NCBI RefSeq assembly: GCF_000018865.1 | Contig: NC_010175.1 | Coordinates: 124,001 to 188,000, forward strand | From: Chloroflexus aurantiacus J-10-fl | GTDB taxonomy: Bacteria > Chloroflexota > Chloroflexia > Chloroflexales > Chloroflexaceae | Direction of reading: 5' to 3' | Length of the DNA: 64,000 bases | In this document: positions 1 to 64,000 of the stretch, in pieces | How the letters are laid out: every line of letters begins with the position of its first letter | How positions within the stretch are numbered: position 1 is the stretch's first letter | Position numbers and translations under genes: made by a program | Notes under the pieces: model-generated | Told to the model about the DNA's origin: nothing | What the model saw: only the letters and a program-made list of their open reading frames with translations | Database searches by the model: none

Positions 1-175
1 CCGGAGCACGCCCTTCCCTACTCCCCCGCTCCTCTCCCGGCGGGGGAGAGGAGCGGGGGCTGGGGGGTGAGGTGAGGGGACCGATGACCGGAAGCCACCC
101 GGAGCACGCCCATCTCCCCTCCCCTAACTCCTCCCCCCAGCGGGGGGAGGCTGGGAGGGGGGCGAGGGGTGAAGT
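1..175. repeat. Two G/C-rich palindromic intergenic repeats in tandem
   Basis: Two related copies begin with CCGGAGCACGCCC at 1 and about 98. The first contains a perfect 16-bp inverted repeat (23-38 with 44-59, 5-nt loop); the second has a shorter CCTCCCCC/GGGGGAGG hairpin near 130-150. There is no T-tract on the plus strand, so this looks like a dispersed palindromic repeat rather than a terminator for menA. The element probably continues to the left of the window. Confidence 0.7.
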
Positions 176-210
176 GAGCGCCACCACTCACGTGACAGAA
201 AGAGCACACT

Positions 211-1116
211 ATGACAACCAAAGCAACATCAGTACCACCATCACACCTCAAAATCTGGCTAATGGCGAGCCGCCCGGCAACACTCCCGGCAGCCGTCGTA
301 CCGGTACTGGTCGGCTCAGCCCTGGCCTACAGCAGTGACGCATTTCAACCACTGGTGATGCTGGCTGCACTACTCGGTGCACTCTTCATTCAAATCGGCA
401 CCAATCTCGCCAACGACTACTTCGATGCCCAAAAAGGCGCCGACACCAGCGAACGCCTCGGCCCGGTACGGGTCACCCAGAGCGGCCTGCTCCCCGCACG
501 CACAGTACTCACAGCAGCCCTGGTGAGCTTTGGCCTGGCGGCCCTGGCCGGCATCTACCTGATCACCGTTGCCGGCTGGCCCATCCTGGTCATCGGCTTA
601 CTCTCAATCGCCGCCGGCATCCTCTACACCGCCGGCCCCTTCCCCCTCGGCTACCACGGCCTCGGCGACCTGTTCACCTTCGTCTTCTTCGGATTGGTAG
701 CCGTTATCGGCACCGACTTCGCCCACACCGGCCAGTTCCGCTGGATTGCCCTATGGGCAGCGTTACCGATAGCCATGCTGGTCACCGCGATCCTCGTCGT
801 CAACAACCTGCGCGACGCACCCACCGACCGCAAAGCCGGCAAACGCACCCTGGCCGTCATCTTCGGCGAACGGTTCGCCCGCAGCGAATTTGCCATCCTG
901 GTCATCGGAGCATTCGTATCACTGCCCCTGGCCTGGATGTGGGGCGGAGCCTCACCATTCACCCTGCTGGCCTGGCTAACCGCACCAATGGCACTCAACC
1001 TGATCGACTTCGTCAACCGCGAACGCGGTCGGGCCCTCAACAAAGCCCTGGTCGGCGCTGGCCGATTACATCTGGCGTTCGGCGTACTCTTCGCAATTGG
1101 GTTGTTATTTGGCTAA
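211..1116 (+). CDS. menA: 1,4-dihydroxy-2-naphthoate polyprenyltransferase (MenA)
   Basis: UbiA-superfamily integral membrane prenyltransferase of 301 residues, the usual size for MenA. It joins a polyprenyl chain to 1,4-dihydroxy-2-naphthoate in menaquinone synthesis; Chloroflexus uses menaquinone in photosynthetic and respiratory electron transport. The first Asp-rich motif NDYFDAQKGAD lies at residues 68-78 and a second, NNLRDAPTDRKAGKRT, near 195-210; both bind Mg-diphosphate in this family. Hydrophobic segments cover most of the rest. The ATG at 211 has only a weak Shine-Dalgarno sequence (AGAG). The 3' end of this gene is the source of the degenerate repeats that follow. menE downstream supports the pathway assignment over a generic UbiA enzyme. 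Confidence 0.9.
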   Translation: MTTKATSVPPSHLKIWLMASRPATLPAAVVPVLVGSALAYSSDAFQPLVMLAALLGALFIQIGTNLANDYFDAQKGADTSERLGPVRVTQSGLLPARTVLTAALVSFGLAALAGIYLITVAGWPILVIGLLSIAAGILYTAGPFPLGYHGLGDLFTFVFFGLVAVIGTDFAHTGQFRWIALWAALPIAMLVTAILVVNNLRDAPTDRKAGKRTLAVIFGERFARSEFAILVIGAFVSLPLAWMWGGASPFTLLAWLTAPMALNLIDFVNRERGRALNKALVGAGRLHLAFGVLFAIGLLFG

Positions 1117-1638
1117 TCCAGACACCAGACCGACCGGCACCCCAGGCCGCGCATCCACACTGTCCGGCCCTGCCAACTGGCGAGAGTACCTTGCCGTACA
1201 ATGTCGTGGCTGCTCACACCCTGATTGGCGCTGGCCGGTTACACCTGGCGTTCAGTGTGCTCTGTACAATTGGGGTATGATGTGGCCGATACAGACACCA
1301 CACTAACCAGCGCCCAGGCTGCGCCGCACTCCCACCGTCCGGCACTGCCAACTGGCGAGAGTACCTTGCCGTACAATGTCGTGGCTGCTCACACCCTGGT
1401 CGGCGCTGGCCGGTTACACCTGGAGTTCAGTGTGCTCTGTGCAATTGGGGTATGATGTGGCCGATACAGACACCACACTAACCAGCGCCCAGGCTGCGCT
1501 GCATCCCCACCGCCCGGCCATGCCAAATGGCGAGAGTATCTTGCCGTATAATGTCGTGGCTGCTCACACCCCGGTTGGCGCTGACCGCTAACAGCTCATC
1601 TTCGGTGTTCTGTTCGCGATTGGAAGACAGTTTGACCC
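1117..1638. repeat. Decayed tandem duplications of the menA-menE junction
   Basis: No gene is supported here. The stretch contains imperfect tandem units of about 175 bp. The menA tail sequence CTGGCCG(A/G)TTACA at 1058 recurs at 1231, 1406 and (degraded) 1581. Sequence like the start of menE, encoding roughly HPHRPAL near 1675-1700, recurs near 1145, 1320 and 1495. Each unit therefore spans the end of menA, the spacer and the beginning of menE. Short open frames are fragments without a consistent start. Confidence 0.8.
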
Positions 1639-3102
1639 ATGCTCATACCTGACTGGCTGGCTCGCAGAGCCGCATTGCATCCACACCGTCCGGCACTGAT
1701 CTACGCCGGCACAACATACACCTTCGCCGAACTTGATCGCTGGGCCGGTGCAGTTGCATCCCACCTGCGCCAACTGGTTACACCCGGCGCACGAGTCGCC
1801 CTACTGTCGCGTAATCGCCCCGGCTTTGTAGCCATTGTCCACGCCGCACCACGCACAGCAATCACCCTGGTGCCACTCAATACCCGCCTCACAGCAGCCG
1901 AGCTAGCGTTCCAAATCCAGGACAGCGACCCGGCATTGTTGATCATCGAACACGACCTGCTACCGGTCGCACGCGAAGCGGCGGGTAACCGTCCCCTGAT
2001 CGTACTCGAAGAACTCACCGCCGCAACGACAGCACCGACGGCACCGGCACCTCCAATTGACCTGGACGCAATGCACACCATCATCTACACCTCCGGCACC
2101 ACTGGCCGCCCGAAAGGCGCAATCCTGACCGCCGGCAACCACTGGTGGAACGCCATCGGTTCCATGCTCAACCTTGGCCTGCACGAAGATGATCGCTGGC
2201 TGGCAGTACTCCCGCTGTTTCACGTAGGCGGCCTGAGCATCCTGCTGCGCGGTGCTATCTACGGCATACCGGTGATACTCCACGAACGCTTCGATCCGGC
2301 GCTGGTACGGCACGACCTCGACGCACAGCGCATCACCATTGTCTCACTCGTCGCCGTCATGCTCCAACGGCTGCTTGCCATCGACCCCAGCCCCTTCCCG
2401 CCCCACCTGCGCTGCGTCCTGCTCGGTGGCGGGCCGGCACCACAGACACTCCTCGAACAATGTGCCACCCGTGGCATTCCGGTAACCCAAACCTACGGCA
2501 TGAGCGAAGCGGCATCACAGGCGGCAACCCTCTCCCCCGCCGAGTCGCTAATCCGACTCGGTTCAGCCGGCAAACCACTGCTACCGGTCGAACTATCCAT
2601 CGTCACCCCATCCGGTCAACCGGCAGCACCCGGCGAAGTCGGCGAAATCTGCCTGCGCGGCCCAAACATCTCGCCGGGATACCTCGGCTTACCGCCTCGA
2701 TCCCCCACCGACTGGTTTCACACCGGTGATCTAGGCTACCTCGACCAGGAAGGATACCTCTACGTCGTAGACCGGCGCAGCGACCTGATCATCGCTGGCG
2801 GCGAAAACATCTACCCCGCCGAAATCGAAGCCATTCTCCTCAGCCATCCGGCAATCGCCGAAGCGGGAGTGGTCGGCTTACCCGACCCGGAATGGGGCCA
2901 GCGCCCGGTGGCCGCCATCGTCGCCCAACAGCCCACCACTGCCGAAGAACTCATCGCCTACTGCCGTAGTCGCCTGGCCGGCTACAAAGTACCGCGCACC
3001 ATCGTATTCCTGCACGAATTGCCACGCACGGCTGCCGGCAAATTGCGCCGCCACGAACTGCGTGCCATCCTGCTGGCTCAAATGAGTGGAAATGATCACT
3101 AA
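1639..3102 (+). CDS. menE: o-Succinylbenzoate-CoA ligase (MenE)
   Basis: ANL-superfamily adenylating enzyme of 487 residues that activates o-succinylbenzoate to its CoA thioester in menaquinone synthesis. The AMP-binding P-loop IIYTSGTTGRPKGA is near residues 147-160, followed by the A5 motif YGMSEA and a hinge region with TGDLGYLDQEGYLY and VDRRSDLIIAGGENIYPAE. The C-terminal catalytic Lys lies in TAAGKLRRHEL. Length and motifs fit MenE; a fatty-acyl or other acyl-CoA ligase cannot be excluded from sequence alone, but the neighbouring menA makes MenE the best call. The ATG at 1639 has a weak ribosome-binding site (GGAAG). Confidence 0.85.
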   Translation: MLIPDWLARRAALHPHRPALIYAGTTYTFAELDRWAGAVASHLRQLVTPGARVALLSRNRPGFVAIVHAAPRTAITLVPLNTRLTAAELAFQIQDSDPALLIIEHDLLPVAREAAGNRPLIVLEELTAATTAPTAPAPPIDLDAMHTIIYTSGTTGRPKGAILTAGNHWWNAIGSMLNLGLHEDDRWLAVLPLFHVGGLSILLRGAIYGIPVILHERFDPALVRHDLDAQRITIVSLVAVMLQRLLAIDPSPFPPHLRCVLLGGGPAPQTLLEQCATRGIPVTQTYGMSEAASQAATLSPAESLIRLGSAGKPLLPVELSIVTPSGQPAAPGEVGEICLRGPNISPGYLGLPPRSPTDWFHTGDLGYLDQEGYLYVVDRRSDLIIAGGENIYPAEIEAILLSHPAIAEAGVVGLPDPEWGQRPVAAIVAQQPTTAEELIAYCRSRLAGYKVPRTIVFLHELPRTAAGKLRRHELRAILLAQMSGNDH

Positions 3103-3169
3103 TCAGACAACCGGCGTCGTGCAGTCACCGAACATCTGGTAGCAGCAAAACCCACCACCCGGCCATCAC

Positions 3170-6100
3170 CCCCACACCACGACCGGACACAGCAGCGTTG
3201 CACAAGAACTTCTTTCATCAAAGCTGTACGGTCGTGCTACCCGACCATCGCCCAGGCGTATAAACGCTTGCCAATCACCAACCACAGCACATCTTGCTTC
3301 CGGCACGCTGGCGCAATAGCAAGGATGACCGACGATCAGAGCCAATGCCATCACGCACTGGATTGGTTGCCTTACCCGCTCGATATGCACGTGTCGCGAC
3401 GCTTGGAGTGCGGCAGCCATGCTGCCGCGCCAGCCGCGCTCACCATCCGGCGCGTGGCATACCGTTGATCCTGCTGGCTTCATAAAAATCACAGCACACC
3501 ATCATTCGCACCCGACGACCTCAAGCGCTCCATCGTGATGCGCAAGCGCCGGCTTCCTGGAAGCGCTAGCCGCTGGCTCACATCCCTGGGAGTGTGCAAC
3601 ACTGGAAGCACGAGCCTTTCCCGCTCGTTATGCGCGTGTCGCGTAGTTTGGAGTGCGGCAGCCATGCTGCCGCGCCAGCCGCGCTCACCATCCGGCGCGT
3701 GTCACACCGTTGATCCTGCTGGCTTCATAAAAATCACAGCACTCCATCATTCGCACCCGACGACCTCAAGCACTCCATCGCGATGCGCAAGCGCCGGCTT
3801 CCTGGAAGCGTGCGCCTCTGACTCGCATCCCTGGGAGTGTGCACCGCCGGGAGTGCGAGCCTCTGGCTCGCATCCCTGGGAGTGCGCACCACTGGGAGCG
3901 CGAGCCTTTCCCGCTCGTGATGCACGTGTCGCGACGTTTGGAGTGCGGCAGCATGGCTGCCGCACCAGCCGCGCTCACCATCCGGCGCGTGTCACACCGT
4001 TGATCCTGCTGGCTTCATAAAAATCACAGCACTCCATCATTCGCACCCGACGACCTCAAGCACTCCATCGCGATGCGCAAGCGCCGGCTTCCTGGAAGCG
4101 TGCGCCTCTGACTCGCATCCCTGGGAGTGTGCACCGCCGGGAGTGCGAGCCTCTGGCTCGCATCCCTGGGAGTGCGCACCACTGGGAGCGCGAGCCTTTC
4201 CCGCTCGTGATGCACGTGTCGCGACGTTTGGAGTGCGGCAGCATGGCTGCCGCACCAGCCGCGCTCACCATCCGGCGCGTGGCATACCGTTGATCCTGCT
4301 GGCTTCATAAAAATCACAGCACACCATCATTCGCACCCGACGACCTCAAGCGCTCCATCGTGATGCGCAAGCGCCGGCTTCCTGGAAGCGTGCGCCTCTG
4401 ACTCGCATCCCTGGGAGCGCCAGGAGTGCGCACCACTGGGAGCGCGAGCCTCCGGCTCGCATCCCTGGGAGTGCGCACCACTGGAAGCGCGAGCCTTTCC
4501 CGCTCGTGATGCGCGTGTCGCGACGTTTGGAGTGCGGCAGCCATGCTGCCGCGCCAGCCGCGCTCACCATCCGGCGCGTGTCACACCGTTGATCCTGCTG
4601 GCTTCATAAAAGTCACAGCACACCATCATTCGCACCCGACGACCTCAAGCGCTCCATCGTGATGCGCAAGCGCCGGCTTCCTGGGAATGCGAGCCTCTGG
4701 CTCGCATCCCTGGGAGTGCGCACCACTGGAAGCGCGAGCCTTTCCCGCTCGTGATGCGCGTGTCGCGACGTTTGGAGTGCGGCAGCCATGCTGCCGCGCC
4801 AGCCGCGCTCACCATCCGGCGCGTGTCACACCGTTGATCCTGCTGGCTTCATAAAAATCACAGCACACCATCATTCGCACCCGACGACCTCAAGCGCTCC
4901 ATCGTGATGCGCAAGCGCCGGCTTCCTGGAAGCGTGCGCCTCTGACTCGCATCCCTGGGAGCGCCAGGCGTGCATGCCACTGGGAGCGCGAGCCTCCGGC
5001 TCGCATCCCTGGGAGTGCGCACCACTGGAAGCGCGAGCCTTTCCCGCTCGTGATGCGCGTGTCGCGACGTTTGGAGTGCGGCAGCCATGCTGCCGCGCCA
5101 GCCGCGCTCACCATCCGGCGCGTGTCACACCGTTGACCCTACTGGCTTCATAAAAGTCACAGCACACCATCATTCGCACCCGACGACCTCAAGCACTCCA
5201 TCGCGATGCGCAAGCGCCGGCTTCCTGGAAGCGCGAGCCTCCGGCTCGCATCCCTGGGAGTACGCACCGCTGGGAGCGCGAGCCTTTCCCGCTCGTTATG
5301 CGCGTGTCGCGACGTTTGGAGTGCGGCAGCCATGCTGCCGCGCCAGCCGCGCTCACCATCCGGCGCGTGTCACACCGTTGATCCTGCTGGCTTCATAAAA
5401 ATCACAGCACTCCATCATTCGCACCCGACGACCTCAAGCACTCCATCGCGATGCGCAAGCGCCGGCTTCCTGGAAGCGTGCGCCTCTGACTCGCATCCCT
5501 GGGAGTGTGCACCGCCGGGAGTGCGAGCCTCTGGCTCGCATCCCTGGGAGTGCGCACCACTGGAAGCGCGAGCCTTTCCCGCTCGATATGCACGTGTCGC
5601 GACGTTTGGAGTGCGGCAGCATGGCTGCCGCACCAGCCGCGCTCACCATCCGGCGCGTGTCACACCGTTGATCCTGCTGGCTTCATAAAAATCACAGCAC
5701 TCCATCATTCGCACCCGACGACCTCAAGCACTCCATCGCGATGCGCAAGCGCCGGCTTCCTGGGAGCGCACGCCTCTGACTCGCATCCCTGGGAGCGCCA
5801 GGCGTGCATGCCACTGGGAGCGCGAGCCTCCGGCTCGCATCCCTGGGAGTGTGCACCGCCGGGAGCGCGAGCCTCTGGCTCGCATCCCTGGGAGTGCGCA
5901 CCACTGGAAGCGCGAGCCTTTCCCGCTCGTTATGCGCGTGTCGCGACGTTTGGAGTGCGGCAGCCAGGCTCACCATCCGGCGCGTGGCATACCGTTGATC
6001 CTGCTGGCTTCATAAAAGTCACAGCACACCATCATTCGCACCCGACGACCTCAAGCGCTCCATCGTGATGCGCAAGCGCCGGCTTCCTGGAAGCGTACGC

Positions 6101-6930
6101 CTCTGACTCGCATCCCTGGGAGCGCCAGGCGTGCATGCCACTGGGAGTGCGAGCCTCTGGCTCGCATCCCTGGGAGTGCGCACCACTGGAAGCGCGAGCC
6201 TTTCCCGCTCGTTATGCGCGTGTCGCGACGTTTGGAGTGCGGCAGCCAGGCTCACCATCCGGCGCGTGGCATACCGTTGATCCTGCTGGCTTCATAAAAG
6301 TCACAGCACACCATCATTCGCACCCGACGACCTCAAGCGCTCCATCGTGATGCGCAAGCGCCGGCTTCCTGGAAGCGTACGCCTCTGACTCGCATCCCTG
6401 GGAGCGCCAGGCGTGCATGCCACTGGGAGCGCGAGCCTCCGGCTCGCATCCCTGGGAGTGCGCACCACTGGAAGCGCGAGCCTTTCCCGCTCGTTATGCG
6501 CGTGTCGCGACGTTTGGAGTGCGGCAGCCATGCTGCCGCGCCAGCCGCGCTCACCATCCGGCGCGTGGCATACCGTTGATCCTGCTGGCTTCATAAAAGT
6601 CACAGCACACCATCATTCGCACCCGACGACCTCAAGCGCTCCATCGTGATGCGCAAGCGCCGGCTTCCTGGAAGCGTGCGCCTCTGACTCGCATCCCTGG
6701 GAGCGCCAGGAGTGCGCACCACTGGGAGCGCGAGCCTCCGGCTCGCATCCCTGGAAGTGCGCACGCCACTGGGAGCGCGAGCCTCCGGCTCGCATCCCTG
6801 GGAATGCGCACCACTGGAAGCGCAAGCCTTTTCCGCTCGATATACGCGTGTCGCGACGTTTGGCGTGCGGCAGCCAGGCTCACCATCCGGCGCGTGGCAT
6901 ACCGCTACTCATCCTGGTCACGGGGGTGCT
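3170..6930. repeat. Modular tandem repeat array, about 13 units of 245-327 bp
   Basis: Using the anchor CATAAAA(A/G)TCACAG, units start at 3481, 3726, 4016, 4306, 4605, 4850, 5149, 5394, 5684, 6011, 6293 and 6592, giving spacings of 245, 290, 290, 299, 245, 299, 245, 290, 327, 282 and 299 bp. Most of the length variation comes from extra copies of an internal module of about 45 bp (GCGAGCCTC(T/C)GGCTCGCATCCCTGGGAGTG...). Each unit carries a small palindrome, GGCAGC(C)ATG(G)CTGCC. Long open frames occur on both strands, but the unit lengths are mostly not multiples of three and no start or ribosome-binding site recurs, so I do not call genes. The unit is an amplified form of a dispersed element found elsewhere in the window. 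Confidence 0.9.
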
Positions 6931-7146
6931 GAATGTGCTCATGCCGACCATCGAGTCGGTCAGGCATGCATGCGATACCTGCGTGTAGACAGTGATGTTG
7001 CAAGCGATTCGTGCCTGCGCACCAGCGGTCACGTCCAGCACCTGCCGGCGGGGGCGATGATGCCGGCACGCAGGCTGGAAGCCTGTGCCACGGGGGGCGC
7101 TTGCAGTCCAGCCTAACGCAGCGCTATATGTGGGTAATGCATAGCC
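6840..7146 (-). repeat. End of TIR-bounded intergenic element
   Basis: The reverse complement of this stretch closely resembles 56311-56620. It ends at 7131-7146 with TGGGTAATGCATAGCC, the same terminal sequence (inverted) that opens the elements at 55838 and 56311. The array at 3170-6930 appears to be the amplified interior of such an element; I could not find a matching opposite terminus near 3100. Confidence 0.6.
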
Positions 7147-7221
7147 TGATGCGCGGGCAAGGAGCCGGAGATGAGGGCGTCCTAACAATACCAGCTATCA
7201 AATCTGCCCATCCACAACCAC

Positions 7222-7860
7222 TCATTCCCGCGGCACCTGCAACCCCAACGCTTCGGCACGCTGGGCCACTACCAGCGATGGCCGAGTCAGCCAGAACCCT
7301 AAAACACTGGTCAGGATCACCGCCGTCCACAGCGCAAAGGTTGGCGTTACCACCCAGGTCAACGGCGGATGGAAACCAAGCCCGTAATCCACCAGGATCG
7401 ACAGACTGAAAAAGGCCGCAACCGCTGCCCGTGCCGTCATACCAAGCGGGCCGATCCGTGTCGCCAGCAACACACCTTCGCAGGTCAAGCCGATATGCGA
7501 AACGAACAGCATCAACTCCAGCGGCTCGACCGTACCTGCACCAAGCCAGTGCCGCGTCCAGAAGGCCAGCGTCCACAAACCGTATTTGATACAGGCAAAC
7601 GCAGCGAACGCAGTAAACCAGGGCACCTGCCGCCCATAGCGGAGCAAAATAAACGCAATCGTCGCGTAGAGGGCCGCTGCCGGACAATCGGGAATAAAAA
7701 TCCAGGCCCAGGCCGGTGAAGAAGCCAGCATTGGCCCATACCAGACAATACCACCCCAGACCACCCCAAACAGATTTATCAGCATACACGCCCAAAAAAG
7801 CAGGGGATGGCCGGTTATCAGGGCGTATATCCAATCAATAAGTTGACGAACCTGACGCAT
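7222..7860 (-). CDS. DUF1405-type integral membrane protein
   Basis: Protein of 212 residues with about six hydrophobic segments and very short loops, resembling the DUF1405 (YpjA) family of unknown function. Visible landmarks include GHPLLFWACMLINLFGVVWG near the N terminus and SHIGLTCEGVLL in the middle. It probably sits in the cytoplasmic membrane. It is transcribed away from the acyltransferase gene upstream on the same strand (55-bp gap), so the two may be co-transcribed. There is no catalytic motif from which to infer an activity. The left flank is repeat DNA with no evident terminator. Confidence 0.65.
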   Translation of the reverse strand: MRQVRQLIDWIYALITGHPLLFWACMLINLFGVVWGGIVWYGPMLASSPAWAWIFIPDCPAAALYATIAFILLRYGRQVPWFTAFAAFACIKYGLWTLAFWTRHWLGAGTVEPLELMLFVSHIGLTCEGVLLATRIGPLGMTARAAVAAFFSLSILVDYGLGFHPPLTWVVTPTFALWTAVILTSVLGFWLTRPSLVVAQRAEALGLQVPRE

Positions 7861-7915
7861 AACAACCTCGCTGGCGGTTACTGTTCATTGCAACGAAAAC
7901 CCGTTGGTCATTCCA

Positions 7916-8455
7916 TTAGCGGTCGAGACGGCGAATTGGCACGCCACCCACGAACGCCCCTGGCGGCACATCCCGGTTCACCAGGCTCATCGCCGAAACG
8001 GTTGCCCCAGCCCCTATCACCACACCGGGCAAAATGGTACAGTTTGCCCCGATAGTCACATCAGGGCCAATCACAACTGGGCCACGCTTCCATTCCCGAC
8101 GAGTCACCTCGTGGCAGAGTATAGTTGTATTATAGCCGATCACACAGTTCTCCCCCAGGGTAATATCTTCAGGGAAGAAAATATCGAACATCACCATCAG
8201 CCCAACGCTGGCGTGCGGCGCGACATTCACCCCTAACCAGCGGTAGATCATGTTTTTTACCGCGATAAATGGCGTGTACCGCGCCAGTTGAATCAGAGCG
8301 GCATTACGCATAATACGCAAATAGCCTCCGGCCAGTTGTGGAAAATACCAGAGTGCGTTGTGCGGGCCAGGTACAGGTACACTCTGCAAACGAGCTTTAC
8401 GGGTTGCCGTTGAGCCAAGATCATCGGAAGAGAAGGTCTCAAGCATAGCGTTCAT
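7916..8455 (-). CDS. Hexapeptide-repeat acyltransferase (LbH family)
   Basis: Protein of 179 residues whose C-terminal half forms a left-handed beta-helix of hexapeptide repeats (ITLGENCVIGYNTTI, VVIGPDVTIGANCTI, LPGVVIGAGATVSAMSLV). It ends with the trimeric-acyltransferase signature NRDVPPGAFVGGVP, as in maltose/galactoside O-acetyltransferases. The conserved His of this class is probably that in TILCHEVTRREW. The N-terminal 70 residues are not a standard sugar-acetyltransferase domain. The likely reaction is acetyl- or acyl-CoA-dependent O-acylation; the substrate is unknown. It is divergent from the IclR regulator with about 100 bp between the starts, which suggests, but does not prove, control by that regulator. 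A second Met three codons in is an alternative start. Confidence 0.75.
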   Translation of the reverse strand: MNAMLETFSSDDLGSTATRKARLQSVPVPGPHNALWYFPQLAGGYLRIMRNAALIQLARYTPFIAVKNMIYRWLGVNVAPHASVGLMVMFDIFFPEDITLGENCVIGYNTTILCHEVTRREWKRGPVVIGPDVTIGANCTILPGVVIGAGATVSAMSLVNRDVPPGAFVGGVPIRRLDR

Positions 8456-8492
8456 ATGTTGCGCACCACAAATGTAAGTTTTGCTGTCCCAG

Positions 8493-8522
8493 TTGGCAAA
8501 AAAGACGACTTTCCATTACACT
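8493..8522 (+). promoter_or_regulatory. Possible promoter of the IclR regulator gene
   Basis: TTGGCA (8493-8498) and TACACT (8517-8522) are separated by 18 bp, followed by AAAGAGG and the ATG at 8558. The divergent acyltransferase gene starts at 8455, so an autoregulatory IclR site would be expected in this stretch; I see no clear palindrome. Confidence 0.35.
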
Positions 8523-8557
8523 ATGATTGGAAAGAGGTTTTGAATGGTGAAAAGCGT

Positions 8558-9331
8558 ATGGTACAGTCACTGGATCGTGCCTTCGATGTACTGGAAGCAT
8601 TGGCCTTCGCCGACGACGACTTAAGTGTCTCCGAGCTAAGCGAGCAGCTTGATCTCCCCCTTGCCACCGTCCATCGGCTGCTCTCTAGTTTAGCCGCACG
8701 TGGCTATGTTACGCAAGAGGCAAGCACCCGCCGCTACGGGCCGGGGCCGCGGCTGTTGGAAGTCGCGGCCCGCGCTGCCCGCAGTCGTCGTTTTGACCTG
8801 ATTCGCATTGCCCGCGCCGAACTGGTGAAACTGACCGCCGAGACCGGTGAGACCAGCAATCTGATCGTTCGCCAGGGCGACCTCGCCGTTTACCAGGAAC
8901 AGATTCCCAGCCCGCATATGGTACGGATGTTCACCGAAATCGGTCAACGGGCACCACTCTACTGTACCGGCGGTGGTAAAGCCATTCTGTCTGCGCTACC
9001 AATTGCCGAACTCGAACAGTACCTTGCCGGCGGTCACTTCGAGCGTTGGACAAACAGGACGATTACCGACCCCGAACGTCTCCGCGCTGAACTCATGACT
9101 GCCCGCGAACGAGGGTTTGCTCTCGATGATGAAGAGCGCGAGGAGGGTGTGTGCTGCGTTGCCGCACCGATCTTCGACCGCCGCGGACAGGTCGTTGGCG
9201 CGATCAGTCTGTCTGGCCCGTCCACCCGCCTCAACCGCGCAAGAGCCGAAGAACTGGGACCACGGGTGCGCGAAGCAGCATTGGCGTGTAGCCGGCAACT
9301 CGGCTTCCACACCACATTAACCGGCAAGTAA
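8558..9331 (+). CDS. IclR-family transcriptional regulator
   Basis: Protein of 257 residues with an N-terminal winged HTH (VQSLDRAFDVLEALA ... LSVSELSEQLDLPLATVHRLLSSL, residues 2-55) and a C-terminal IclR effector-binding domain with the typical APLYCTGGGKAIL, EEREEGVCCVAAPIFD and GAISLSGPSTRL segments. IclR proteins usually control catabolic operons in response to a small-molecule ligand; the ligand is not predictable here. I chose the ATG at 8558 over the longer open frame from 8456 because family homology begins at residue 2 and AAAGAGG lies upstream. It is probably autoregulated and may control the divergent acyltransferase. Confidence 0.85.
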   Translation: MVQSLDRAFDVLEALAFADDDLSVSELSEQLDLPLATVHRLLSSLAARGYVTQEASTRRYGPGPRLLEVAARAARSRRFDLIRIARAELVKLTAETGETSNLIVRQGDLAVYQEQIPSPHMVRMFTEIGQRAPLYCTGGGKAILSALPIAELEQYLAGGHFERWTNRTITDPERLRAELMTARERGFALDDEEREEGVCCVAAPIFDRRGQVVGAISLSGPSTRLNRARAEELGPRVREAALACSRQLGFHTTLTGK

Positions 9332-9639
9332 CTCGCCGGCTACGTGACAGGGGCAGAACGAGTCTTTCACTGCCACATAACTCTGCTCTCAAAACGGTCT
9401 TCTACGTCTGGCAGAGATGCCCCTCTGTACCCTCCGTGCCGCTGTAGTGCAACTCCTACCATGCCACTGACACAACGACACAACGGGAGAGGGGAGGGCA
9501 TGCCGCAAAGATGTCCCCTCTGTACTCTCCATGTCTTTGTGGCGAATCTACCACCCCGCCATCAGCAGCACAACGCAGATGGTACGGGAGAGAGCAAATG
9601 GCCTCAATCCCCTCTGTGCCTCTGTGGTGAAACTCCTAC

Positions 9640-10470
9640 CCCCTCTGTGCCCTCCGTGCCGCTGTGGTGCACCTACCACCCTGCCACCGGAAACACGCCG
9701 GGGGAGGAAAGCATGCCGCAGCGCTACATCCCTCTGCGCCCTCCGTGCCGCTGTGGTACACCTACCACCCTGTCACCGGAAACACGCCGGAGGAGGAAAG
9801 CTTGCCGCAGCGCTACATCCCTCTATGCCATCCGTGCCGCTGTGGTGCACCTACCACCCTGCCACCGGAAACACGCCGGGGGAGGAAAACATGCCGCAGC
9901 ACTACATCCCTCTATGCCATCCGTGCCGCTGTGGTGCACCTACCACCCTGCCACCGGAAACACGCCGGAGGAGGAAAGCTTGCCGCAGCGCTACATCCCT
10001 CTATGCCATCCGTGCCGCTGTGGTGCACCTACCACCCTGCCACCGGAAACACGCCGGGGGAGGAAAGCATGCCGCAGCGCTACATCCCTCTGTGCCATCC
10101 GTGCCGCTGTGGTGCACCTACCACCCTGCCACCGGAAACACGCCGGAGGAGGAAAGCATGCCGCAGCGCTACATCCCTCTGTGCCATCCGTGCCGCTGTG
10201 GTGCACCTACCACCCTGCCACCGGAAACACGCCGGAGGAGGAAAGCATGCCGCAGCGCTACATCCCTCTATGCCCTCCGTGCCGCTGTGGTGCACCTACC
10301 ACCCTGCCACCGGAAACACGCCGGGGGAGGAAAGCATGCCGCAGCGCTACATCCCTCTGCGCCCTCCGTGCCGCTGTGGTACACCTACCACCCTGTCACC
10401 GGAAACACGCCGGGGGAGGAAAACATGCCGCAGCACTACATCCCTCTGTGCTCTCTGTGTCTCTGTGGTG
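9640..10470. repeat. Nine-unit 89-bp tandem repeat array
   Basis: The anchor AAACACGCCGG occurs at 9691, 9780, 9869, 9958, 10047, 10136, 10225, 10314 and 10403, spaced exactly 89 bp apart nine times. Partial, more diverged units extend to about 9410. Units differ by a few substitutions (GGGGGAGG or GGAGGAGG; AGCATG, AGCTTG or AACATG). Because 89 is not a multiple of three, all three plus-strand frames read a cycling peptide, which explains several long open frames; none has a ribosome-binding site or homology, so I reject coding. The flank carries CCTCTGTGCCTCTGTGGTG-like sequence. Confidence 0.95.
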
Positions 10471-10515
10471 CACCTTCGGAAGCACAACGAAGAAGAACGC
10501 TCCCCCTTGCCCACA

Positions 10516-11217
10516 TCACGCAGCCTCTGACTCCACCTCAACCTCAATCGTGCGCGCCAACCGACGGTCGAGCGGTGTTGGCTCATTCGTCCCGATCTGC
10601 ACCGTCAGTGGGCCATCGAAAGGCGCACTCGCTACCACTGTGACCCGTGCCCCAGGCACCAGCCCAAGGTCGGCCAGGTATCGCAACCGCTCAGCCGCCT
10701 GATCGCGCACCCGCACGATCCGGGCTACCTGATTGAGCGGCAGATCGGCTAGGCGGATCGCCCGTGTGGTCGGCAAGACACCATCAATGCCTGGGATTGG
10801 ATCGCCATGCGGATCAAAATCGGGAAACCCCAATCGCTCGGCGATCCGGGCTTCAAGTTTCTCGCTGATATGATGTTCCAGCCGCTCAGCCTCTTCATGA
10901 ACCTCGTCCCAGCTATAGCCGAGGGCCTCCACCAGATAGAGTTCGAGCAGGCGATGATGCCGAATCACTTCAAGCGCAATCCGCTCACCGGCTGGCGTCA
11001 AGATCACGCCCTGGTACGGAGTATGCTGCACCAGATTCATCTCGGCCAGCTTTTTAATCATACCGGTGACCGATGCGGGTCGCGAACCACGCTGCTCACC
11101 GAGCAAGGTCGTCGTCACCGCACCGACCTGCTGCTGGAGCAGGTAGATAGCTTTCAGATAATCTTCAATTGCCGGCGTAATCCGACCGGGCAGGTTAGGG
11201 TCTTCTACTGGGGTCAA
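10516..11217 (-). CDS. DtxR/MntR-family metal-dependent transcriptional regulator
   Basis: Protein of 233 residues with an N-terminal winged HTH and dimerisation region (AIEDYLKAIYLLQQQVGAVTT ... RPASVTGMIKKL, then HHRLLELYLVEALGYSWDEVHEEAERLEHHIS with its metal-binding His/Glu residues) and a C-terminal FeoA/SH3-like domain (RYLADLGLVPGARVTVV). Such proteins repress iron or manganese uptake genes when metal is plentiful. I place the start at the TTG at 11217: it has AAGGAG a few bases upstream (complement of 11225-11230) and gives an N terminus a few residues before the HTH. The longer open frame to 11382 has no better start and runs into the crotonase promoter region. Divergent from the crotonase gene. 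Iron or manganese specificity cannot be decided by eye. Confidence 0.85.
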   Translation of the reverse strand: MTPVEDPNLPGRITPAIEDYLKAIYLLQQQVGAVTTTLLGEQRGSRPASVTGMIKKLAEMNLVQHTPYQGVILTPAGERIALEVIRHHRLLELYLVEALGYSWDEVHEEAERLEHHISEKLEARIAERLGFPDFDPHGDPIPGIDGVLPTTRAIRLADLPLNQVARIVRVRDQAAERLRYLADLGLVPGARVTVVASAPFDGPLTVQIGTNEPTPLDRRLARTIEVEVESEAA

Positions 11218-11380
11218 GGCGCGTCTCCTTTTGGTGGCGCGAGCAACCCGGCTTTTCCTGGCTTCAATGTACCATAGAGCGGTTACTTCGTGCAACGGGC
11301 GTGGTACAATCGAGAGCAACCTTTCGCAAAAGCTATCCAATCCTGCACACGTGCATCTGTTACAGGGTATTATTGTCGGC

Positions 11381-11400
11381 AAACGACAGTCCTGTCGTTT
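11381..11400. promoter_or_regulatory. Palindromic operator-like site upstream of crotonase gene
   Basis: AAACGACAG-TC-CTGTCGTTT is a perfect 9-bp inverted repeat around a 2-bp centre. It ends 6 bp before the AAGGAGA ribosome-binding site at 11407. Its form suits a dimeric repressor of the TetR type, many of which control acyl-CoA metabolism genes. No such regulator gene is adjacent. It could instead act as a small mRNA hairpin. Confidence 0.5.
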
Positions 11401-11420
11401 ATGTACAAGGAGATCAACGT

Positions 11421-12197
11421 ATGAGTGAAGAGTCTCTGGTTCTCAGCACAATTGAAGGCCCCATCGCCATCCTCACCCTCAATCGCCCCCAGGCCCTCAA
11501 TGCGCTCAGTCCGGCCTTGATTGATGACCTCATTCGCCATTTAGAAGCCTGCGATGCCGATGACACAATCCGCGTGATCATTATCACCGGCGCCGGACGG
11601 GCATTTGCTGCCGGCGCTGACATCAAAGCGATGGCCAATGCCACGCCTATTGATATGCTCACCAGTGGCATGATTGCGCGCTGGGCACGCATCGCCGCGG
11701 TGCGCAAACCGGTGATTGCTGCCGTGAATGGGTATGCGCTCGGTGGTGGTTGTGAATTGGCAATGATGTGCGACATCATCATCGCCAGTGAAAACGCGCA
11801 GTTCGGACAACCGGAAATCAATCTGGGCATCATTCCCGGTGCTGGTGGCACCCAACGGCTGACCCGCGCCCTTGGCCCGTATCGCGCAATGGAATTGATC
11901 CTGACCGGCGCGACCATCAGTGCTCAGGAAGCTCTCGCCCACGGCCTGGTGTGCCGGGTCTGCCCGCCTGAAAGCCTGCTCGATGAAGCCCGTCGGATCG
12001 CGCAAACCATTGCCACCAAATCACCACTGGCTGTACAGTTGGCGAAAGAGGCAGTCCGTATGGCCGCCGAAACCACTGTGCGCGAGGGGTTGGCTATCGA
12101 GCTGCGTAACTTCTATCTGCTGTTTGCCAGTGCTGACCAAAAAGAGGGGATGCAGGCATTTATCGAGAAACGCGCTCCCAACTTCAGTGGTCGTTGA
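11421..12197 (+). CDS. Enoyl-CoA hydratase/isomerase (crotonase family)
   Basis: Protein of 258 residues, normal for crotonases. The oxyanion-hole segments are GRAFAAGADIKAM and NGYALGGGCELAM, and both catalytic glutamates of true hydratases are present (the E of GGGCELAM and the E of FGQPEINLG). It therefore probably hydrates 2-enoyl-CoA in beta-oxidation or acyl-CoA assimilation; Chloroflexus uses several crotonases in acyl-CoA and 3-hydroxypropionate metabolism, and the exact substrate is open. The start at 11421 has AAGGAGA at 11407; the longer frame from 11301 would include the promoter palindrome. A loose hairpin follows the stop (about 12210-12254). Confidence 0.88.
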   Translation: MSEESLVLSTIEGPIAILTLNRPQALNALSPALIDDLIRHLEACDADDTIRVIIITGAGRAFAAGADIKAMANATPIDMLTSGMIARWARIAAVRKPVIAAVNGYALGGGCELAMMCDIIIASENAQFGQPEINLGIIPGAGGTQRLTRALGPYRAMELILTGATISAQEALAHGLVCRVCPPESLLDEARRIAQTIATKSPLAVQLAKEAVRMAAETTVREGLAIELRNFYLLFASADQKEGMQAFIEKRAPNFSGR

Positions 12198-12349
12198 TCA
12201 CGCGCAGAACATGGCAGCAGGGGCAATACCTGCACGTACTGCCTCCTGCCGCCATACTACCAGATGATCGAGCAGTAAAGGGTAAATACTCTATCAATCT
12301 GGCCAGATAAGCGGTTGGGTAACAACGCAATGCTCCAAAGGAGACGATC

Positions 12350-14815
12350 ATGGACATACACGAGCGATTGCGATCTCTCGAACGCGAAAATGCTCTCTTG
12401 CGCCAGCAACTCTCGATCTTGAGAGCACAGATTTCCGCCAATCTGGCCCCAAACCAGTTGCCATTCGATACGCTTTTTCACCAATTGCCGATCCCAATGG
12501 TGCTCTTTTCGCTCGATGGACTGGCAGTAGCGATGAATCAGGCCAACGCGCAACTGGTTGCTACACCCATTGATCAGGTTGTCGGCGTCTACAACATCTA
12601 CAACGATCCAGCCGCGCAAAAGCACGGCTTTGTCGCTGCATTTGAGTCAGCACGACGGGGACAGATTACCACCATGCCACCAACTCCATACAACACCGCC
12701 GAAGCCAGGCTTGAGGGTCGGGTTGTTGATCAACAGTTTTGGTCTGAAACAACCTACTTTCCGGTCTACGATGTCGCCAATCGCCTGATACTGATTGGCG
12801 AGATCAATCGTGATGTTACCGATTGGATACGGGTGCGCGACGAAGAGCATCGCCTCGCCATCGCCCTGCGTGATCGTGAACGTCGCTTCGCAACCCTGTT
12901 TGATCAGTTGAGTCTGGGTATTGTCGTTATCGAAGAGAGTGGGCGTATTCTCGATTGCAACCGTGCTGTCACTGCCATCCTGGGGGTTGAACGAGACGAA
13001 TTGATCGGTAAGATGATCTTGCAGCGCACCCACCCCGATGATCGTGAACGTGATCTGGAACTGTGGATTGAGCTACTCAACGGCGAGCGTGACAGCTATA
13101 CGATAGAGAAACGCTACTTCCACAAAGATGGTCATATTGTGTACGCTCGCATGACCTGCCTGGCAGTGCGTGATGAGAACGGCGAGATTACGTTTCTGGT
13201 ACGCCTGGTGGAAGACGTATCTGCCCGGCGCGAGGCAGAGGCTGCCATCGAAACCGGTCGCCGCCTCTTGCAAGACATCATCGATCAGATACCAGCCCTC
13301 ATCTTTGTCAAAGACGCAGAAGGTCGCTATCTGATGGTGAATGAGCGTTTAGCCAGCTTCTCTGGCTATCGGCCAGAGGAGATGATCGGGAAATCTGACG
13401 ATGAACTCTTCGCACCTGCTCTGGCTGCCTATTATCGCGCTTTCGATCAGGAAGTGATTCGGGAACGTCGTCCCATTCAGCGCGATGATGATCGCTGGAC
13501 AGCCGACGGCTTAACAGCATTTACAACTGTAAAGTTTCCTCTCTTCGACCACGAAGGCAACCTCTACGGTGTGGCTGGTATTTCGCTCGATGTAACCGAA
13601 CGACGACAGCTCGAACTGGAACGGGAACGGATCGAACAACGTCTACGTGAAGCCCAACGCCTTGAAAGTCTGGGCGTTATGGCCGGCGGTATTGCCCATG
13701 ATTTCAATAATCTGCTGGTCAGTGTGCTGGGCAATGTATCGCTCGCCTTGAATGAAGTATCCGCCGATCATTCACTCTACGACCTGCTGGTGCAGATTGA
13801 GCAGGCGGCTCTGCGTGCCACCGAATTGACCAATCATCTCCTGACATATACCGGTCGCCACCAGCCGGTTATGCAACGCATCGATTTGCGACGAGCAGTA
13901 GATGAAATGCAAACCATCCTGCGTAGCCTGGTACCACATCGCATCGAGTTGATTTTCCACCCTTCAGCAACCCCACTCCCTATCGAAGCCAATATTGCTC
14001 AGGTACGTCAGGTATTGATGAATCTGGTGATAAATGGCGCCGAAGCAATTGATGGTGCTGGCATCGTAAGGATTACGACCGAACTCCGCGAGTTGAGTGC
14101 CACCGATATGCAGAAGATGGAGATCGGTGCCGACCAGCCACCTGGCCGGTATGCGGCATTGATTGTGCAGGATACCGGCCACGGTATGGATGAACTAACC
14201 AAAGCCCGGATATTCGATCCATTCTTCAGTACCAGATTTACCGGTCGTGGCCTTGGCCTGGCAGCCGTGAACGGGATTATCCGCGCTCATCGTGGTGCCC
14301 TCAAGCTCGACACTACGCTGCACGCAGGTACAACATTTACCATCTTCTGGCCACTCGCCACCGCACCTGACGTATCCGACGATCCCCCCTTGCCATCGCC
14401 ATCGACTGTCACATCCCAACCAGAGACAACACCGGGCGATGGGCGAATGGTGTTGCTGGTTGATGATGAACCGCAAGTCCGTCAGGTTGCCCAACGTATG
14501 CTTCGTCGCCTTGGTTTTACCGTTCACGAAGCTGAAAACAGCGATATAGCTCTCCAGCTTATGCAGGAATACGGATCACAGATCGTCCTGGCCTTGATCG
14601 ATCTCACCATGCCGGGCATGACCGGCGATGAACTGGCAACCACGCTGCTCGAACAGTTTCCAACCTTGCGCATCATTTTAATGAGCGGTTTTTCGCAACA
14701 GGAATTGCCACCACATTTACGCACGAGTGGACGGGTCTCTTTTCTGGCGAAGCCGTTTACGTTGACCACATTGACAGCGGCAGTTACAACGGCACTGTCA
14801 TCACATACGGTATAA
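12350..14815 (+). CDS. Hybrid sensor histidine kinase with three PAS domains and a receiver
   Basis: Protein of 821 residues without clear membrane segments, probably cytoplasmic. Order: a short N-terminal coiled coil (residues 3-28); three PAS/PAC domains (about 40-160, 175-300, 305-425); HisKA with the phospho-acceptor in GGIAHDFNNLL (H450); HATPase (N box INGAEAI, G1 DTGHGMDE, G2 GRGLGLAAV); and a C-terminal receiver with acidic pair DDEP and phospho-acceptor D751 in LIDLTMPGM, then the conserved Lys in FLAKPF. The HDFNN type H-box is typical of hybrid kinases that autophosphorylate and pass phosphate to their own receiver. No cognate output regulator is adjacent. A strong site, AAAGGAG, precedes the ATG. 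The signal sensed is unknown. Confidence 0.9.
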   Translation: MDIHERLRSLERENALLRQQLSILRAQISANLAPNQLPFDTLFHQLPIPMVLFSLDGLAVAMNQANAQLVATPIDQVVGVYNIYNDPAAQKHGFVAAFESARRGQITTMPPTPYNTAEARLEGRVVDQQFWSETTYFPVYDVANRLILIGEINRDVTDWIRVRDEEHRLAIALRDRERRFATLFDQLSLGIVVIEESGRILDCNRAVTAILGVERDELIGKMILQRTHPDDRERDLELWIELLNGERDSYTIEKRYFHKDGHIVYARMTCLAVRDENGEITFLVRLVEDVSARREAEAAIETGRRLLQDIIDQIPALIFVKDAEGRYLMVNERLASFSGYRPEEMIGKSDDELFAPALAAYYRAFDQEVIRERRPIQRDDDRWTADGLTAFTTVKFPLFDHEGNLYGVAGISLDVTERRQLELERERIEQRLREAQRLESLGVMAGGIAHDFNNLLVSVLGNVSLALNEVSADHSLYDLLVQIEQAALRATELTNHLLTYTGRHQPVMQRIDLRRAVDEMQTILRSLVPHRIELIFHPSATPLPIEANIAQVRQVLMNLVINGAEAIDGAGIVRITTELRELSATDMQKMEIGADQPPGRYAALIVQDTGHGMDELTKARIFDPFFSTRFTGRGLGLAAVNGIIRAHRGALKLDTTLHAGTTFTIFWPLATAPDVSDDPPLPSPSTVTSQPETTPGDGRMVLLVDDEPQVRQVAQRMLRRLGFTVHEAENSDIALQLMQEYGSQIVLALIDLTMPGMTGDELATTLLEQFPTLRIILMSGFSQQELPPHLRTSGRVSFLAKPFTLTTLTAAVTTALSSHTV

Positions 14816-14857
14816 TGAAAAGCGACGATTACCTTTCATGTGTAGACTGTTACTCAT

Positions 14858-16105
14858 ATGACAATCACGCCAATCGAACCTTCGCTCCGCCGGCAGGCCG
14901 ATGTGCAGAATCAGTGGCTGGCCGAACGTCTCGCTACGCTGTTGCCCGTCTTAATGGAACGCACCGGCATTGATCTCTGGATTGTTGTTGCCCGTGAATA
15001 CAATGAAGACCCGGTTATCATGACTCTGTTGCCGGCGCCGGCAATGAACGCTCGCCGCCGCACGATTTTGATCTTTGCCCGCCGTGATGATGGTGTCGTT
15101 GACCGGCTCACGTTAGATCGCTACGGCTACGGCGATCTCTACCAGCAGGTATGGAACCCTGATACCGAGTCGCAAGACGACTGTCTGGCCCGGATTGTCG
15201 GCGAGTACGATCCGCAGCGCATCGGTATCAACACCTCAGCCACCTTCGCCTTCGCCGATGGTATTTCCCACCACGAGTACGAACGCTTGCTGGCGGCACT
15301 CGGCCCACTCGCTGCCCGCTGTGTCAGTGCGGAGCCACTGGTCATCGGTTGGCTCGAACGACGCATCCCGGCGGAACTGGCGGTGTACGCAGAGCTGGTT
15401 GCGCTTGGACACCGGTTGATCGCTACCGCCTTCTCCCGTGCCGTTATCACTCCCGGCATCACGACCACCGACGATGTCGTCTGGTGGCTGCGGCAGACGA
15501 TGCACGAGGCCGGTTTACGGGCGTGGTTTCAGCCTACGGTCAGTATCCAGGCGCGTGGTATGCCGTTCAATACACCCGCGACGCGCAATCGTATCTGGCC
15601 CGGCGACCTGCTCCATTGCGATGTTGGTTTTTGTCATCTCGGTCTGTGTACCGACCAGCAACAGCACGCTTACGTTCTTGCCCGTGGTGAAACCGCCCCC
15701 CCGCCCGGCCTGGTCACTGCCCTGGCGCAGGCCAACCACTTGCAAGATATTGTCATGGCCGAGATGCAGGTGGGACGCACCGGTAATCAGGTGCTGGCAG
15801 CCGCCCGTGAGCGGGCAATAAGTGCAGGCTTACAGCCGTCGATCTATTCGCATCCCCTCGGCTTTCACGGTCATGCGGCTGGCCCGACCATTGGCCTCTG
15901 GGACAGGCAAGATGGTGTTCCCGGTGCCGGTGATTACCCGCTCTACGACGAAACGGTTTACGCGATTGAGCTGAATAATGTGGCAATCGTGCCTGAGTGG
16001 GACGATCAGCCGGTACGGATCGCCCTGGAAGAAGACGCTGTGTTAACCGGTGGTCGCATGGAGTGGCTGCACGGTCGGCAGACCCAATTACACGTGATTG
16101 AGTAA
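14858..16105 (+). CDS. M24-family metallopeptidase (Xaa-Pro aminopeptidase-like)
   Basis: Protein of 415 residues with a creatinase-like N-terminal domain (to about residue 165) and a pita-bread C-terminal domain. Visible M24 metal ligands are the two Asp in LLHCDVGFCHLGLCTDQQQ, the His in HPLGFHGHAAGP and the Glu in YAIELNNVAI. The last expected Glu region reads EEDAVLTGGRMEWLHGRQTQ and is less canonical. The likely role is removal of N-terminal residues before proline, in the cytoplasm. The start lacks an obvious Shine-Dalgarno sequence. TATAAT lies at 14811-14816, overlapping the kinase stop, without a good -35, so the gene may have its own weak promoter. Confidence 0.8.
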   Translation: MTITPIEPSLRRQADVQNQWLAERLATLLPVLMERTGIDLWIVVAREYNEDPVIMTLLPAPAMNARRRTILIFARRDDGVVDRLTLDRYGYGDLYQQVWNPDTESQDDCLARIVGEYDPQRIGINTSATFAFADGISHHEYERLLAALGPLAARCVSAEPLVIGWLERRIPAELAVYAELVALGHRLIATAFSRAVITPGITTTDDVVWWLRQTMHEAGLRAWFQPTVSIQARGMPFNTPATRNRIWPGDLLHCDVGFCHLGLCTDQQQHAYVLARGETAPPPGLVTALAQANHLQDIVMAEMQVGRTGNQVLAAARERAISAGLQPSIYSHPLGFHGHAAGPTIGLWDRQDGVPGAGDYPLYDETVYAIELNNVAIVPEWDDQPVRIALEEDAVLTGGRMEWLHGRQTQLHVIE

Positions 16106-16174
16106 CCTGACACCGCCCGCTTAACCGGCAACTGTCAGATCATAACAGCATTGACCAGCACAAAAGGAGGTCTC

Positions 16175-17551
16175 ATGGCTTCAGTGGCTGTGCCTGAAAC
16201 TGATACCCGCCGTGCCATTATGACGGTGCTGTTTGTAGGCGTCTTTATGTCAGCGCTCGACTCGGCGATTATCGGGCCGATAGTGCCGGCGTTGCGAGCA
16301 GCATTCGCAATTGACAATACCCAGGTTGTGCTGGTCACCATTATTTTTACGCTCTGCTCACTCAGTAGCACGACGTTAATGGCAAGTCTGAGTGATCGCT
16401 ACGGACGCCGCAATGTCTATCTGTTGAATGTGTTTGGGTTTGCCCTCGGTTCTCTGATCATCGCCCTCTCCCACGACCTGACGATGGTGCTGATTGGGCG
16501 GGCATTGCAGGGTGTCTGTGCCGGTGGGATCACGCCCACTGCCAGTGCCGTGATCGGTGACGTGTTACCGTCGGCGGAACGGGCGAAGGCGCTGGGGCTG
16601 ATCGGCGCCACGTCGGGCATGGCCTTCCTGGTCGGCCCGGTACTGGCGTCGCTCATCCTGGCGGTGGCCGCCTGGCAATGGATCTTTCTGCTCAATCTAC
16701 CGGTTGCGGCTGCGGTTATCTTTTTGGGCTGGCGCGCGCTCCCCCGTGCGACTGCCGTGCACCGGGCAACTGCCGCCACTGCCTTTGACTGGCCGGGACT
16801 GACGCTGCTGGTGCTGATTCTGGTCAGCATCACTCTGGGAATTAATCAGCTTCTTGATCGCTTGCTGGGGTTGACGCTCTGGCCGTGGCTCTTCCTGCTG
16901 GTGGCTCTGCTCACCCCACTGCTGGCATGGCGTGAGGTGCGCGCCCCGGTTCCGTTGCTTCCACCGCGTCTGTTTACCAATCGCCAGTTGCAGATTGTCT
17001 ACCTGCTGGCTGCCGGTTCCGGGATTGCCATGGGGAGCATTATCTTTATCACCTCGGTAGCGGTCAACTTTGGCGTGCCAATCAGTCAGGCCGGCTTCTT
17101 CTTGCTACCGCTGGTCTTTCTGGCTTCGGTAACGTCGATCATCGCCGGACGCATCCTGCCACGGATCGGAGGTCGGATGGCGATGCTGATCGGTTACGGC
17201 CAACTGATGATTGGGACGGGGTTGCTTGGTCTGCCCGCCGCCCCCTTCTGGCTTTTTATTCTGGCAACGCTGATTATGGGGAGCGGCCTGGGTATCGTGG
17301 TTGGTGGCACCCTGCGCGCTCTGGTGCTTGAAGAGGTCGCCGCCGGTGATCGCGGTGTGGCTCAGAGCGTCATTAACATCGCGATCAGCATCGGTACCCT
17401 GATCGCCGTTGCTCTGATGGCCAGCATCGCCGACGCCTTTGATCTCTCTACCGCATACCTGGCCTGCACCGGCGCCATGGCGTTGATGACCGCCATCAGT
17501 CTGGCCCTGCGCCGTCAATTCAGTCCACCATCCACAGCCAATGCATCATAA
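16175..17551 (+). CDS. Major facilitator superfamily transporter (drug/H+ antiporter type)
   Basis: Protein of 458 residues with at least twelve hydrophobic segments. It carries MFS motif A between TM2 and TM3 (SLSDRYGRRNVYLL) and an antiporter-type motif near TM5 (GATSGMAFLVGPVLASL). It probably exports a small molecule in exchange for protons; the substrate is not predictable. The ATG at 16175 follows AAAGGAGG closely and is preferred over the upstream TTG at 16151, which would put the ribosome-binding site inside the gene. The gene stands between the M24 peptidase (70-bp gap) and the EPS cluster. Confidence 0.87.
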   Translation: MASVAVPETDTRRAIMTVLFVGVFMSALDSAIIGPIVPALRAAFAIDNTQVVLVTIIFTLCSLSSTTLMASLSDRYGRRNVYLLNVFGFALGSLIIALSHDLTMVLIGRALQGVCAGGITPTASAVIGDVLPSAERAKALGLIGATSGMAFLVGPVLASLILAVAAWQWIFLLNLPVAAAVIFLGWRALPRATAVHRATAATAFDWPGLTLLVLILVSITLGINQLLDRLLGLTLWPWLFLLVALLTPLLAWREVRAPVPLLPPRLFTNRQLQIVYLLAAGSGIAMGSIIFITSVAVNFGVPISQAGFFLLPLVFLASVTSIIAGRILPRIGGRMAMLIGYGQLMIGTGLLGLPAAPFWLFILATLIMGSGLGIVVGGTLRALVLEEVAAGDRGVAQSVINIAISIGTLIAVALMASIADAFDLSTAYLACTGAMALMTAISLALRRQFSPPSTANAS

Positions 17552-17564
17552 CTACCAACTTGTG

Positions 17565-17603
17565 CTATCCTATCCAGCAACGGCAATTGGCCGGGTAGGA
17601 TAG
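17565..17603. promoter_or_regulatory. Inverted repeat ahead of the glycosyltransferase gene
   Basis: CTATCCTA (17565-17572) and TAGGATAG (17596-17603) are perfect 8-bp inverted arms around 23 nt, ending 9 bp before the glycosyltransferase ATG and covering its TAGGATAGG ribosome-binding region. It may be an operator or a structure that hides the ribosome-binding site. There is no T-tract, so it is unlikely to terminate the MFS transcript. Confidence 0.4.
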
Positions 17604-17612
17604 GCATTGACC

Positions 17613-18758
17613 ATGCGGGTCGCTCTTGTTCACGACTATCTCAATCAGTACGGCGGCGCCGAGCGCGTGCTCGAGGCGCTCCACGATCTTTTTCCAACGG
17701 CGCCGGTCTATACCTCGATCTTTGATCCGACTACCATGCCGGCTGCGTATCGAACCTGGGACATTCGCACCTCGTTCATGCAACAACTGCCGGCCTGGCG
17801 AACCCAGTTTCGCCGTTACGTTGCCCTCTACCCAACCGCCTTTGAACGGTTTGATCTGAGTGGCTACGATCTCATTATCAGTAGTTCGAGCGCTTTTGCC
17901 AAAGGGATTATTCCGCGTCCGGGTGCGCTGCACATTTGCTATTGCCACACCCCGATGCGCTTCGCCTGGCGCACCGATGACTACGTGGCCCGTGAGCAGA
18001 TTAACGGTATCCAGGCCCACCTGCTGCCATTCCTGTTGAATTATCTCCGCATCTGGGACACGGTGAGCGCCAATCGGGTCGATCTGTTCGTAGCCAACTC
18101 GCACGAGGTTGCCGGACGCATCGCCCGCTATTATCGCCGTCCGGCAAAGGTTATTCCGCCCCCGGTTGATCTACCGCCGTATGAGCCGCAGCCACCTGAA
18201 GAGTTTTACCTCGCCGGTGGCCGGTTAATCCCGTACAAACGGCTGGAACTGGCGATTGAGGCATTTAATCGTTTACGCTTGCCGCTAAAAATCTTCGGTG
18301 ATGGCCGCGACCGCGCCCGGCTTGAGCGGATGGCCGGCCCGAACATCGAATTTTTGGGTTGGGTCGATGAAGCCACCCGCCTCGATCTGTTTGCCCGCTG
18401 CCGCGCCTTCATCTTCCCCGGCGAAGAAGATTTTGGTATTACACCGCTCGAAGTGCTGGCTGTAGGCCGACCGGTCATTGCCTACGCAGCCGGTGGTGCG
18501 CTGGAAACCCTGATCGAGGGTGTCACTGGTCGCTTTTTCTATCAGCCCACCGCTGCCGCTTTGGCCGCTGCCGTCGCCCTTTCGCGAACTGATACGATTG
18601 ACCCGCTGGTACTCCGTCACCACGCCGAACAGTTTAGCCGCGAGCGTTTTCTCAACACCTTCCGCAACTTCGTCACCGAAGCATTGACGGCCCAGCGTGA
18701 AGGGCGGCTCTTCGAGTTTGAACAGAGCCTGACCGGCCAACGCTTACTGGCCGTCTGA
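17613..18758 (+). CDS. GT4-family glycosyltransferase
   Basis: Protein of 381 residues with the two Rossmann domains of GT-B enzymes. The N terminus MRVALVHDYLNQYGGAERV is typical of the WbaZ-like subgroup. The donor-site E-x7-E motif is seen as FPGEEDFGITPLEVLAVG, followed by GRPVIAYAAGGALETL. It probably adds a nucleotide-sugar residue to a lipid-linked glycan during exopolysaccharide synthesis, in agreement with the Wzz and CpsD-like genes downstream. The ATG at 17613 is preferred to the TTG at 17607. The sugar and linkage cannot be read from the sequence. Confidence 0.87.
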   Translation: MRVALVHDYLNQYGGAERVLEALHDLFPTAPVYTSIFDPTTMPAAYRTWDIRTSFMQQLPAWRTQFRRYVALYPTAFERFDLSGYDLIISSSSAFAKGIIPRPGALHICYCHTPMRFAWRTDDYVAREQINGIQAHLLPFLLNYLRIWDTVSANRVDLFVANSHEVAGRIARYYRRPAKVIPPPVDLPPYEPQPPEEFYLAGGRLIPYKRLELAIEAFNRLRLPLKIFGDGRDRARLERMAGPNIEFLGWVDEATRLDLFARCRAFIFPGEEDFGITPLEVLAVGRPVIAYAAGGALETLIEGVTGRFFYQPTAAALAAAVALSRTDTIDPLVLRHHAEQFSRERFLNTFRNFVTEALTAQREGRLFEFEQSLTGQRLLAV

Positions 18759-18856
18759 GCGATTATTGTTATGTCTGCTAAATCACTTCATCTCGCACGA
18801 TGCGGCAAAGTATAGTAAGATGGTGGCGAGAACAACAATGGGAATATTGCACGACT

Positions 18857-19489
18857 ATGGAATTGACAACCCTTCTTCGCATTGTGCGCCGTTTCTGGCT
18901 GTTAATGCTCGTACCGGCGCTGATCGCCGGTGGGCTAAGCCTTTGGTTTGACCTGCAACAGCCACCCCGCTACACTGCCACTGCCCGGCTCTTGATTACC
19001 TATCCGGCGACAACAGCCACCGACTCGGCAGAAATCTGGCAGATAACCGAATATATTATCGACGATATGCCACAGGTGGTGAGCAGTGCCAGTTTTGCGG
19101 CAAAGGTTAGCCCACTGTTGGCGACACGCAACATCAACCTCACCCTGGCCGAGATTCAGCAAGGCTTGCGGATAAATCCGCTTCACCGCGCCGTAGACAT
19201 CTCCGGCGAGGCATCGTCACCGGCTGCGGCACAGGCATTAGTCGAAGCGGCGATTACCGTGTTACAAACCGAAGGTCTGACATTCTGGGGTCGCACCGAC
19301 ACCCAACTGAGCGTGGTCGTTCTTGATGGTGTCGGCACCCCCCAACCGGCCACATCACTGCGCTCGGTAGTATTTGACGCTGCCTTGCGCACGGCGCTTG
19401 GTCTAATCGCCGGGTTCGCGCTGGCAGTTGCTGCTACTGTGCTCTACGAACGCAGGGAGAATCGATTATGGAAATCCGCGACTATGTAA
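18857..19489 (+). CDS. Wzz-type chain-length/polysaccharide co-polymerase protein (first copy)
   Basis: Protein of about 210 residues with an N-terminal Wzz segment (LLRIVRRFWLLMLVPALIAG is TM1), an external domain, and TM2 near the C terminus (TALGLIAGFALAVAATVLY). The layout is that of polysaccharide co-polymerases, which set glycan chain length at the inner membrane. The start is uncertain: ATGs at 18800 and 18857 are both open, and I prefer 18857 because it places TM1 at the usual distance. It overlaps the next gene by 22 bp, so the two are translationally linked. Confidence 0.75.
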   Translation: MELTTLLRIVRRFWLLMLVPALIAGGLSLWFDLQQPPRYTATARLLITYPATTATDSAEIWQITEYIIDDMPQVVSSASFAAKVSPLLATRNINLTLAEIQQGLRINPLHRAVDISGEASSPAAAQALVEAAITVLQTEGLTFWGRTDTQLSVVVLDGVGTPQPATSLRSVVFDAALRTALGLIAGFALAVAATVLYERRENRLWKSATM

Positions 19490-20121
19490 ATGTCCTGGTA
19501 AAACGCTGGTGGGTAATCGTTCTCACCGCCATCGCCGCCGTGGGCAGTGCCTATGTGATCAGCAAGTTACTCCCGCAAACCTATCGCTCGCAGGCGGTCT
19601 ATCTGGCGCTGGCCAATCAGGCCGACAACGGCCTGAACATTGTGCTGCGCAATTCGATGAACAGCTACCGCGAGCTGGTGATGCAACCCAGCGTGCTCGA
19701 CCAGATCAGCCAGCAGATCGGGCTTGACATCAGCGGTGAACGGTTAATGGAAGATGTCAACATCCAGCCGCGTCCTGACGAGCAGAAGATCGTGATCGAG
19801 GTCGATTTACCCCGTCTCGATCAATCGCAGGCGCTGGCCGATGCCGTGGGCGAACGGATCGTCGCCGAAGTAAATCGAATTAACGCAACCCTGGAAGGCA
19901 CCGCTCGCATCAACGTAACCCGGATTCAGCCGGCGCGTCTGGTCGAGATTCGCCCCAACACCCGCATCAACATGCTGGCCGGAGCGATCCTCGGCCTGGT
20001 CTTAGGGATCGTCCTGGCCTTCGTGCTCGAATATCTCGACGACACCCTGAAAACGTCTGAAGATGTTGAGCGTTTTGTTGGGCTGCCCACACTCGGCGCT
20101 ATTCCGCTTAGCGAACGGTAG
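19468..20121 (+). CDS. Wzz-type chain-length/polysaccharide co-polymerase protein (second copy)
   Basis: Protein of 217 residues with TM1 (VKRWWVIVLTAIAAVGSAYVI), an extracytoplasmic region rich in predicted helix, the conserved proline-containing RIQPARLVEIRPNTRINM before TM2, and TM2 (LAGAILGLVLGIVLAFVLEYL) ending in DDTLKTSEDVERFVGLPTLG. That last motif is the cytoplasmic tail that normally contacts a CpsD-type ATPase. GGGAGAA precedes the ATG. The ATPase partner follows directly. Confidence 0.87.
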   Translation: MEIRDYVNVLVKRWWVIVLTAIAAVGSAYVISKLLPQTYRSQAVYLALANQADNGLNIVLRNSMNSYRELVMQPSVLDQISQQIGLDISGERLMEDVNIQPRPDEQKIVIEVDLPRLDQSQALADAVGERIVAEVNRINATLEGTARINVTRIQPARLVEIRPNTRINMLAGAILGLVLGIVLAFVLEYLDDTLKTSEDVERFVGLPTLGAIPLSER

Positions 20122-20193
20122 TAACTCGTCAGTCCGGCCATCTTGTTGCGAGAGTGTAACCCGCGCTATGCATTGGGTTTGAAGGTAGGAGTC

Positions 20194-20838
20194 ATGATCG
20201 TGACCTCGTCGTCTGAGCAGGTGCTGATTACCTTGCGCGAACCGGCGTCTGCCGCTGCGGAAGCATATCGCACCCTTCGTACCAATATTCTCTTTTCGAG
20301 TCTTGACAAACCAATTCACACTCTGTTGATCACATCAGCCGAACCGACCCCGGAAAAGAGTCTGACCGCAGCGAATCTGGCCGTCACGATGGCCCAGGCC
20401 GAACAGCGCGTGTTGCTGGTCGATTGCGATCTGCGCCAGCCGATGCTGCACACGATCTTTGGGCTGGCCAACGAGCAGGGACTGACCAGCGCCATCCTTG
20501 ACCAGGAAGCACCGCTGGCGATCCAGCCTACTGAGGTGCCAGGGTTGAGCCTGCTCCCAAGTGGCCCGCTTCCACCCCGTCCTGCTGATCTCCTCGGTTC
20601 ACGGCGTATGGAAGGGCTGTTGCACCGTCTGCGCCAGGCCGCCGACATTGTCATCTTCGACACCCCGCCGGTGCAGAACGTGACCGATGCGCTGGTGCTA
20701 TCTACCCGTGTCGATGGGGTACTCCTGGTGGTGCAGGCCGGTCGCTCGCGCCGTGATCGCGTGCGCGAGGCCCGTCAAAAACTTGAGAAGGTGAAAGCCA
20801 ACCTCCTCGGCGTTGTGCTTAGCAATGCTCGCCTGTGA
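20194..20838 (+). CDS. CpsD/CapB-like P-loop ATPase of exopolysaccharide synthesis
   Basis: Protein of 214 residues resembling the cytoplasmic half of BY-kinases. Walker A' is VLLVDCDLRQP and Walker B is VIFDTPPVQNVTDAL, both normal. Walker A is altered: where BY-kinases read roughly PGEGKST it reads PTPEKSLTAANLA, keeping Lys-Ser but losing the glycines. The C terminus ends VVLSNARL with no tyrosine cluster, so autophosphorylation of the usual kind is unlikely. It probably still partners the preceding Wzz protein. The ATG at 20194 has GGTAGGAG upstream. Confidence 0.82.
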   Translation: MIVTSSSEQVLITLREPASAAAEAYRTLRTNILFSSLDKPIHTLLITSAEPTPEKSLTAANLAVTMAQAEQRVLLVDCDLRQPMLHTIFGLANEQGLTSAILDQEAPLAIQPTEVPGLSLLPSGPLPPRPADLLGSRRMEGLLHRLRQAADIVIFDTPPVQNVTDALVLSTRVDGVLLVVQAGRSRRDRVREARQKLEKVKANLLGVVLSNARL

Positions 20839-20906
20839 GGTGTATCGCGACAGAAACATCGATACCGTCTCTACCGCGTGAACAGTCAGTATTCGTGCGA
20901 GGATGT

Positions 20907-21593
20907 ATGCAACCAACCATTCTCGTTGTCGATGACGAAGCCAGTATTCGCAATGTCGCCAAAGCCTACCTCGAACACGCCGGGTACCGCGTCTTGTGTG
21001 CAACGACCGGCCCGGAAGGGTTGCAGATGGCGCTTGAAGAGCAACCTGATTTGATCGTTCTCGATCTGATGCTGCCCGGTATGGACGGCATGGAGATCAC
21101 TGCCCGCCTGCGCGAGCGTTCAGATGTCTACATCCTGATGCTGACTGCACGGAGCGACGAGATGGATCGGGTTGCCGGCTTGCGCGTGGGCGCTGATGAC
21201 TACCTTACCAAACCCTTCAGCCCACGCGAACTGGTGGCACGGGTAGAAGCTATTTTGCGCCGGCAACGCAACAAAACGGCCAAAAGCTCGCTGATGCGCT
21301 TTACGCATGTCGAAATTGACCCGGAAGCGCGCGAAGCCCGGGCCAATGGTCAACTGTTGGAGCTAACACCGACTGAATTCGATCTCTTGCTGGCCCTGGC
21401 CCGCAACCACAATCGTGTGCTCAGTCGCGAAGACCTGATTGAAAAGGTATGGGGTGCTGATTTCTTTGGCACCGACCGGGTTGTCGATGTGTATGTCAGT
21501 CAGCTTCGGCGCAAAATCGAGGCCATTACCGGCGAAAATGTTATTCGGACGGCACGCGGCGTTGGCTATCGCTTTGTTGATACACCGGCATAG
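20907..21593 (+). CDS. OmpR/PhoB-family response regulator
   Basis: Protein of 228 residues: receiver domain (DDEAS acidic pair, phospho-acceptor D53 in IVLDLMLPGMDG, conserved Lys in YLTKPFSPREL) followed by a winged-helix DNA-binding domain (LTPTEFDLLLALARN ... VDVYVSQLRRKIE ... RTARGVGYRF). The start at 20907 is supported by GCGAGGA and by family alignment; the longer frame from 20835 overlaps the preceding gene. It pairs with the histidine kinase 36 bp downstream, and the position suggests control of the EPS genes, though that is inference. Confidence 0.93.
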   Translation: MQPTILVVDDEASIRNVAKAYLEHAGYRVLCATTGPEGLQMALEEQPDLIVLDLMLPGMDGMEITARLRERSDVYILMLTARSDEMDRVAGLRVGADDYLTKPFSPRELVARVEAILRRQRNKTAKSSLMRFTHVEIDPEAREARANGQLLELTPTEFDLLLALARNHNRVLSREDLIEKVWGADFFGTDRVVDVYVSQLRRKIEAITGENVIRTARGVGYRFVDTPA

Positions 21594-21629
21594 CGGGGGT
21601 CAATGCGATAATGGTGAAGGTGGCAAGCC

Positions 21630-22682
21630 ATGCGCTTCTGGCGGCAACTACGCTGGCAAATGATTGGCGCCCAAATGCTGGTGGTGGTGGTCGGAGTGGT
21701 GACACTCAACCTCACCGCCAATATACTGATTGAACAGAGCATCGCCCCCGACCAGGTTGCCACTGTACGTACTGCGGTCGTGCAGGCGCTGACGGTTGCC
21801 GCAGTGGCCGCAACCATTGCCGGTCTCACCACCAGTATTCTGCTGGTTCAGGTCATTTTGCGTTCGCTGCGCAGCATTGCCCGCAGTAGTCGCCGCATTG
21901 CTGCCGGACGCTACGACGAACGAGTTACGGTACCCGCCAGCGACGAACTACGTGCCGTTGCCGAGAGTTTCAACCAGATGGCCGAGGCACTGGAACAGAT
22001 TGAACAACGGCGCATCACGATGATTGGCAACGTTGCCCACGAGCTACGCACACCGCTCGCCGGCATTGAAGGCTACCTCGAAGGGTTGATCGACGGCGTA
22101 CTACCCAACACCGCCGATACGTTCCTCGACATGAAACAGGAAGTACGTCGTCTGCGCCGGCTGGTTGATGATCTTCAGACCCTCTCGCGAGTTGAAGCCG
22201 GTCAAATCGCACTCCACTTCACGACCTTCGATGTCAACGACGTCATCCGGCGGGTCGTGGCGCAAATTCAACCACAAGTGCTCGACAGTTGTCTCCAGGT
22301 ACAGTTTGCCCCCGATCAGCAACCGATCCTGGTTCATGCCGATGCTGACCGCGTCGCCCAAATCCTGCTCAACCTGCTTGGCAATGCAGTACGCTACACC
22401 CCAGAAGGCGGTTGTATCACTGTGCGATCCGAACTCAACAACGACAACGTACAGGTCATCGTGGAAGACACCGGGATCGGGATTTCTGCCGAACACCTGC
22501 CCTTCATCTTTGAACGCTTCTACCGGGCCGACCCTTCACGTGCCCGTACCAGTGGCGGCAGTGGGATTGGTCTCACCATTGCCCGCCACCTGGCCTGGGC
22601 CATGGGTGGCGACATCAGCGCTGCCAGTGCCGGCATCGGCAAAGGAAGCACCTTCACGCTGACATTGCCGCGGGCAGGGTAG
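21630..22682 (+). CDS. Membrane sensor histidine kinase (HAMP-HisKA-HATPase)
   Basis: Protein of 350 residues. Two TM segments (about 9-35 and 55-75) enclose only a short external loop, so it probably senses membrane or cytoplasmic signals. Then HAMP (RSLRSIARSSRRIAAGRYDE), HisKA with MIGNVAHELRTPLAG (H137), and HATPase with N box (LLGNAVRYTPEGG), G1 (VEDTGIGISAEHLPFIFE), F box and G2 (SGGSGIGLTIAR). Cognate partner of the upstream OmpR-type regulator. Repeat DNA follows directly. Confidence 0.92.
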   Translation: MRFWRQLRWQMIGAQMLVVVVGVVTLNLTANILIEQSIAPDQVATVRTAVVQALTVAAVAATIAGLTTSILLVQVILRSLRSIARSSRRIAAGRYDERVTVPASDELRAVAESFNQMAEALEQIEQRRITMIGNVAHELRTPLAGIEGYLEGLIDGVLPNTADTFLDMKQEVRRLRRLVDDLQTLSRVEAGQIALHFTTFDVNDVIRRVVAQIQPQVLDSCLQVQFAPDQQPILVHADADRVAQILLNLLGNAVRYTPEGGCITVRSELNNDNVQVIVEDTGIGISAEHLPFIFERFYRADPSRARTSGGSGIGLTIARHLAWAMGGDISAASAGIGKGSTFTLTLPRAG

Positions 22683-22689
22683 AACTTAT

Positions 22690-22950
22690 CTCACAAAGCG
22701 GTGCGGTCGTGCTACCCGGCATCGCACAGGCGAATGAACGTCTGCCAATAAACAAAGACTGCCTGTCCTGCTCATAACCCATTTATGCAAGAGAGTCGCT
22801 CCGGTCGTTCCATCACACGCTGGATTGGTTGTCTTGCCCGCTTGTCATGTATGTGTCGCAGCGTTTGGAGTGCGGCAGCCATGCTGCCACGCCAGCCGTG
22901 CTCACGATCCGGCGTGTGTCACGACGTTTACCCTGCTGGTCATAGGGATG
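22690..22950 (+). repeat. Dispersed repeat element (single copy of the array family)
   Basis: Shares with 3215-3480 the order CGGTCGTGCTACCCG(A/G)C, a CACGCTGGATTGGTTG segment, the GTTTGGAGTGCGGCAGCC palindrome region and a CCATCCGGCG(C/T)GTG-like end. It is a solitary copy of the sequence that is amplified at 3170-6930. Confidence 0.75.
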
Positions 22951-23205
22951 CTGTGTGTTATCGTCACATTCTGTAGTCTGTCAGTAATTGACAACTTCCA
23001 GTGTGTCTGAAGCGTCCTGCCACACTGAATATGACAACAACCCCACCTCACGTCGTTCCCCTTCCAACACAACAGGGGAAATACCTGGTATACACCAACC
23101 TGCGTTGTGTTGTAAGGAAGAGTGTCGGCAGGGTATAATGCCAGAAGAAGCATCAGAACAACTCACCGTTACCCAAAAGCCTCTGTAACTGGCGCAGCTT
23201 TACCG
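22951..23205. other. Intergenic stretch without a gene
   Basis: Between the dispersed repeat and the broken nucleotidyltransferase gene I see no coding sequence. The only clear signal is the promoter at 23110-23139. Confidence 0.5.
23110..23139 (+). promoter_or_regulatory. Sigma70-type promoter
   Basis: TTGTAA (23110-23115) and a perfect TATAAT (23134-23139), 18-bp spacing. It points into the broken nucleotidyltransferase gene and probably served it. Confidence 0.55.
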
Positions 23206-23853
23206 TTGGAGCAAGTTGTGCAAACGCTACAACCCAAAAACCCGTATGTTCGCATTGCCCTCCGTCGTGCTGCCAGAGGTACCGGCTCATCGGATGCATT
23301 CCTGGATCAGAGAACCGCTTTGCAATAATTACCGGACTTATCGCAGATACTGCACCACATCCGCTGGGCACTGGTTGGGGCAATGGCACTACGCGCCTAT
23401 GCTCCAGAGCGTCTTACCCAGGATGTCGATATTATCATTCATGCTCGCGATGAACAGGTAGCACGAGCGGCGTTTACCGCTGCCGGCTATCGCATTGGCA
23501 ACCCCTTGCCCATCAGCAGATTTACGGCACATCCGCAGGATGAAACCGGTTACAGTATTGATGTACTGGTATTGAATGAACCCTGGCTGGACGAGGCACT
23601 GGCACAGCCTGTGTGCGATTGTGCCGGCTTCCCGGTACTGGCGCGACAATTTCTGATCCTGATGAAGCTCCAGGCAGGTCGGGCACAGGATATTGCAGAC
23701 ATCACCCGTCTGCTGCGTCGCACAGATCACACCGAACGCTCAATTGCCCGTACAACTGTAGCCACATATGCCCCCGATCTGATCGACGACTTCGATGCCC
23801 TGGTTGTACTGACCGATTTGGAGTTTGGAACCGAATCATCAGCAGCAACGTAG
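23206..23853 (+). pseudogene. Broken nucleotidyltransferase-like gene
   Basis: The intact part encodes LVGAMALRAYAPERLTQDVDI, a nucleotidyltransferase signature close to GG-x-AL...R.T.D(V/I)D as in minimal NTases and AbiEii-type toxins, followed by helical sequence to 23853. No ATG, GTG or TTG precedes this motif in frame before a TAA at 23326-23328, so an ATG at 23383 would start inside the motif. Upstream of the TAA the same frame reads on with plausible protein (NPYVRIALRRAARGTGSSDA) back to a TTG at 23206. I infer a single nonsense change (CAA to TAA would suffice). The alternative is a shortened gene with a CTG start at 23359. Confidence 0.55.
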
Positions 23854-24443
23854 CACTTCTCTGGCAAGGTGACGCCACACAAGAGAACGCTGGTATAGTC
23901 CATCGCTCACACTTACTGATGTCTGTGTTGCGTAGTCTGGAGTGTGGAAACCATGCCTTCGCCCTGGCCGTGATCTATGTCAGGCGGGTGTCGCATCGGT
24001 CAGTGGCCCATCGGGAGCACAGAAACACGGCATAATCCACTCTGACGTCACCCTTGAGCACGGATGTGCCGAGCCGGTTCTCCCATACCCGTAACCACTC
24101 ACCAGCGGCTCACTGATAGCGCTTCAGCACGGGAATGCCCCGTGATACCATATCGTTCAGGTGTGCCACCAGGCCGTAGTGCGTCGCCCCCCTACCGTCC
24201 AGCGGTGCATCGTTCAGGTGCAATATCAGGATAATAGCTGCCTGGTTTGGCCTAACCTCTATTCTATTCTGCCAGATTTGATATGATGATGCCCATTTGT
24301 GAGCAAGAGGCGGGCATAACCTTATAAACTGATGAGATGAACAGACATTATCAGATGATGAATTACGCAACAGCTATCAATCACATTTTTTGCCCATTTT
24401 GATCATCCGGTTACACTGGCACACATGCAGAATGCCGACGAGA
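23854..24443. other. Intergenic stretch with repeat remnants, no gene
   Basis: About 23925-24005 is a diverged copy of the dispersed element (GTAGTCTGGAGTGTGGAAACCATGCC). About 24140-24235 holds the reverse complement of a CACCTGAACGAT...CCGCT sequence also seen near 60770. The minus-strand open frame here runs through these remnants and has no homology, so I do not call it. No clear terminator for mrdA is visible. Confidence 0.6.
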
Positions 24444-26741
24444 TCACTCCCCTGGCAACACCGGACAGATCGCCGGTCGGTTAGCCGGTGGCGTGATCCC
24501 GAAATAGGCCTGCATAATCTGCGTTACCGCCGGCACAGCAATCGTTGACGAGCCATCGTTCAGGTCACCAACACCCTCAACCAGCACAGCCACCACAATC
24601 TCCGGGTTTTCGTAGGGGGCAAACCCGACAAACCAGGCGTGGCTTTGCCGCACTAACCGCCCATCCGCCGTCGTCAAGAGTGGGCCAAACTCTGCTGTTC
24701 CGGTTTTGCCGGCAATGCGTAAGCCTGAACAGACTTCACGGGCTGCAACACCCAGACCATCGGTGATCGACGCAAACAATCCCTCACGGATCGCTGCCAG
24801 GTGTCGGGGGTCAATCGGCACCTGCCCAATGGCCTCTGGCTGCATTTGCTGAATAAGCTGACCATTCTCATCGACAATTCGATCAACCAGATGCGGTCGG
24901 TACAGAGTACCATCTGTTGCGACAGCCCCCGCTGCTACTGCCAACTGGAGCGGTGTTACTTCCAGATAACCCTGACCAATCGCTGTGTTATAGGTGTCAC
25001 CGGTCGTCCAGGCTTCACGTAGAACCTGGGCTTTCCATGCCTGGGTTGGCACCCGTCCACTGGCTTCGCCAACCAGATCAACCCCGGTTGGACGGCCAAA
25101 ATTGAACCACGACAGCCCTTCCACCAGTTGGTCGATACCGAGACCGGTAATCCGTAATGCTCGCTGATCCAGGTTGATCGCCTGATCGTTCCCGCCCGCT
25201 ATACTGGCAAAAAAGACATTTGAAGAGAGCCGCAAGGCATCACGAACGTTGATCAGCCCATTATCACGATTACGCACCGAGTTGGGCAAGATGAACTCAG
25301 CACCACTGCGCTCGATCAACCGCAGCAAACCGGGATCACGGAGTTGGGTATCTGCCGCGATAATGCCCTGTTGAAGCGCAACTGCACCAACAAATTGCTT
25401 GACTGTCGAGCCGGGTGGGTATAGACCGGCAATCGCTCGGTTGGTGAATGGTGCCAGACGTTGCAATGTCTGTTGGGTCTCGGCATCAGGTGGTGCCAGC
25501 AGAGCCTGCAACTCAGCGATCCGCGCCGGGTCTACCCAGATGTTGTTATCGTAGTCGGGGAGACTGACCATGGCCAGGATGCGCCCATCACGTGGATCGA
25601 GCGCGACTGCTACGCCGGCGACTATCGGTTCATACGCCCGTTTATGCGCTTCCCGTGCTGCTAACCGGCGCTCTTCACCGACATTGATCCAGCGCTGGAG
25701 GATGCGTTCGACCTCGGCCTGAAACCGGGTATCGATGGTTAAGATCAGATCATGCCCGTTAGCCACTGCCCGCAGGGTGGTGACCCCGCTGACCGGACGC
25801 TGCAACGCATCGACCAGGAGCGAGTCAATCCCCATCTGGCCGCGCAACACCGACTCGTAAGCACCTTCCAGGCCATCTTTGCCAATTTGATCACTCGACA
25901 AATAGGGCGGTAAACCAACGCTGGTCGGTTCAATCGATTTTGCCATCAGGCCACAGGTTGGCGCGTTGGCAGTGATGTCAGTCAATGCCCGCAACCAGGA
26001 ACTTGCCGGATTGACCGCTACCAGCTCACATGCATTGATCCGTCCGACATATCCCAGCAGGTGCGATAATGAAGGTATCTCACCACTTAACGGGTAGCGC
26101 CGGCGAAAACCTTCAACGACACGGGCACCGGGCAGATAATTGGCATTTTCGCGTAGTGCCAGTGCCAGTTCCGGTGAAATGTCTTCCTTGATCACAATGG
26201 GCTGGTAGCTACGCACATTCGCCTGCGTGAGAAGCTGTTCAATCGGGTTGACCAGCGTTGCCACATCGCGGTACTTTTGACTCACATCTAGCGCCCGCAG
26301 GACATCAGATGGTGCGATAGTCATGGTCACAACATCACTTGCCGTCGGCAAGCTGCCAAATGACCTGAGATCGCTGCGCAAGCCGGGTGTGGTGTCAATC
26401 GCAGTACCAGGATCAATCACCAGTGTCGCCGGTAATTCGGCAATCTGCGCCAGCCGCGCCAGCGTTAGTGCCCGCTGTTCTGGTGCAGCGCTGGAGGAAG
26501 GCAGTTGACCGGGAATAACGGCCAGGTTATAAATCGGCACACTCTCGGCCAACAGCACACCACGGGCATCGAAAATTTCTCCCCGCCGTGGCTGATTGGT
26601 GAGGTAACGACGGGTGGTAACTTCGATGTCGGCACCGAATCGCTGCGTATCAGTCTCAATCAGTTGTAGTTGGGCCAGCCGGGATACCAGCACCACCACA
26701 ACCAGTAACAGGATACTGCGCAGAGCAATCAGTCGTGCCAT
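24444..26741 (-). CDS. mrdA: Penicillin-binding protein 2 (elongation-specific transpeptidase)
   Basis: Class B penicillin-binding protein of 765 residues, the long form typical of PBP2. It crosslinks peptidoglycan during cell elongation. An N-terminal TM anchor (LIALRSILLLVVVVLVSRLA) is followed by the pedestal domain and the transpeptidase domain, with all three active-site motifs: S445-T-V-K in PPGSTVKQF, S506-S-N, and K679-T-G in AGKTGTAEF. It lies 45 bp after mreD in the order mreB-mreC-mreD-mrdA. rodA, often the next gene, is not here. It is likely co-transcribed with the mre genes. Confidence 0.93.
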   Translation of the reverse strand: MARLIALRSILLLVVVVLVSRLAQLQLIETDTQRFGADIEVTTRRYLTNQPRRGEIFDARGVLLAESVPIYNLAVIPGQLPSSSAAPEQRALTLARLAQIAELPATLVIDPGTAIDTTPGLRSDLRSFGSLPTASDVVTMTIAPSDVLRALDVSQKYRDVATLVNPIEQLLTQANVRSYQPIVIKEDISPELALALRENANYLPGARVVEGFRRRYPLSGEIPSLSHLLGYVGRINACELVAVNPASSWLRALTDITANAPTCGLMAKSIEPTSVGLPPYLSSDQIGKDGLEGAYESVLRGQMGIDSLLVDALQRPVSGVTTLRAVANGHDLILTIDTRFQAEVERILQRWINVGEERRLAAREAHKRAYEPIVAGVAVALDPRDGRILAMVSLPDYDNNIWVDPARIAELQALLAPPDAETQQTLQRLAPFTNRAIAGLYPPGSTVKQFVGAVALQQGIIAADTQLRDPGLLRLIERSGAEFILPNSVRNRDNGLINVRDALRLSSNVFFASIAGGNDQAINLDQRALRITGLGIDQLVEGLSWFNFGRPTGVDLVGEASGRVPTQAWKAQVLREAWTTGDTYNTAIGQGYLEVTPLQLAVAAGAVATDGTLYRPHLVDRIVDENGQLIQQMQPEAIGQVPIDPRHLAAIREGLFASITDGLGVAAREVCSGLRIAGKTGTAEFGPLLTTADGRLVRQSHAWFVGFAPYENPEIVVAVLVEGVGDLNDGSSTIAVPAVTQIMQAYFGITPPANRPAICPVLPGE

Positions 26742-26786
26742 GGCCGTTCATCACGCTTTCCAGGCAATCGTCTGCATAGAACGCCA

Positions 26787-27326
26787 TCATTGATATTCGG
26801 TATTGCGCACCAGTCGATGCACTATGGCCACTACCGGCAGGGTTGGAATAAGTGCTAATAACAACGATGGTAGCATCACAATCAACCCATAGGTCTGCCA
26901 GTCACTGATGGGCGGCAGTACGATCAGCCAGAGAACTGCCTCGTAAATCAACGTGCCAAATGCTACTGCCAGCAGCGGCACGATTGGACGTTCAACCGCG
27001 AATCGTCGTGTTGCCAGCCCAACAACGATGACCGCCAGCAATTGGGCGATAGCATGACTACCAATCGGCAATGATCCCAGGACATCCAGGGCCAGACCGC
27101 CGTAGAAAGCCCACCACAGACTTCGTATCAGCCCACGTACCGGTTCGGCGGTGCTTGATCCAACCAGTGCTCTGGCAATTGCCAACACCAGCAGTATCGG
27201 CACAGAAAACCCTGTCGGGCCGGTTAAGAGCGTCACCTGGATCAGTGCGATTACCAGCAGGATCAGCAGCAAACCCAGCTCGCGGGCCAGGCGTTCTTCT
27301 AATCGTCTTGGCTGAGAATTACCCAC
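26787..27326 (-). CDS. mreD: Rod shape-determining protein MreD
   Basis: Small polytopic membrane protein of 179 residues with five to six TM segments (LGLLLILLVIALIQVTLL, VPILLVLAIARALVG, and others), containing GLIRSLWWAFYGGLALDVLGSLPIG. That last stretch matches the family-typical region after TM3. Part of the elongasome with MreC, PBP2 and MreB. It starts with GTG at 27326 and overlaps mreC by 28 bp, indicating translational coupling. Confidence 0.87.
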   Translation of the reverse strand: MGNSQPRRLEERLARELGLLLILLVIALIQVTLLTGPTGFSVPILLVLAIARALVGSSTAEPVRGLIRSLWWAFYGGLALDVLGSLPIGSHAIAQLLAVIVVGLATRRFAVERPIVPLLAVAFGTLIYEAVLWLIVLPPISDWQTYGLIVMLPSLLLALIPTLPVVAIVHRLVRNTEYQ

Positions 27327-28207
27327 ACGTAGCGCACCTGATCCGGATCGACGAATGGCCGAATCTCGCCAATTTGCCGTTGACCTTCCTGACGCACCGC
27401 TTCCACAACCCCAATCGGTACTGCGGTCGGCATTGATGCCAGATCGAGTGGAAGATTAAGCGCCCCACTAATACCGGCTGTGACCACGTGATCGCCCTCG
27501 CGCATGGTAATACTGCGATCAATCAACTCTACCCGCATCCGTGATCCCCGCTGCCATTGCCCTTGCATCAGACCGAGCGGTGCAGTATCAGCTTGCAGCA
27601 AACGCACACTCAATTGACTGCTAATATCGGTAATCATCAAAACATCAGCAGTTCGTGGTCCAACTGCTTCCACCACACCGATCAGCGCCGGTGGCCCACC
27701 TGGCTGCTGGCCAATCACAGCCATCCCAACGCGCACTCCATCGTTGGCACCACGGGCAATCGTTAAGACCCGCCGTGCTGCATCGGGGGCGCGAATCATC
27801 ACCTCTGCGCCCAAAATAGTCCAGGGGTATGATTGCGTAATCGCGAGTTGCTGACGCAAGAAAATATTCTCAACCCGCGCCTGCTCAAGACGCAACACTT
27901 CGGCGGCGAGACGGGTGTTTTCCGCTTCAAGTTCAGCAATCCTGGCCTGCATCGTGGCCGCATCACGCGGCGTTGCCCACCACGACAATAGCTCACTGCG
28001 GCGCTGGGTTAACCAACCGGCAAGCGGCTGGATCGTCTCTCGTACCATCAGCCGTGCAGGTGCAATCACACCCTGCCGATCAAGGACAATCAGCAGGACA
28101 CTGACCAATACCAGGCTCAAGGCCAGCGCAAAGACCCGCCAGTAGCCACGGTCACCGGCTACTTCACGCCGCAGTTTTAACGGTCGTTCGTCGAGAAAAT
28201 CGCGCAT
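27299..28207 (-). CDS. mreC: Rod shape-determining protein MreC
   Basis: Protein of 302 residues with a short cytoplasmic N terminus, one TM (VFALALSLVLVSVLLIVL), a coiled coil (about 85-120, RIAELEAENTRLAAEVLRLE) and the C-terminal beta-barrel MreC domain with ARGANDGVRVGMAVIG and GDHVVTAGISGALNLPLD. It scaffolds the elongasome on the outer face of the cytoplasmic membrane. Only 3 bp separate it from mreB. Confidence 0.93.
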   Translation of the reverse strand: MRDFLDERPLKLRREVAGDRGYWRVFALALSLVLVSVLLIVLDRQGVIAPARLMVRETIQPLAGWLTQRRSELLSWWATPRDAATMQARIAELEAENTRLAAEVLRLEQARVENIFLRQQLAITQSYPWTILGAEVMIRAPDAARRVLTIARGANDGVRVGMAVIGQQPGGPPALIGVVEAVGPRTADVLMITDISSQLSVRLLQADTAPLGLMQGQWQRGSRMRVELIDRSITMREGDHVVTAGISGALNLPLDLASMPTAVPIGVVEAVRQEGQRQIGEIRPFVDPDQVRYVWVILSQDD

Positions 28208-28210
28208 GGA

Positions 28211-29290
28211 CTATCTCCGCACCCGCCGCGTCGTCTGGGTGCGCATCAGAATATCCTGGTAGACGCTGTTGTCGAAGTGTTCAACCATCTTCCCTGCCCC
28301 CCGTGCCACACACGAAAGCGGGTCTTGGGCGATGTGAACCGGCATTTTGGTCTCGGCAGCAATCCGCTTATCGAGACCGTGTAGTAACGATCCGCCACCG
28401 GCCAGCATAATCCCGTGCTCCATAATATCGGCGACAAGTTCGGGAGGCGTCTCTTCCAGCGCAGCCCGCACCTCGGCGACAATCGCATTGACCGGCCCGG
28501 CAATCCCTTCACGCAACTCAACCGAGCTGACTTCAATGGCCTTCGGCAAGCCGGTAAGGAGATCGCGCCCACGCAGCACAACTTTGATCTCTTCATCAAG
28601 GGGATACGCCGAACCGGCAGCGATCTTGGCTTTCTCTGCCATACGCTCGCCGATCAGCAGATTGTATTCCCGGCGAGCAAATTGAATAATTGCCTCATCG
28701 ATCTCATCGCCGGCAATGCGGATCGAATGATTGATGACAATGCCACCCAGGGCAATCACGGCAATCTCTGTCGTACCGCCACCGATGTCAACAATCATCG
28801 AACCAATCGGCTCCTCAACCGGTAGTCCGGCACCGATTGCCGCAGCCATCGGCTCTTCGACCACGTAAGCCTCACGAGCCTTTGCATTCAATGCCGCCTC
28901 ACGCGCTGCCCGCTTTTCGACTTCGGTCACACCCGATGGTACCCCAACCACAACCCGTGGGCGCGGATCGATCAGGGGTAGGGCAGCATAGGTATGGGCT
29001 TTCTTGATAAAGTAAGCCAGCATCTGCTCGACCACATCAAAATCGGCGATCACCCCATCCTTAAGTGGGCGTACCGCCACGATGTTGGCCGGTGTCTTGC
29101 CGACCATCGCCTTGGCTTCGGCACCAACCGCGTGCACCTTTTTCGTGCGGGTGTCAATTGCGACGACCGATGGTTCGCTAATCACAATCCCTTTCCCCCG
29201 CACGTGCACCAGGGTATTGGCAGTGCCTAGATCGATACCAAGGTCACGGCTAAAGGCGCCAAAGATCGTATTGAAGGGGTTGAGACCCAC
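28211..29290 (-). CDS. mreB: Rod shape-determining protein MreB (bacterial actin)
   Basis: Protein of 359 residues with actin-fold signatures: phosphate 1 (LGIDLGTANTLVHV), connect 1 (VVGVPSGVTEVEKRA), phosphate 2 (IVDIGGGTTEIAVIALGG) and the adenosine motif (IMLAGGGSLLHGLD). It polymerises with ATP under the membrane and positions cell-wall synthesis in these filamentous rods. The start is GTG at 29290, with GGAG upstream on the minus strand. First gene of the mreBCD-mrdA operon. Confidence 0.96.
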   Translation of the reverse strand: MGLNPFNTIFGAFSRDLGIDLGTANTLVHVRGKGIVISEPSVVAIDTRTKKVHAVGAEAKAMVGKTPANIVAVRPLKDGVIADFDVVEQMLAYFIKKAHTYAALPLIDPRPRVVVGVPSGVTEVEKRAAREAALNAKAREAYVVEEPMAAAIGAGLPVEEPIGSMIVDIGGGTTEIAVIALGGIVINHSIRIAGDEIDEAIIQFARREYNLLIGERMAEKAKIAAGSAYPLDEEIKVVLRGRDLLTGLPKAIEVSSVELREGIAGPVNAIVAEVRAALEETPPELVADIMEHGIMLAGGGSLLHGLDKRIAAETKMPVHIAQDPLSCVARGAGKMVEHFDNSVYQDILMRTQTTRRVRR

Positions 29291-29638
29291 AGGTATACTC
29301 CACGTGTTACCAGGCGGCGAAACCGCTGCCTGAGCCAGACGAATACGCTCCTTACCATCCGGTTAGCCCGGATTACATCGCTTCATTATAGCATACCGCC
29401 AAACATTGTCTTTACATCACTGCGCCATCGCGAATACAATAGTTGAACCATTTGACTTTTCGGCGGCTTTGTGACACAATTGCTATGCTGCTTCGTTGCA
29501 AGCAAGCGGACGTGTTCGCTGTGAGCATTGCCGTAGGTCAGGTTCGCCCGTCGGATGAAGAACATGCTGCATTCTAAAACTGCGCGGCATTGCTGCTATG
29601 GCTTCTGGCTCACGCTGAGCTAGAAGATTTTTGTTGTC
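29291..29638. other. Divergent intergenic region mreB / chelatase gene
   Basis: The region must hold the minus-strand mreB promoter, which I cannot pinpoint, and a plus-strand promoter (see 29452-29480). No gene or repeat is seen. Confidence 0.5.
29452..29480 (+). promoter_or_regulatory. Possible promoter of the chelatase-subunit gene
   Basis: TTGACT (29452-29457) and CACAAT (29475-29480) at 17-bp spacing, giving a leader of about 150 nt before the GTG at 29639. Confidence 0.4.
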
Positions 29639-31729
29639 GTGAATATCACAAATCTTCCGCAACGACCGGTTTATCCTTTCTCCGCCATCGTCGGCCAAGA
29701 GCGTTTGAAGCGCGCACTGATCCTCAACGCGATCAATTCACGGATCGGCGGCGTGCTGATCAGGGGTGAGAAAGGAACAGCAAAATCAACTGCTGTACGT
29801 GCGCTAACCCGCCTGCTACCATCAATTACCGTGGTGGTTGATTGTCCGTACAGTTGCGACCCCGACACTCCAGCCGCCCTGTGTGCCGATTGTCAGGAGC
29901 GTTTGAAGCAAGGGCCGCTGCCAACGATGGTTCGCCCGATCCGTCTGGTTGAATTACCGGTTTCGGCATCCGAAGATCGAGTTGTTGGTTCGCTTGACCT
30001 CGAACACGCGATCACGGAAGGCCAGCGCCGCTTTGAACCAGGACTTCTGGCACAGGTGAATCGTGGCGTTCTGTATGTAGATGAAGTCAATCTCCTCGAC
30101 GATCACCTGGTAGACCTCTTGCTCGACGCTGCCGCGATGGGCATCAATACGGTCGAGCGCGAGGGGGTGAGTGTCTCGCATCCGGCTCGCTTTATCCTGG
30201 TTGGCACGATGAACCCGGAAGAGGGTGAGTTGCGTCCGCAACTTCTCGACCGGTTCGGGCTGGCAGTAGAAGTCGTCGGTCTCACCGATGTCAACGACCG
30301 GATCGCCGTGATCGAGCGCCGTATGGCCTATGAAGCTGATCCAATTGGCTTCATCCAGCAATGGCAGGCTGCCGAGGAGACGTTAGCCCAGCGGATTGCT
30401 GCTGCCCGTGCGTTGTTGCCCCACGTGCGGATTGATCGCACCGATATGGCAGTAGTTGCCAGCCTGTGCATCGAAATGGGGGTCGATGGTCATCGGGCCG
30501 ACCTGACCATTCTGGAGACGGCGCGCACCCACGCTGCCTGGAGTGGCCGACGCACACTGGTAGCCGAAGACATTCGTCTCGCTGCCGAGCTGGCGCTGCC
30601 ACATCGTATGCGTCGCCAACCGTTCGGTGAAGTCAAACTTGATGAGCAACGATTGGCGAGTATTCTCGATCAGTACGGGAAACGGGCAGAAGAGGTGAGT
30701 GTGCAGGCGGAAGTAAAAAAAAACCCTGACCTCACCGATGTGAGCGAGACGAACGACGAAGGTGGCAACGAGAGTGGCGGAGGTAGTACAACCATGCCTC
30801 TCGGTGGTGCCGGGCAACCAGAAGCGACAGCACCTGTAAGCGAACAGCAGACCGGTGGAACACAACACCGTGCCGGCGATCTGTTTAAGCCGCGTCGCCT
30901 GGAAGCAACACCCGACCGCACCCAACGACGTGCACCCGGACGACGTTCACGCTCGCGCACGACACGGAAGCAGGGCCGCTATATCACGAGCCGCCGTGCC
31001 ACAAAGGTAACCGATCTGGCGCTCGATGCGACCTTGCGTGAAGCAGCTATCTACCAGCGCAAGCGGCGTACCGAGTTGTTGCATACCGTTGGTATGCCCC
31101 ACCGGCGCCGACCGAAGATACTGATTAAGCGTACCGACCTGCGCCAAAAGGTGCGGGTACGCCGGACACGCAATGCGGTCTGTTTTGTGGTGGATGCCAG
31201 TTGGAGTATGGCTGCCGAAGAGCGGATGCAGGCAACGAAAGCGGCTGTTCTCTCGCTGCTGCGCGATGCGTATCAACGCCGCGACCAGGTTGGTCTGGTC
31301 AGTTTCCAGCGCGATTACGCTCGCGTGCTCCTGCCGCTCACCAATAGCGTCGAACTGGCGCAACGGCGCCTGCAATCGATGCCAACCGGTGGCAAGACGC
31401 CATTATCGCGTGGGATGCTAACCGCGTTCGAGTTGCTTGAGCGGGCGCGCCGCCGTGATGCAGAGGTAGTACCGCTGATGGTTCTATTGACCGATGGTCA
31501 GGCAAATGTCTCTATCTCCGATCTGCCGCCTCAACAAGAGGCGTATCGGATTGCCGAGATGATTGCTGAACATCAAATTCATGCGATTGTCATCGATACC
31601 GAACACCCACACTTTGAACGAGGGCTATCACGACGACTGGCAGAGTATCTGCGCGGAACATACTACCGGCTGGAAGATCTCCATGATGATGGTCTGGTGA
31701 GGGCTGTACGGCAACAGATGAGATCATAA
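29639..31729 (+). CDS. Magnesium/cobalt chelatase-type AAA+ and VWA protein
   Basis: Protein of 696 residues joining a BchI-like AAA+ ATPase to a BchD-like VWA domain. Walker A GEKGTAKST is near residue 42 and Walker B GVLYVDEVNLLDD near 140. A four-Cys insert, CPYSCDPDTPAALCADC (about 69-85), between them is typical of cobaltochelatase-like relatives and may bind a metal. A Pro/acidic linker (about 360-460) leads to the VWA MIDAS motif DASWS (about 517) and LTDGQA. Such proteins power metal insertion into protoporphyrin (Mg, bacteriochlorophyll) or cobyrinate (Co). In a phototroph with a chlorosome locus nearby Mg chelatase is plausible, but no bchH is adjacent. GTG start with a weak ribosome-binding site. 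Confidence 0.82.
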   Translation: MNITNLPQRPVYPFSAIVGQERLKRALILNAINSRIGGVLIRGEKGTAKSTAVRALTRLLPSITVVVDCPYSCDPDTPAALCADCQERLKQGPLPTMVRPIRLVELPVSASEDRVVGSLDLEHAITEGQRRFEPGLLAQVNRGVLYVDEVNLLDDHLVDLLLDAAAMGINTVEREGVSVSHPARFILVGTMNPEEGELRPQLLDRFGLAVEVVGLTDVNDRIAVIERRMAYEADPIGFIQQWQAAEETLAQRIAAARALLPHVRIDRTDMAVVASLCIEMGVDGHRADLTILETARTHAAWSGRRTLVAEDIRLAAELALPHRMRRQPFGEVKLDEQRLASILDQYGKRAEEVSVQAEVKKNPDLTDVSETNDEGGNESGGGSTTMPLGGAGQPEATAPVSEQQTGGTQHRAGDLFKPRRLEATPDRTQRRAPGRRSRSRTTRKQGRYITSRRATKVTDLALDATLREAAIYQRKRRTELLHTVGMPHRRRPKILIKRTDLRQKVRVRRTRNAVCFVVDASWSMAAEERMQATKAAVLSLLRDAYQRRDQVGLVSFQRDYARVLLPLTNSVELAQRRLQSMPTGGKTPLSRGMLTAFELLERARRRDAEVVPLMVLLTDGQANVSISDLPPQQEAYRIAEMIAEHQIHAIVIDTEHPHFERGLSRRLAEYLRGTYYRLEDLHDDGLVRAVRQQMRS

Positions 31730-31818
31730 CTATTGTCGGTGAGCGTCGGGCAATTCTGTTGTCAGATGCTACAAGCATAATTGGGTAACCTGTCATTACG
31801 CGAGGAGGAAGGTAGGCA

Positions 31819-33381
31819 ATGACGGATCAGGTACGTAGGGAAGAGGTCGCTGCGGGCGAGCTGCCTGACACACCTCACACGGCAGCCAGCGCTCCGGCGG
31901 CTGAAGCTGCCGTCGCTGCACACGAACAGGCGGCGGAGGCGGCAGCGCCTACCCCTGAAGAGGAGGCGGTTTTGCCCGCCGCCACAGGGGAGGCTGACGC
32001 TTCAGCAACGGCCCCAACCGCAGCGGGTGAGAGCGCCTCAAGCGGCTCTGAGGCAACGGGCGCCAGCTTTACACCGGTCAGCGATGATCAACCACACAAG
32101 CCGCGACGGCTGAAAGACCTGCAGCCCGGTATGGAGCTGGAGGGGAAGGTCACCTCGATTGCGCTCTATGGAGTATTCGTTGATATTGGCGTTGGTCGTG
32201 ATGGCCTCGTACACATCTCCGAAATGAGCGACCGTCGCATCGAGACACCTTCAGAGGTAGTTCAGATCGGTGATACGGTGAAAGTGTGGGTCAAGAGCAT
32301 TGAGCCAGAAGCACGTCGGATTAGCCTGACGATGCGTGATCCTGCGCGGGCCGAAACCCCACGGCGGGCGCGTCAGCCTCAGCCACAACAGCAGCAACCG
32401 CGCCGACAAGAGGTTGATCGCGAGAAGCTGGCTGCACTGCGTGTCGGTGATGTGGTCGAAGGAGTGATTACCGGTTTCGCACCTTTCGGGGCATTTGCCG
32501 ATATCGGTGTTGGCAAAGATGGCTTAATCCACGTCAGCGAACTGGCCGAGGGTCGGGTCGAGAAACCAGAGGATGCGGTCAAAGTTGGCGAGCGCTATCA
32601 GTTCAAGATCCTTGAGATTGATGGCGAAGCTGCCCGTATCAGCCTGAGCCTGCGGCGAGCACTCCGCACGCAACGCATGCAGCAGCTCGAGACCGGCCAG
32701 ATACTCGAAGGCACGGTGAGCGGTATCGCTCCCTTCGGTGCATTCGTCGACATTGGGGTTGGCCGCGACGGCCTTGTCCATATCTCGGCGCTTGCCCCTC
32801 ATCGGGTAGAGAAAGTTGAAGATGTGGTCAAGGTTGGCGACAAGGTCAAGGTGAAGGTGCTCGGCGTTGATCAGCAGAGCAAGCGGATCAGCCTGACCAT
32901 GCGGCTCGAAGAGGAGCAGCCTGCTTCTGAGACCACCACCGAACCAGCGACCACTCCTGCCGAGCCTGCGCCAGCCCGTGCCGGTCGGAGCAATATGGAG
33001 CGGTTTGCCGCCGCAGCCCAGGCCGCTCGTGAGCGCAGCGAGCGCGGTGAGCGTGGCGAGCGCGGTGAACGCAGTGAGCGTGGCGAGCGTGGCGAGCGTG
33101 GCGAGCGTAATGAGCGGCGTGACCGCCGAGACCGCCGGGCAGCGCAGACAGCACCTGAAACCTATGTCGTTGGTGAAGACGATGACGAGACCTTTGAGGG
33201 TAATGCAACCCTCGAAGATCTGCTGACCAAGTTTGGTGGCTCCAGTAACCGCCGCGACCGCGACCGTGACCGTCGCCGCCGTGATTACGACGACGATGAA
33301 GACGACATGGAGCGACCAACCAATCGGCGGCAGCGTGACGCAATCCGCCGCACGCTCCAGCAGATTGGTCACGACGAATAA
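31819..33381 (+). CDS. Triple S1-domain RNA-binding protein (ribosomal S1-like)
   Basis: Protein of 520 residues: an Ala/Glu-rich low-complexity N terminus (1-95); three S1 OB-fold domains (about 100-173, 207-283, 290-362), each with a (V/A)DIGVG(R/K)DGL(V/I)H(V/I)S core; then a charged C-terminal tail with about ten RGE/SER-type repeats (about 404-440) and Arg/Asp-rich stretches. Standard bacterial S1 has four to six domains, so this is a short form and may act in translation initiation or RNA turnover. AGGAGGAAGG precedes the ATG. A terminator hairpin follows. Confidence 0.85.
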
Positions 33382-33400
33382 GTCTGACTGTTGAAAACCT

Positions 33401-33432
33401 GTTGCCTGCCAGCCTGCGGGTTGGCAGGCAAC
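33401..33432 (+). terminator. Terminator-like hairpin after the S1-domain gene
   Basis: GTTGCCTGCCA (33401-33411) pairs perfectly with TGGCAGGCAAC (33422-33432) around a 10-nt loop. Only a short T-run follows, and the rpmH promoter begins 4 bp later. Confidence 0.65.
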
Positions 33433-33435
33433 TAT

Positions 33436-33465
33436 TTGACATCAATCTGCCGTGACGGGTATAAT
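33436..33465 (+). promoter_or_regulatory. Strong sigma70 promoter of rpmH
   Basis: Perfect TTGACA (33436-33441) and perfect TATAAT (33460-33465) at 18-bp spacing. The rpmH ATG (33515) follows a GAGGAG site. Confidence 0.85.
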
Positions 33466-33514
33466 GGCATCAGCTTTTGGCATGCTATAAATAACACCTT
33501 GAGGAGTACATACA

Positions 33515-33688
33515 ATGCCGAAACGAACCTGGCAACCAAAGCGCATTCCGCGCCGCCGTAAGCACGGCTTCCGGGCGCGCATGGCAACCAAAGATGGACG
33601 CGAAGTTCTTCGCCGCCGACGCCTGAAGGGGCGCTGGAAATTGACCGTCAGTGATGAGCGGCGAGCTGTGCGCCGCGGCCACCGCTAA
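33515..33688 (+). CDS. rpmH: Ribosomal protein bL34
   Basis: Small basic protein of 57 codons starting [19 protein letters not shown] and continuing [13 protein letters not shown], the hallmark of L34, with a basic C-terminal extension ([17 protein letters not shown]) beyond the 44-47 residues of most bacteria. Structural protein of the large ribosomal subunit. It has a near-consensus promoter and the Shine-Dalgarno sequence GAGGAG. First gene of the conserved rpmH-rnpA-yidC-jag group usually found near the replication origin; dnaA is not in this window. Confidence 0.95.
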
Positions 33689-33700
33689 GCGCAGAATGGG

Positions 33701-33777
33701 ACGGGTTATCACCAACAGAACCGGGCAGCACGCTGGAGCAGCAGGTCATCTGTCGGCGATAACCCGTTTGTTTTCTT
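33701..33777 (+). terminator. Hairpin with T-rich tail between rpmH and rnpA (attenuator candidate)
   Basis: ACGGGTTATC (33701-33710) pairs with GATAACCCGT (33758-33767) around a 47-nt internal part that can fold further; TTGTTTTCTT follows. The structure ends directly before the rnpA ATG (33782), which has no visible Shine-Dalgarno sequence. It could terminate most rpmH transcripts or govern rnpA expression. Confidence 0.6.
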
Positions 33778-33781
33778 ATCC

Positions 33782-34189
33782 ATGCGACGTGCATATCGGC
33801 TACGCCGACCCGAACAGTTTCGTCGTGTGCGTCAGGAAGGACGCACATTCACCTCGCCGTGGCTCATTCTCACCGTCGCACCGGCTCGACGACGTACCTT
33901 ACGCTGCGGCTTCGTTGTCAGTCGCCGTGTCGGCGGCGCCGTACAACGCAACCGTGCCCGCCGTCGTGTGCGCGAAGCTGTGCGCTTGCTGCTCCCACGA
34001 CTGACAGCCGGTTACGATATGGTGTTCACCATTCGCACACCAGAGGTGATTGACGCACCGTTCACACAATTGCAGGACGATATTACTGCGCTACTGCGGC
34101 AGGCCTGTCTCCTGCCGGCACCCACGAATGAAACAGTGTCACCGGTTTCAGATACACCACTTCCACAACACGAACGAGGATCGCAATGA
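33782..34189 (+). CDS. rnpA: Ribonuclease P protein component
   Basis: Basic protein of 135 residues that assists the RNase P ribozyme in maturing tRNA 5' ends. It shows the N-terminal MRRAYRLRRPEQFRRVRQEGR, then GFVVSRRVGGAVQRNRARRRVRE with the family RNR motif. A Pro/Thr-rich tail (about 110-135) extends past the usual end. The start has no Shine-Dalgarno sequence and sits just after a terminator-like hairpin. The stop overlaps the yidC start (ATGA). yidD, often found between rnpA and yidC, is absent. Confidence 0.93.
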   Translation: MRRAYRLRRPEQFRRVRQEGRTFTSPWLILTVAPARRRTLRCGFVVSRRVGGAVQRNRARRRVREAVRLLLPRLTAGYDMVFTIRTPEVIDAPFTQLQDDITALLRQACLLPAPTNETVSPVSDTPLPQHERGSQ

Positions 34190-35130
34190 ACATTTGGTCG
34201 GCATTTGTTGGATTGCTTGAACAACTCTTACTCTTCTTCTCGTCGTTGACCGGCAATATGGCGCTGGGCATTGTGCTCTTCACGATTGCCGCCCGTCTCT
34301 TCATTTTGCCGCTCACCCTCAGCTCACTCCGCTCGAGTCGCCGGATGCAAGAGGTGCAGCCGATTTTGAAAGAGATTCAGCGCAAATACGGCAAAGACCC
34401 GCAACGGCTGCAAGAAGAGACCCTGCGCGTTTACCGTGAGCACAAAATTAATCCGGTAGGTGGATGTCTACCCCTCCTGTTACAATTGCCGATCTTCTTT
34501 GGCGTTTATCAGGCGGTCTATCACCTGATGGTGCCTGAGCAGCGGGTGAATCTGAGTGCGGCGGCGGCTGAAATGTTGAAAGACGAGCGGCTGGCTCAGA
34601 TCCTGGCTGCCCCCTTCTTTGGTATGGATCTGGGTGTACCGGCGTTCGGGCCGAATGGTTTTGCCGGTTTTGCGTATCTGATTTTGCCGGTGCTTTCAAT
34701 TGTTTTACAGTTGATGCAACAGTTGATGGCTACACCACGAGTCCAGGATCCGCAACAGAAAGCCTTTACGCAGGCAATGTTGATTATGCCGTTTGTCTTC
34801 GGCTATATCGCATTCACCTTTCCAACTGGAGCAGTGTTGTATTGGGTAGTCAGCAGTGTTGTGGGTGTTGTGCAACAGTACTTCACGTCAGGTTGGGGAT
34901 CGCTGGCCAATTACCTGCGCTTCCTGCCACCCGATAATCGTCCAACACCAACGTTAGCACTGGCATCAGCATCGACAGGAAGCACGTCTGAAAGCCAACC
35001 CGAAACGCCAAAAATTGATTTCTGGTCAGTTATGCGTCCATTAACCGAAGCAGCCGTGGAGGAGAGTGATCCGACGCACACGGAACAGCGCCCTTCACGC
35101 CAGCACCCCAATCCCCGTCGCCGTCGTTAG
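34186..35130 (+). CDS. yidC: Membrane protein insertase YidC
   Basis: Protein of 314 residues of the short Gram-positive-like YidC/Oxa1 type, without the large periplasmic domain of proteobacterial YidC. It inserts membrane proteins alone or with SecYEG. Five TM segments can be traced. The conserved Arg in the first core TM is R37 (FTIAARLFILPL); a coiled-coil cytoplasmic loop follows (MQEVQPILKEIQRKYGKDP), then NPVGGCLPLLLQLPIFFGVY. The C-terminal tail is basic (RQHPNPRRRR). Translationally coupled to rnpA. Confidence 0.94.
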   Translation: MNIWSAFVGLLEQLLLFFSSLTGNMALGIVLFTIAARLFILPLTLSSLRSSRRMQEVQPILKEIQRKYGKDPQRLQEETLRVYREHKINPVGGCLPLLLQLPIFFGVYQAVYHLMVPEQRVNLSAAAAEMLKDERLAQILAAPFFGMDLGVPAFGPNGFAGFAYLILPVLSIVLQLMQQLMATPRVQDPQQKAFTQAMLIMPFVFGYIAFTFPTGAVLYWVVSSVVGVVQQYFTSGWGSLANYLRFLPPDNRPTPTLALASASTGSTSESQPETPKIDFWSVMRPLTEAAVEESDPTHTEQRPSRQHPNPRRRR

Positions 35131-35169
35131 CAAGATTTGTAAGACGGTCACCATGACCGAGAGGTGTCT

Positions 35170-35838
35170 ATGAAGCGCATCGAGATCAGCGAACGCACCG
35201 TCGCCGAAGCTGTCGAGCTGGCGCTCGCCCAACTGGGCCGTGATCGTGACGAAGTTGCGATTGAAGTCCTGGACCCGGGTGAGAATGGTGATGAAGCATT
35301 GGTGCGTGTCACTGTTGTTGAAGACGAGGAAGAGGCGCCATCAGTAGAAAAAGTGAGCGAAATTGCGCAGCGTGTTCTTGAAGATCTGCTCGAGCGCATG
35401 GATATTCACGCCTATGTGACGGCGGTCATTTCGCATGCCACCGGCCCAAATGGCGAACCTGAAGCAACGATCACGCTCCATGTCGAAGGCGCTGATGAAG
35501 AAGCAATGGGTCTTTTGATCGGACGGCGCGGTGAGACTCTCCGCTCCCTACAGTTTTTACTCAATTTGCTGGTGAGCCGCCGCGTGCAGAAATGGCCACA
35601 ACTGGTGGTTGATGTTGGCAATTACCGCCAGCGCCGCCAGGAATCGCTGGAAAGTCTGGCCCGGCGGATGGCTGAACGGGTAAGGCAGACCGGTCGGCCA
35701 ATTATGCTGGAGCCAATGGCAGCTTACGAACGACGAATCGTTCATCTCGCCCTGCGTAACGACAAAACAATTTATACCGAAAGTTCAGGTGAGGGCGAGA
35801 ATCGTAAGATTGTGATCTATCCCGCCAAGCATTCGTAA
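35170..35838 (+). CDS. jag: Jag/KhpB family RNA-binding protein
   Basis: Protein of 222 residues: Jag N-terminal domain (ISERTVAEAVELALAQLGRD, 3-50), KH domain with GLLIGRRGETLRSLQFLLNL (about 115-135), and R3H domain ending RIVHLALRNDKTIYTESSGE. It binds RNA, affects cell division and wall synthesis in other bacteria, and is commonly coupled to yidC as here. The ATG at 35170 is preferred over the GTG at 35164 because GAGAGGTG sits at ribosome-binding distance from it. Confidence 0.9.
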   Translation: MKRIEISERTVAEAVELALAQLGRDRDEVAIEVLDPGENGDEALVRVTVVEDEEEAPSVEKVSEIAQRVLEDLLERMDIHAYVTAVISHATGPNGEPEATITLHVEGADEEAMGLLIGRRGETLRSLQFLLNLLVSRRVQKWPQLVVDVGNYRQRRQESLESLARRMAERVRQTGRPIMLEPMAAYERRIVHLALRNDKTIYTESSGEGENRKIVIYPAKHS

Positions 35839-35859
35839 AACACGATTGATTGATGAAAG

Positions 35860-35903
35860 AGCCAGCGTTACCCGGCGTTGTGCCGGGTAACGCTGGCTTT
35901 ATA
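35860..35903 (+). terminator. Rho-independent terminator after jag
   Basis: A perfect 17-bp stem, AGCCAGCGTTACCCGGC (35860-35876) with its complement at 35882-35898, a 5-nt loop GTTGT, then TTTATAA. It closes the rpmH-rnpA-yidC-jag unit. Confidence 0.92.
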
Positions 35904-35997
35904 ATGCACAGTTCACACAGGAAACCAACCGGAATGGTGATCGGGCAGATACTGCTTTTGCCCCCTTATATTAACCTGCGTGATATGGTCTGGTTCC

Positions 35998-36040
35998 GTA
36001 GGGGCGGGTTGTAGGGGCGGGTTCAGAACCCACCCCTACG
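35998..36040. repeat. GTAGGGGCGGGTT palindromic repeat
   Basis: GTAGGGGCGGGTT is repeated twice (35998-36010, 36011-36023), then AACCCACCCCTAC forms the inverted arm. The same family occurs at 56783 and 57266-57298. Confidence 0.75.
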
Positions 36041-36169
36041 TGGTACATATACCTGCTCACTTTACCATGCGAGGGAATGCGGCGAACAGAAAGGGGACAT
36101 CCCGGATCGCACCATGGCATCGTGTGTTTCGGGTTTGATATTAGAACCTGTTTCAAAAAACATCTGCTA

Positions 36170-36490
36170 TGAAGGTATCTCGTTCATTGCCGACCGATTC
36201 CATGATCGTGACGAGCACACCCGGCATCCGCGTGACCAGTCAGGTCAACGACGTGACACGTGCCAGATCGTGAGGACGGCTGGCGCGGCAGCATGACTGC
36301 CGCACTCCAACCGACGCAACACGCGGATGATGAGCGCCCGGGACGACCATCAATCGCTAAGGTCAAGCGCGAGCCGCACTCCAACCGACGCAACACGCGG
36401 ATGATGAGCGAGCAAGGCAACCAATCCGGCGCGTGATGGCACCGGCGATGGTTATGAGAGCGCGACAGTACAGCTTTTATGAAATAAGTC
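36170..36490 (-). repeat. Dispersed repeat element, minus orientation
   Basis: The reverse complement matches the array family: a TTTCATAAAAGCTGTAC-like start near 36480, GCGTGTTGCGTCGGTTGGAGTGCGG and the GGCAGTCATGCTGCC palindrome near 36280-36300. A segment of about 67 bp (CCGCACTCCAACCGACGCAACACGCGGATGATGAGCG-like) is duplicated inside it. The rest of 35839-36170 holds only the terminator and palindromic repeat. Confidence 0.7.
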
Positions 36491-36874
36491 CTAGTCTTCC
36501 CCCAAACGATTCATCATTGCCTGTGCCGCATGGCGAAAATAGTTCTCCATCACCGAACGGGCCGGCTCCGGAACACCGGCTTCATTGAGCGCGGCCAGCA
36601 TATGTTCCAGCCAGGCATCACGCTCACGTGGTCCGATGGGAAATGGCGCATGCCGCATACGTAACCGTGGATGTCCGCGACGCTCGCTGTATGTGCGCGG
36701 ACCACCGAAATATTGCATCAAGAAGAGACGCTGATGCTCTTTGCCCGGTTCGAGATCGGCTGGAAAAAGATGGCGCAAACGTGGGTCGGCTTCCACCCGC
36801 GCATAAAAAATATCGACGATCCGCCGAAAGGTTGCTTCACCACCTATTTGCTCGTAGATCGTTGGCTCACTCAT
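36491..36874 (-). CDS. Truncated hemoglobin, group II
   Basis: Globin of 127 residues. It begins TIYEQIGGEATFRRIVDIFY with the B10 Tyr region, then FLMQYFGGP and the proximal-His segment RMRHAPFPIGPRERDAWLEHM, including the G8 Trp typical of group II (HbO). It binds heme and probably handles O2, NO or redox signals in the cytoplasm. The start at 36874 (MSEPTIYEQ) has GGAGAGG upstream; the longer frame from 36913 adds an unlikely extension. Transcribed divergently from the DUF4380-like gene. An oxygen-binding globin near the chlorosome locus may be coincidence. Confidence 0.9.
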   Translation of the reverse strand: MSEPTIYEQIGGEATFRRIVDIFYARVEADPRLRHLFPADLEPGKEHQRLFLMQYFGGPRTYSERRGHPRLRMRHAPFPIGPRERDAWLEHMLAALNEAGVPEPARSVMENYFRHAAQAMMNRLGED

Positions 36875-36994
36875 TATGTAAACCTCTCCATAGTGTGGTT
36901 GAACGTCATGCACGATTGCATGCTACCATGAGAAGCCATTTTGATTCCTATAGCACTGAGTTCACCTGAAACCTGCGTGCAGAGAGACACCCGT

Positions 36995-37870
36995 ATGAGC
37001 TATGAAACCCTGACGATCACGTCACGCCGTTTACGTCTGACAGTCCTGGCAGCCGGAGGCCCGCGTATCCTCGCGTTGCACCTCGACAACGGCCCAAACC
37101 TGCTGGCCGAAACACCAAACGCCCGCTGGGAGACGCCGTGGGGCGAGTTTGTTCTCCTCGGTGGACATCGGCTCTGGCATGCGCCTGAAGCTTTTCCTCG
37201 CAGTTACTGGCCTGATCTCAATGGTCCTGCGGCAGAACAGATCGATCACGGCGTCACGCTGCGCAGCGCCGTTGATCCGGGATATATCGCGAAGAGCCTG
37301 ACTGTAACCCTTGATCCTGAACAACCACGGTTACATCTGCAACACACACTCACCAACCATGGGCTGTGGCCGGTGGAACTGGCGCCGTGGGCGATTACCC
37401 AACTGGCACCGGGAGGAAAAGCGATCTTACCATTACACAACGGCCAGCCCCCTGCCAATCCCTTGCTTCCCAATCGCCAGATCGCCTTCTGGCCCTACAC
37501 CCCTCTGCCCGATCCACGACTCGCCTTCTGCGATGACTTCATCCTGATCGACACCGCGATTGCCGGGCCACCGGCCAAAGTGGGAGCGCATAGCGCTGCC
37601 GGCTGGTTGGCCTATCTCCACCAGGCGACCCTCTTCATCAAACGAACGGTGTACCAGCCTGCTGCCCATTACCCGGACAACAACTGCAATCTTGAAATCT
37701 ATTACGACCGCGGTTGTACCGAACTCGAAACACTGGCCCCGCTCTGCCGCCTCGATCCCGGCGCTTCGGTGAGCCACACTGAAATCTGGCAGGTTATTCC
37801 CTGGACGGACGACCTGGATCAGTCTGATCTGTTTACAACACTCGCCCAAAGAGCAGCAGAGATGGTATAA
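36995..37870 (+). CDS. DUF4380-like protein (aldose-epimerase-like beta-sandwich)
   Basis: Protein of 291 residues that I recognise only as similar to the DUF4380 family: an N-terminal beta-rich part (ITSRRLRLTVLAAGGPRIL ... WGEFVLLGGHRLWHAPE) and conserved WPVELAPWAITQLAPGG, as in galactose-mutarotase-like folds. No TM or signal peptide. It may act on or bind carbohydrate; the function is unknown. The start at 36995 gives MSYETLTITS. A terminator-like hairpin follows at 37927. Confidence 0.6.
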   Translation: MSYETLTITSRRLRLTVLAAGGPRILALHLDNGPNLLAETPNARWETPWGEFVLLGGHRLWHAPEAFPRSYWPDLNGPAAEQIDHGVTLRSAVDPGYIAKSLTVTLDPEQPRLHLQHTLTNHGLWPVELAPWAITQLAPGGKAILPLHNGQPPANPLLPNRQIAFWPYTPLPDPRLAFCDDFILIDTAIAGPPAKVGAHSAAGWLAYLHQATLFIKRTVYQPAAHYPDNNCNLEIYYDRGCTELETLAPLCRLDPGASVSHTEIWQVIPWTDDLDQSDLFTTLAQRAAEMV

Positions 37871-37926
37871 TGTCAGTACATAACACGTCAAAATTGCAAC
37901 TGTGATGCAACAGACAGAACATCCCG

Positions 37927-37953
37927 ACAGAGCGCTGACCGCGCTCTGTTTCG
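37927..37953 (+). terminator. Terminator-like hairpin before the chlorosome operon promoter
   Basis: ACAGAGCGC (37927-37935) pairs with GCGCTCTGT (37941-37949) around TGACC, then TTTCG. Short T-tract. Confidence 0.55.
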
Positions 37954-38055
37954 TATGCTCGTTGCAAATCATACTACGAACTCTATCGCAGACGTGATCA
38001 GAGACCGGCCAGATTCCTGTTATTATATTGCAACGAACCGTCAAACTCTACTGCG

Positions 38056-38069
38056 TTGACAAACGTCAA
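38056..38069. promoter_or_regulatory. Crp/Fnr-like palindrome upstream of the chlorosome operon
   Basis: TTGAC-AAAC-GTCAA has 5-bp perfect arms and 4-bp spacing, the geometry of Crp/Fnr-family sites (TTGAT-N4-ATCAA for Fnr, TTGAC-like for relatives). It lies about 70 bp upstream of the -35 at 38140. Alternatively its TTGACA is the -35 of a second promoter with TACACA at 38079. Confidence 0.4.
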
Positions 38070-38139
38070 AACACGGCTTACACAGTATCAGAAAGGCATC
38101 AGACTGCAATACGAGCCTGATGCATATGAGAAAAATTTG

Positions 38140-38168
38140 TTGACACATGCGGATATTCGTGCTACTAT
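38140..38168 (+). promoter_or_regulatory. Consensus sigma70-type promoter of the chlorosome operon
   Basis: Perfect TTGACA (38140-38145) and TACTAT (38163-38168) at 17-bp spacing. The predicted transcript starts near 38175 and has a leader of about 137 nt before the ATG at 38312. Confidence 0.8.
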
Positions 38169-38178
38169 TGCGGTACAG

Positions 38179-38215
38179 GCCAAAATCAGCGGGAGGAAGA
38201 AGGGTTTTGGCTTTT
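38179..38215 (+). terminator. Leader hairpin with T-run (attenuator candidate)
   Basis: GCCAAAATC (38179-38187) pairs with GGGTTTTGG region 38203-38211 (nine pairs with one G-U), followed by TTTT. The loop AGCGGGAGGAAGAAG is purine-rich. It sits within the first 40 nt of the predicted transcript. Confidence 0.55.
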
Positions 38216-38311
38216 AAGCAAAAACTTCATGTCGTGTTCGATTGCAGACCTCATTAACACCGTTTTGTGGCGGTCGTTACTAGCCGAGCAGTAGCTCCTG
38301 GAAAGGCCCTG

Positions 38312-39511
38312 ATGCGCACTCTAATCTTCACCGGCAAAGGTGGCGTTGGCAAGACAAGTGTCGCCGCAGCAACAGCTCTCCGGGCCGCCGATCGAGGCTT
38401 GAAGACGCTAGTCATGAGCACCGATCCGGCCCACTCGCTGGCCGACTCGCTCGATCTGGAAGGGCCACTCGGCCCGGAACCGGTTCGGATTACCAAAAAC
38501 CTCGATGCGCTTGAAGTGAGCATTTATCACGATATCGAGAGCAACTGGGGTATCGTGCGTGAGCACTTCGCGCAACTGATGGCCGAGCAGGGCGTACAGG
38601 GCATTCTGGCCGACGAGATGAGCGTCCTGCCAGGTATGGAAGAGGCTTTTCCGCTCATCCGCATCAAGAAACACAAAGAGCGTGGCGACTACGATCTCCT
38701 GGTGATCGACTGCGCACCAACGGGAGAAACGCTGCGCCTGCTCTCAGCCCCCGAGACGTTCAAATGGGCAATCAACATGCTACGCGGTGCCGAGCGCTAC
38801 GTCATCAGGCCGTTGATCCGGCCCATGAGCAAGATTACGCCCGGCCTTAACAAAATGGTTGCCCCACCCGAAGTCTATGATGCGGTTGATGAGATGTTCC
38901 GCCAGATGGAGGGGGTAACGGCAACACTGGCCAACCCGCGGGAGACATCGATCCGCCTGGTGATGAACCCGGAAAAGATGGTCATCAAAGAGAGCCAGCG
39001 CGCCTTAACCTACCTGTCGATGTACGGTATGACCGTCGATATGGTAGTGGTGAACAAGATTTTGCCCCTCGATCAGGATAGCGGCTATCTGAACCACTGG
39101 CGCGATGTGCAACAGCGCTATCTCCAGGATGTTGAACATGCCTTCGTGCCGTTGCCTATCCGGCGGGTACCGTACTATCCCGAAGAAGTGGTGGGCCTGG
39201 AGAAGCTACGCCAGATGGGAGATGACATTTACGGCGATATGGATCCAACTGCCGTGCTCTACGACCGGGCACCGCTGGACATTGCCAAAGTTGGTGATAA
39301 ATCGTACCGGGTCAAGATCCGCCTGCCATTCGCTGATGTGTCGCAGCTCGATCTGTATCAGAACGGCGACGAGCTGGTGATACAGATCGGCGACTTCCGG
39401 CGGGTCATTACGCTGCCGACCAGTCTGGCCGGCCTGGAAGCCGGTCAGGCCGAGATGGAGGGTGAATGGTTGATTGTCCCCTTCATGGCGCCGCAAATGG
39501 CGCAACGCTGA
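38312..39511 (+). CDS. ArsA/Get3-family ATPase with C-terminal HSP20-like domain (copy 1)
   Basis: Protein of 399 residues. Walker A is the deviant P-loop FTGKGGVGKTS (residues 5-15), with switch I MSTDPAHSLADSLDL and A-type DCAPTGETLRLLS. These are the hallmarks of ArsA/Get3 ATPases, which bind and release hydrophobic clients or oxyanions in the cytosol. The C terminus (about 330-399) is an alpha-crystallin-like domain (VKIRLPFADVSQLDLYQNGD ... EWLIVPF). No arsenic genes are near; csmA follows after 82 bp. I therefore infer a targeting chaperone for chlorosome proteins. The start at 38312 has GGAAAGG. First gene behind the promoter at 38140. Confidence 0.88.
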   Translation: MRTLIFTGKGGVGKTSVAAATALRAADRGLKTLVMSTDPAHSLADSLDLEGPLGPEPVRITKNLDALEVSIYHDIESNWGIVREHFAQLMAEQGVQGILADEMSVLPGMEEAFPLIRIKKHKERGDYDLLVIDCAPTGETLRLLSAPETFKWAINMLRGAERYVIRPLIRPMSKITPGLNKMVAPPEVYDAVDEMFRQMEGVTATLANPRETSIRLVMNPEKMVIKESQRALTYLSMYGMTVDMVVVNKILPLDQDSGYLNHWRDVQQRYLQDVEHAFVPLPIRRVPYYPEEVVGLEKLRQMGDDIYGDMDPTAVLYDRAPLDIAKVGDKSYRVKIRLPFADVSQLDLYQNGDELVIQIGDFRRVITLPTSLAGLEAGQAEMEGEWLIVPFMAPQMAQR

Positions 39512-39535
39512 GGCAGCCTGAACTGTGGGGTTTCT

Positions 39536-39551
39536 CGGAGGCTTGCCTCCG
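39536..39551 (+). promoter_or_regulatory. Small inverted repeat between ArsA copy 1 and csmA
   Basis: CGGAGGC-TT-GCCTCCG is a compact palindrome 43 bp before the csmA start. It may be an mRNA processing or pausing site; no promoter consensus is visible beside it. Confidence 0.35.
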
Positions 39552-39593
39552 GTGACCTGAATAATGGAGTCCGTTTGATAAGGAGGTGTGTGC

Positions 39594-39836
39594 ATGGCGA
39601 CGAGAGGCTGGTTCTCGGAGTCGTCGGCGCAGGTGGCGCAAATCGGCGACATCATGTTCCAGGGCCACTGGCAATGGGTCTCGAATGCGCTACAGGCCAC
39701 CGCGGCAGCGGTTGACAACATCAACCGCAATGCTTACCCGGGCGTGTCCCGGAGCGGCTCGGGCGAGGGAGCGTTCAGCAGCAGCCCGAGCAACGGCTTC
39801 CGTCCGAAGCGCATTCGCTCGCGCTTCAACCGCTAG
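39594..39836 (+). CDS. csmA: Chlorosome baseplate protein CsmA precursor
   Basis: Precursor of 80 residues, recognised as Chloroflexus CsmA. CsmA forms the paracrystalline baseplate that binds bacteriochlorophyll a and passes energy from BChl c aggregates to the membrane antenna. The N terminus MATRGWFSESSAQVAQIGD and the amphipathic helix with F-Q-G-H25-W26 (H25 is the proposed BChl a ligand) are intact. The mature protein is known to have about 51 residues: the tail after NRNAYPGV (Ser/Gly-rich, then PKRIRSRFNR) is cut off. A very strong ribosome-binding site, AAGGAGGTG, precedes the ATG, fitting an abundant protein, and a stable stem-loop follows the stop. Confidence 0.96.
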   Translation: MATRGWFSESSAQVAQIGDIMFQGHWQWVSNALQATAAAVDNINRNAYPGVSRSGSGEGAFSSSPSNGFRPKRIRSRFNR

Positions 39837-39847
39837 GCTGGCGGGCA

Positions 39848-39879
39848 GGCGTGAGGCGTGCGTTCTGTCGCCTCACGCC
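39848..39879 (+). terminator. Intercistronic stem-loop after csmA
   Basis: GGCGTGAGGC (39848-39857) pairs perfectly with GCCTCACGCC (39870-39879), 12-nt loop, no T-tract. It starts 11 bp after the csmA stop. It more likely protects the csmA 3' end or dampens read-through than fully terminates. Confidence 0.6.
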
Positions 39880-39896
39880 GATCCCTCGGGAGCGTT

Positions 39897-40985
39897 ATGA
39901 TTAACCTGCTCTACTACAGTCATACCACCGTACCGGCTCATCTGGAAGAGATTACGCGACTGGATGTGCTCGATCCTGACGAGCAAGTGCTGGTCGCGAT
40001 AGATGGCGTTTTGGTCGATCAGCAGGGACAGCGGCTGAGCGGCCCAACGCTGCACGATTATTGTCTGATCACCGACTTGCGGGTGATCCTGTGGGCACGA
40101 GATTATGGCCGGCATTTGTGTTATGCCTTTCCATTGCATGAGCTGACGTTGATTGATGGGCGCGGGATTGATCCGATCCACGGCGCAGTGACGATGGGCT
40201 TTAGCGCGCCAGATACCGATGATCAGATTTTTACGCTGACTCTGGTACCACAGGCGTATGTGCCGGCATTGATGGTGTTGTTGCGTACAGCCGCCGAAAC
40301 GGCAAGATCGGCGCTGGCTGCCGGCATCGATGCCCGGCAAGCCGCTCCTGATGTGATGACAGCGCTCGGTGCTGCTATTTATGGTTCCGAAGATGCGTTG
40401 CGCATAGATGAAACTCCATACCGCTGGCCGGGAGGTGCTGCACGTACCCCGGCAGCGCCAAATGCACTCTTTGCGATTGATCCGGCTAACCTGCCGCCAA
40501 ATCAAATCTTTACCGCTGGTCGCCTCGCTCGTTCGGCATGGGACACGCTGCGGCGCACGTTGCGCGAGGCGGATTTGCCATTTGATTTAAGTCCGACCAG
40601 TATTCGTGAATTAACCGATGCTATTCGTGCTGTCAATGATTTGGTTCAGACTGTCGCAAATAATCCGGCAGCTCAACAGATTGCGCTGGCGTTTCTTAAC
40701 CGGCAGATGGGGAATCAGCAGTCAACTGCGCCTTCTCCACCGGTTGAGCCGCCCACGCCTGAAGCAACACCAGCACCGCACCGCTACCACGAGATTCCGT
40801 TGCGCCGACGTGCCACACCCTCTCGCGAACCGGCAATGACTCAGCCGACTGCAACGGCTTCATCTCCATTGAATATCACGGATCGGCGCGAGATTCCGCT
40901 CCGCCGTCGGACAACCCCTCTTCACCGCACGTCGCTGGCAGCGTTGAGTGGATCGGGTGATGCCGATCAAGATCGAACGACATAA
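39897..40985 (+). CDS. PH-like N-terminal domain protein of chlorosome locus (copy 1)
   Basis: Protein of 362 residues, function unknown. The N-terminal 140 residues look like a bacterial PH-type domain (EQVLVAIDGVLVDQQGQRL ... DYCLITDLRVILWARDYGR ... YAFPLHELTLIDG), with an alpha-helical middle. The C terminus is disordered and basic, with the motif EIPLRRR(A/T)TP twice (about 301-310 and 335-344). The same layout is seen in the next gene. PH-like domains often bind membranes or peptides, so an envelope-associated role is possible. The ATG at 39897 has GGGAG. Co-directional with csmA. Confidence 0.6.
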   Translation: MINLLYYSHTTVPAHLEEITRLDVLDPDEQVLVAIDGVLVDQQGQRLSGPTLHDYCLITDLRVILWARDYGRHLCYAFPLHELTLIDGRGIDPIHGAVTMGFSAPDTDDQIFTLTLVPQAYVPALMVLLRTAAETARSALAAGIDARQAAPDVMTALGAAIYGSEDALRIDETPYRWPGGAARTPAAPNALFAIDPANLPPNQIFTAGRLARSAWDTLRRTLREADLPFDLSPTSIRELTDAIRAVNDLVQTVANNPAAQQIALAFLNRQMGNQQSTAPSPPVEPPTPEATPAPHRYHEIPLRRRATPSREPAMTQPTATASSPLNITDRREIPLRRRTTPLHRTSLAALSGSGDADQDRTT

Positions 40986-41027
40986 GTGTTGCAATCATCG
41001 GCGGTCGCAACCGCCCAAGGAGCAGGT

Positions 41028-42371
41028 ATGAGACCATTTCTCGGTGTTAATGTGAGTATGGCCAGCGTCGAAGAGATGCAGCAGCGCGGTTTGCTTGAAG
41101 AAGGCGAGACCCTACTGGCACTGTTCGATGGTACGCTCCTCGACGAACAACGACGTCGCATTGGTGGCCTCGCGCTCGCCGATTTCGTTGCGCTGACCGA
41201 CCGGCGGCTGATTCTGTGGGCGCGTGGGTTTTTCAATGATACTGTTGATGGCTTTCCGTGGAGTGATGTTGATGTGGTTCGTGCCGAGACCTGGGATCCG
41301 TGGCACGGGCGGGTGAGCCTGGCCCTGCGGATACCGGCAACACCACCGCGCAAACGCCGGGTGGCCCTCGGCGAAGTACAGGAAGCCGGTCAGCCGGAGC
41401 GCGTCATTATCAATACGCTCGATTATATGCCGGTTGAGGACGTCGATGTGCTGGCCAAAATGGTGGCCTGGGTTGGTGATCAGGTAGTAGCCGGTGTCAC
41501 CGGTGAAGAACTGATCAAGGCATTTGAAGCAGAATTTCCGGCAGTTGAGCGGAAACCGCTACCGCCATTTTTCCTGGCTTCTGAACCAGCACCACCACCG
41601 ATGCCAGAGCCGGCACCGCAACAACCAAAGAAGAAGCCATGGTGGAAGTTTGGCGCGGCTGATAAGGAAGAGGAAGCAACACCAGCCTCGCCGGGGAACC
41701 TGATTGCGGCTTACGAACGTCAGCGTAGCGGTAGTGGCGTGTCGCCAGAGACACCGCCGGCACCGGTTGGCCCGTTGCCGACACTGCCCGAACAGCCAAA
41801 TATGTACGAGGTGAGTCGTTCGTTGCGCCTGATGCTTGAAGTTCCGCGTGGTCTTGCCCGCGGGATGCGGCGAGCGAGTGAAATCCTGAGTGGCGCAACC
41901 GAGTTGATCAATAACATGCAAGACCCACGGGTACGGCGCAATGCGATGCGTGGTCTCTATTACGCTGCGGCGCAGCAAGAGGCTGAAGGTGGCCCACTGG
42001 CACCGGTTGGACCGGTCGTGCGGGCGGCAGTACGGTTTGCCGAACCCACCGAACAACAATCGGCTGCTGAGCCACCCCAACGGCGGATCGCCGTTCGGGC
42101 AGCAGTCCGTCAATCATCGCCAGCCCCTGCGCCAGAGCCGACGACAACCGCTCCGGCTGCCACAGACAACCCGGCCACCCCGGCGAACCAACCGGTACGG
42201 CGGGCCATCAGTATCCGTCGTTCGGAGACACCTGATAGTGGACAGGATGGGTCTGTGCCGGTGCGACGAATTGTTGTTAATCGCACCGACCGCCCGGCAA
42301 CGGTGAGTGGCAGTGGGACAGGCATCACGCCTGAAACACGTAACGGACACAACGATAGCGATGCGGAATAA
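41028..42371 (+). CDS. PH-like N-terminal domain protein of chlorosome locus (copy 2)
   Basis: Protein of 447 residues related to the preceding one: ETLLALFDGTLLDEQRRRIGG ... DFVALTDRRLILWARGFFND ... DGFPWSDVDVVRAE matches the same PH-like core. A Pro-rich linker (about 180-250) is followed by a helical segment (SRSLRLMLEVPRGLARGMRR) and a disordered tail with repeated short Arg-rich strands (RRIAVRAAVR, RRAISIRRSE, VPVRRIVVNR). Function unknown; it may tether proteins to the chlorosome envelope. Start supported by AAGGAG. Confidence 0.6.
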   Translation: MRPFLGVNVSMASVEEMQQRGLLEEGETLLALFDGTLLDEQRRRIGGLALADFVALTDRRLILWARGFFNDTVDGFPWSDVDVVRAETWDPWHGRVSLALRIPATPPRKRRVALGEVQEAGQPERVIINTLDYMPVEDVDVLAKMVAWVGDQVVAGVTGEELIKAFEAEFPAVERKPLPPFFLASEPAPPPMPEPAPQQPKKKPWWKFGAADKEEEATPASPGNLIAAYERQRSGSGVSPETPPAPVGPLPTLPEQPNMYEVSRSLRLMLEVPRGLARGMRRASEILSGATELINNMQDPRVRRNAMRGLYYAAAQQEAEGGPLAPVGPVVRAAVRFAEPTEQQSAAEPPQRRIAVRAAVRQSSPAPAPEPTTTAPAATDNPATPANQPVRRAISIRRSETPDSGQDGSVPVRRIVVNRTDRPATVSGSGTGITPETRNGHNDSDAE

Positions 42372-42417
42372 GGTAATGGGGTTGGGGTATCACAACACAG
42401 CAGGCACATGAGGAACT

Positions 42418-43641
42418 ATGACGCGCGTCATTATCTACTCCGGGAAAGGTGGCACCGGTAAGACAACCCTCTCGGCGGCAACTGCGGTGATGCTGGCGCA
42501 AGCCGGTCGCCGAACACTGGTGCTGTCGAGCGATCCGGCACACTCGCTGGCCGATGTGATGGGGATCGCGATTAGTCGTGATCGACCAACGCCACTGGCA
42601 CCTCATCTTTATGGCCTTGAGGTGGATACCATTTACGAGTGGCGTCAAAATCTGGGTGGTTTCCAACAATTCGTAACTGCCACCTATTCGGCCCGAGGGA
42701 TCGAACGCTCGACGGCTGCTGAGCTGGCTAATCAACCCGGCCTCGATGAAATTCTGGCTCTGCAACGAGTAATGGACGAGGCCCAGAGTGGACGTTGGGA
42801 CGCGATAGTGCTTGATACAGCACCTACCGGTAATACCCTGCGGCTCCTGGCGTATCCCGAGATGATTATCGGTGGCGAAGCCGGCAAACGCCTCTTCCGG
42901 GTGTATCGTGGAATCGCGAATGTTGCGCGTCCTTTCCGCCGCGATCTGCCCGACGACCGCTTCTTTGAAGAGGTTGGTAAACTGCTGGAGCGGATGGATC
43001 AACTGGCCAATTTTTTAGTCAGCTCGAATGTATCGGTACGGCTAGTATTGAATCCTGAACGATTACCCCTGCTCGAAACCCGACGGGCGTACACCTTCCT
43101 GAGCCTGTATGGCTTGCAATTGGATGCCGTGTTGGTTAATAAGATTTTGCCCCACCGCACCGATCTCGGCCCATACTTTGACTACTGGGTAAATCTCCAG
43201 CAGCAGTACCTGGCCGAAATTGAAAGCAGTTTTGCCCCAACACCAATCTTCCGCACGGTGTTGCAGGGTGGCGAGCCGATTGGGGTTGAGGCGCTGCTAC
43301 ACGTGGGCCGGCTGACGTTTGGCGAGGTTGATCCGGGCGCGCTGTTATACGACGAACGTCCGATCTGGCTGGAGCAATGGAGTGATGATGGCGAGCCTGG
43401 TCAGTACGATCTCTGTCTGCGCCTGCCATTTCTTGATCCCGGTGAGGCAATTGAGGTCAGCCACAGTGGCCCCGACTTGACGATTGTCGTTGGTCGCCTG
43501 GAGCGTACCATCGCCTTGCCGCGCGTTTTGTACGACTGCACCCTTGGTGATTATCGGTACGAAGATGGAGTGTTGCGCCTGGCCTTCTACGAGGCAAATG
43601 TCGTGCGCACCGCCAATAAGCAGCAAGTTGAAGCAGCCTGA
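42418..43641 (+). CDS. ArsA/Get3-family ATPase with C-terminal HSP20-like domain (copy 2)
   Basis: Protein of 407 residues. P-loop IYSGKGGTGKTTLSAATA at residues 4-21, switch I LSSDPAHSLADVMG, and LDTAPTGNTLRLLAYPEM are all intact. The C-terminal domain (about 335-395) repeats the HSP20-like pattern (LCLRLPFLDPGEAIEVSHSG). It probably dimerises with itself or with a neighbouring paralogue to carry hydrophobic proteins, using ATP. It is closer to the P-loop-less copy downstream in position than to copy 1. AGGAA lies before the ATG. Confidence 0.87.
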   Translation: MTRVIIYSGKGGTGKTTLSAATAVMLAQAGRRTLVLSSDPAHSLADVMGIAISRDRPTPLAPHLYGLEVDTIYEWRQNLGGFQQFVTATYSARGIERSTAAELANQPGLDEILALQRVMDEAQSGRWDAIVLDTAPTGNTLRLLAYPEMIIGGEAGKRLFRVYRGIANVARPFRRDLPDDRFFEEVGKLLERMDQLANFLVSSNVSVRLVLNPERLPLLETRRAYTFLSLYGLQLDAVLVNKILPHRTDLGPYFDYWVNLQQQYLAEIESSFAPTPIFRTVLQGGEPIGVEALLHVGRLTFGEVDPGALLYDERPIWLEQWSDDGEPGQYDLCLRLPFLDPGEAIEVSHSGPDLTIVVGRLERTIALPRVLYDCTLGDYRYEDGVLRLAFYEANVVRTANKQQVEAA

Positions 43642-43712
43642 GCAAACTGGCTTGCTCAGGGTCGTATGGTTGATTATGCCGGTTGCCTTGAGCGCCGGTC
43701 GCGAGCACTCGC

Positions 43713-44816
43713 ATGCGCACACTGATCTTTACTGCTCATCATCAACTCCAACAGAGCGCGGCTGCGCTCGCAACAGCCTGTCACGCCGCCCGTCGCGGCT
43801 ATCGCACGCTGCTGGCGTCGAGTGGGCCAGGACACCTGATTGGGCATCTGTTGCACCAGAGCCTCGGCGCCCGCCCACTCGAACTTGAACCGAATCTCGC
43901 GGCAATGGAAATCCATCCCCACGAGGAGGTCGCACGTCGTTGGGAACAGGTGCGCCCCTCGCTTCGGAGTGGGTTGGTTGCCCGTTTGCGTGACCTCGGC
44001 CCCGATGAATTGCCCGCTTTTCCCGGTATTGATGCGGTGGCAGCAATGCTGGTTGCCGAACGTGCCCGGCAGTCAGGGCGCTTCGACCTGCTGATCCTTG
44101 ATGGCCCGGCACCCGATGCACTGATCCGGGCACTGACCCTACCGGATGTGTTGCGTTGGGCAGTCCGTCTCATTTTCGGCCTCGACCGGGGGCCGGGAAA
44201 ATCACGTGCTTCTCAGGAACAGGCAATGATCCCGGCGGCTATTCTGGCCCCAAGCGCCACTGCCCCCCTGCAGGAATTGCGCATTGAGCTGGAGACCCAA
44301 CGGGCACGGCTGGAAACCGAAAGCGGTGCACGGGTGCGCATGGTTGTGCTGCCACCAGAGTTGCGCCTGCCGCCACTACGCTCGGCTTTAACCGCCTTTG
44401 GCCTTTATGGAATGGCCAGTGATGAAGTCATTGTGAATGGCTCACCCGATCAGGTTGATGATGAGAGCCGCCACGACTTTAGTCACGAAACCAGTCGGGC
44501 CAGACCGTTGCTGCGGATTGGACAGCTTGATCTAACGCCAACTGATCGGGATTCATGGGCTTTGCGCGGGGCAGCACTCTACCGCGATGGCGACATCTTT
44601 GCGACTGAGCCGCCGCGTCCACAAAGCAGCGAGCGAGACATGCGCCTCCTGATTCCATTCCTCGATCCCAAAGCGCTTGACATTGCTGTGGCCAGTGAAG
44701 AAGTCGTTGTCCAGCTCGGACAGATGCGTCGCCATGTACTCCTGCCTGGCCTGGTGGATGGTGGTCGGTTACGGGCCAGAGTTGAAGGGGAACAGCTTCG
44801 GTTATGGGTAGAATAG
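43713..44816 (+). CDS. ArsA-like pseudo-ATPase (copy 3, P-loop lost)
   Basis: Protein of 367 residues that aligns over its length with copies 1 and 2 but lacks the catalytic elements. The N terminus reads MRTLIFTAHHQLQQSAAALA where copy 1 has MRTLIFTGKGGVGKTSVAAA. Switch I is degraded (ASSGPGHLIGHLL), and the A-type motif reads LDGPAPDALIRALTLPDVL in place of DCAPTGETLRLL. The C-terminal HSP20-like domain persists (MRLLIPFLDPKALDIAVASE). The frame is intact, with no stops, so it is probably a functional non-hydrolysing partner, not a pseudogene. It could form heterodimers with an active copy. Confidence 0.8.
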   Translation: MRTLIFTAHHQLQQSAAALATACHAARRGYRTLLASSGPGHLIGHLLHQSLGARPLELEPNLAAMEIHPHEEVARRWEQVRPSLRSGLVARLRDLGPDELPAFPGIDAVAAMLVAERARQSGRFDLLILDGPAPDALIRALTLPDVLRWAVRLIFGLDRGPGKSRASQEQAMIPAAILAPSATAPLQELRIELETQRARLETESGARVRMVVLPPELRLPPLRSALTAFGLYGMASDEVIVNGSPDQVDDESRHDFSHETSRARPLLRIGQLDLTPTDRDSWALRGAALYRDGDIFATEPPRPQSSERDMRLLIPFLDPKALDIAVASEEVVVQLGQMRRHVLLPGLVDGGRLRARVEGEQLRLWVE

Positions 44817-44830
44817 CGAAGGGGGCGCGT

Positions 44831-45838
44831 ATGTCAGTCCTTGCCCAACCTGTTCCGTTTGAGCGACCGCCGGCGCGACCGGTTGATGCGCCACCAACGG
44901 CAAAGTATGTCGCCTACGCGAATGAAGTGGCAACCCGCCTTGCCGGTCGCCTGAGTGGCCGTGAGCGGCGACGACTGGAAGGCGAACGAGCGCTCCTGGC
45001 CCGTGCCCGATTTATTGAGTTGAACGGTGTTGTGCATCACTATCAAGACGTTGGACCTTCTGATGGTCAGCCACTCGTCCTGATCCACGGTTGGGACTGT
45101 TCGTCGTTTTGGTGGCACCACGTGGTTGATCCGCTGGCTCAAGCCGGCTATCGCGTGATCAGCTACGACTTAAAGGGACATGGCTTTTCGGATACCGATC
45201 CACGTCAGAATTATACGGTGGCCGGCTTTAGCGCCGATCTCCAGGCGTTAATCCGCGCACTCGATCTCGGTGCGGTGCATCTGGCCGCTTTTTCGCTCGG
45301 TGCGTTCGTCGGGCTACACGTCGCCGCACATCACCCGGATATGGTACGTTCGCTCATCTTCTTCAACTTCAGCCTGCTACCGTACAACAAACTGGCATCA
45401 GCGTTTGTGCCGCGTCTGCTCGATGTCGTATTTAATCGAGTGCTACGACCAATCGAACGGCGAAACCTGTGGTGGCTCCCGTTCATCTACGCACGACTGG
45501 TCATGGCGCAACATACACCGTCAATCAGCGACATTCGACTCGGCACGCTAGGGCTACGCTACTGTGATCCGGCAGCAGTCCGGGTATCGGCAACCGAATT
45601 GTCGCGCCCGGAGATTCTCAATGCAGTGGCCGAACAGGCACGCATGATCCGCCAGCCATTGTTGCTGGTAGCCGGCGCGAATGATCCCATTATGCGTCCG
45701 GCTGATGGCCGCAAACTGGTTGCATTAACTCCAAACGGCTCGTTCCTGGAAGTACCAAAATGTGGTCATTTGATTTTATTTGAGTTGCCCGAACAGGTTA
45801 TTCAGATTATGCGCCTCTTTTTGAAAAGTGTTCGCTAG
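44831..45838 (+). CDS. Alpha/beta hydrolase (chlorosome locus, first)
   Basis: Protein of 335 residues with a 60-residue N-terminal extension, then an alpha/beta-hydrolase fold: oxyanion segment LVLIHGWDCSSFWW, nucleophile S155 in AAFSLGAFVG (the first Gly of G-x-S-x-G is Ala), acid in VAGANDPIM and catalytic His in PKCGHLILFE. No signal peptide. The substrate is unknown; lipid, wax-ester or esterified-pigment hydrolysis are possibilities in this setting. The ATG at 44831 with GAAGGGGGC is preferred to the in-frame start at 44804, which overlaps the preceding gene. Confidence 0.78.
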   Translation: MSVLAQPVPFERPPARPVDAPPTAKYVAYANEVATRLAGRLSGRERRRLEGERALLARARFIELNGVVHHYQDVGPSDGQPLVLIHGWDCSSFWWHHVVDPLAQAGYRVISYDLKGHGFSDTDPRQNYTVAGFSADLQALIRALDLGAVHLAAFSLGAFVGLHVAAHHPDMVRSLIFFNFSLLPYNKLASAFVPRLLDVVFNRVLRPIERRNLWWLPFIYARLVMAQHTPSISDIRLGTLGLRYCDPAAVRVSATELSRPEILNAVAEQARMIRQPLLLVAGANDPIMRPADGRKLVALTPNGSFLEVPKCGHLILFELPEQVIQIMRLFLKSVR

Positions 45839-45850
45839 GGAGGGTCGTCT

Positions 45851-46732
45851 ATGCAATTGTTGCTTCGTTCCGGCGGTCAGCAATTGATCATTGACATGGA
45901 ACGTGCCGATGACCGTCCGCTGACGGTGGGCCAGTATACGTACCGTCCACGCCGCCTGGCCGGCAAGGTGCGACGGCTGGCGACCAAAATGTGGCCCGAT
46001 CTGCCGCCGACAGTGCTCGCCGAACGGCTCACCTTCGAGGCCATGGATACCGTTCGCGACACTGCCTGGAGCGATAGCGGGAGTTTCTCACCACGTTCCG
46101 GTTCAGTAGTCCTGCTGGGTCGCTGGGACGAAGATGGTAGTGTTGGTATTGCACTCCACGAACTGGCCCACGAGATGCATCTGTACCACGGGGGATACGA
46201 CGATAGCGACGGTGTGGTACGTGAAGCCGTGGCGATGCTGGCCGAGCGAGAAGCCGGTCTGCGCCGCACCTTTGAACGCGAACCGTACCACTCGGCATGT
46301 CAGTTAGTCGAGCAGTTGGAGTCGTTGTCTGCTTTCAATCGCCTCTCATTTCCCAAGCGTTGGGCAGAGGTGATCAGCGTAACCTCGATGGTTGGATTGG
46401 CCGATCTGGTGAACTATTACCTTGATCGGAGTGAACGCCTGGGGCTGGCCCGCTGGCTGGATCGGTTAACCAAAAATATTGACGTGCGCGATCAACTGCT
46501 GGCCCGGTTAGCAACCACATCATTACGCTACAGTCTGGCATTACGCCGGGTATTGATCAAAAAACTCGTGCGCTGCAAGCCCGAAACACCGGTGGAACAG
46601 CTACTCTACGTGCTCGACTCGATAGCAACACTTGATCGTCGCTATCCCAACGATGATCTGGAACAGATTATCAACTTCTGCTTTGCACCGTATGTGCCGC
46701 AACGTCGCCGTCTCTTTGCCTTTGGCTCGTGA
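45851..46732 (+). CDS. Putative zinc metallopeptidase with HELAH motif
   Basis: Protein of 293 residues without a family I can name. It carries ALHELAHEMH (H103, E104, H107), the HExxH zinc-binding motif, and 18 residues after H107 a Glu in VVREAVAMLAE (E125), at about the spacing at which gluzincins have their third ligand (EG-x-A-x-x-x-E). The N-terminal 60 residues are basic; the C terminus is helical. No signal peptide, so it would act in the cytoplasm. Proximity to csmA makes it a candidate for C-terminal trimming of CsmA; that is inference. Starts 12 bp after the preceding gene with GGGAGGG. Confidence 0.65.
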   Translation: MQLLLRSGGQQLIIDMERADDRPLTVGQYTYRPRRLAGKVRRLATKMWPDLPPTVLAERLTFEAMDTVRDTAWSDSGSFSPRSGSVVLLGRWDEDGSVGIALHELAHEMHLYHGGYDDSDGVVREAVAMLAEREAGLRRTFEREPYHSACQLVEQLESLSAFNRLSFPKRWAEVISVTSMVGLADLVNYYLDRSERLGLARWLDRLTKNIDVRDQLLARLATTSLRYSLALRRVLIKKLVRCKPETPVEQLLYVLDSIATLDRRYPNDDLEQIINFCFAPYVPQRRRLFAFGS

Positions 46733-46747
46733 TAGAGAGGAGCGGGT

Positions 46748-47464
46748 ATGAATCGCTTCAATGAGGACAACGACACCGTTCGCTGGCTACCCGGATTTGT
46801 CCGCCGATGGTTTGGTCTGACCGATGAAACGCCACAGCGCCGAGAGGCCGCCGGCCCCGGCTGGATGCCCGGCTGGCTCCAGCGCTTTTTCGGGCTGACC
46901 TACGAAGAACCGGTACGCTACACCGATGAAGGGACCCCGTCGGTGTCATCACGCACAACCTACACACCACCGCCACGCTCGTACACACCTGGTACCCCCT
47001 CGTTTACACCGACACCACGCGGGTTTGCGCCGGCGAGTTATCGACCAACGAGCGGTGAAGGTACGCCTTCGACACCGACACAACGCAGCCTGGCCGGTGA
47101 TGAATTACCAACCGATATTCAGCCCATCGGCTATCTCTTACGGTCGTATGCCCGTGGTGCTCTGCCGCCGCAAGGACTGGAAGCCTTCACCCGCGAAGTG
47201 CGTACCACTACCGAAAAGGTCTTCAACTTCTACGGCCACTGGCTGCGCTTCCAGACCGAGGAACTGTTCCGTATCGGTGGCGATCTGTGCAACGCTGTCA
47301 TCAATGCCTTGCCCGGTGAACCGGCCAAACCGCAGAACCAGACGATTCGTCGGATCAAGGTCGTAGCCGATAACGGCAACGGCAGCAGCAACGCCACATC
47401 GACTGCGCAAACCGGTTCAGCCGAGACCACGACTGAACCAGAGCGCTCTGAGGATAAAGAGTAA
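46748..47464 (+). CDS. Chlorosome-locus protein with GHW motif
   Basis: Protein of 238 residues, unrecognised. Residues 13-25 and 39-51 are two copies of an aromatic amphipathic helix (WLPGFVRRWFGLT and WMPGWLQRFFGLT) that may lie on a lipid surface. A Pro/Thr/Ser-rich linker (65-115) leads to a helix with N-F-Y-G-H164-W at 160-165 and continuing LCNAVINALPGE, reminiscent of CsmA (M-F-Q-G-H25-W, then AAVDNINRNAYPG). The tail is disordered. It could be a minor chlorosome envelope or baseplate protein. GAGAGGAG precedes the ATG. Confidence 0.6.
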   Translation: MNRFNEDNDTVRWLPGFVRRWFGLTDETPQRREAAGPGWMPGWLQRFFGLTYEEPVRYTDEGTPSVSSRTTYTPPPRSYTPGTPSFTPTPRGFAPASYRPTSGEGTPSTPTQRSLAGDELPTDIQPIGYLLRSYARGALPPQGLEAFTREVRTTTEKVFNFYGHWLRFQTEELFRIGGDLCNAVINALPGEPAKPQNQTIRRIKVVADNGNGSSNATSTAQTGSAETTTEPERSEDKE

Positions 47465-47467
47465 GCT

Positions 47468-48154
47468 ATGACTCGTCCGGTGGTGATCATGGGCGGGTGG
47501 CTATCGTCACCCGCCGATTACTTCGGAATGGCGCGCATCCTGGCTGCGCCACCCTACAATCGCATCGTCTACGTTGTCAATTTCAGTCGGCTCGACTGGC
47601 TGGCACTGCGTGACCCCAACTTTGGCCCGGCGCTTGATGCCCTGGCAGCAACGGTGCAGATTGCCTTAAGCGAAACTGGCGCCGATACAATTGACTTAAT
47701 CGGACACAGCGCCGGTGGCCGGATTGCCCGTGCGTATCTGGCCGATGAGCCATACCAGGGCGTTCGTTATGCCGGACACAAGGTGGTAGCAAGTTTGACA
47801 ACGTTAGGTACTGCCCACGCCACCTCAGAGGTATGGGTCAAGCAATTTGCCGACTGGCTCGAAGCCCGTTATCCAGGTGCGGCATTTCCCCACATTAGAT
47901 ATCGGGCTGTTGCGGGGCGTAGCGTGCGTGGGCGGCGCTTTGGTTCACCGGAGGAGATGATTGCCTATCGTTCCTATGAAGTCTCGTTCGGCAACGGCAA
48001 TCTCATCGGCGACGGTATCGTGCCGACCGCAGCTTGCTACCTGGCCGGTGCCGACAACCTGATCCTGGAAGGTGCCCGTCACGCACCGTACAACGCACCG
48101 GCAACCTGGTACGGGGCACGTGACGTGGTACCACTCTGGTTTGATGCCGGGTGA
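47468..48154 (+). CDS. Lipase-like alpha/beta hydrolase (chlorosome locus, second)
   Basis: Protein of 228 residues, a compact alpha/beta-hydrolase with the N-terminal PVVIMGGWLSSPADYFGM, canonical nucleophile elbow LIGHSAGGRIAR (S81) and C-terminal His in EGARHAPYN. It resembles PGAP1/class-2 lipase-like proteins of phototrophs. Probably acts on a lipid or ester; substrate unknown. Separated by 3 bp from the preceding gene, and its stop overlaps the next open frame. Paralogue of the next gene. Confidence 0.78.
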   Translation: MTRPVVIMGGWLSSPADYFGMARILAAPPYNRIVYVVNFSRLDWLALRDPNFGPALDALAATVQIALSETGADTIDLIGHSAGGRIARAYLADEPYQGVRYAGHKVVASLTTLGTAHATSEVWVKQFADWLEARYPGAAFPHIRYRAVAGRSVRGRRFGSPEEMIAYRSYEVSFGNGNLIGDGIVPTAACYLAGADNLILEGARHAPYNAPATWYGARDVVPLWFDAG

Positions 48155-48162
48155 GGGTAGGT

Positions 48163-48876
48163 ATGGTTCGTCCATTGGTCATCATCGGTGGGTATCTGAC
48201 CAGTCCCAACGACTTTAGCGCCCTGGCCCAGGCGCTATCGCAGCCCCCATTTGATTTTCGGGTCTTCGTGACCCCCATCGGACGCCTGCGCTGGGCCTTG
48301 ACCCGCGACTGGGATTTTCGCCCGGTATTGCGGATTGTCCGCGAGACGGTCGCGCAGGCTCTGCACGAAACGGGTGCCGAGACCGTCACGATTCTGGCGC
48401 ACAGTGTAGGTGGAACCGTCGCCCGCATGTATCTTGGCGATCAGCCCTACAAAGGCGAGATTTATGGCGGACACCGCTTCGTCGATCACCTCATCATGCT
48501 CGGTACACCGCACCACAGTCAGGAATTCTGGACCCGGCAGACTGTCGGCTTCACCAATCGCAGTTATCCAGGCGCATATTACCGCCACATTCGCTACACC
48601 TCGATCATTGGGCGAAGCATTCAGGCCAATCGCAAAGGACGCTGGATTGAACGGATGGCCTACAACAGTTATGTCATGATCGATGGTCCTGCCGGCGCTC
48701 AAGCGTGGGGAGATGGAATTACAACGCTCCGTTGTGCAGCGTTGGCTGGAGCTGAATATCTGGTCGTGCCCGGCCTTCATCACTCACCCATCCACGGACG
48801 TCCCTGGTACGGCGACCCGGATGGGTTGCGAGAGTGGCAACGCGTGTTAATGAGATCATCACCACTTGTTGTTTGA
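48163..48876 (+). CDS. Lipase-like alpha/beta hydrolase (chlorosome locus, third)
   Basis: Protein of 237 residues, a tandem paralogue of the preceding hydrolase: PLVIIGGYLTSPNDFSAL, nucleophile ILAHSVGGTVAR (S81, first Gly of the elbow changed to Ala) and C-terminal GLHHSPIHGRPWYG. The duplicated pair suggests two related ester substrates or a heterodimer. The start at 48163 has GAGGGTAGG upstream; a GTG at 48151 overlapping the previous stop is possible. The second transcription unit begins right after it. Confidence 0.76.
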   Translation: MVRPLVIIGGYLTSPNDFSALAQALSQPPFDFRVFVTPIGRLRWALTRDWDFRPVLRIVRETVAQALHETGAETVTILAHSVGGTVARMYLGDQPYKGEIYGGHRFVDHLIMLGTPHHSQEFWTRQTVGFTNRSYPGAYYRHIRYTSIIGRSIQANRKGRWIERMAYNSYVMIDGPAGAQAWGDGITTLRCAALAGAEYLVVPGLHHSPIHGRPWYGDPDGLREWQRVLMRSSPLVV

Positions 48877-48900
48877 AATGTCGCCGATTTGTACTATAAT
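48873..48900 (+). promoter_or_regulatory. Promoter of the bchU-bchK-csmM-csmN half
   Basis: TTGAAA (48873-48878) and perfect TATAAT (48895-48900) at 16-bp spacing. Transcription would begin near 48907, at or just before the ATG at 48910, so the first mRNA may be leaderless. The -35 overlaps the stop of the preceding hydrolase. Confidence 0.65.
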
Positions 48901-48909
48901 ACAAATTAC

Positions 48910-49410
48910 ATGAACTCAACGCACTTTGACCGAATTATTCTGTACGTCATGGCCGCTGTGTCGGGGGTGTCGCTCGCATGTTATACCGCAGTGCTCTATC
49001 TCTGCCGGCAGGAAGCTCGTGGATCGCAACCAACACGATCAACGCTGCGCACCCGTCTTGCCAATCTGGCGCACGCTCTCGATTGGTTGATGAACCTGTT
49101 GATTGCCCTGGTTGGCATTGGGCGACTCTTTCGCGAAGAGCAATTTGGCGGACAACACCAGCCGCGCTGGTTGAAGATCTATTTTATGATCACCGGCCCT
49201 CTACCGACTATCGGTATGGTCGGCGCGATGATCACCGGACATCGCTGGGAAAAAACGATGCACCATCATCCGCATCAGCGACGGTTACATCGCATCTTTG
49301 CCTGGGTCGGCTATTTCAGTTGGTGGCTCAGCTTTATTCCGATCTTCTTCCAGCCCTGGCTCAACCGAATGGCTGCCAGGACCAATGACTCGACTTCAGT
49401 TCTTTCATAG
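48910..49410 (+). CDS. Small integral membrane protein of chlorosome locus
   Basis: Protein of about 166 residues with four predicted TM segments (IILYVMAAVSGVSLACYTAV, LMNLLIALVGIGRLF, IYFMITGPLPTIGMVGAMIT, IFAWVGYFSWWLSFIPIFF) and a His-rich cytoplasmic loop (MHHHPHQRRLHR). No family recognised. The ATG at 48910 lies only 10 nt after a TATAAT, implying a leaderless mRNA; the next in-frame ATG (48949) would cut TM1. It opens the unit leading into bchU and may anchor pigment enzymes or a chlorosome attachment site. Confidence 0.6.
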   Translation: MNSTHFDRIILYVMAAVSGVSLACYTAVLYLCRQEARGSQPTRSTLRTRLANLAHALDWLMNLLIALVGIGRLFREEQFGGQHQPRWLKIYFMITGPLPTIGMVGAMITGHRWEKTMHHHPHQRRLHRIFAWVGYFSWWLSFIPIFFQPWLNRMAARTNDSTSVLS

Positions 49411-49440
49411 TGGCACACATCTGTGCACGAGGGGGAATGC

Positions 49441-50505
49441 ATGACAACGGTACCATCAGTGGATGCGACAAAAACGAACGGGACAGATCTGACCCAGCAC
49501 GATCTGTTTGCGGCGACCAACCGCGCCTACGATATGGTGTTTAAAGGCACGGTTGACTTCTTCGTGATTAAAGCCGCCAAAGATTTGGGGTTGTTCGACC
49601 TGCTGGCATCTGCCCCGCGCACCCTGGCCGACTTAGCAACGCTTACCGAGACGGTACCTCCGCGCCTCGAGAAGTTTCTGATTACCATGGAACAGATTGG
49701 TCTGGTAACGCGGCAGGGTGACGCCTGGCAGTTGACGCCGTTCGCCGATCAATTTTTCGCCGATCCCGAACGCCATCGCAATATGACGATGGTACCATTC
49801 GTTGATTACATTGCTGATTTGATCGAAAATTACTATTTGCGACTTGCCGATGTCGTGCGTGGCAAGGTCGATTTTACCAGCATCGTGCCACACCCACCCC
49901 GCACCCGTGAAGACAGTCTGTTCTACGAAACCTTACACCGCTCGAACATTCAACTGTTTACTGAATTGTTGATCAAGCGCGCCCGGCTTGCCGATGTGCA
50001 GACCTTAATCGATGTTGGTGGCGGCATTGGTGATATTGCTGCCGCCCTCTGCCAGGCATTCCCCCAACTCAAAGTGACCCTGATCAACCTGCCCAGCGCC
50101 CTTGATCTGGTACGTGAAAATGTGGCGGCCAAAGGGCTAGCCGACCGCATCACTCCCGTCGCTATTGACATGTACCGCGAGCCATACCCACCTGGCGACG
50201 CCGTCCTCTTCTCGCGCATTCTCTACCCGATGAATGCGCAGTTCTGCACGATGTTGCTCAGGAAGGCTTACGATGCCCTGCCCAGCGGCGGACGAATTCT
50301 GATTCTGGATATGGTGATCAGTGATCCAAACCATCCCAACTACGACTACCTCACCCACTACCTGTGCGCGATTGGGATGGGCTTCTCGGTACTGGAATTC
50401 AAAGATCATGCCGTCTATCCAGATTTGTTGCGCCAGGTTGGATTTACCGATGTCACTCTCGATGAAGGGTACGAACACGTATTGTATCAGGCGGTCAAGC
50501 CGTAA
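49441..50505 (+). CDS. bchU: Bacteriochlorophyllide C-20 methyltransferase
   Basis: SAM-dependent methyltransferase of 354 residues: N-terminal dimerisation/winged helix (VIKAAKDLGLFDLLASAPRT) and C-terminal Rossmann domain with the SAM-binding loop LIDVGGGIGDIAAAL (D191-G-G-G). It belongs to the O-methyltransferase-like family that contains BchU, the enzyme that methylates C-20 and so turns a BChl d precursor into BChl c, red-shifting the chlorosome. Position directly before bchK and csmMN supports this strongly. The start at 49441 has GAGGGGG. Other members of the family (BchQ/BchR are radical SAM) do not fit. Confidence 0.9.
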   Translation: MTTVPSVDATKTNGTDLTQHDLFAATNRAYDMVFKGTVDFFVIKAAKDLGLFDLLASAPRTLADLATLTETVPPRLEKFLITMEQIGLVTRQGDAWQLTPFADQFFADPERHRNMTMVPFVDYIADLIENYYLRLADVVRGKVDFTSIVPHPPRTREDSLFYETLHRSNIQLFTELLIKRARLADVQTLIDVGGGIGDIAAALCQAFPQLKVTLINLPSALDLVRENVAAKGLADRITPVAIDMYREPYPPGDAVLFSRILYPMNAQFCTMLLRKAYDALPSGGRILILDMVISDPNHPNYDYLTHYLCAIGMGFSVLEFKDHAVYPDLLRQVGFTDVTLDEGYEHVLYQAVKP

Positions 50506-50563
50506 CGCGGAGTCGTGGTTTTGTGACCGGTGCAGATTCTGCCCGGCAATGCGGTAAGCAATT

Positions 50564-51481
50564 ATGATTTCGACTGAACAACGTGTCTCGCTCAGCCGAA
50601 AAATCCGGGCACATATTGAACTTGCCGATCCGGTGACATGGATCTCGCCAGTGCTGGTCTGCTTTTGTGGCGCCCTGGCATCAGGCTACGAGCGAGGTTT
50701 TGATTGGACGCGACCCGATCACTGGTGGCTTATGCTACTGGGGGCATTAATGACCGGCCCGTTGGGTACCGGCTTCAGCCAGAGTATCAACGACTACTTT
50801 GATCGTGATCTCGACGCGATCAACGATCCGCAACGGCCCATTCCTGCCGGTATCATCTCACTGAACGAAGCCCGCTGGAACTGGATCGTACTCGGTGCGG
50901 CCACCCTTCTCGTCTCACTGGTCTTCGGCAATCCACTCATCGTTTTGTTTGCTGTGGTCGGGATCGTGTTGTCGGTGATCTACAGCATGCCGCCAATCAA
51001 GCTCAAGAAGCACTTCTGGCTTGGGCCGCCGGCAGTGGGGCTAGGCTATGTCAGTATGAGCTGGATGGCCGGGCATCTAATCTTTGCCCCACTGACCTGG
51101 CAGAGCGTGGTGGTAGCGTTGATCAATGGCGGTCTGGCAGCCGGCTTGCTCTTCCTCAACGACATCAAGAGCGTTGAGGGCGACCGGAAGCTGGGTCTGC
51201 AATCGCTCACGGTAGCAATCGGGGTGAAACGCACCCTGATCGTTGCCTACGTCACCATTAACAGCTTCGAGGCAATGCTGATGATCCTGGCGTTGATTTG
51301 GGGACAGTACTGGGTAGCGGCATTTATGTTTCTGGCCCTGGTGGCACCGATCTACAATCAGATCAAACTCTACCAGGAACCAACCCAGCAAAACTATGTT
51401 CGCTATCTACTGGCCTCAAATCCATTCGTCGCGTTGATTCAGATTATTTCGGGTTTTCTCGTAGGCGGCTATTTTGGCTGA
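50564..51481 (+). CDS. bchK: Bacteriochlorophyll c synthase
   Basis: UbiA-superfamily membrane prenyltransferase of 305 residues with about eight TM segments. It esterifies bacteriochlorophyllide c with its long-chain alcohol, the last step of BChl c synthesis. The first Asp-rich motif NDYFDRDLDAINDPQRP starts at N76, and the second is LNDIKSVEGDRKLGLQS. Both are typical of ChlG/BchG/BchK rather than MenA. Neighbours bchU and csmM/csmN indicate BChl c (bchK) rather than BChl a (bchG). The csmM start follows 19 bp after its stop. Confidence 0.92.
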   Translation: MISTEQRVSLSRKIRAHIELADPVTWISPVLVCFCGALASGYERGFDWTRPDHWWLMLLGALMTGPLGTGFSQSINDYFDRDLDAINDPQRPIPAGIISLNEARWNWIVLGAATLLVSLVFGNPLIVLFAVVGIVLSVIYSMPPIKLKKHFWLGPPAVGLGYVSMSWMAGHLIFAPLTWQSVVVALINGGLAAGLLFLNDIKSVEGDRKLGLQSLTVAIGVKRTLIVAYVTINSFEAMLMILALIWGQYWVAAFMFLALVAPIYNQIKLYQEPTQQNYVRYLLASNPFVALIQIISGFLVGGYFG

Positions 51482-51500
51482 CCGTATCTAAGGAGGTGCG

Positions 51501-51794
51501 ATGATGACAGAGAGTGAAGGCGAGGTGCGGGTACGCAGCGTACCGGTGCGACGCAACGACAGCTTCGTTGAGTCGGCGATGGAATTCGGAGGTGGGATTG
51601 TTCGGCTCGGTTTCTCGATCTTTACCCTCCCCCTGGCTCTGCTGCCGCCGGAGTCGCGCCAGCACATGCACAATGCTACCAAAGAGTTGATGTACGCCTT
51701 TGCTTCACTACCACGCGATTTCGCCGAGATTGCGGGTAAGAGCATCGAGAAATGGGCGGAAGAGGGTGAAGAGCCAAAAGGAGAGGCGAAGTAG
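51501..51794 (+). CDS. csmM: Chlorosome envelope protein CsmM
   Basis: Small protein of 97 residues, the 11-kDa chlorosome protein. After a charged N terminus comes an amphipathic/hydrophobic helix (GGGIVRLGFSIFTLPLALLP) followed by a helical pair (MYAFASLPRDFAEIAGKSIEKW) and a charged tail. It resides in the lipid monolayer around the chlorosome. It is clearly similar to CsmN downstream (LxLLPxxSR ... FPKELA/LPRDFA), so the two are paralogues. A strong AAGGAGGTG site; ATGs at 51501 and 51504 are both possible. Confidence 0.9.
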   Translation: MMTESEGEVRVRSVPVRRNDSFVESAMEFGGGIVRLGFSIFTLPLALLPPESRQHMHNATKELMYAFASLPRDFAEIAGKSIEKWAEEGEEPKGEAK

Positions 51795-51832
51795 GGCCAT
51801 TTGCTCTCTTCAGAGCAGAGGAGGAGTGTAGT

Positions 51833-52270
51833 ATGAGCAATGAGACAACAAACGAGCGCGATGGGCTGTTTGAGATGGCAGCCGGCTTCGTCGGTGGTGC
51901 TACACGGATTGGATTGACGGTAGCATCCGTACCGCTGGTCTTGCTGCCGCGCAACTCGCGCCGCCGGGTACGACGGGCGATGGCTGAAGTGGCAATGGCC
52001 GTTGTAGCTTTTCCCAAAGAGCTGGCCAACGTCTCTGAACGGGTGGTTGACGACATCTTTGCCGCCGATCCACCCCAGATCAACCTGCCCAGCCCGCAGC
52101 GTGTCGGCGAACAGGTGCGTTCGTTTACCGAGCGCCTGGCCCGTGCGGCAGAAGAGTTGGGCACCAGCTTTAGCCGGGCTGCCGGTCGTGCCGCTGATGC
52201 CGTCGAACAGGGTGCGGCGAAGGTTGATGAGTGGGTCGAAACACCACCCAAGACACCACCGGCGCCGTGA
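51833..52270 (+). CDS. csmN: Chlorosome envelope protein CsmN
   Basis: Protein of 145 residues, the '18-kDa' chlorosome protein. The N-terminal 75 residues match CsmM: hydrophobic helix GGATRIGLTVASVPLVLLPR, then VAMAVVAFPKELANVSERVV. The C-terminal half is an Ala-rich amphipathic helix (RAAEELGTSFSRAAGRAADA) and a Pro-rich end. It coats the chlorosome monolayer together with CsmM. GAGGAGTG lies before the ATG. A long hairpin follows and probably ends the unit. Confidence 0.9.
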   Translation: MSNETTNERDGLFEMAAGFVGGATRIGLTVASVPLVLLPRNSRRRVRRAMAEVAMAVVAFPKELANVSERVVDDIFAADPPQINLPSPQRVGEQVRSFTERLARAAEELGTSFSRAAGRAADAVEQGAAKVDEWVETPPKTPPAP

Positions 52271-52291
52271 TCGTTTACCGCTTGCTGAGTG

Positions 52292-52338
52292 ACGCAGAGG
52301 TGTAGGATGGGCAATTGAACATCCTGGCCTCTGCGTTT
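52292..52338 (+). terminator. Compound terminator hairpin after csmN
   Basis: ACGCAGAGG (52292-52300) pairs with CCTCTGCGT (52328-52336), with an inner AGGATG/CATCCT stem (52304-52309, 52320-52325). TT follows only briefly, so efficiency is uncertain. Confidence 0.6.
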
Positions 52339-52372
52339 GCCACTCTGAGAGGAATGTCGCTCTGTTATAAGG

Positions 52373-52400
52373 TTGACCGGCAACCAGACCGTGGTATGCT
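52373..52400 (+). promoter_or_regulatory. Possible promoter of the NADH dehydrogenase gene
   Basis: TTGACC (52373-52378) and TATGCT (52395-52400), 16-bp spacing, about 60 bp before the ATG at 52465. It suggests the ndh group is a separate unit from csmN. Confidence 0.5.
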
Positions 52401-52464
52401 GTAAAGAGAGGGATGCGATGACGATACCTCTGCAATCGCGATTGTTCCACGGAGCATTGTCACT

Positions 52465-53634
52465 ATGCGGATCGTGATTCTTGGTGCCGGTTACGCCGGT
52501 TTACGGACTGCGCTTGATCTGGCCCGTCTACGCCGGGCATACGGGCTGGAAATAACTATTCAGGTCGTCGATCAGAATCCGTATCATCAGTTGGTACAGT
52601 TGCTCCATCTCACGGCAACTGCCGGTATTACCGACCAGAAGTCGATTTATCAGTTAGATACCCTCTTCCGGGGGCGCGAAGTCGAGCGGATCGAAGGTCG
52701 CGTCGAGGCTATTCATCCGCTTGAGCGGCGAGTCGTGCTCAACACCGGTCAAACGCTGGAATACGACCGGCTGGTCCTCGCTTTAGGGAGTGAAACTGCC
52801 TTCCAGGTACCCGGTGCTCGTGAATATACGCTCCCCCTGCGCACTTTTTCTGATGCGCTTAAGCTGCGCAAGCACCTGATTGAACAGTTCACCCGTGCTG
52901 CATCGATCACCGATCCCACTGAATTGCGGATCACGATGACAACAGCGATTGTCGGCGGTGGTTATACCGGTTGTGAGCTGGCCGGTGAACTGGCGGCCTG
53001 GGCCGATGATCTTTGCCGCCAGACAGGTGCTCCCCGCAAAGAGGTACGGATCGCCCTAATCGAGCGTGAAGACCATCTGCTGCCCCATCTCGGCACCTGG
53101 GCAAGCAACGAGGCTGTACGCCGCCTGGAACGTCTCGGTGTTAACATCTTTTTGCAGACACCGGTTGTGCAGGTTGAACCACAACGTCTGCGCTTCGCCG
53201 ATGGTCGCCTTTTGCGGGCCGGCACGATTGTATGGGGGGCAGGTGTACGCGCCCCGGCCTTGCTCGCCGAGGCAGGCTTTCCTACCGACCGCCTCGGACG
53301 GGTGCTGGTTGATCGCTATCTGCGCGTGCAAGGCCACGCCACTGTGTTCGCCATCGGTGATTGTGCAGCAGTGCCCGATGGACGGGGTGGCACCCTGCCA
53401 CCAACGGCATCGTATGCCATGCGACAAGGTGAACATCTGGCCGAGGTATTGGCTGCCGAAGCTCGCGGTGAAGCACCTCGCGCCTACGAGCCGGTTGAAC
53501 TCGGCGAGGTGGTATCACTCGGCCCAAATGATGCTGTCGGCAACCCCCTGGGCGTGCCGATTACCGGCTATCCGGCGCTTATGCTGAAACGAGGCATCGA
53601 AGAGTATTACCGGGCAACGATTGAGAGTGCTTAG
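52465..53634 (+). CDS. Type II NADH:quinone oxidoreductase (NDH-2-like)
   Basis: FAD/NAD(P)-binding protein of 389 residues with two dinucleotide folds: IVILGAGYAGLRTALDL (residues 2-18) and TAIVGGGYTGCELAGEL (about 162-178), plus the FAD motif VFAIGDCAAVPDGRGGTLPP. It is homologous to NDH-2 enzymes that pass electrons from NADH to (mena)quinone without proton pumping, bound to the membrane surface. The C-terminal membrane-binding region is short. Close to the chlorosome genes; a part in redox control of energy transfer is conceivable but unproven. Confidence 0.85.
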   Translation: MRIVILGAGYAGLRTALDLARLRRAYGLEITIQVVDQNPYHQLVQLLHLTATAGITDQKSIYQLDTLFRGREVERIEGRVEAIHPLERRVVLNTGQTLEYDRLVLALGSETAFQVPGAREYTLPLRTFSDALKLRKHLIEQFTRAASITDPTELRITMTTAIVGGGYTGCELAGELAAWADDLCRQTGAPRKEVRIALIEREDHLLPHLGTWASNEAVRRLERLGVNIFLQTPVVQVEPQRLRFADGRLLRAGTIVWGAGVRAPALLAEAGFPTDRLGRVLVDRYLRVQGHATVFAIGDCAAVPDGRGGTLPPTASYAMRQGEHLAEVLAAEARGEAPRAYEPVELGEVVSLGPNDAVGNPLGVPITGYPALMLKRGIEEYYRATIESA

Positions 53635-53649
53635 TCACAGGAGAGACGT

Positions 53650-54105
53650 ATGATTGTCCAGGAACAGTTTGTCTCAATTAAAGCGCCACCCGCTACCGTC
53701 GAGCGCTACCTGACCGATCCGCAACTGATGATGGAGTGGCGATCACCGTTAGTCGTACTTGACCCGATTGAAGGCGAATTGATGACTCTGGGGAGCAAGC
53801 ACAAACTGCGCTTAAAATCACTGGCGCTGGCCGGCTCGACCTACACCGTTACTGAACGCGATAGTAACCATATCCTGCTCACTATCGATGGCCTCTGGCG
53901 TGGGCAAGAACTCTGGCGCTGGTTTGCCGATGGCGACCGCACGATTGTGCAAAATCGGGTTGAGTATGAAGTGCCCGATCCGAGTCTGCGCGTCTTTGTT
54001 GTCGGTCTTGGGCAAATCTTTGCTTCACTGGACATGCGGATTCAGCTCGACCGTCTGCGCATGCTGATTGAGGGGAAGGGCCAGCCCGCAGCGCAGGCTC
54101 GCTAG
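53650..54105 (+). CDS. SRPBCC (START-like) domain protein
   Basis: Protein of 151 residues with the helix-grip fold pattern of SRPBCC proteins (SIKAPPATVERYLTDPQLMM-type start, long C-terminal helix QIFASLDMRIQLDRLRMLIE). Such domains bind lipids or other hydrophobic ligands in a deep cavity. Ligand unknown. It follows the NDH-2 gene after 15 bp with GGAGAG, so the two are probably co-transcribed. Confidence 0.72.
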   Translation: MIVQEQFVSIKAPPATVERYLTDPQLMMEWRSPLVVLDPIEGELMTLGSKHKLRLKSLALAGSTYTVTERDSNHILLTIDGLWRGQELWRWFADGDRTIVQNRVEYEVPDPSLRVFVVGLGQIFASLDMRIQLDRLRMLIEGKGQPAAQAR

Positions 54106-54171
54106 ACTGTCCGGGGCGACTGACCGTTGCCCCTTTTTGATTGGACACCTTTGACATAAAAGCACAGAAAT

Positions 54172-54186
54172 TGCACAAAAAGTGCA
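54172..54186. promoter_or_regulatory. TGCAC-AAAAA-GTGCA palindrome
   Basis: Perfect 5-bp arms around AAAAA, 86 bp before the next gene and 16 bp after a TTGACA (54151-54156). Possible operator; no matching regulator known here. Confidence 0.35.
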
Positions 54187-54271
54187 TAGTTTCACCTACT
54201 ACCATCCGCCGGGCGCTTGTGCTAGCATAGACGTACAGGTTTGGCAGCTCCTCACAAGACGAGGTATACCT

Positions 54272-54556
54272 ATGGCGCGACAGCAACGGTTCAGTCCACG
54301 GGATGAAGTCTACCTGACCAGCACCAGCTTTGAAGTATACATGGCTGCCGGGGGAGTATTTATTGGTCTGTTCGGCCTGCTGTTTGCGATCAGCATCAAG
54401 ATCAGCTTTGCCTGGTTGGTGTGGCCGGCACTCTTCGTATCGATCCTGGCCGGTTACATTACCCTGAATCGCCTGGAGAAACGTGAGCGCAAGCGCAAAC
54501 TGGCCGAGCTGGAAGCCGAGTACGCCGCGAAAGAACAGATAGCGAAGGGTGATTAA
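54272..54556 (+). CDS. Small two-TM membrane protein
   Basis: Protein of 94 residues with two TM helices (AAGGVFIGLFGLLFAISI and FAWLVWPALFVSILAGYITL) and a charged C-terminal coiled coil (LEKRERKRKLAELEAEYAAK). Family unknown. The start at 54272 follows ACGAGG; the longer frame from 54182 begins in the operator-like palindrome. It could assist assembly of a membrane complex. Confidence 0.55.
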   Translation: MARQQRFSPRDEVYLTSTSFEVYMAAGGVFIGLFGLLFAISIKISFAWLVWPALFVSILAGYITLNRLEKRERKRKLAELEAEYAAKEQIAKGD

Positions 54557-54642
54557 AGCGTCATTTGTCTGCATTCTGTCATCTTGCCCGCTGCACGATT
54601 GTGCTATCTTCAAGCTAATCGTGTTGTTGCAAGAGGACAGGT

Positions 54643-55605
54643 ATGCAGACACTTCGCTCTATTCGTCGAACCCGTGATCTGACGTTCGTTGATCTGGCTC
54701 TTTTGAGTGGTATTCCTGCACGTGCAATTGCTGAGGCAGAGTACGGTCTACGCCGCCTCAGCAATCACGAAGTCGAAGCAATTGCGCTGGTGTTGGGGCT
54801 TTCGCCGACAACCCTTTTTCCCCCGTTCCAGCAACGTTCTTCATCACCTAATTTAACCCCGCTTATACTCACAGCCGGTCTGGCAACATCGCTGGCACTT
54901 AGTCCGCTGGTGATGACCGAGTGGCAACGTGCGCAGCAGCAACTGCTTAGCACAACCATACACCACGTCGGCGAGGCCCTCAATGCCCCTGATCGTCAGC
55001 CAACCCCTGACATCATTCGTCCATTACCAACTGCTCCGCAGGCCGCTCGTTCAATACCTGCCACGCCAACCGCTGATGCGCTGGCCCCCCTGGTCGCGCC
55101 ACTCCCGCCACGGACGCCTACCCCAATCCCCACCCCCAGCTTTTACCTCGATGAAGCCGGCCCACACGGTTGCCCGGTCCAACCCACAACGGGGCAGGTA
55201 GTGATCACCCAGGGATACGGGGTGGGCACCCACGCCCCGGCCCATGTGTGGGGTGCAGTCGATCTGGCAGTTGACGGCAATGGCGACGGGATTGCCGAGC
55301 CTGGATCAAGCTGGTATACCCCGATTGTCGCCACCCACAATGGTGTTGTTCGCGTGACCCTCGATAGTTACCCAGCCGGGCATCACGTCTGGGTCATGGC
55401 GCCGGATGGCATCTGGCGAACCGGTTATGCCCACCTCGCGGTAGTTACAGTCATCGATGGGCAATACGTACAGGCGGGTGACGTGATCGGCCTGATGGGC
55501 AATACGGGCTTCGCCAGCGGCCCCCATCTCGATTACCAGGTCTGGCGTGGTGACGAGAATATCGATCCGACTACGCTGGTGGGGTGTAGTACTATCAAAC
55601 CCTGA
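54643..55605 (+). CDS. HTH-TM-M23 peptidase fusion protein
   Basis: Protein of 320 residues joining an N-terminal XRE-type HTH (about 5-57, RDLTFVDLALLSGIPARAIA ... LGLSPTTLFPP), a TM helix (LTPLILTAGLATSLALSPLV), a Pro/Thr-rich linker (about 120-170) and a C-terminal M23/LytM-like domain. The M23 zinc ligands are visible in part: HVWGAVDLAVD (His and Asp) and the distal HLDYQV after SGP. The middle has YAHL. It probably cuts or binds peptidoglycan outside the membrane while the HTH faces the cytoplasm, a RodZ-like topology with an added enzyme. Whether the HTH binds DNA or a cytoskeletal partner is open. Confidence 0.8.
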   Translation: MQTLRSIRRTRDLTFVDLALLSGIPARAIAEAEYGLRRLSNHEVEAIALVLGLSPTTLFPPFQQRSSSPNLTPLILTAGLATSLALSPLVMTEWQRAQQQLLSTTIHHVGEALNAPDRQPTPDIIRPLPTAPQAARSIPATPTADALAPLVAPLPPRTPTPIPTPSFYLDEAGPHGCPVQPTTGQVVITQGYGVGTHAPAHVWGAVDLAVDGNGDGIAEPGSSWYTPIVATHNGVVRVTLDSYPAGHHVWVMAPDGIWRTGYAHLAVVTVIDGQYVQAGDVIGLMGNTGFASGPHLDYQVWRGDENIDPTTLVGCSTIKP

Positions 55606-55837
55606 TTGACACAGTATGCCGGTTGTCAGACCATGCTGGAGTGTTGCCAGGCATCCACAGCGAGCCGCCGGTGAGTTATCACCGGCGCAGACGCATGATA
55701 TTATGCACCACTGCCAATTTATCAGTCCAGTAATGGCAGTTGACACGCTCCGCAGGGTGAACATCCTGCCTGTACTTGTCCATCACTTGTACCACTGTCA
55801 CGGGACAGCAGCCCCCCACCCTCACCCGCCCCCGCTG

Positions 55838-56166
55838 GGCTATGCATTACCCACATGTCACGCTGCGTCAGACGGGCTGCAAGCGATCCCCGTGGTGGCT
55901 CCCCGTGGTGCAGGCTTCCAGCCCGCGTGCCGGTACCATCTCCACCGTCGTCAGGTGCTGGCCGTGGCCGCTAGTGCGCAGACTGGACGTCTGCACCACA
56001 GGCTGATACACCGGCTACCGCCACTGCTCCCATCCGTTTCCCGTTCGTGACGTGAGACCCACATGACAGTAGTGTAACGCGCATAGTGCCCAGGATCACA
56101 CACGATGAGGTAGACGCTGCTAGTGAGCGAAGAAGTTGACAAAATAGTTATGGGTAATGTATAGCC
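55838..56166. repeat. TIR-bounded element, 329 bp
   Basis: Left end GGCTATGCATTACCCA (55838-55853) and right end TGGGTAATGTATAGCC (56151-56166) match as inverted repeats at 15 of 16 positions. The inside contains ACATGTCACGCTGCGT and GCAGGCTTCCAGCC(C/T)GC sequences. No transposase frame. Confidence 0.75.
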
Positions 56167-56250
56167 GCTGGGGGGAGGTGGAACAAGGGCCAAAGTCCAG
56201 AGAGGCACGGCATGCCGTGCCCCTACGGGTGTCCAGCGGTGCATCATTCC

Positions 56251-56278
56251 GTAGGGGCGACGCATGCGTCGCCCCTAC
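56251..56278. repeat. 28-bp perfect palindrome
   Basis: GTAGGGGCGACGCA (56251-56264) is followed directly by its exact reverse complement to 56278. A one-mismatch copy lies at 60799-60826. Confidence 0.85.
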
Positions 56279-56310
56279 ACATGTGTCGCCCCACGTCGCC
56301 CCCTGGAGTA

Positions 56311-56778
56311 GGCTATGCATTACCCACATGTCACGCTGCGTTATGACAGGCTGCACGCGCTCCCCGTGGCGCAGGCTTCCAGCCTGCGTGGAGGTATCAT
56401 CGCCATCGCCGGCAGATGCTGACCGTGGCCGTTGGTGCGCAGGCACGAATCTCGTGCAACATAACCGTCTACGCGCAGGGATCGCATGCATGTCTGACCG
56501 ACTCGCTGATCGGCACGAGCACATTCAGCAATCTCGTGACCAGGATGGGGAACGTTGTGACACGCACCGGATCATGAGCACGGCTGGTGCGGCAGCATGG
56601 CTGCCGCACGCCAAACTGCGCGACACGCACATGATGCGCGTGTAAGGCAACCCATTCAGCACGTGATACCACGGCTGGAGCTGTGCGCTGCCATCGGGCC
56701 AGTCACCCAGAACACCATCCATGGCGATCATACCCGCTGATACACACGTGGTTGATACCAGTTATGGGTAATGCATAG
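56311..56778. repeat. TIR-bounded element, about 468 bp, containing the array-family core
   Basis: Left end GGCTATGCATTACCCA (56311-56326); right end TGGGTAATGCATAG (56765-56778). The middle (about 56490-56660) is the dispersed element with the GGTGCGGCAGCATGGCTGCCGCAC palindrome, so the array family and the TIR family are parts of one larger element. Confidence 0.65.
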
Positions 56779-56826
56779 TGGAGTAGGGGCGGGTTCACAA
56801 CCCGTCCCGGGTTCAGGACCGGCCCA

Positions 56827-57141
56827 CCCTATGCATTACCCACATGTCACGCTGCGTTAGACCGAACTGCAAGCGCTCCCCGTGGCGCAGGCTTCCAGCC
56901 TGCTTGGAGAGGCATCCTCTCCACCGCCAGCAGGCGCTGGCCCCGCTGGCAGGCTTCCAGCCTGCCCCACGGTTTGACACACTGGCTACTGCCGCTACCA
57001 CTGCGACCATCCGCTGCCCATGCGTGACGTGAGACTCACGCGACAGCGATGCAACGCGATAGTGCCCAGGATCGCGCACAATGAGATAGGTGCTGCTCAT
57101 GAGCGAAGAAAGTGACAACCTGGGTATGGGTGATGCATAGC
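56827..57141. repeat. TIR-bounded element, about 315 bp
   Basis: Left end CCTATGCATTACCCA (56828-56842) and right end TGGGTGATGCATAGC (57127-57141). It shares both ends and interior landmarks (CGTGACGTGAGAC(C/T)CAC, GAGCGAAGAA) with 55838-56166. Confidence 0.7.
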
Positions 57142-57265
57142 GCTGCGCGGGAGCGGGAAGCGTAGTGGCTGCGATCACATCTGAACAACCATTCACGGCA
57201 CGCGATGCAAGACATTCCCATCCACCGAATCCCGTGGATAGTCAGGTGAACGGTACAGGTACCGT

Positions 57266-57298
57266 CCGTAGGGGCGGGTTGAGAACCCGCCCCTACGG
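57266..57298. repeat. GTAGGGGCGGGTT palindromic repeat
   Basis: CCGTAGGGGCGGGTT-GAG-AACCCGCCCCTACGG is a perfect inverted repeat of 15-bp arms. Same family as 35998-36040; not a terminator because no T-run follows. Confidence 0.85.
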
Positions 57299-57389
57299 AA
57301 CCCGCCTCTACACACCACCAGCACAAGTACGCTGTGGGGCAGGCTGCCGGCCTGCGTTCAGCCATCCCCATCATCAGGGGCACGTACCG

Positions 57390-57628
57390 GCACGGGAGGC
57401 CGCTGCAATCCGCGCCGGATCGTGAGTACGGCTGGCGCGGCAGCATGGCTGCCGCACTCCACACCGCGCGACACGCGCATGACGAGCGGGTACGGCAATT
57501 CATCCAGCACGTGCTGGTACGGCTGGAGCGGCGCACTGCCACCGAGCCAGTCGCCCGCAACAGCATACATGGTGATCATACCCGCTGATACACCCATGGT
57601 TGGCACCAGTTGTGGGTAATGCATAGCC
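57390..57628. repeat. Array-family dispersed element ending in a TIR
   Basis: Contains the GGCGCGGCAGCATGGCTGCCG palindrome near 57435-57455 and ends TGTGGGTAATGCATAGCC at 57611-57628, like 56311-56778 but lacking a recognisable left end. 57629-57899 holds nothing I can identify. Confidence 0.6.
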
Positions 57629-57899
57629 CCCGCTGGGGGCAGGGAAGCGCTGGTGCATAATGGCTCTCGCTGTCGCGAGCTGGTTCAGGTGGGGAGCGAA
57701 CCGTAGGCGCCCGCTCCCAGTGCTACCGGTGAGCGAGCGGGAGGCGCGTGCTCGCAGGGTATACCAGCGCTTACCCACCGTGGCATAGCGCTTACAACCA
57801 CAGAGTCAGGGTGACGGTAAATAGCGTGTTATGACTGACACTAAACCAGATTTGAGACAAGCTCTATGCGGTTATACAGCCTGCACGAGGCGAGATGAT

Positions 57900-58655
57900 C
57901 TATGCCCGCAATGAGCGCTGAAAGAGTGTCAGCGCAAACATCATGCTTAGGACAGCAAAGCCGATCAGAATCAGGCCACTAAGCCAGAGCGGTAAGGTAG
58001 CCGCAGTACCAAATGCCAGTGCCCGTACCGCATCAATGAAGTAGGTAGCCGGATTGATCAGCACAATCACCCGCATCCAGCCCGGTAATACATCGAGCGG
58101 GTAGAGTGCGTTAGAGGCGAACAACAGGGGTAAGTTAAAGAGAAAAATCATCCCGTGATACCCGGCAATACTGCGCGAGATAGCCGCAACACCGAGAGCC
58201 AGGCCACTGAAACCAATTGCAAATACCGCCAGCAACGCCAGTGCGCCCAGCCAACCGATAGGATTCACGCTTAAGCGCGCTCCCATCAACAAACCAACCA
58301 CCAGCATCAGAGCAGCCTGGAAGAGGGCTTTAGTCGCAGTACTGGCGGCACTTCCCAGCAAAATACTCAGACGCGGAATTGGCGCTGCCAGATACTCTTT
58401 GACAATCCCACGCAGGCGTTCGTCGAGTAAGACCATGCCGCCGCCAACGGCGCCACCAAGTGCGCTCAGCGCAATGATGCCCGGCAGGATAAACGACATA
58501 TAGTCGTTGCCGCCAACCGCACCGATCATGCCGCGCATCCCAACCCCGAAGAGCACCACCCACAACACCGATTGAAGCGCCAGTCCAAACAATTCTTCGG
58601 TCTGCTGAACGAACTTGCGCATGTGGCGCGTCCAGATAACGTAGGTTGCGTACAT
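57900..58655 (-). CDS. ABC-2 type transporter permease
   Basis: Protein of 251 residues with six hydrophobic segments in the ABC-2 membrane-protein arrangement (DrrB/NodJ-like), including FILPGIIALSALGGAVGGGM, IVKEYLAAPIPRLSILLGS (the coupling-type motif) and the late LYPLDVLPGWMRVIVLINPATYFIDAVR. It exports a substrate with the ATPase encoded 11 bp upstream. Substrate unknown: drugs, lipids or glycans are typical for this class. Confidence 0.88.
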   Translation of the reverse strand: MYATYVIWTRHMRKFVQQTEELFGLALQSVLWVVLFGVGMRGMIGAVGGNDYMSFILPGIIALSALGGAVGGGMVLLDERLRGIVKEYLAAPIPRLSILLGSAASTATKALFQAALMLVVGLLMGARLSVNPIGWLGALALLAVFAIGFSGLALGVAAISRSIAGYHGMIFLFNLPLLFASNALYPLDVLPGWMRVIVLINPATYFIDAVRALAFGTAATLPLWLSGLILIGFAVLSMMFALTLFQRSLRA

Positions 58656-58666
58656 ATCTCTTTCAC

Positions 58667-59614
58667 CTAATCACGTAACGCAGTGCCGGTATAGTGCAGA
58701 AAGACATCACCGAGCGATGGTCGCGCCAGGGTGACATCTTCAATCGCAAAGCCGTTGCCACTTACGGCACTCAAGACCACCGGCAAACGCCGACTCCCAT
58801 TGTCGGTGTAGATGAGTATCAATCCTTCTGTCGGATCGGTTTCAACCCGCTGCACACCGTCAATACCACATATCGCGCTGGTCAGATGGTGAGAGTCACC
58901 CTGCCCGCGCACCCGAATCACGTCCGAACCGAGAGATGCGATCAAGTCGGTTGGTTGACCTTCAACAATCAGGCGACCGTGGTCGATAATTCCCACCAGA
59001 TCGGCCAGTGCTTCGGCTTCGTCCATCGCATGCGTGGTGAGCAAGATGGTCATACCTCGCTGCCGGTTCAGATCACGCACGTACTGCCAGATATTCACCC
59101 GGTTTTGCGGATCGAGACCCTGCGTCGGCTCATCGAGCACCAACACCTGCGGATCGGTCATCAAACCACGGGCCAGCTCAAGGCGACGCTTCATGCCGCC
59201 AGAATAGCTCTTGACCGGACGATCAATCGCGTCGGTCAACTGAACCAGCTCCACCAGATCGCGTATCCGTTGTCGCCGCACCGCTGCCGGCAACCGATAG
59301 AGGCGACCATGAAAATCAAGCGTCTCACGACCGGTCAGGAGAGGATCGAGTACCATCTCTTGAAATGTTACGCCGATGCGGCGGCGCACCTCGGCAGCCT
59401 CGCGACTGACATCATAGCCGAGGATACGTGCCGTGCCTGCCGTGGGTGGCAACAATGTGGTCAGGATGCTGAGGAGTGTTGTTTTGCCGGCGCCGTTTGG
59501 GCCAAGCAACGCATATATCTTGCCAGAGGGAGCCTGTAGATTGACATGATCAAGGGCCGTGAGGTTGCCATAGCGCTTGACCAGATCAATTGTCTCGATT
59601 GCCGGTGTATCCAT
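58667..59614 (-). CDS. ABC-2 type transporter ATP-binding protein
   Basis: Protein of 315 residues of the DrrA/daunorubicin-resistance type: Walker A LLGPNGAGKTTLLS, Q-loop TFQEMVLDP, signature KSYSGGMKRRLELARGLM, Walker B QVLVLDEPTQGLDPQ and switch His TTHAMDEAE. A C-terminal extension of about 90 residues (after 225) is usual in this subgroup. First gene of the two-gene minus-strand operon. ATG at 59614. Confidence 0.93.
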   Translation of the reverse strand: MDTPAIETIDLVKRYGNLTALDHVNLQAPSGKIYALLGPNGAGKTTLLSILTTLLPPTAGTARILGYDVSREAAEVRRRIGVTFQEMVLDPLLTGRETLDFHGRLYRLPAAVRRQRIRDLVELVQLTDAIDRPVKSYSGGMKRRLELARGLMTDPQVLVLDEPTQGLDPQNRVNIWQYVRDLNRQRGMTILLTTHAMDEAEALADLVGIIDHGRLIVEGQPTDLIASLGSDVIRVRGQGDSHHLTSAICGIDGVQRVETDPTEGLILIYTDNGSRRLPVVLSAVSGNGFAIEDVTLARPSLGDVFLHYTGTALRD

Positions 59615-59963
59615 AACATAGCTCGCGTGTAAAGAGCGTGATAATTGTCACATTTTGATTATATCACTACTTGCAGATCGAGTAACTTGAGCGCGATAAG
59701 ACACTCTGCCCAGTGAACAGCGCTACGGGATGGCACAGCCCCGGTATCTGCGGCGCAAAACTGGTGTGGAAGTCATGCTGCTACCTTCACCATACGCCAC
59801 AGCGAATGCCTGATACACAGCCAGCCTGTTATCACATAATAACACCATCGAATCTATTTCCTATCTACTCTTTTTCTATTTTCTATGGCAACGTTCACTG
59901 CTGCAACTTACTGACATTTCTGACGTATTAGTAAGTGTACAGGTACTGGAAAGGAGGCAAACT
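59615..59963. other. Divergent intergenic region without a gene
   Basis: AT-richer than its surroundings. One small inverted repeat, CTTACT (59907-59912) with AGTAAG (59930-59935), lies 28 bp before the YccF-like gene and may be an operator. No convincing -35/-10 pair was found on either strand. Confidence 0.45.
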
Positions 59964-60383
59964 GTGCAACAGCAGCCAATCCGAATTGAACAACGCAGCG
60001 GCCCCAACATCCTGATCCGCGTGATCTATTTCTTCGTCTTCGGATTATGGTTTAGCGGGATTTGGGCCGCGATTGGATGGATTTTGTGTGTGACTATTGT
60101 TGGGCTACCGGTTGGGCTGTGGATGCTCAATCGGATGCCGCAGGTGGTCACGCTTGCCCCGCAGCGAAATAACCTTGTCATCGTCGGCAATCAGGTCTAC
60201 CAGAGCAGTGTCCCGCAGCGTCCATTCCTGATCCGTGCGCTCTGGTTCGTCCTGGTGGGATGGTGGCTGAGCGCGCTATGGTTGTTGGTCGCGTGGGCAC
60301 TAAGTGTTTCAATCATCGGTATGGTCTTCGCATTCTGGATGTTCGACCGGGTGCCGGCCATTATCACACTCGCTCGTCGGTAG
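59964..60383 (+). CDS. YccF-domain inner membrane protein
   Basis: Protein of 139 residues with two tandem YccF-type units, each a pair of TM helices (ILIRVIYFFVFGLWFSGIWA / GWILCVTIVGLPVGLWMLNR, and LIRALWFVLVGWWLSALWLL / WALSVSIIGMVFAFWMFDR). The conserved GLPVGLWMLNR(M/V)PQ and FWMFDRVPAIITL follow the helices. Function unknown in this family. GTG start with AAAGGAGG 8 nt upstream. Confidence 0.8.
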   Translation: MQQQPIRIEQRSGPNILIRVIYFFVFGLWFSGIWAAIGWILCVTIVGLPVGLWMLNRMPQVVTLAPQRNNLVIVGNQVYQSSVPQRPFLIRALWFVLVGWWLSALWLLVAWALSVSIIGMVFAFWMFDRVPAIITLARR

Positions 60384-60456
60384 GGGAACGCAGGTTATGC
60401 AACTGTAGGAATTCACCGCTTGTCGGTCAGAGCAGTAAGCATGCTGCAATAGCTGT

Positions 60457-60481
60457 GTGCCCATCCCGTGGTGATGGGCAC
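60457..60481 (+). terminator. Terminator-like hairpin after the YccF gene
   Basis: GTGCCCATC (60457-60465) pairs with GATGGGCAC (60473-60481), 7-nt loop, then TTCT. Confidence 0.5.
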
Positions 60482-60798
60482 TTCTCGTGAGAAGGTGAAG
60501 CGTCTTCAGCTCACAAATCCATGCTAAAATCAGCTTACCGGACCGGCGCATAGAGTAAATACGTGACGAGCACACCCGGCATCCCAGTAACCAGCAGGGG
60601 CAACAGTGTGACACGCACTTGATCGTGACCATGGCTGCCGCACTCCAAACGCCGCGATACGCGCATGACGAGTGGGCAAGGCCATCAATCCGCGTGATGG
60701 CACTGGAGATGGTTGCCGACGCTGCTCGCTTCTATACCGGCAACCCAGGGGCAGAATAACCCTGATGCTGCACCTGAACGATATACCGCTAGATGACA

Positions 60799-60826
60799 GT
60801 AGGGACGACGCATGCGTCGCCCCTAC
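60799..60826. repeat. 28-bp near-perfect palindrome (second copy)
   Basis: GTAGGGACGACGCATGCGTC...CCTAC, the same as 56251-56278 but with one G changed to A in the left arm. Confidence 0.8.
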
Positions 60827-61086
60827 AACGCCGACGACAACCCACCAGTGTCTCACCGGTAGCACACCTGGTACCGTTTCTGCACGAGGATTACACCTGA
60901 ACAATGCACATCGTTGAGCAAGATTTGGTCTTCTGGTAAAGAACACCTCTATATCCTCATTACTGTCTTATCGCCTACATTCGCTGGTAAAGCCGAACTG
61001 ACTTCGCTGCTGTGCATTTTAGATTCCACAAAATAGTCATTTTTTCACTATAATTAAGACAGCTTTGCGCTAAAGAGGATTGACGA

Positions 61087-61191
61087 ATGGGCAAAATTGT
61101 GATATGTAGTTATGACAATCATCCAAAAAACCTATCGTACAGATATGAGAACATCCTGGCATCCGATGAGTGTAACGATGAGGTTGCGTAA
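61087..61191 (+). CDS. Possible 34-residue small ORF upstream of the decayed nuclease gene
   Basis: An ATG at 61087 with AGAGGA upstream opens MGKIVICSYDNHPKNLSYRY and runs to a TAA overlapping the next ATG (TAATG at 61189-61193). The good ribosome-binding site and the stop-start overlap hint at a coupled reading frame, but there is no homology. It may be a leader peptide or the residue of a longer gene. Confidence 0.3.
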   Translation: MGKIVICSYDNHPKNLSYRYENILASDECNDEVA

Positions 61192-62291
61192 TGCCCGTTG
61201 CAAACCACATAGAAAAGGTTCGCGAACGTTTACGACGTGGTGAGTTTCCATCTGAGGCTGCGGTATCTCAAGGAATTGTACTTCCTTCCCTGCACGAACT
61301 TGGATGGCCTGTATTTGACACAAATGTCGTGATTCCGGAGTATTCGGTCGAAGGGCGGTGAGTCGATTTTGCCCTTTGCCATCCAATTAGCCGTCGGCCC
61401 TTGATATTTATCGTGGTTAAGAAGGCTGGTATGTCTGATTGGGCAGATCGACAACTATTTGAATATGCCTTTCTTCAAGGAATCCCAATGGTCATTTTTA
61501 CTAATGGTCAGGAATGGAGTTTCTATCTTACTAATGCACAAGGTTCCTACGACGAAAGAAGAGTGTACAAACTCGATCTTCTTGAAAGCGATATTGAAGA
61601 GTCTATTTACCGACTTGAGCGATACCTGCAATATGATTGGGTCTGCTCCGGTGAGGCACTGGAAGCTACGCTTTCCGATTACCAAAATGTTGCCCGTACC
61701 AGAGAGATAGAGGCAGCACTCCCGAAAGCCTGGAAAAGCTTGCTCGAAGAGCCGGATTCGCTGTTATTGGAACTGCTCGCCGACAAAGTTGAAGACTTGT
61801 GTGGTTACAAGCCTGACCTGGACGTGTGCAGTAGATTTATCACAACTGTGATGCGAAATCACGTTGATGTGCCTCCCCAATATCCGACCTTACCACGAAC
61901 TCGAAATCCCCTGCCGGCGGAAAGGATTGAGACAGATGATCGGGTCAGAGCCGGTAGTGAATGTTTCATTATGTTTGAAGGCAAAACATATAAACCTGGA
62001 TCAGCAATTAGAACTATGCTCAAGCTCTTCCAACGGCTGGCAGAAGCTGACCCGGGTTTCCTTGACCGTTTTGCCGCAATGAAGCACGGCAGTAAACGGA
62101 AATACATAGCCCGCAACAGGCTAGAACTCTATCCCGATCGGCCTGATTTGGCTAAACAATGCTCCGTTGAAATTATCCCCGGATGGTGGATGGGGAAAAA
62201 CTTCAGTAAGCGTGATATCAAGCATATCATAGAAATGGCACTCGGAATTATATCTCCAACACTGCGGGCCAAAATACAATACGAATTGTAA
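61191..62291 (+). pseudogene. Decayed HsdR_N-type restriction nuclease-like gene
   Basis: One reading frame of 367 codons is interrupted by TGA at 61359-61361 (codon 57). On both sides the protein resembles the type I restriction R-subunit N-terminal (HsdR_N) family: ELGWPVFDTNVVIPEYSVEG, stop, VDFALCHPISRPLIFIVVKK, then RQLFEYAFLQGIPMVIFTNG. The family reads EGR(R/K)VD, so CGA to TGA would explain the stop. The nuclease motif D...(E)VK has D59 and K77 but V75 (GTG) where Glu (GAG) is expected. The C-terminal part (about 200-365) I do not recognise. Without helicase domains it was never a full HsdR; a stand-alone nuclease or DNA-binding protein is more likely. Confidence 0.7.
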
Positions 62292-62432
62292 GAAATATCC
62301 TGGAGGCTATGCACTCGTATCGTCACCCAGGCATGAAGTGGAAAATCGGTCAGGCACTGACCGTAAGTGGCTGAGTGTGCCGGTGCTTGTCGAACGATGG
62401 TCTGACTTCTACTATCAAGCAGAACCACCCCA
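62292..62432. other. Spacer upstream of the kimA-like promoter
   Basis: No gene. One small hairpin, GGTCAG-GCA-CTGACC (about 62349-62363). No c-di-AMP riboswitch consensus is visible. Confidence 0.4.
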
Positions 62433-62461
62433 TTGACGCCAGGGAACAAAAGTGCTATGAT
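62433..62461 (+). promoter_or_regulatory. Sigma70 promoter of the KimA-like gene
   Basis: TTGACG (62433-62438) and TATGAT (62456-62461), 17-bp spacing. Predicted start near 62468. Confidence 0.75.
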
Positions 62462-62481
62462 CCGGTGAGCGTCAGGGATGA

Positions 62482-62572
62482 TGCGCAGGTTGATGATCTA
62501 TCGACTCTGCGACCGACAGCCGACGGAACGCCGACTGCCGTGCGCGGTTTGCGTTCCGTTTTTTATGTGGAA
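62482..62572 (+). promoter_or_regulatory. Structured leader with terminator upstream of the KimA-like gene (attenuator)
   Basis: A first stem near 62482-62510 (CGCAG-GTTGAT with ATCGAC-T-CTGCG) precedes ACGGAACGC ... GCGTTCCGT followed by TTTTTTA (about 62523-62566), a textbook intrinsic terminator lying before the gene. Transcription must read through it. I cannot match it to a known riboswitch class. Confidence 0.7.
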
Positions 62573-62609
62573 ACCGAATCAACGGCACCTTAGCAAGGAA
62601 TGTGTGGCT

Positions 62610-64000
62610 ATGTTCGCCCAGCTTAAACGCATTCTGGTTGGAAGACCGATTGCAACTGAACACCAACATCACGAACGTCTTAACAAAGCAACTGCACTGG
62701 CTGTCTTCTCTTCTGATGCGTTGTCCTCGGTTTCATATGCAACAGAAGCAATCCTCACAATCCTGGTTTTAGGCGGCAGTGTCGCATTAGGACTTTCGTT
62801 GCCAATTGCGGCAGCGATTGCCGGATTGCTGTTGATTGTCGGTTTTTCCTACCGGCAAACAATTCATGCCTATCCGCAAGGCGGTGGTGGGTATATTGTC
62901 ACCCGCGATAATCTGGGCGATCTACCGGGTCTGGTTGCTGCCGGTGCGCTGCTGATCGATTATGTCTTGACAGTGGCTGTGAGTATTTCCGCCGGTGTGG
63001 CAGCCATTACCTCGCTCGCAACGAACTGGGGTTTCCCAACACTACGCGATCATGCCGTTGAGATTGCGTTGGTTTGTATTTTGATCGTTACGATTGCCAA
63101 TCTGCGCGGTGCCAAAGAGAGCGGTTTTATCTTCTCGATCCCAACATATGCGTTCATCAGCGGTATCTTGTCGATGATTGTCTTCGGTATCGCCCATGAT
63201 TTGATGTTCGGTGCCGACCCTGTTGTCCACTCGATTGATCCCGACATTCCACCGACCGGTGAGGTATTATCGCTCTGGCTCATTCTGCGCGCTTTCGCCG
63301 CCGGTTGTACGGCACTCACCGGGATTGAGGCCATCAGTGATGGTGTGCAGGCGTTTAAGCCACCGGAGGCGCGTAACGCTGCTATTACGCTGACCTTGAT
63401 GATTAGCCTGCTGGTGACGATGTTTCTTGGGATTACCTGGCTGGCCTATACGCATCAGGCTGTACCAAATGAGTTTACCCACGAGACGATTGTCTCGCAA
63501 ATTGCCCGCACGATCTTTGGGGTGGGGCCGCTCTACGTCTTCATCCAGATAGCAACCGCCCTGATCTTAGTATTAGCCGCTAACACCGCCTTTGCCGATT
63601 TTCCGCGCCTCGCGTCATTTCTATCGCGTGATCGCTTCTTGCCGCGTCAGTTCTCTTCGCGCGGTGACCGGCTGGTCTTTTCCAACGGGATTCTGGTGCT
63701 GGGGCTGTGCTCTGCGGTGCTGGTTGTGATCTTTCAGGCGAATGAGATCGCGATGTTGCCGCTGTACGCGGTGGGTGTATTCACTTCATTCACCCTCTCG
63801 CAATCAGGGATGGTGCGCCGGCATTTTCGCCGCAAGCAACCGGGCTGGCACTACAGTGCGATGATTAACGGTATCGGAGCTACGCTGACGGGCATTGTGC
63901 TGGTGATTTTGATGGTCACCAAGTTCGTTCATGGCGCATGGATGGTAATTACGGCGATTCCGATCCTGGTGATGGTCTTCCGCGCCATCAATCAGCACTA
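62610..64000 (+). CDS. KimA-type APC-superfamily potassium transporter (5' part)
   Basis: First 463 codons of a membrane protein running off the window. It is strongly similar to KimA (formerly YdaO) of Bacillus: ALAVFSSDALSSVSYATEA, SYRQTIHAYPQGGGGYIVTR, LIDYVLTVAVSISAGVAAIT, GCTALTGIEAISDGVQAFK and ILVLAANTAFADFPRLASFL. KimA imports K+ with protons, and in Bacillus it is inhibited by c-di-AMP, which also controls its riboswitch. About twelve TM segments are present here; the C-terminal cytosolic domain lies outside. ATG at 62610 with AAGGAA. The attenuator-like leader precedes it. Confidence 0.88.
   Translation, partial: MFAQLKRILVGRPIATEHQHHERLNKATALAVFSSDALSSVSYATEAILTILVLGGSVALGLSLPIAAAIAGLLLIVGFSYRQTIHAYPQGGGGYIVTRDNLGDLPGLVAAGALLIDYVLTVAVSISAGVAAITSLATNWGFPTLRDHAVEIALVCILIVTIANLRGAKESGFIFSIPTYAFISGILSMIVFGIAHDLMFGADPVVHSIDPDIPPTGEVLSLWLILRAFAAGCTALTGIEAISDGVQAFKPPEARNAAITLTLMISLLVTMFLGITWLAYTHQAVPNEFTHETIVSQIARTIFGVGPLYVFIQIATALILVLAANTAFADFPRLASFLSRDRFLPRQFSSRGDRLVFSNGILVLGLCSAVLVVIFQANEIAMLPLYAVGVFTSFTLSQSGMVRRHFRRKQPGWHYSAMINGIGATLTGIVLVILMVTKFVHGAWMVITAIPILVMVFRAINQH

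Follow-up and report, generated by a model that had tools for sequence, protein, structure and literature searches.

A gene set conserved beside csmA in Chloroflexus is a candidate Get3d-based module for chlorosome building

Introduction

Chlorosome formation is described by two competing models, and the accessible part of PMC9316378 names only Csm proteins as early components. In Chloroflexus, Tang et al. (2011) depicted a csmA-bchUK-csmMNP cluster whose other genes are coloured as uncharacterized or non-photosynthetic (PMC3150298, Fig. 4C). Within the accessible open literature, subscription papers and supplements excepted, no role is assigned to these unnamed genes, Caur_0127-0130, 0132 and 0133 included. 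According to the available text of PMC10972752, Ca. Chlorohelix encodes csmA and only two further homologues of C. aurantiacus chlorosome proteins.

Two other systems are relevant to the products of these genes. Barlow et al. (2023) reported that green sulfur as well as nonsulfur bacteria share a conserved Get3d, which they linked to photosynthesis, that the chamber of AtGet3d co-purifies with a phospholipid-sized ligand, and that the alpha-crystallin domain is devoid of typical oligomerisation features; its role is called unclear, and partners are expected in photosynthetic bacteria (available sections of PMC10248533). The scaffold protein BAG3 uses IPV motifs to bind HSPB8 and HSPB2, at the beta4/beta8 pocket of the alpha-crystallin domain (available sections of PMC6119766). 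Here, we analysed a 64,000-nucleotide stretch of C. aurantiacus J-10-fl DNA (hereafter the window). We give about an even chance to the reading that the genes from arsA1 to csmP form a module dedicated to chlorosome building, combining Get3d-type chaperone or targeting proteins with PH-domain adaptors.

Results

In the window, every named gene from arsA1 to csmN lies on the + strand, with intergenic distances of -13 to +76 bases, in line with the close packing on one strand that an initial annotation had described for csmA to csmN. The known genes are as clear as it had stated: csmA, encoding the chlorosome baseplate protein precursor (39588..39836), matches PF02043 (E 3e-33), and bchU (49423..50505) and bchK (50564..51481) encode a bchU-type methyltransferase (PF00891) and a bchK-type UbiA protein (PF01040), in agreement with the available part of PMC3150298. 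The gene order given there, together with orthologues, identifies csmM (51501..51794) and csmN (51833..52270), whose products each contain one borderline hydrophobic segment of transmembrane length (KD19 1.60 and 1.61). The end of the cluster had to be moved from 52270 to 54105, as csmN is followed by a gene for an NDH-2-like pyridine nucleotide-disulphide oxidoreductase (52465..53634, +) and by csmP, of the Polyketide_cyc2 family (53650..54105, +), which is Caur_0142 by its order in the same source.

The gene order arsA1-csmA-PHa-PHb-arsA2-(arsA3)-abh1-HExxH-GHW-lipA is kept in all 26 untruncated csmA loci of relatives, representing 11 genera (three further loci, cut by contig ends, were left out of this count), with arsA3 present in 25 of them. 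A separate lipB gene (48151..48876), encoding a second lipase-like protein, was matched in 16/26 loci and the gene for a small membrane protein (48889..49410) in 11/26, and therefore neither counts as core. Conservation beside csmA in other Chloroflexus genomes, which the initial annotation had made a test of its proposal, was found in 7/7 same-genus loci. Scanning genome contigs with Chloroflexus-derived csmA patterns returned 29 loci, all titled Chloroflexota or Chloroflexi.

The expected co-occurrence with csmA was also recovered: the PHa/PHb family is present in 30/30 csmA-positive and 0/31 csmA-negative panel genomes. The HExxH protein was detected in 29/30 csmA-positive genomes, the sole miss, G019, having a contig end at that place, and in 0/30 csmA-free genomes once G023 was set aside, the one csmA-negative match, whose cluster is in pieces over contig ends. 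Among 400 genomes of the phylum, PHb occurs in 22 and the HExxH protein in those same 22. Fifteen csmA-free panel genomes, six of them from the same family, belong to phototrophs with a type II reaction centre; PHb and the HExxH protein are absent from all of them, and the set therefore follows chlorosomes, not phototrophy. ArsA1 identity is 76-100% in six cluster-bearing family members, 60% in the more distant genomes G085 and G086, and at most 42% in 30 csmA-free genomes. Thus, within the taxonomic order, the phototrophs and non-phototrophs without csmA that were tested, presumably including Roseiflexus, lack PHb, the HExxH protein and the ArsA1 type, as the initial proposal requires of chlorosome-less relatives. 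Since the relatives examined retain the core if they bear the organelle and lack it if they do not, its genes are strong candidates for chlorosome-building machinery, and the dedication of the set to chlorosomes is well supported.

Conservation extends to another taxonomic order. A genome matching Ca. Chlorohelix, a chlorosome bearer with a type I reaction centre, carries arsA1-csmA-PH-PH in the same arrangement; indeed, both Chlorohelix-type genomes, G085 and G086, show this unit in the Chloroflexus order. The ArsA1-CsmA-PH-PH unit is now seen to be conserved between the Ca. Chlorohelix lineage and Chloroflexus. Away from csmA, and in the fragmented G086 on contigs other than that of csmA, these two genomes encode relatives of the HExxH protein (E 1.4e-50 and 1.1e-55, respectively) and of the lipases (E 9.6e-63 and 1.4e-50), as well as arsA2 orthologues (57% and 58% identity). 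Linkage alone therefore cannot explain the co-occurrence. The GHW protein was not found in G085 or G086, and within the retrieved stretches of both genomes, where abh1, csmM and csmN were looked for, the abh1 search produced a single generic match of 24%. The ArsA1 and ArsA2 clades each contain Chlorohelix-type copies (tree support 98/98 and 100/100). These data bear on the explanation that the unnamed genes serve other roles and stay beside csmA by inertia, as related genomes can retain synteny without shared function and Get3d-type domains are common (59 of the 61 panel genomes). However, the order is constant over 11 genera, the set and csmA are absent together inside the same family, ArsA1 and ArsA2 are each a clade of their own, and G085 and G086 retain HExxH, arsA2 and lipase relatives despite their distance from csmA; such neutral neighbourhood, already disfavoured, appears very unlikely.

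All three proteins annotated as ArsA/Get3-type do have the Get3/ArsA domain (PF02374; E 4e-93, 1.1e-67 and 8.7e-25 for ArsA1 to ArsA3), followed by a C-terminal alpha-crystallin (HSP20-like) domain (PF17886, ArsA_HSP20; E 2.9e-23, 1.2e-18 and 1.4e-7, all above cut-off), but the nucleotide site is lost in ArsA3. The deviant Walker A P-loop GKGGxGKT is intact in 13/13 ArsA1 and 12/12 ArsA2 representatives, whereas none was found in ArsA3 of 10/10 genus representatives, which is therefore probably no ATPase; judged from its sequence, ArsA3 (43713..44816) is probably a derived pseudo-ATPase, and we do not file it as a functional Get3d. The longest arsA1 reading frame starts at 38267, and the conserved methionine places the gene at 38312..39511; arsA2 occupies 42418..43641. 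None of 35 ArsA sequences contains a CxxC zinc motif, and the two proteins scanned against NCBIfam NF050088 (Get3d), ArsA1 and ArsA3, missed its cut-off.

ArsA belongs with MinD and ParA to the deviant-Walker-A class, and nucleotide cycles of this kind could place, attach or partition chlorosomes on the membrane, with PHa and PHb as adaptors recognising baseplate and membrane. This positioning role would fit the weak matches of ArsA1 to MinD and ParA models and the PH fold, which suits membrane adaptors, and arginine-rich tails could stimulate such ATPases. Nevertheless, ArsA1 matches GET3/ArsA models much more strongly than those of ParA or MinD, all three proteins bear the Get3d alpha-crystallin domain, and ArsA3 is devoid of a nucleotide site. 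We therefore regard positioning as quite unlikely and favour chaperone or targeting functions within a chlorosome-building module.

PHa (39858..40985) and its paralogue PHb (40986..42371) fall into no known family of Pfam or NCBIfam (E 0.01), a property shared with the HExxH and GHW proteins. The AlphaFold2 model of PHa comprises strands at residues 44-131 and a helix at 132-154, forming a seven-strand barrel closed by the C-terminal helix; outside this domain the model is weak (mean pLDDT 61). Structure searches matched it to 6b3y (Foldseek E 1.5e-5; VIA Z 12.5, rmsd 4.5 over 155 residues) and to 3hsa (VIA Z 10.0, rmsd 3.6 over 118), supporting a predicted PH-like fold. PHb, which gave no match in a PDB sequence search at E 1, is linked to PHa by profile match, and the two PH-like proteins of the initial annotation are thereby retained.

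The disordered PHa tail (pLDDT below 50 at residues 299-375) contains two EIPLRRR motifs, and the tail of PHb four arginine-flanked IxI/V motifs. When counting was limited to tails and required arginine or lysine flanks, we found 26 motifs in PHa compared to 2.5 in shuffles, and 47 in PHb compared to 5.5; in both cases 0/1000 shuffles reached the count, for related sequences whose kinship was ignored. One PHa row with a broken reading frame (g7) was scored 0. One G086 protein had been entered under both families, including in the PHb shuffle control, and without it the PHb total drops from 47 motifs (14 rows) to 45 (13 rows). This procedure replaced a simpler R[IV]x[IV] count, which gave 0 for PHa, with its EIPLRRR motif, and also took in stretches outside the tails. 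Conserved tail columns fall inside motif islands in 15/16 cases for PHa and 11/12 for PHb. The motif is hydrophobic-x-hydrophobic, the type of peptide that docks on alpha-crystallin domains, and docking is predicted here. Arginine-flanked IxI motifs, described here for the first time in PHa and PHb tails, are also present in the tails of some GHW and CsmP proteins; in four other genera the representative CsmP terminates in QRIxI/V or QKINV, although the copy in the window does not. An N-terminal VRVR of CsmM that resembled the motif by eye was rejected as an IxI carrier (1 in 13, compared to 1.0 by shuffle). No IxI-type motif was counted in CsmN or CsmA, and none was scored in the tail of G085's second PH protein, which is 802 aa long. 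The motif is therefore not a general client tag.

The HExxH protein (45851..46732) is a predicted gluzincin-type zinc metalloprotease: H103, E104, H107 and E125 are invariant in 16/16 sequences, G085 and G086 included, and E125 would be the third zinc ligand. Its fold shows a moderate match to vibriolysin (VIA Z 8.9, rmsd 3.4, 167 aligned) and lugdulysin (Z 8.8, rmsd 4.7, 200 aligned), with no Foldseek match at E 0.001 and only weak matches to PDB sequences (E 0.24 and above). SGSG[DE] is found in 10/13 CsmA rows and 8/14 PHa rows, compared to 3/534 background ORFs, a set that excluded csmA and in which one of the three is PHa; a common protease site in CsmA and PHa is only suggested by this pattern.

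Pfam agrees with the initial annotation on three alpha/beta hydrolases. The nearest NCBIfam models of Abh1 (44804..45838) include PcaD and BchO, all under cut-off, and LipA (47468..48154) has a GHSAGG motif and weak resemblance to PGAP1 and palmitoyl-thioesterases. Several csmA-bearing genomes encode a further copy of the lipase family elsewhere, and csmA-free genomes yielded a family member in G030 (E 2.3e-61) and a weak match in G056 (1.3e-4). The low-complexity GHW protein (46748..47464) has a conserved RGALPPQG core and, in part of the genera, an RRIKV-type motif. The tripeptide GHW proved to be no hallmark of the protein, being replaced by FYxxW or similar in orthologues of other genera, and its candidacy as a second CsmA-like pigment binder was dropped on this ground. 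In sum, the interpretation first proposed holds in part: a chlorosome role for the set is well supported, its core being retained even in another taxonomic order, partly at a distance from csmA, but the GHW motif varies, ArsA3 has no nucleotide site and the lipase family also occurs in csmA-free G030.

The hydrolases raise the question of whether the module handles lipids or pigments rather than proteins, Get3d chambers and PH domains carrying lipids, wax esters or bacteriochlorophyll c that the hydrolases process. The run of bchU, bchK and three alpha/beta hydrolases, the csmP match to the Pfam 'Polyketide cyclase / dehydrase and lipid transport' family, the ligand of the AtGet3d chamber (PMC10248533, available sections), the resemblance of Abh1 to BchO, and lipA in 26/26 loci with relatives in G085 and G086 all point this way. 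By contrast, lipB is patchy, and G085 and G086 keep the ATPase and PH proteins beside csmA with no hydrolase, and we consider a purely lipid or pigment module unlikely.

Discussion

We propose that the arsA1-csmP genes serve chlorosome building through protein delivery. ArsA1 and ArsA2 would protect hydrophobic proteins of the envelope, CsmM and CsmN for example, and deliver them to the lipid monolayer as it grows; ArsA3, the paralogue without a P-loop, may be a structural partner. The PH-like domains of PHa and PHb would anchor these proteins to the membrane or monolayer, and their tails may recruit the Get3d proteins, because several arginine-flanked IxI/V motifs could fit the alpha-crystallin groove. 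The existence of such a groove on Get3d is an assumption, since its alpha-crystallin domain lacks typical oligomerisation features (PMC10248533, available sections). At this locus, the predicted HExxH protease is the strongest candidate enzyme to cleave off the C-terminal propeptide of CsmA, and the lipase-like proteins may adjust envelope lipids or wax esters. Delivery, trimming and lipid handling are compatible with the predicted folds.

A bolder and doubtful extension would be an ancient Chloroflexota assembly line dedicated to chlorosomes (core ArsA1-CsmA-PHa-PHb, ArsA2 and the HExxH protease), predating the divergence of the lineages with type I and type II reaction centres and run by an RR-IxI/V peptide code. 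In this scheme, multivalent tails of the PH adaptors, joined in some genera by that of CsmP, would bring three different Get3d alpha-crystallin domains to the envelope of the chlorosome, including the one carried by the inactive ATPase ArsA3. If true, this code would assign a function to the Get3d alpha-crystallin domain. The gene set constitutes a short, ranked list of candidates for studies of chlorosome formation.

Compared with known systems, the csm and bch genes are those of the described Chloroflexus csmA-bchUK-csmMNP cluster (PMC3150298), for which the available part of that paper offers neither a role nor a fold of the unnamed genes, nor a test of their phyletic distribution. Like bacterial PH-domain proteins (PDB 3hsa, 3dcx and 3b77), PHa has a matching predicted fold (Z 9.5-10.3), but PHa and PHb differ by long RR-IxI tails and by standing outside Pfam and NCBIfam families at E 0.01. 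With thermolysin-like gluzincins (M4, M30), to which the best VIA matches listed belong, the HExxH protein shares HExxH and a downstream invariant glutamate, although a search of PDB sequences yielded no convincing relative. Similar to BAG3 with HSPB8 and HSPB2 (PMC6119766, available sections), the PHa and PHb tails display candidate motifs for an alpha-crystallin domain, with docking predicted here, in other proteins and another context. Finally, like AtGet3d and NosGet3d (All4481), the proteins of this locus combine a Get3/ArsA ATPase domain with a C-terminal alpha-crystallin domain and have no CXXC. Unlike known Get3d, ArsA1 and ArsA2 each fall into a clade for which only chlorosome bearers were seen, and they lie with csmA; ArsA3 has no P-loop, and PHa and PHb, encoded alongside, are concrete candidates for Get3d partners in photosynthetic bacteria.

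A csmA gene cluster of conserved order

The C. aurantiacus genome is a single contig of 5,258,541 bases, in which the window spans 124001-188000, and the genes from arsA1 to csmN occupy window positions 38312 (a conserved start) to 52270. As the initial annotation had described, the genes between csmA and csmN are tightly packed on one strand: from arsA1 to csmN every gene lies on the + strand, with inter-gene gaps of -13 to +76 bases. An NDH-2-like gene and then csmP follow downstream of csmN, ending at 54105. Pfam searches recognized csmA, bchU, bchK, three ArsA proteins, each bearing an alpha-crystallin (ArsA_HSP20) domain, and three alpha/beta hydrolases (abh1, lipA and lipB), in line with the three ArsA-type proteins and three hydrolases first read from the sequence. 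No family was returned by Pfam and NCBIfam searches at E 0.01 for PHa and PHb, the PH-like paralogues that follow csmA, for HExxH, a predicted gluzincin-type zinc metalloprotease, or for the low-complexity protein GHW. The published locus tags of csmA, bchU, bchK, csmM, csmN and csmP are Caur_0126, 0137, 0138, 0139, 0140 and 0142, and the legend of Fig. 4C in that paper marks the csm and bch genes, the remaining genes being uncharacterized or non-photosynthetic (PMC3150298). Elsewhere in the window, three short - strand ORFs within 4314-6603 (4314-4544, 4858-5088 and 6301-6603) have the strings SRRLALPV and SRRLRITME in common, which hints at a repeated element.

csmA (PF02043) was detected in 30 of the 61 panel genomes, every one from the window's own family. 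We fetched 29 csmA loci, three of which end early at contig ends, leaving 26 intact loci from 11 genera. All 26 hold arsA1-csmA-PHa-PHb-arsA2-abh1-HExxH-GHW-lipA in the same order, and for these genes the expectation that the unassigned genes are kept beside csmA was borne out. The arsA3 gene is present in 25 of these loci, while lipB (16/26) and the small membrane protein (11/26) are less regular. No bchU match was obtained in several bchK-holding csmA clusters (L018, L023, L027, L108), which might belong to bacteriochlorophyll d producers. One genome (G008, stretch L022) carries a second bchK-like gene (61%) past csmN on the opposite strand, and in L028 and L029 an additional diverged csmM-like match (26% and 33%) adjoins csmM.

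The gene set is restricted to chlorosome bearers

Besides PHb itself, the PHb profile picks up PHa; it matched all 30 csmA-bearing panel genomes versus none of the 31 csmA-negative ones. The HExxH profile matched 29 of the 30 and, among the csmA-negative genomes, only G023, a 71% complete assembly; since its cluster pieces stop at contig ends, its csmA probably lies in an assembly gap. In G019, the sole csmA-bearing genome without an HExxH match, the contig breaks off ~1 kb away from csmA, with the genes from lipA onward on a different contig. The proposed co-occurrence with csmA was therefore recovered, and the proposed absence from chlorosome-less relatives, presumably including Roseiflexus, held for PHb and, apart from G023, for HExxH, but not for the lipases: their family is less exclusive, because its profile matches 2 of 19 csmA-free genomes (G030, 2.3e-61; G056, 1.3e-4) besides 11 of 11 cluster-bearing ones. 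The lipB relative of G030 (62%; L116 = G030:C841) lies on a 3.6-kb contig and may be either genuine or a contaminant.

The type II reaction centre (PF00124) was found in 45 of the 61 panel genomes. It occurs in all csmA-bearing genomes but one (29 of 30), in G023 and, setting G023 aside, in 15 of 30 csmA-free genomes, six of the 15 being from the window's own family. Since these 15 genomes lack PHb and HExxH, the gene set tracks the chlorosome rather than phototrophy. G009, a csmA-bearing genome of 88% completeness, gave no PF00124 match. Across the phylum, a scan of 400 genomes, scoring the best 3 or 6 candidates in each, matched PHb in 22 and HExxH in the identical 22, all csmA-bearing; the csmA search was limited to the class (35 of 158 genomes positive), and 358 of the non-matching genomes may include ones beyond that csmA search. 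Taken together, these results show that the gene set is chlorosome-restricted and its order conserved.

A distant lineage shares the core of the set

Outside the window's family, the class-level search found csmA only in G085 and G086, which belong to one family. Ca. Chlorohelix allophototropha is a type-I-reaction-centre phototroph with chlorosomes, whose genome comprises 2.96 and 2.45 Mb chromosomes and three smaller circles (PMC10972752); G085 matches this published genome. In both genomes, arsA1 lies immediately upstream of csmA and PH proteins immediately downstream, while HExxH (E 1.4e-50 in G085, 1.1e-55 in G086), a lipA/lipB relative (9.6e-63 and 1.4e-50) and arsA2 (57% and 58%) are located away from csmA, in the fragmented G086 on contigs other than that of csmA. 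GHW was searched for in both genomes and not found; the search for abh1, csmM and csmN covered the fetched stretches. A bchK-like gene (33%; L098:12991-14007) adjoins arsA1-csmA of G086 divergently. The core of the set is thus common to type I and type II reaction-centre lineages, lying partly away from csmA in one.

Get3d-type ATPases and lipases

Get3d-type domains overall are widespread (59 of 61 panel genomes), with 5-9 copies in csmA-bearing and 0-5 in csmA-negative genomes. ArsA1 identity is 76-100% in six cluster-bearing family members and ~60% (59-60%) in G085 and G086; in the 30 csmA-free genomes the best match reaches 38-42%, two having none. The P-loop is intact in all representatives of ArsA1 (13/13) and ArsA2 (12/12) and absent from those of the pseudo-ATPase ArsA3 (10/10), and no CXXC was present in representatives of any of the three. 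Maximum-likelihood analysis of 36 ArsA proteins placed the csmA-linked Chlorohelix-type copies in one clade with ArsA1 (98/98) and additional Chlorohelix-type copies in another with ArsA2 (100/100), separate from the same genomes' other ArsA copies. ArsA3 clusters with degenerate copies of csmA-free relatives, a placement for which the program warned of long branches. Three csmA-free phototrophs (G030, G020, G016; L146, L147, L148) encode a Get3d-like protein with a degenerate P-loop and 32-35% identity to ArsA3. Away from the cluster, another lipase relative adjoins a different Get3d gene in csmA-bearing genomes (L115, 7600-9523; G023:C250; G019:C46), which suggests a recurrent Get3d-lipase pairing.

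These ATPases could serve ParA-like positioning, and the gene set as a whole could transport lipid or pigment. We infer instead that the Get3d proteins would drive delivery of envelope proteins, and that the lipases may have roles in chlorosome building.

A candidate CsmA protease

Chloroflexus CsmA is C-terminally processed. SGSG[DE] is common to CsmA (RSGSGE; 39588-39836; 10 of 13 rows), where it lies near the propeptide cleavage site, and the PHa tail (SGSGDA; 39858-40985; 8 of 14 rows). The HExxH protein is a candidate CsmA protease and would carry out this processing. Its model is confident (pLDDT 92); Foldseek returned no match below 0.001, and the top VIA rows were M4 and M30 gluzincins at moderate Z (8.9 and 8.8). 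All 16 sequences compared retain the HExxH motif and E125 without change. CsmA of both Chlorohelix-type genomes (L096:9777-10022, L098:15619-15918) reads DGWWMWV versus GHWQWV or GHWRW elsewhere, and so lacks the conserved GHW-motif His, presumably a BChl a ligand.

PH-protein tails resemble alpha-crystallin docking peptides

The AlphaFold2 model of PHa (mean pLDDT 61) has a confident domain of seven strands and a helix, followed by a tail (299-375) below pLDDT 50. Structure searches matched the PHa model best to PH domains (6b3y, Foldseek E 1.5e-5, VIA Z 12.5), including bacterial ones (3b77, Z 10.3; 3hsa, Z 10.0). Where the tails of PHa and PHb are well conserved, they form islands of hydrophobic-x-hydrophobic (IxI/V) sequence flanked by arginine; these islands contain 15 of 16 conserved tail columns in PHa and 11 of 12 in PHb (14 sequences each). 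Among genus representatives, PHa has 26 motifs in 14 tails versus 2.5 in shuffles, and PHb 45 in 13 tails (47 in 14 with one double-counted row, the set for which the shuffle expectation is 5.5); 0 of 1000 shuffles reach either count. GHW has 6 motifs in 12 sequences versus 1.6 shuffled (8/1000 reach), and CsmP C-termini 4 in 7 versus 0.1 (0/1000), Chloroflexus CsmP itself being without the motif; counts for CsmM, CsmN and CsmA showed no enrichment over shuffles. We also scored 534 ORFs, called mechanically in the window and in 23 further stretches of its genome; the highest count (4) is that of PHb, and 12 ORFs, including PHa and PHb, have at least two. Because shuffles ignore the relatedness of sequences, recurrence across lineages is the stronger argument: the first PH protein after csmA carries KRLPIRRK in G085 and RRLAVRGG in G086. 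No tail motif was counted in the second PH protein of G085; a third (L121:8351-10294), on a chromosome other than that of csmA, ends in QPKRIKLGKK.

PHa and PHb may therefore be viewed as putative PH-domain adaptors that would recruit Get3d proteins via their IxI-type tails. IxI/V peptides of small heat-shock proteins dock on alpha-crystallin domains, and the IPV motifs of BAG3 bind these domains likewise (PMC6119766).
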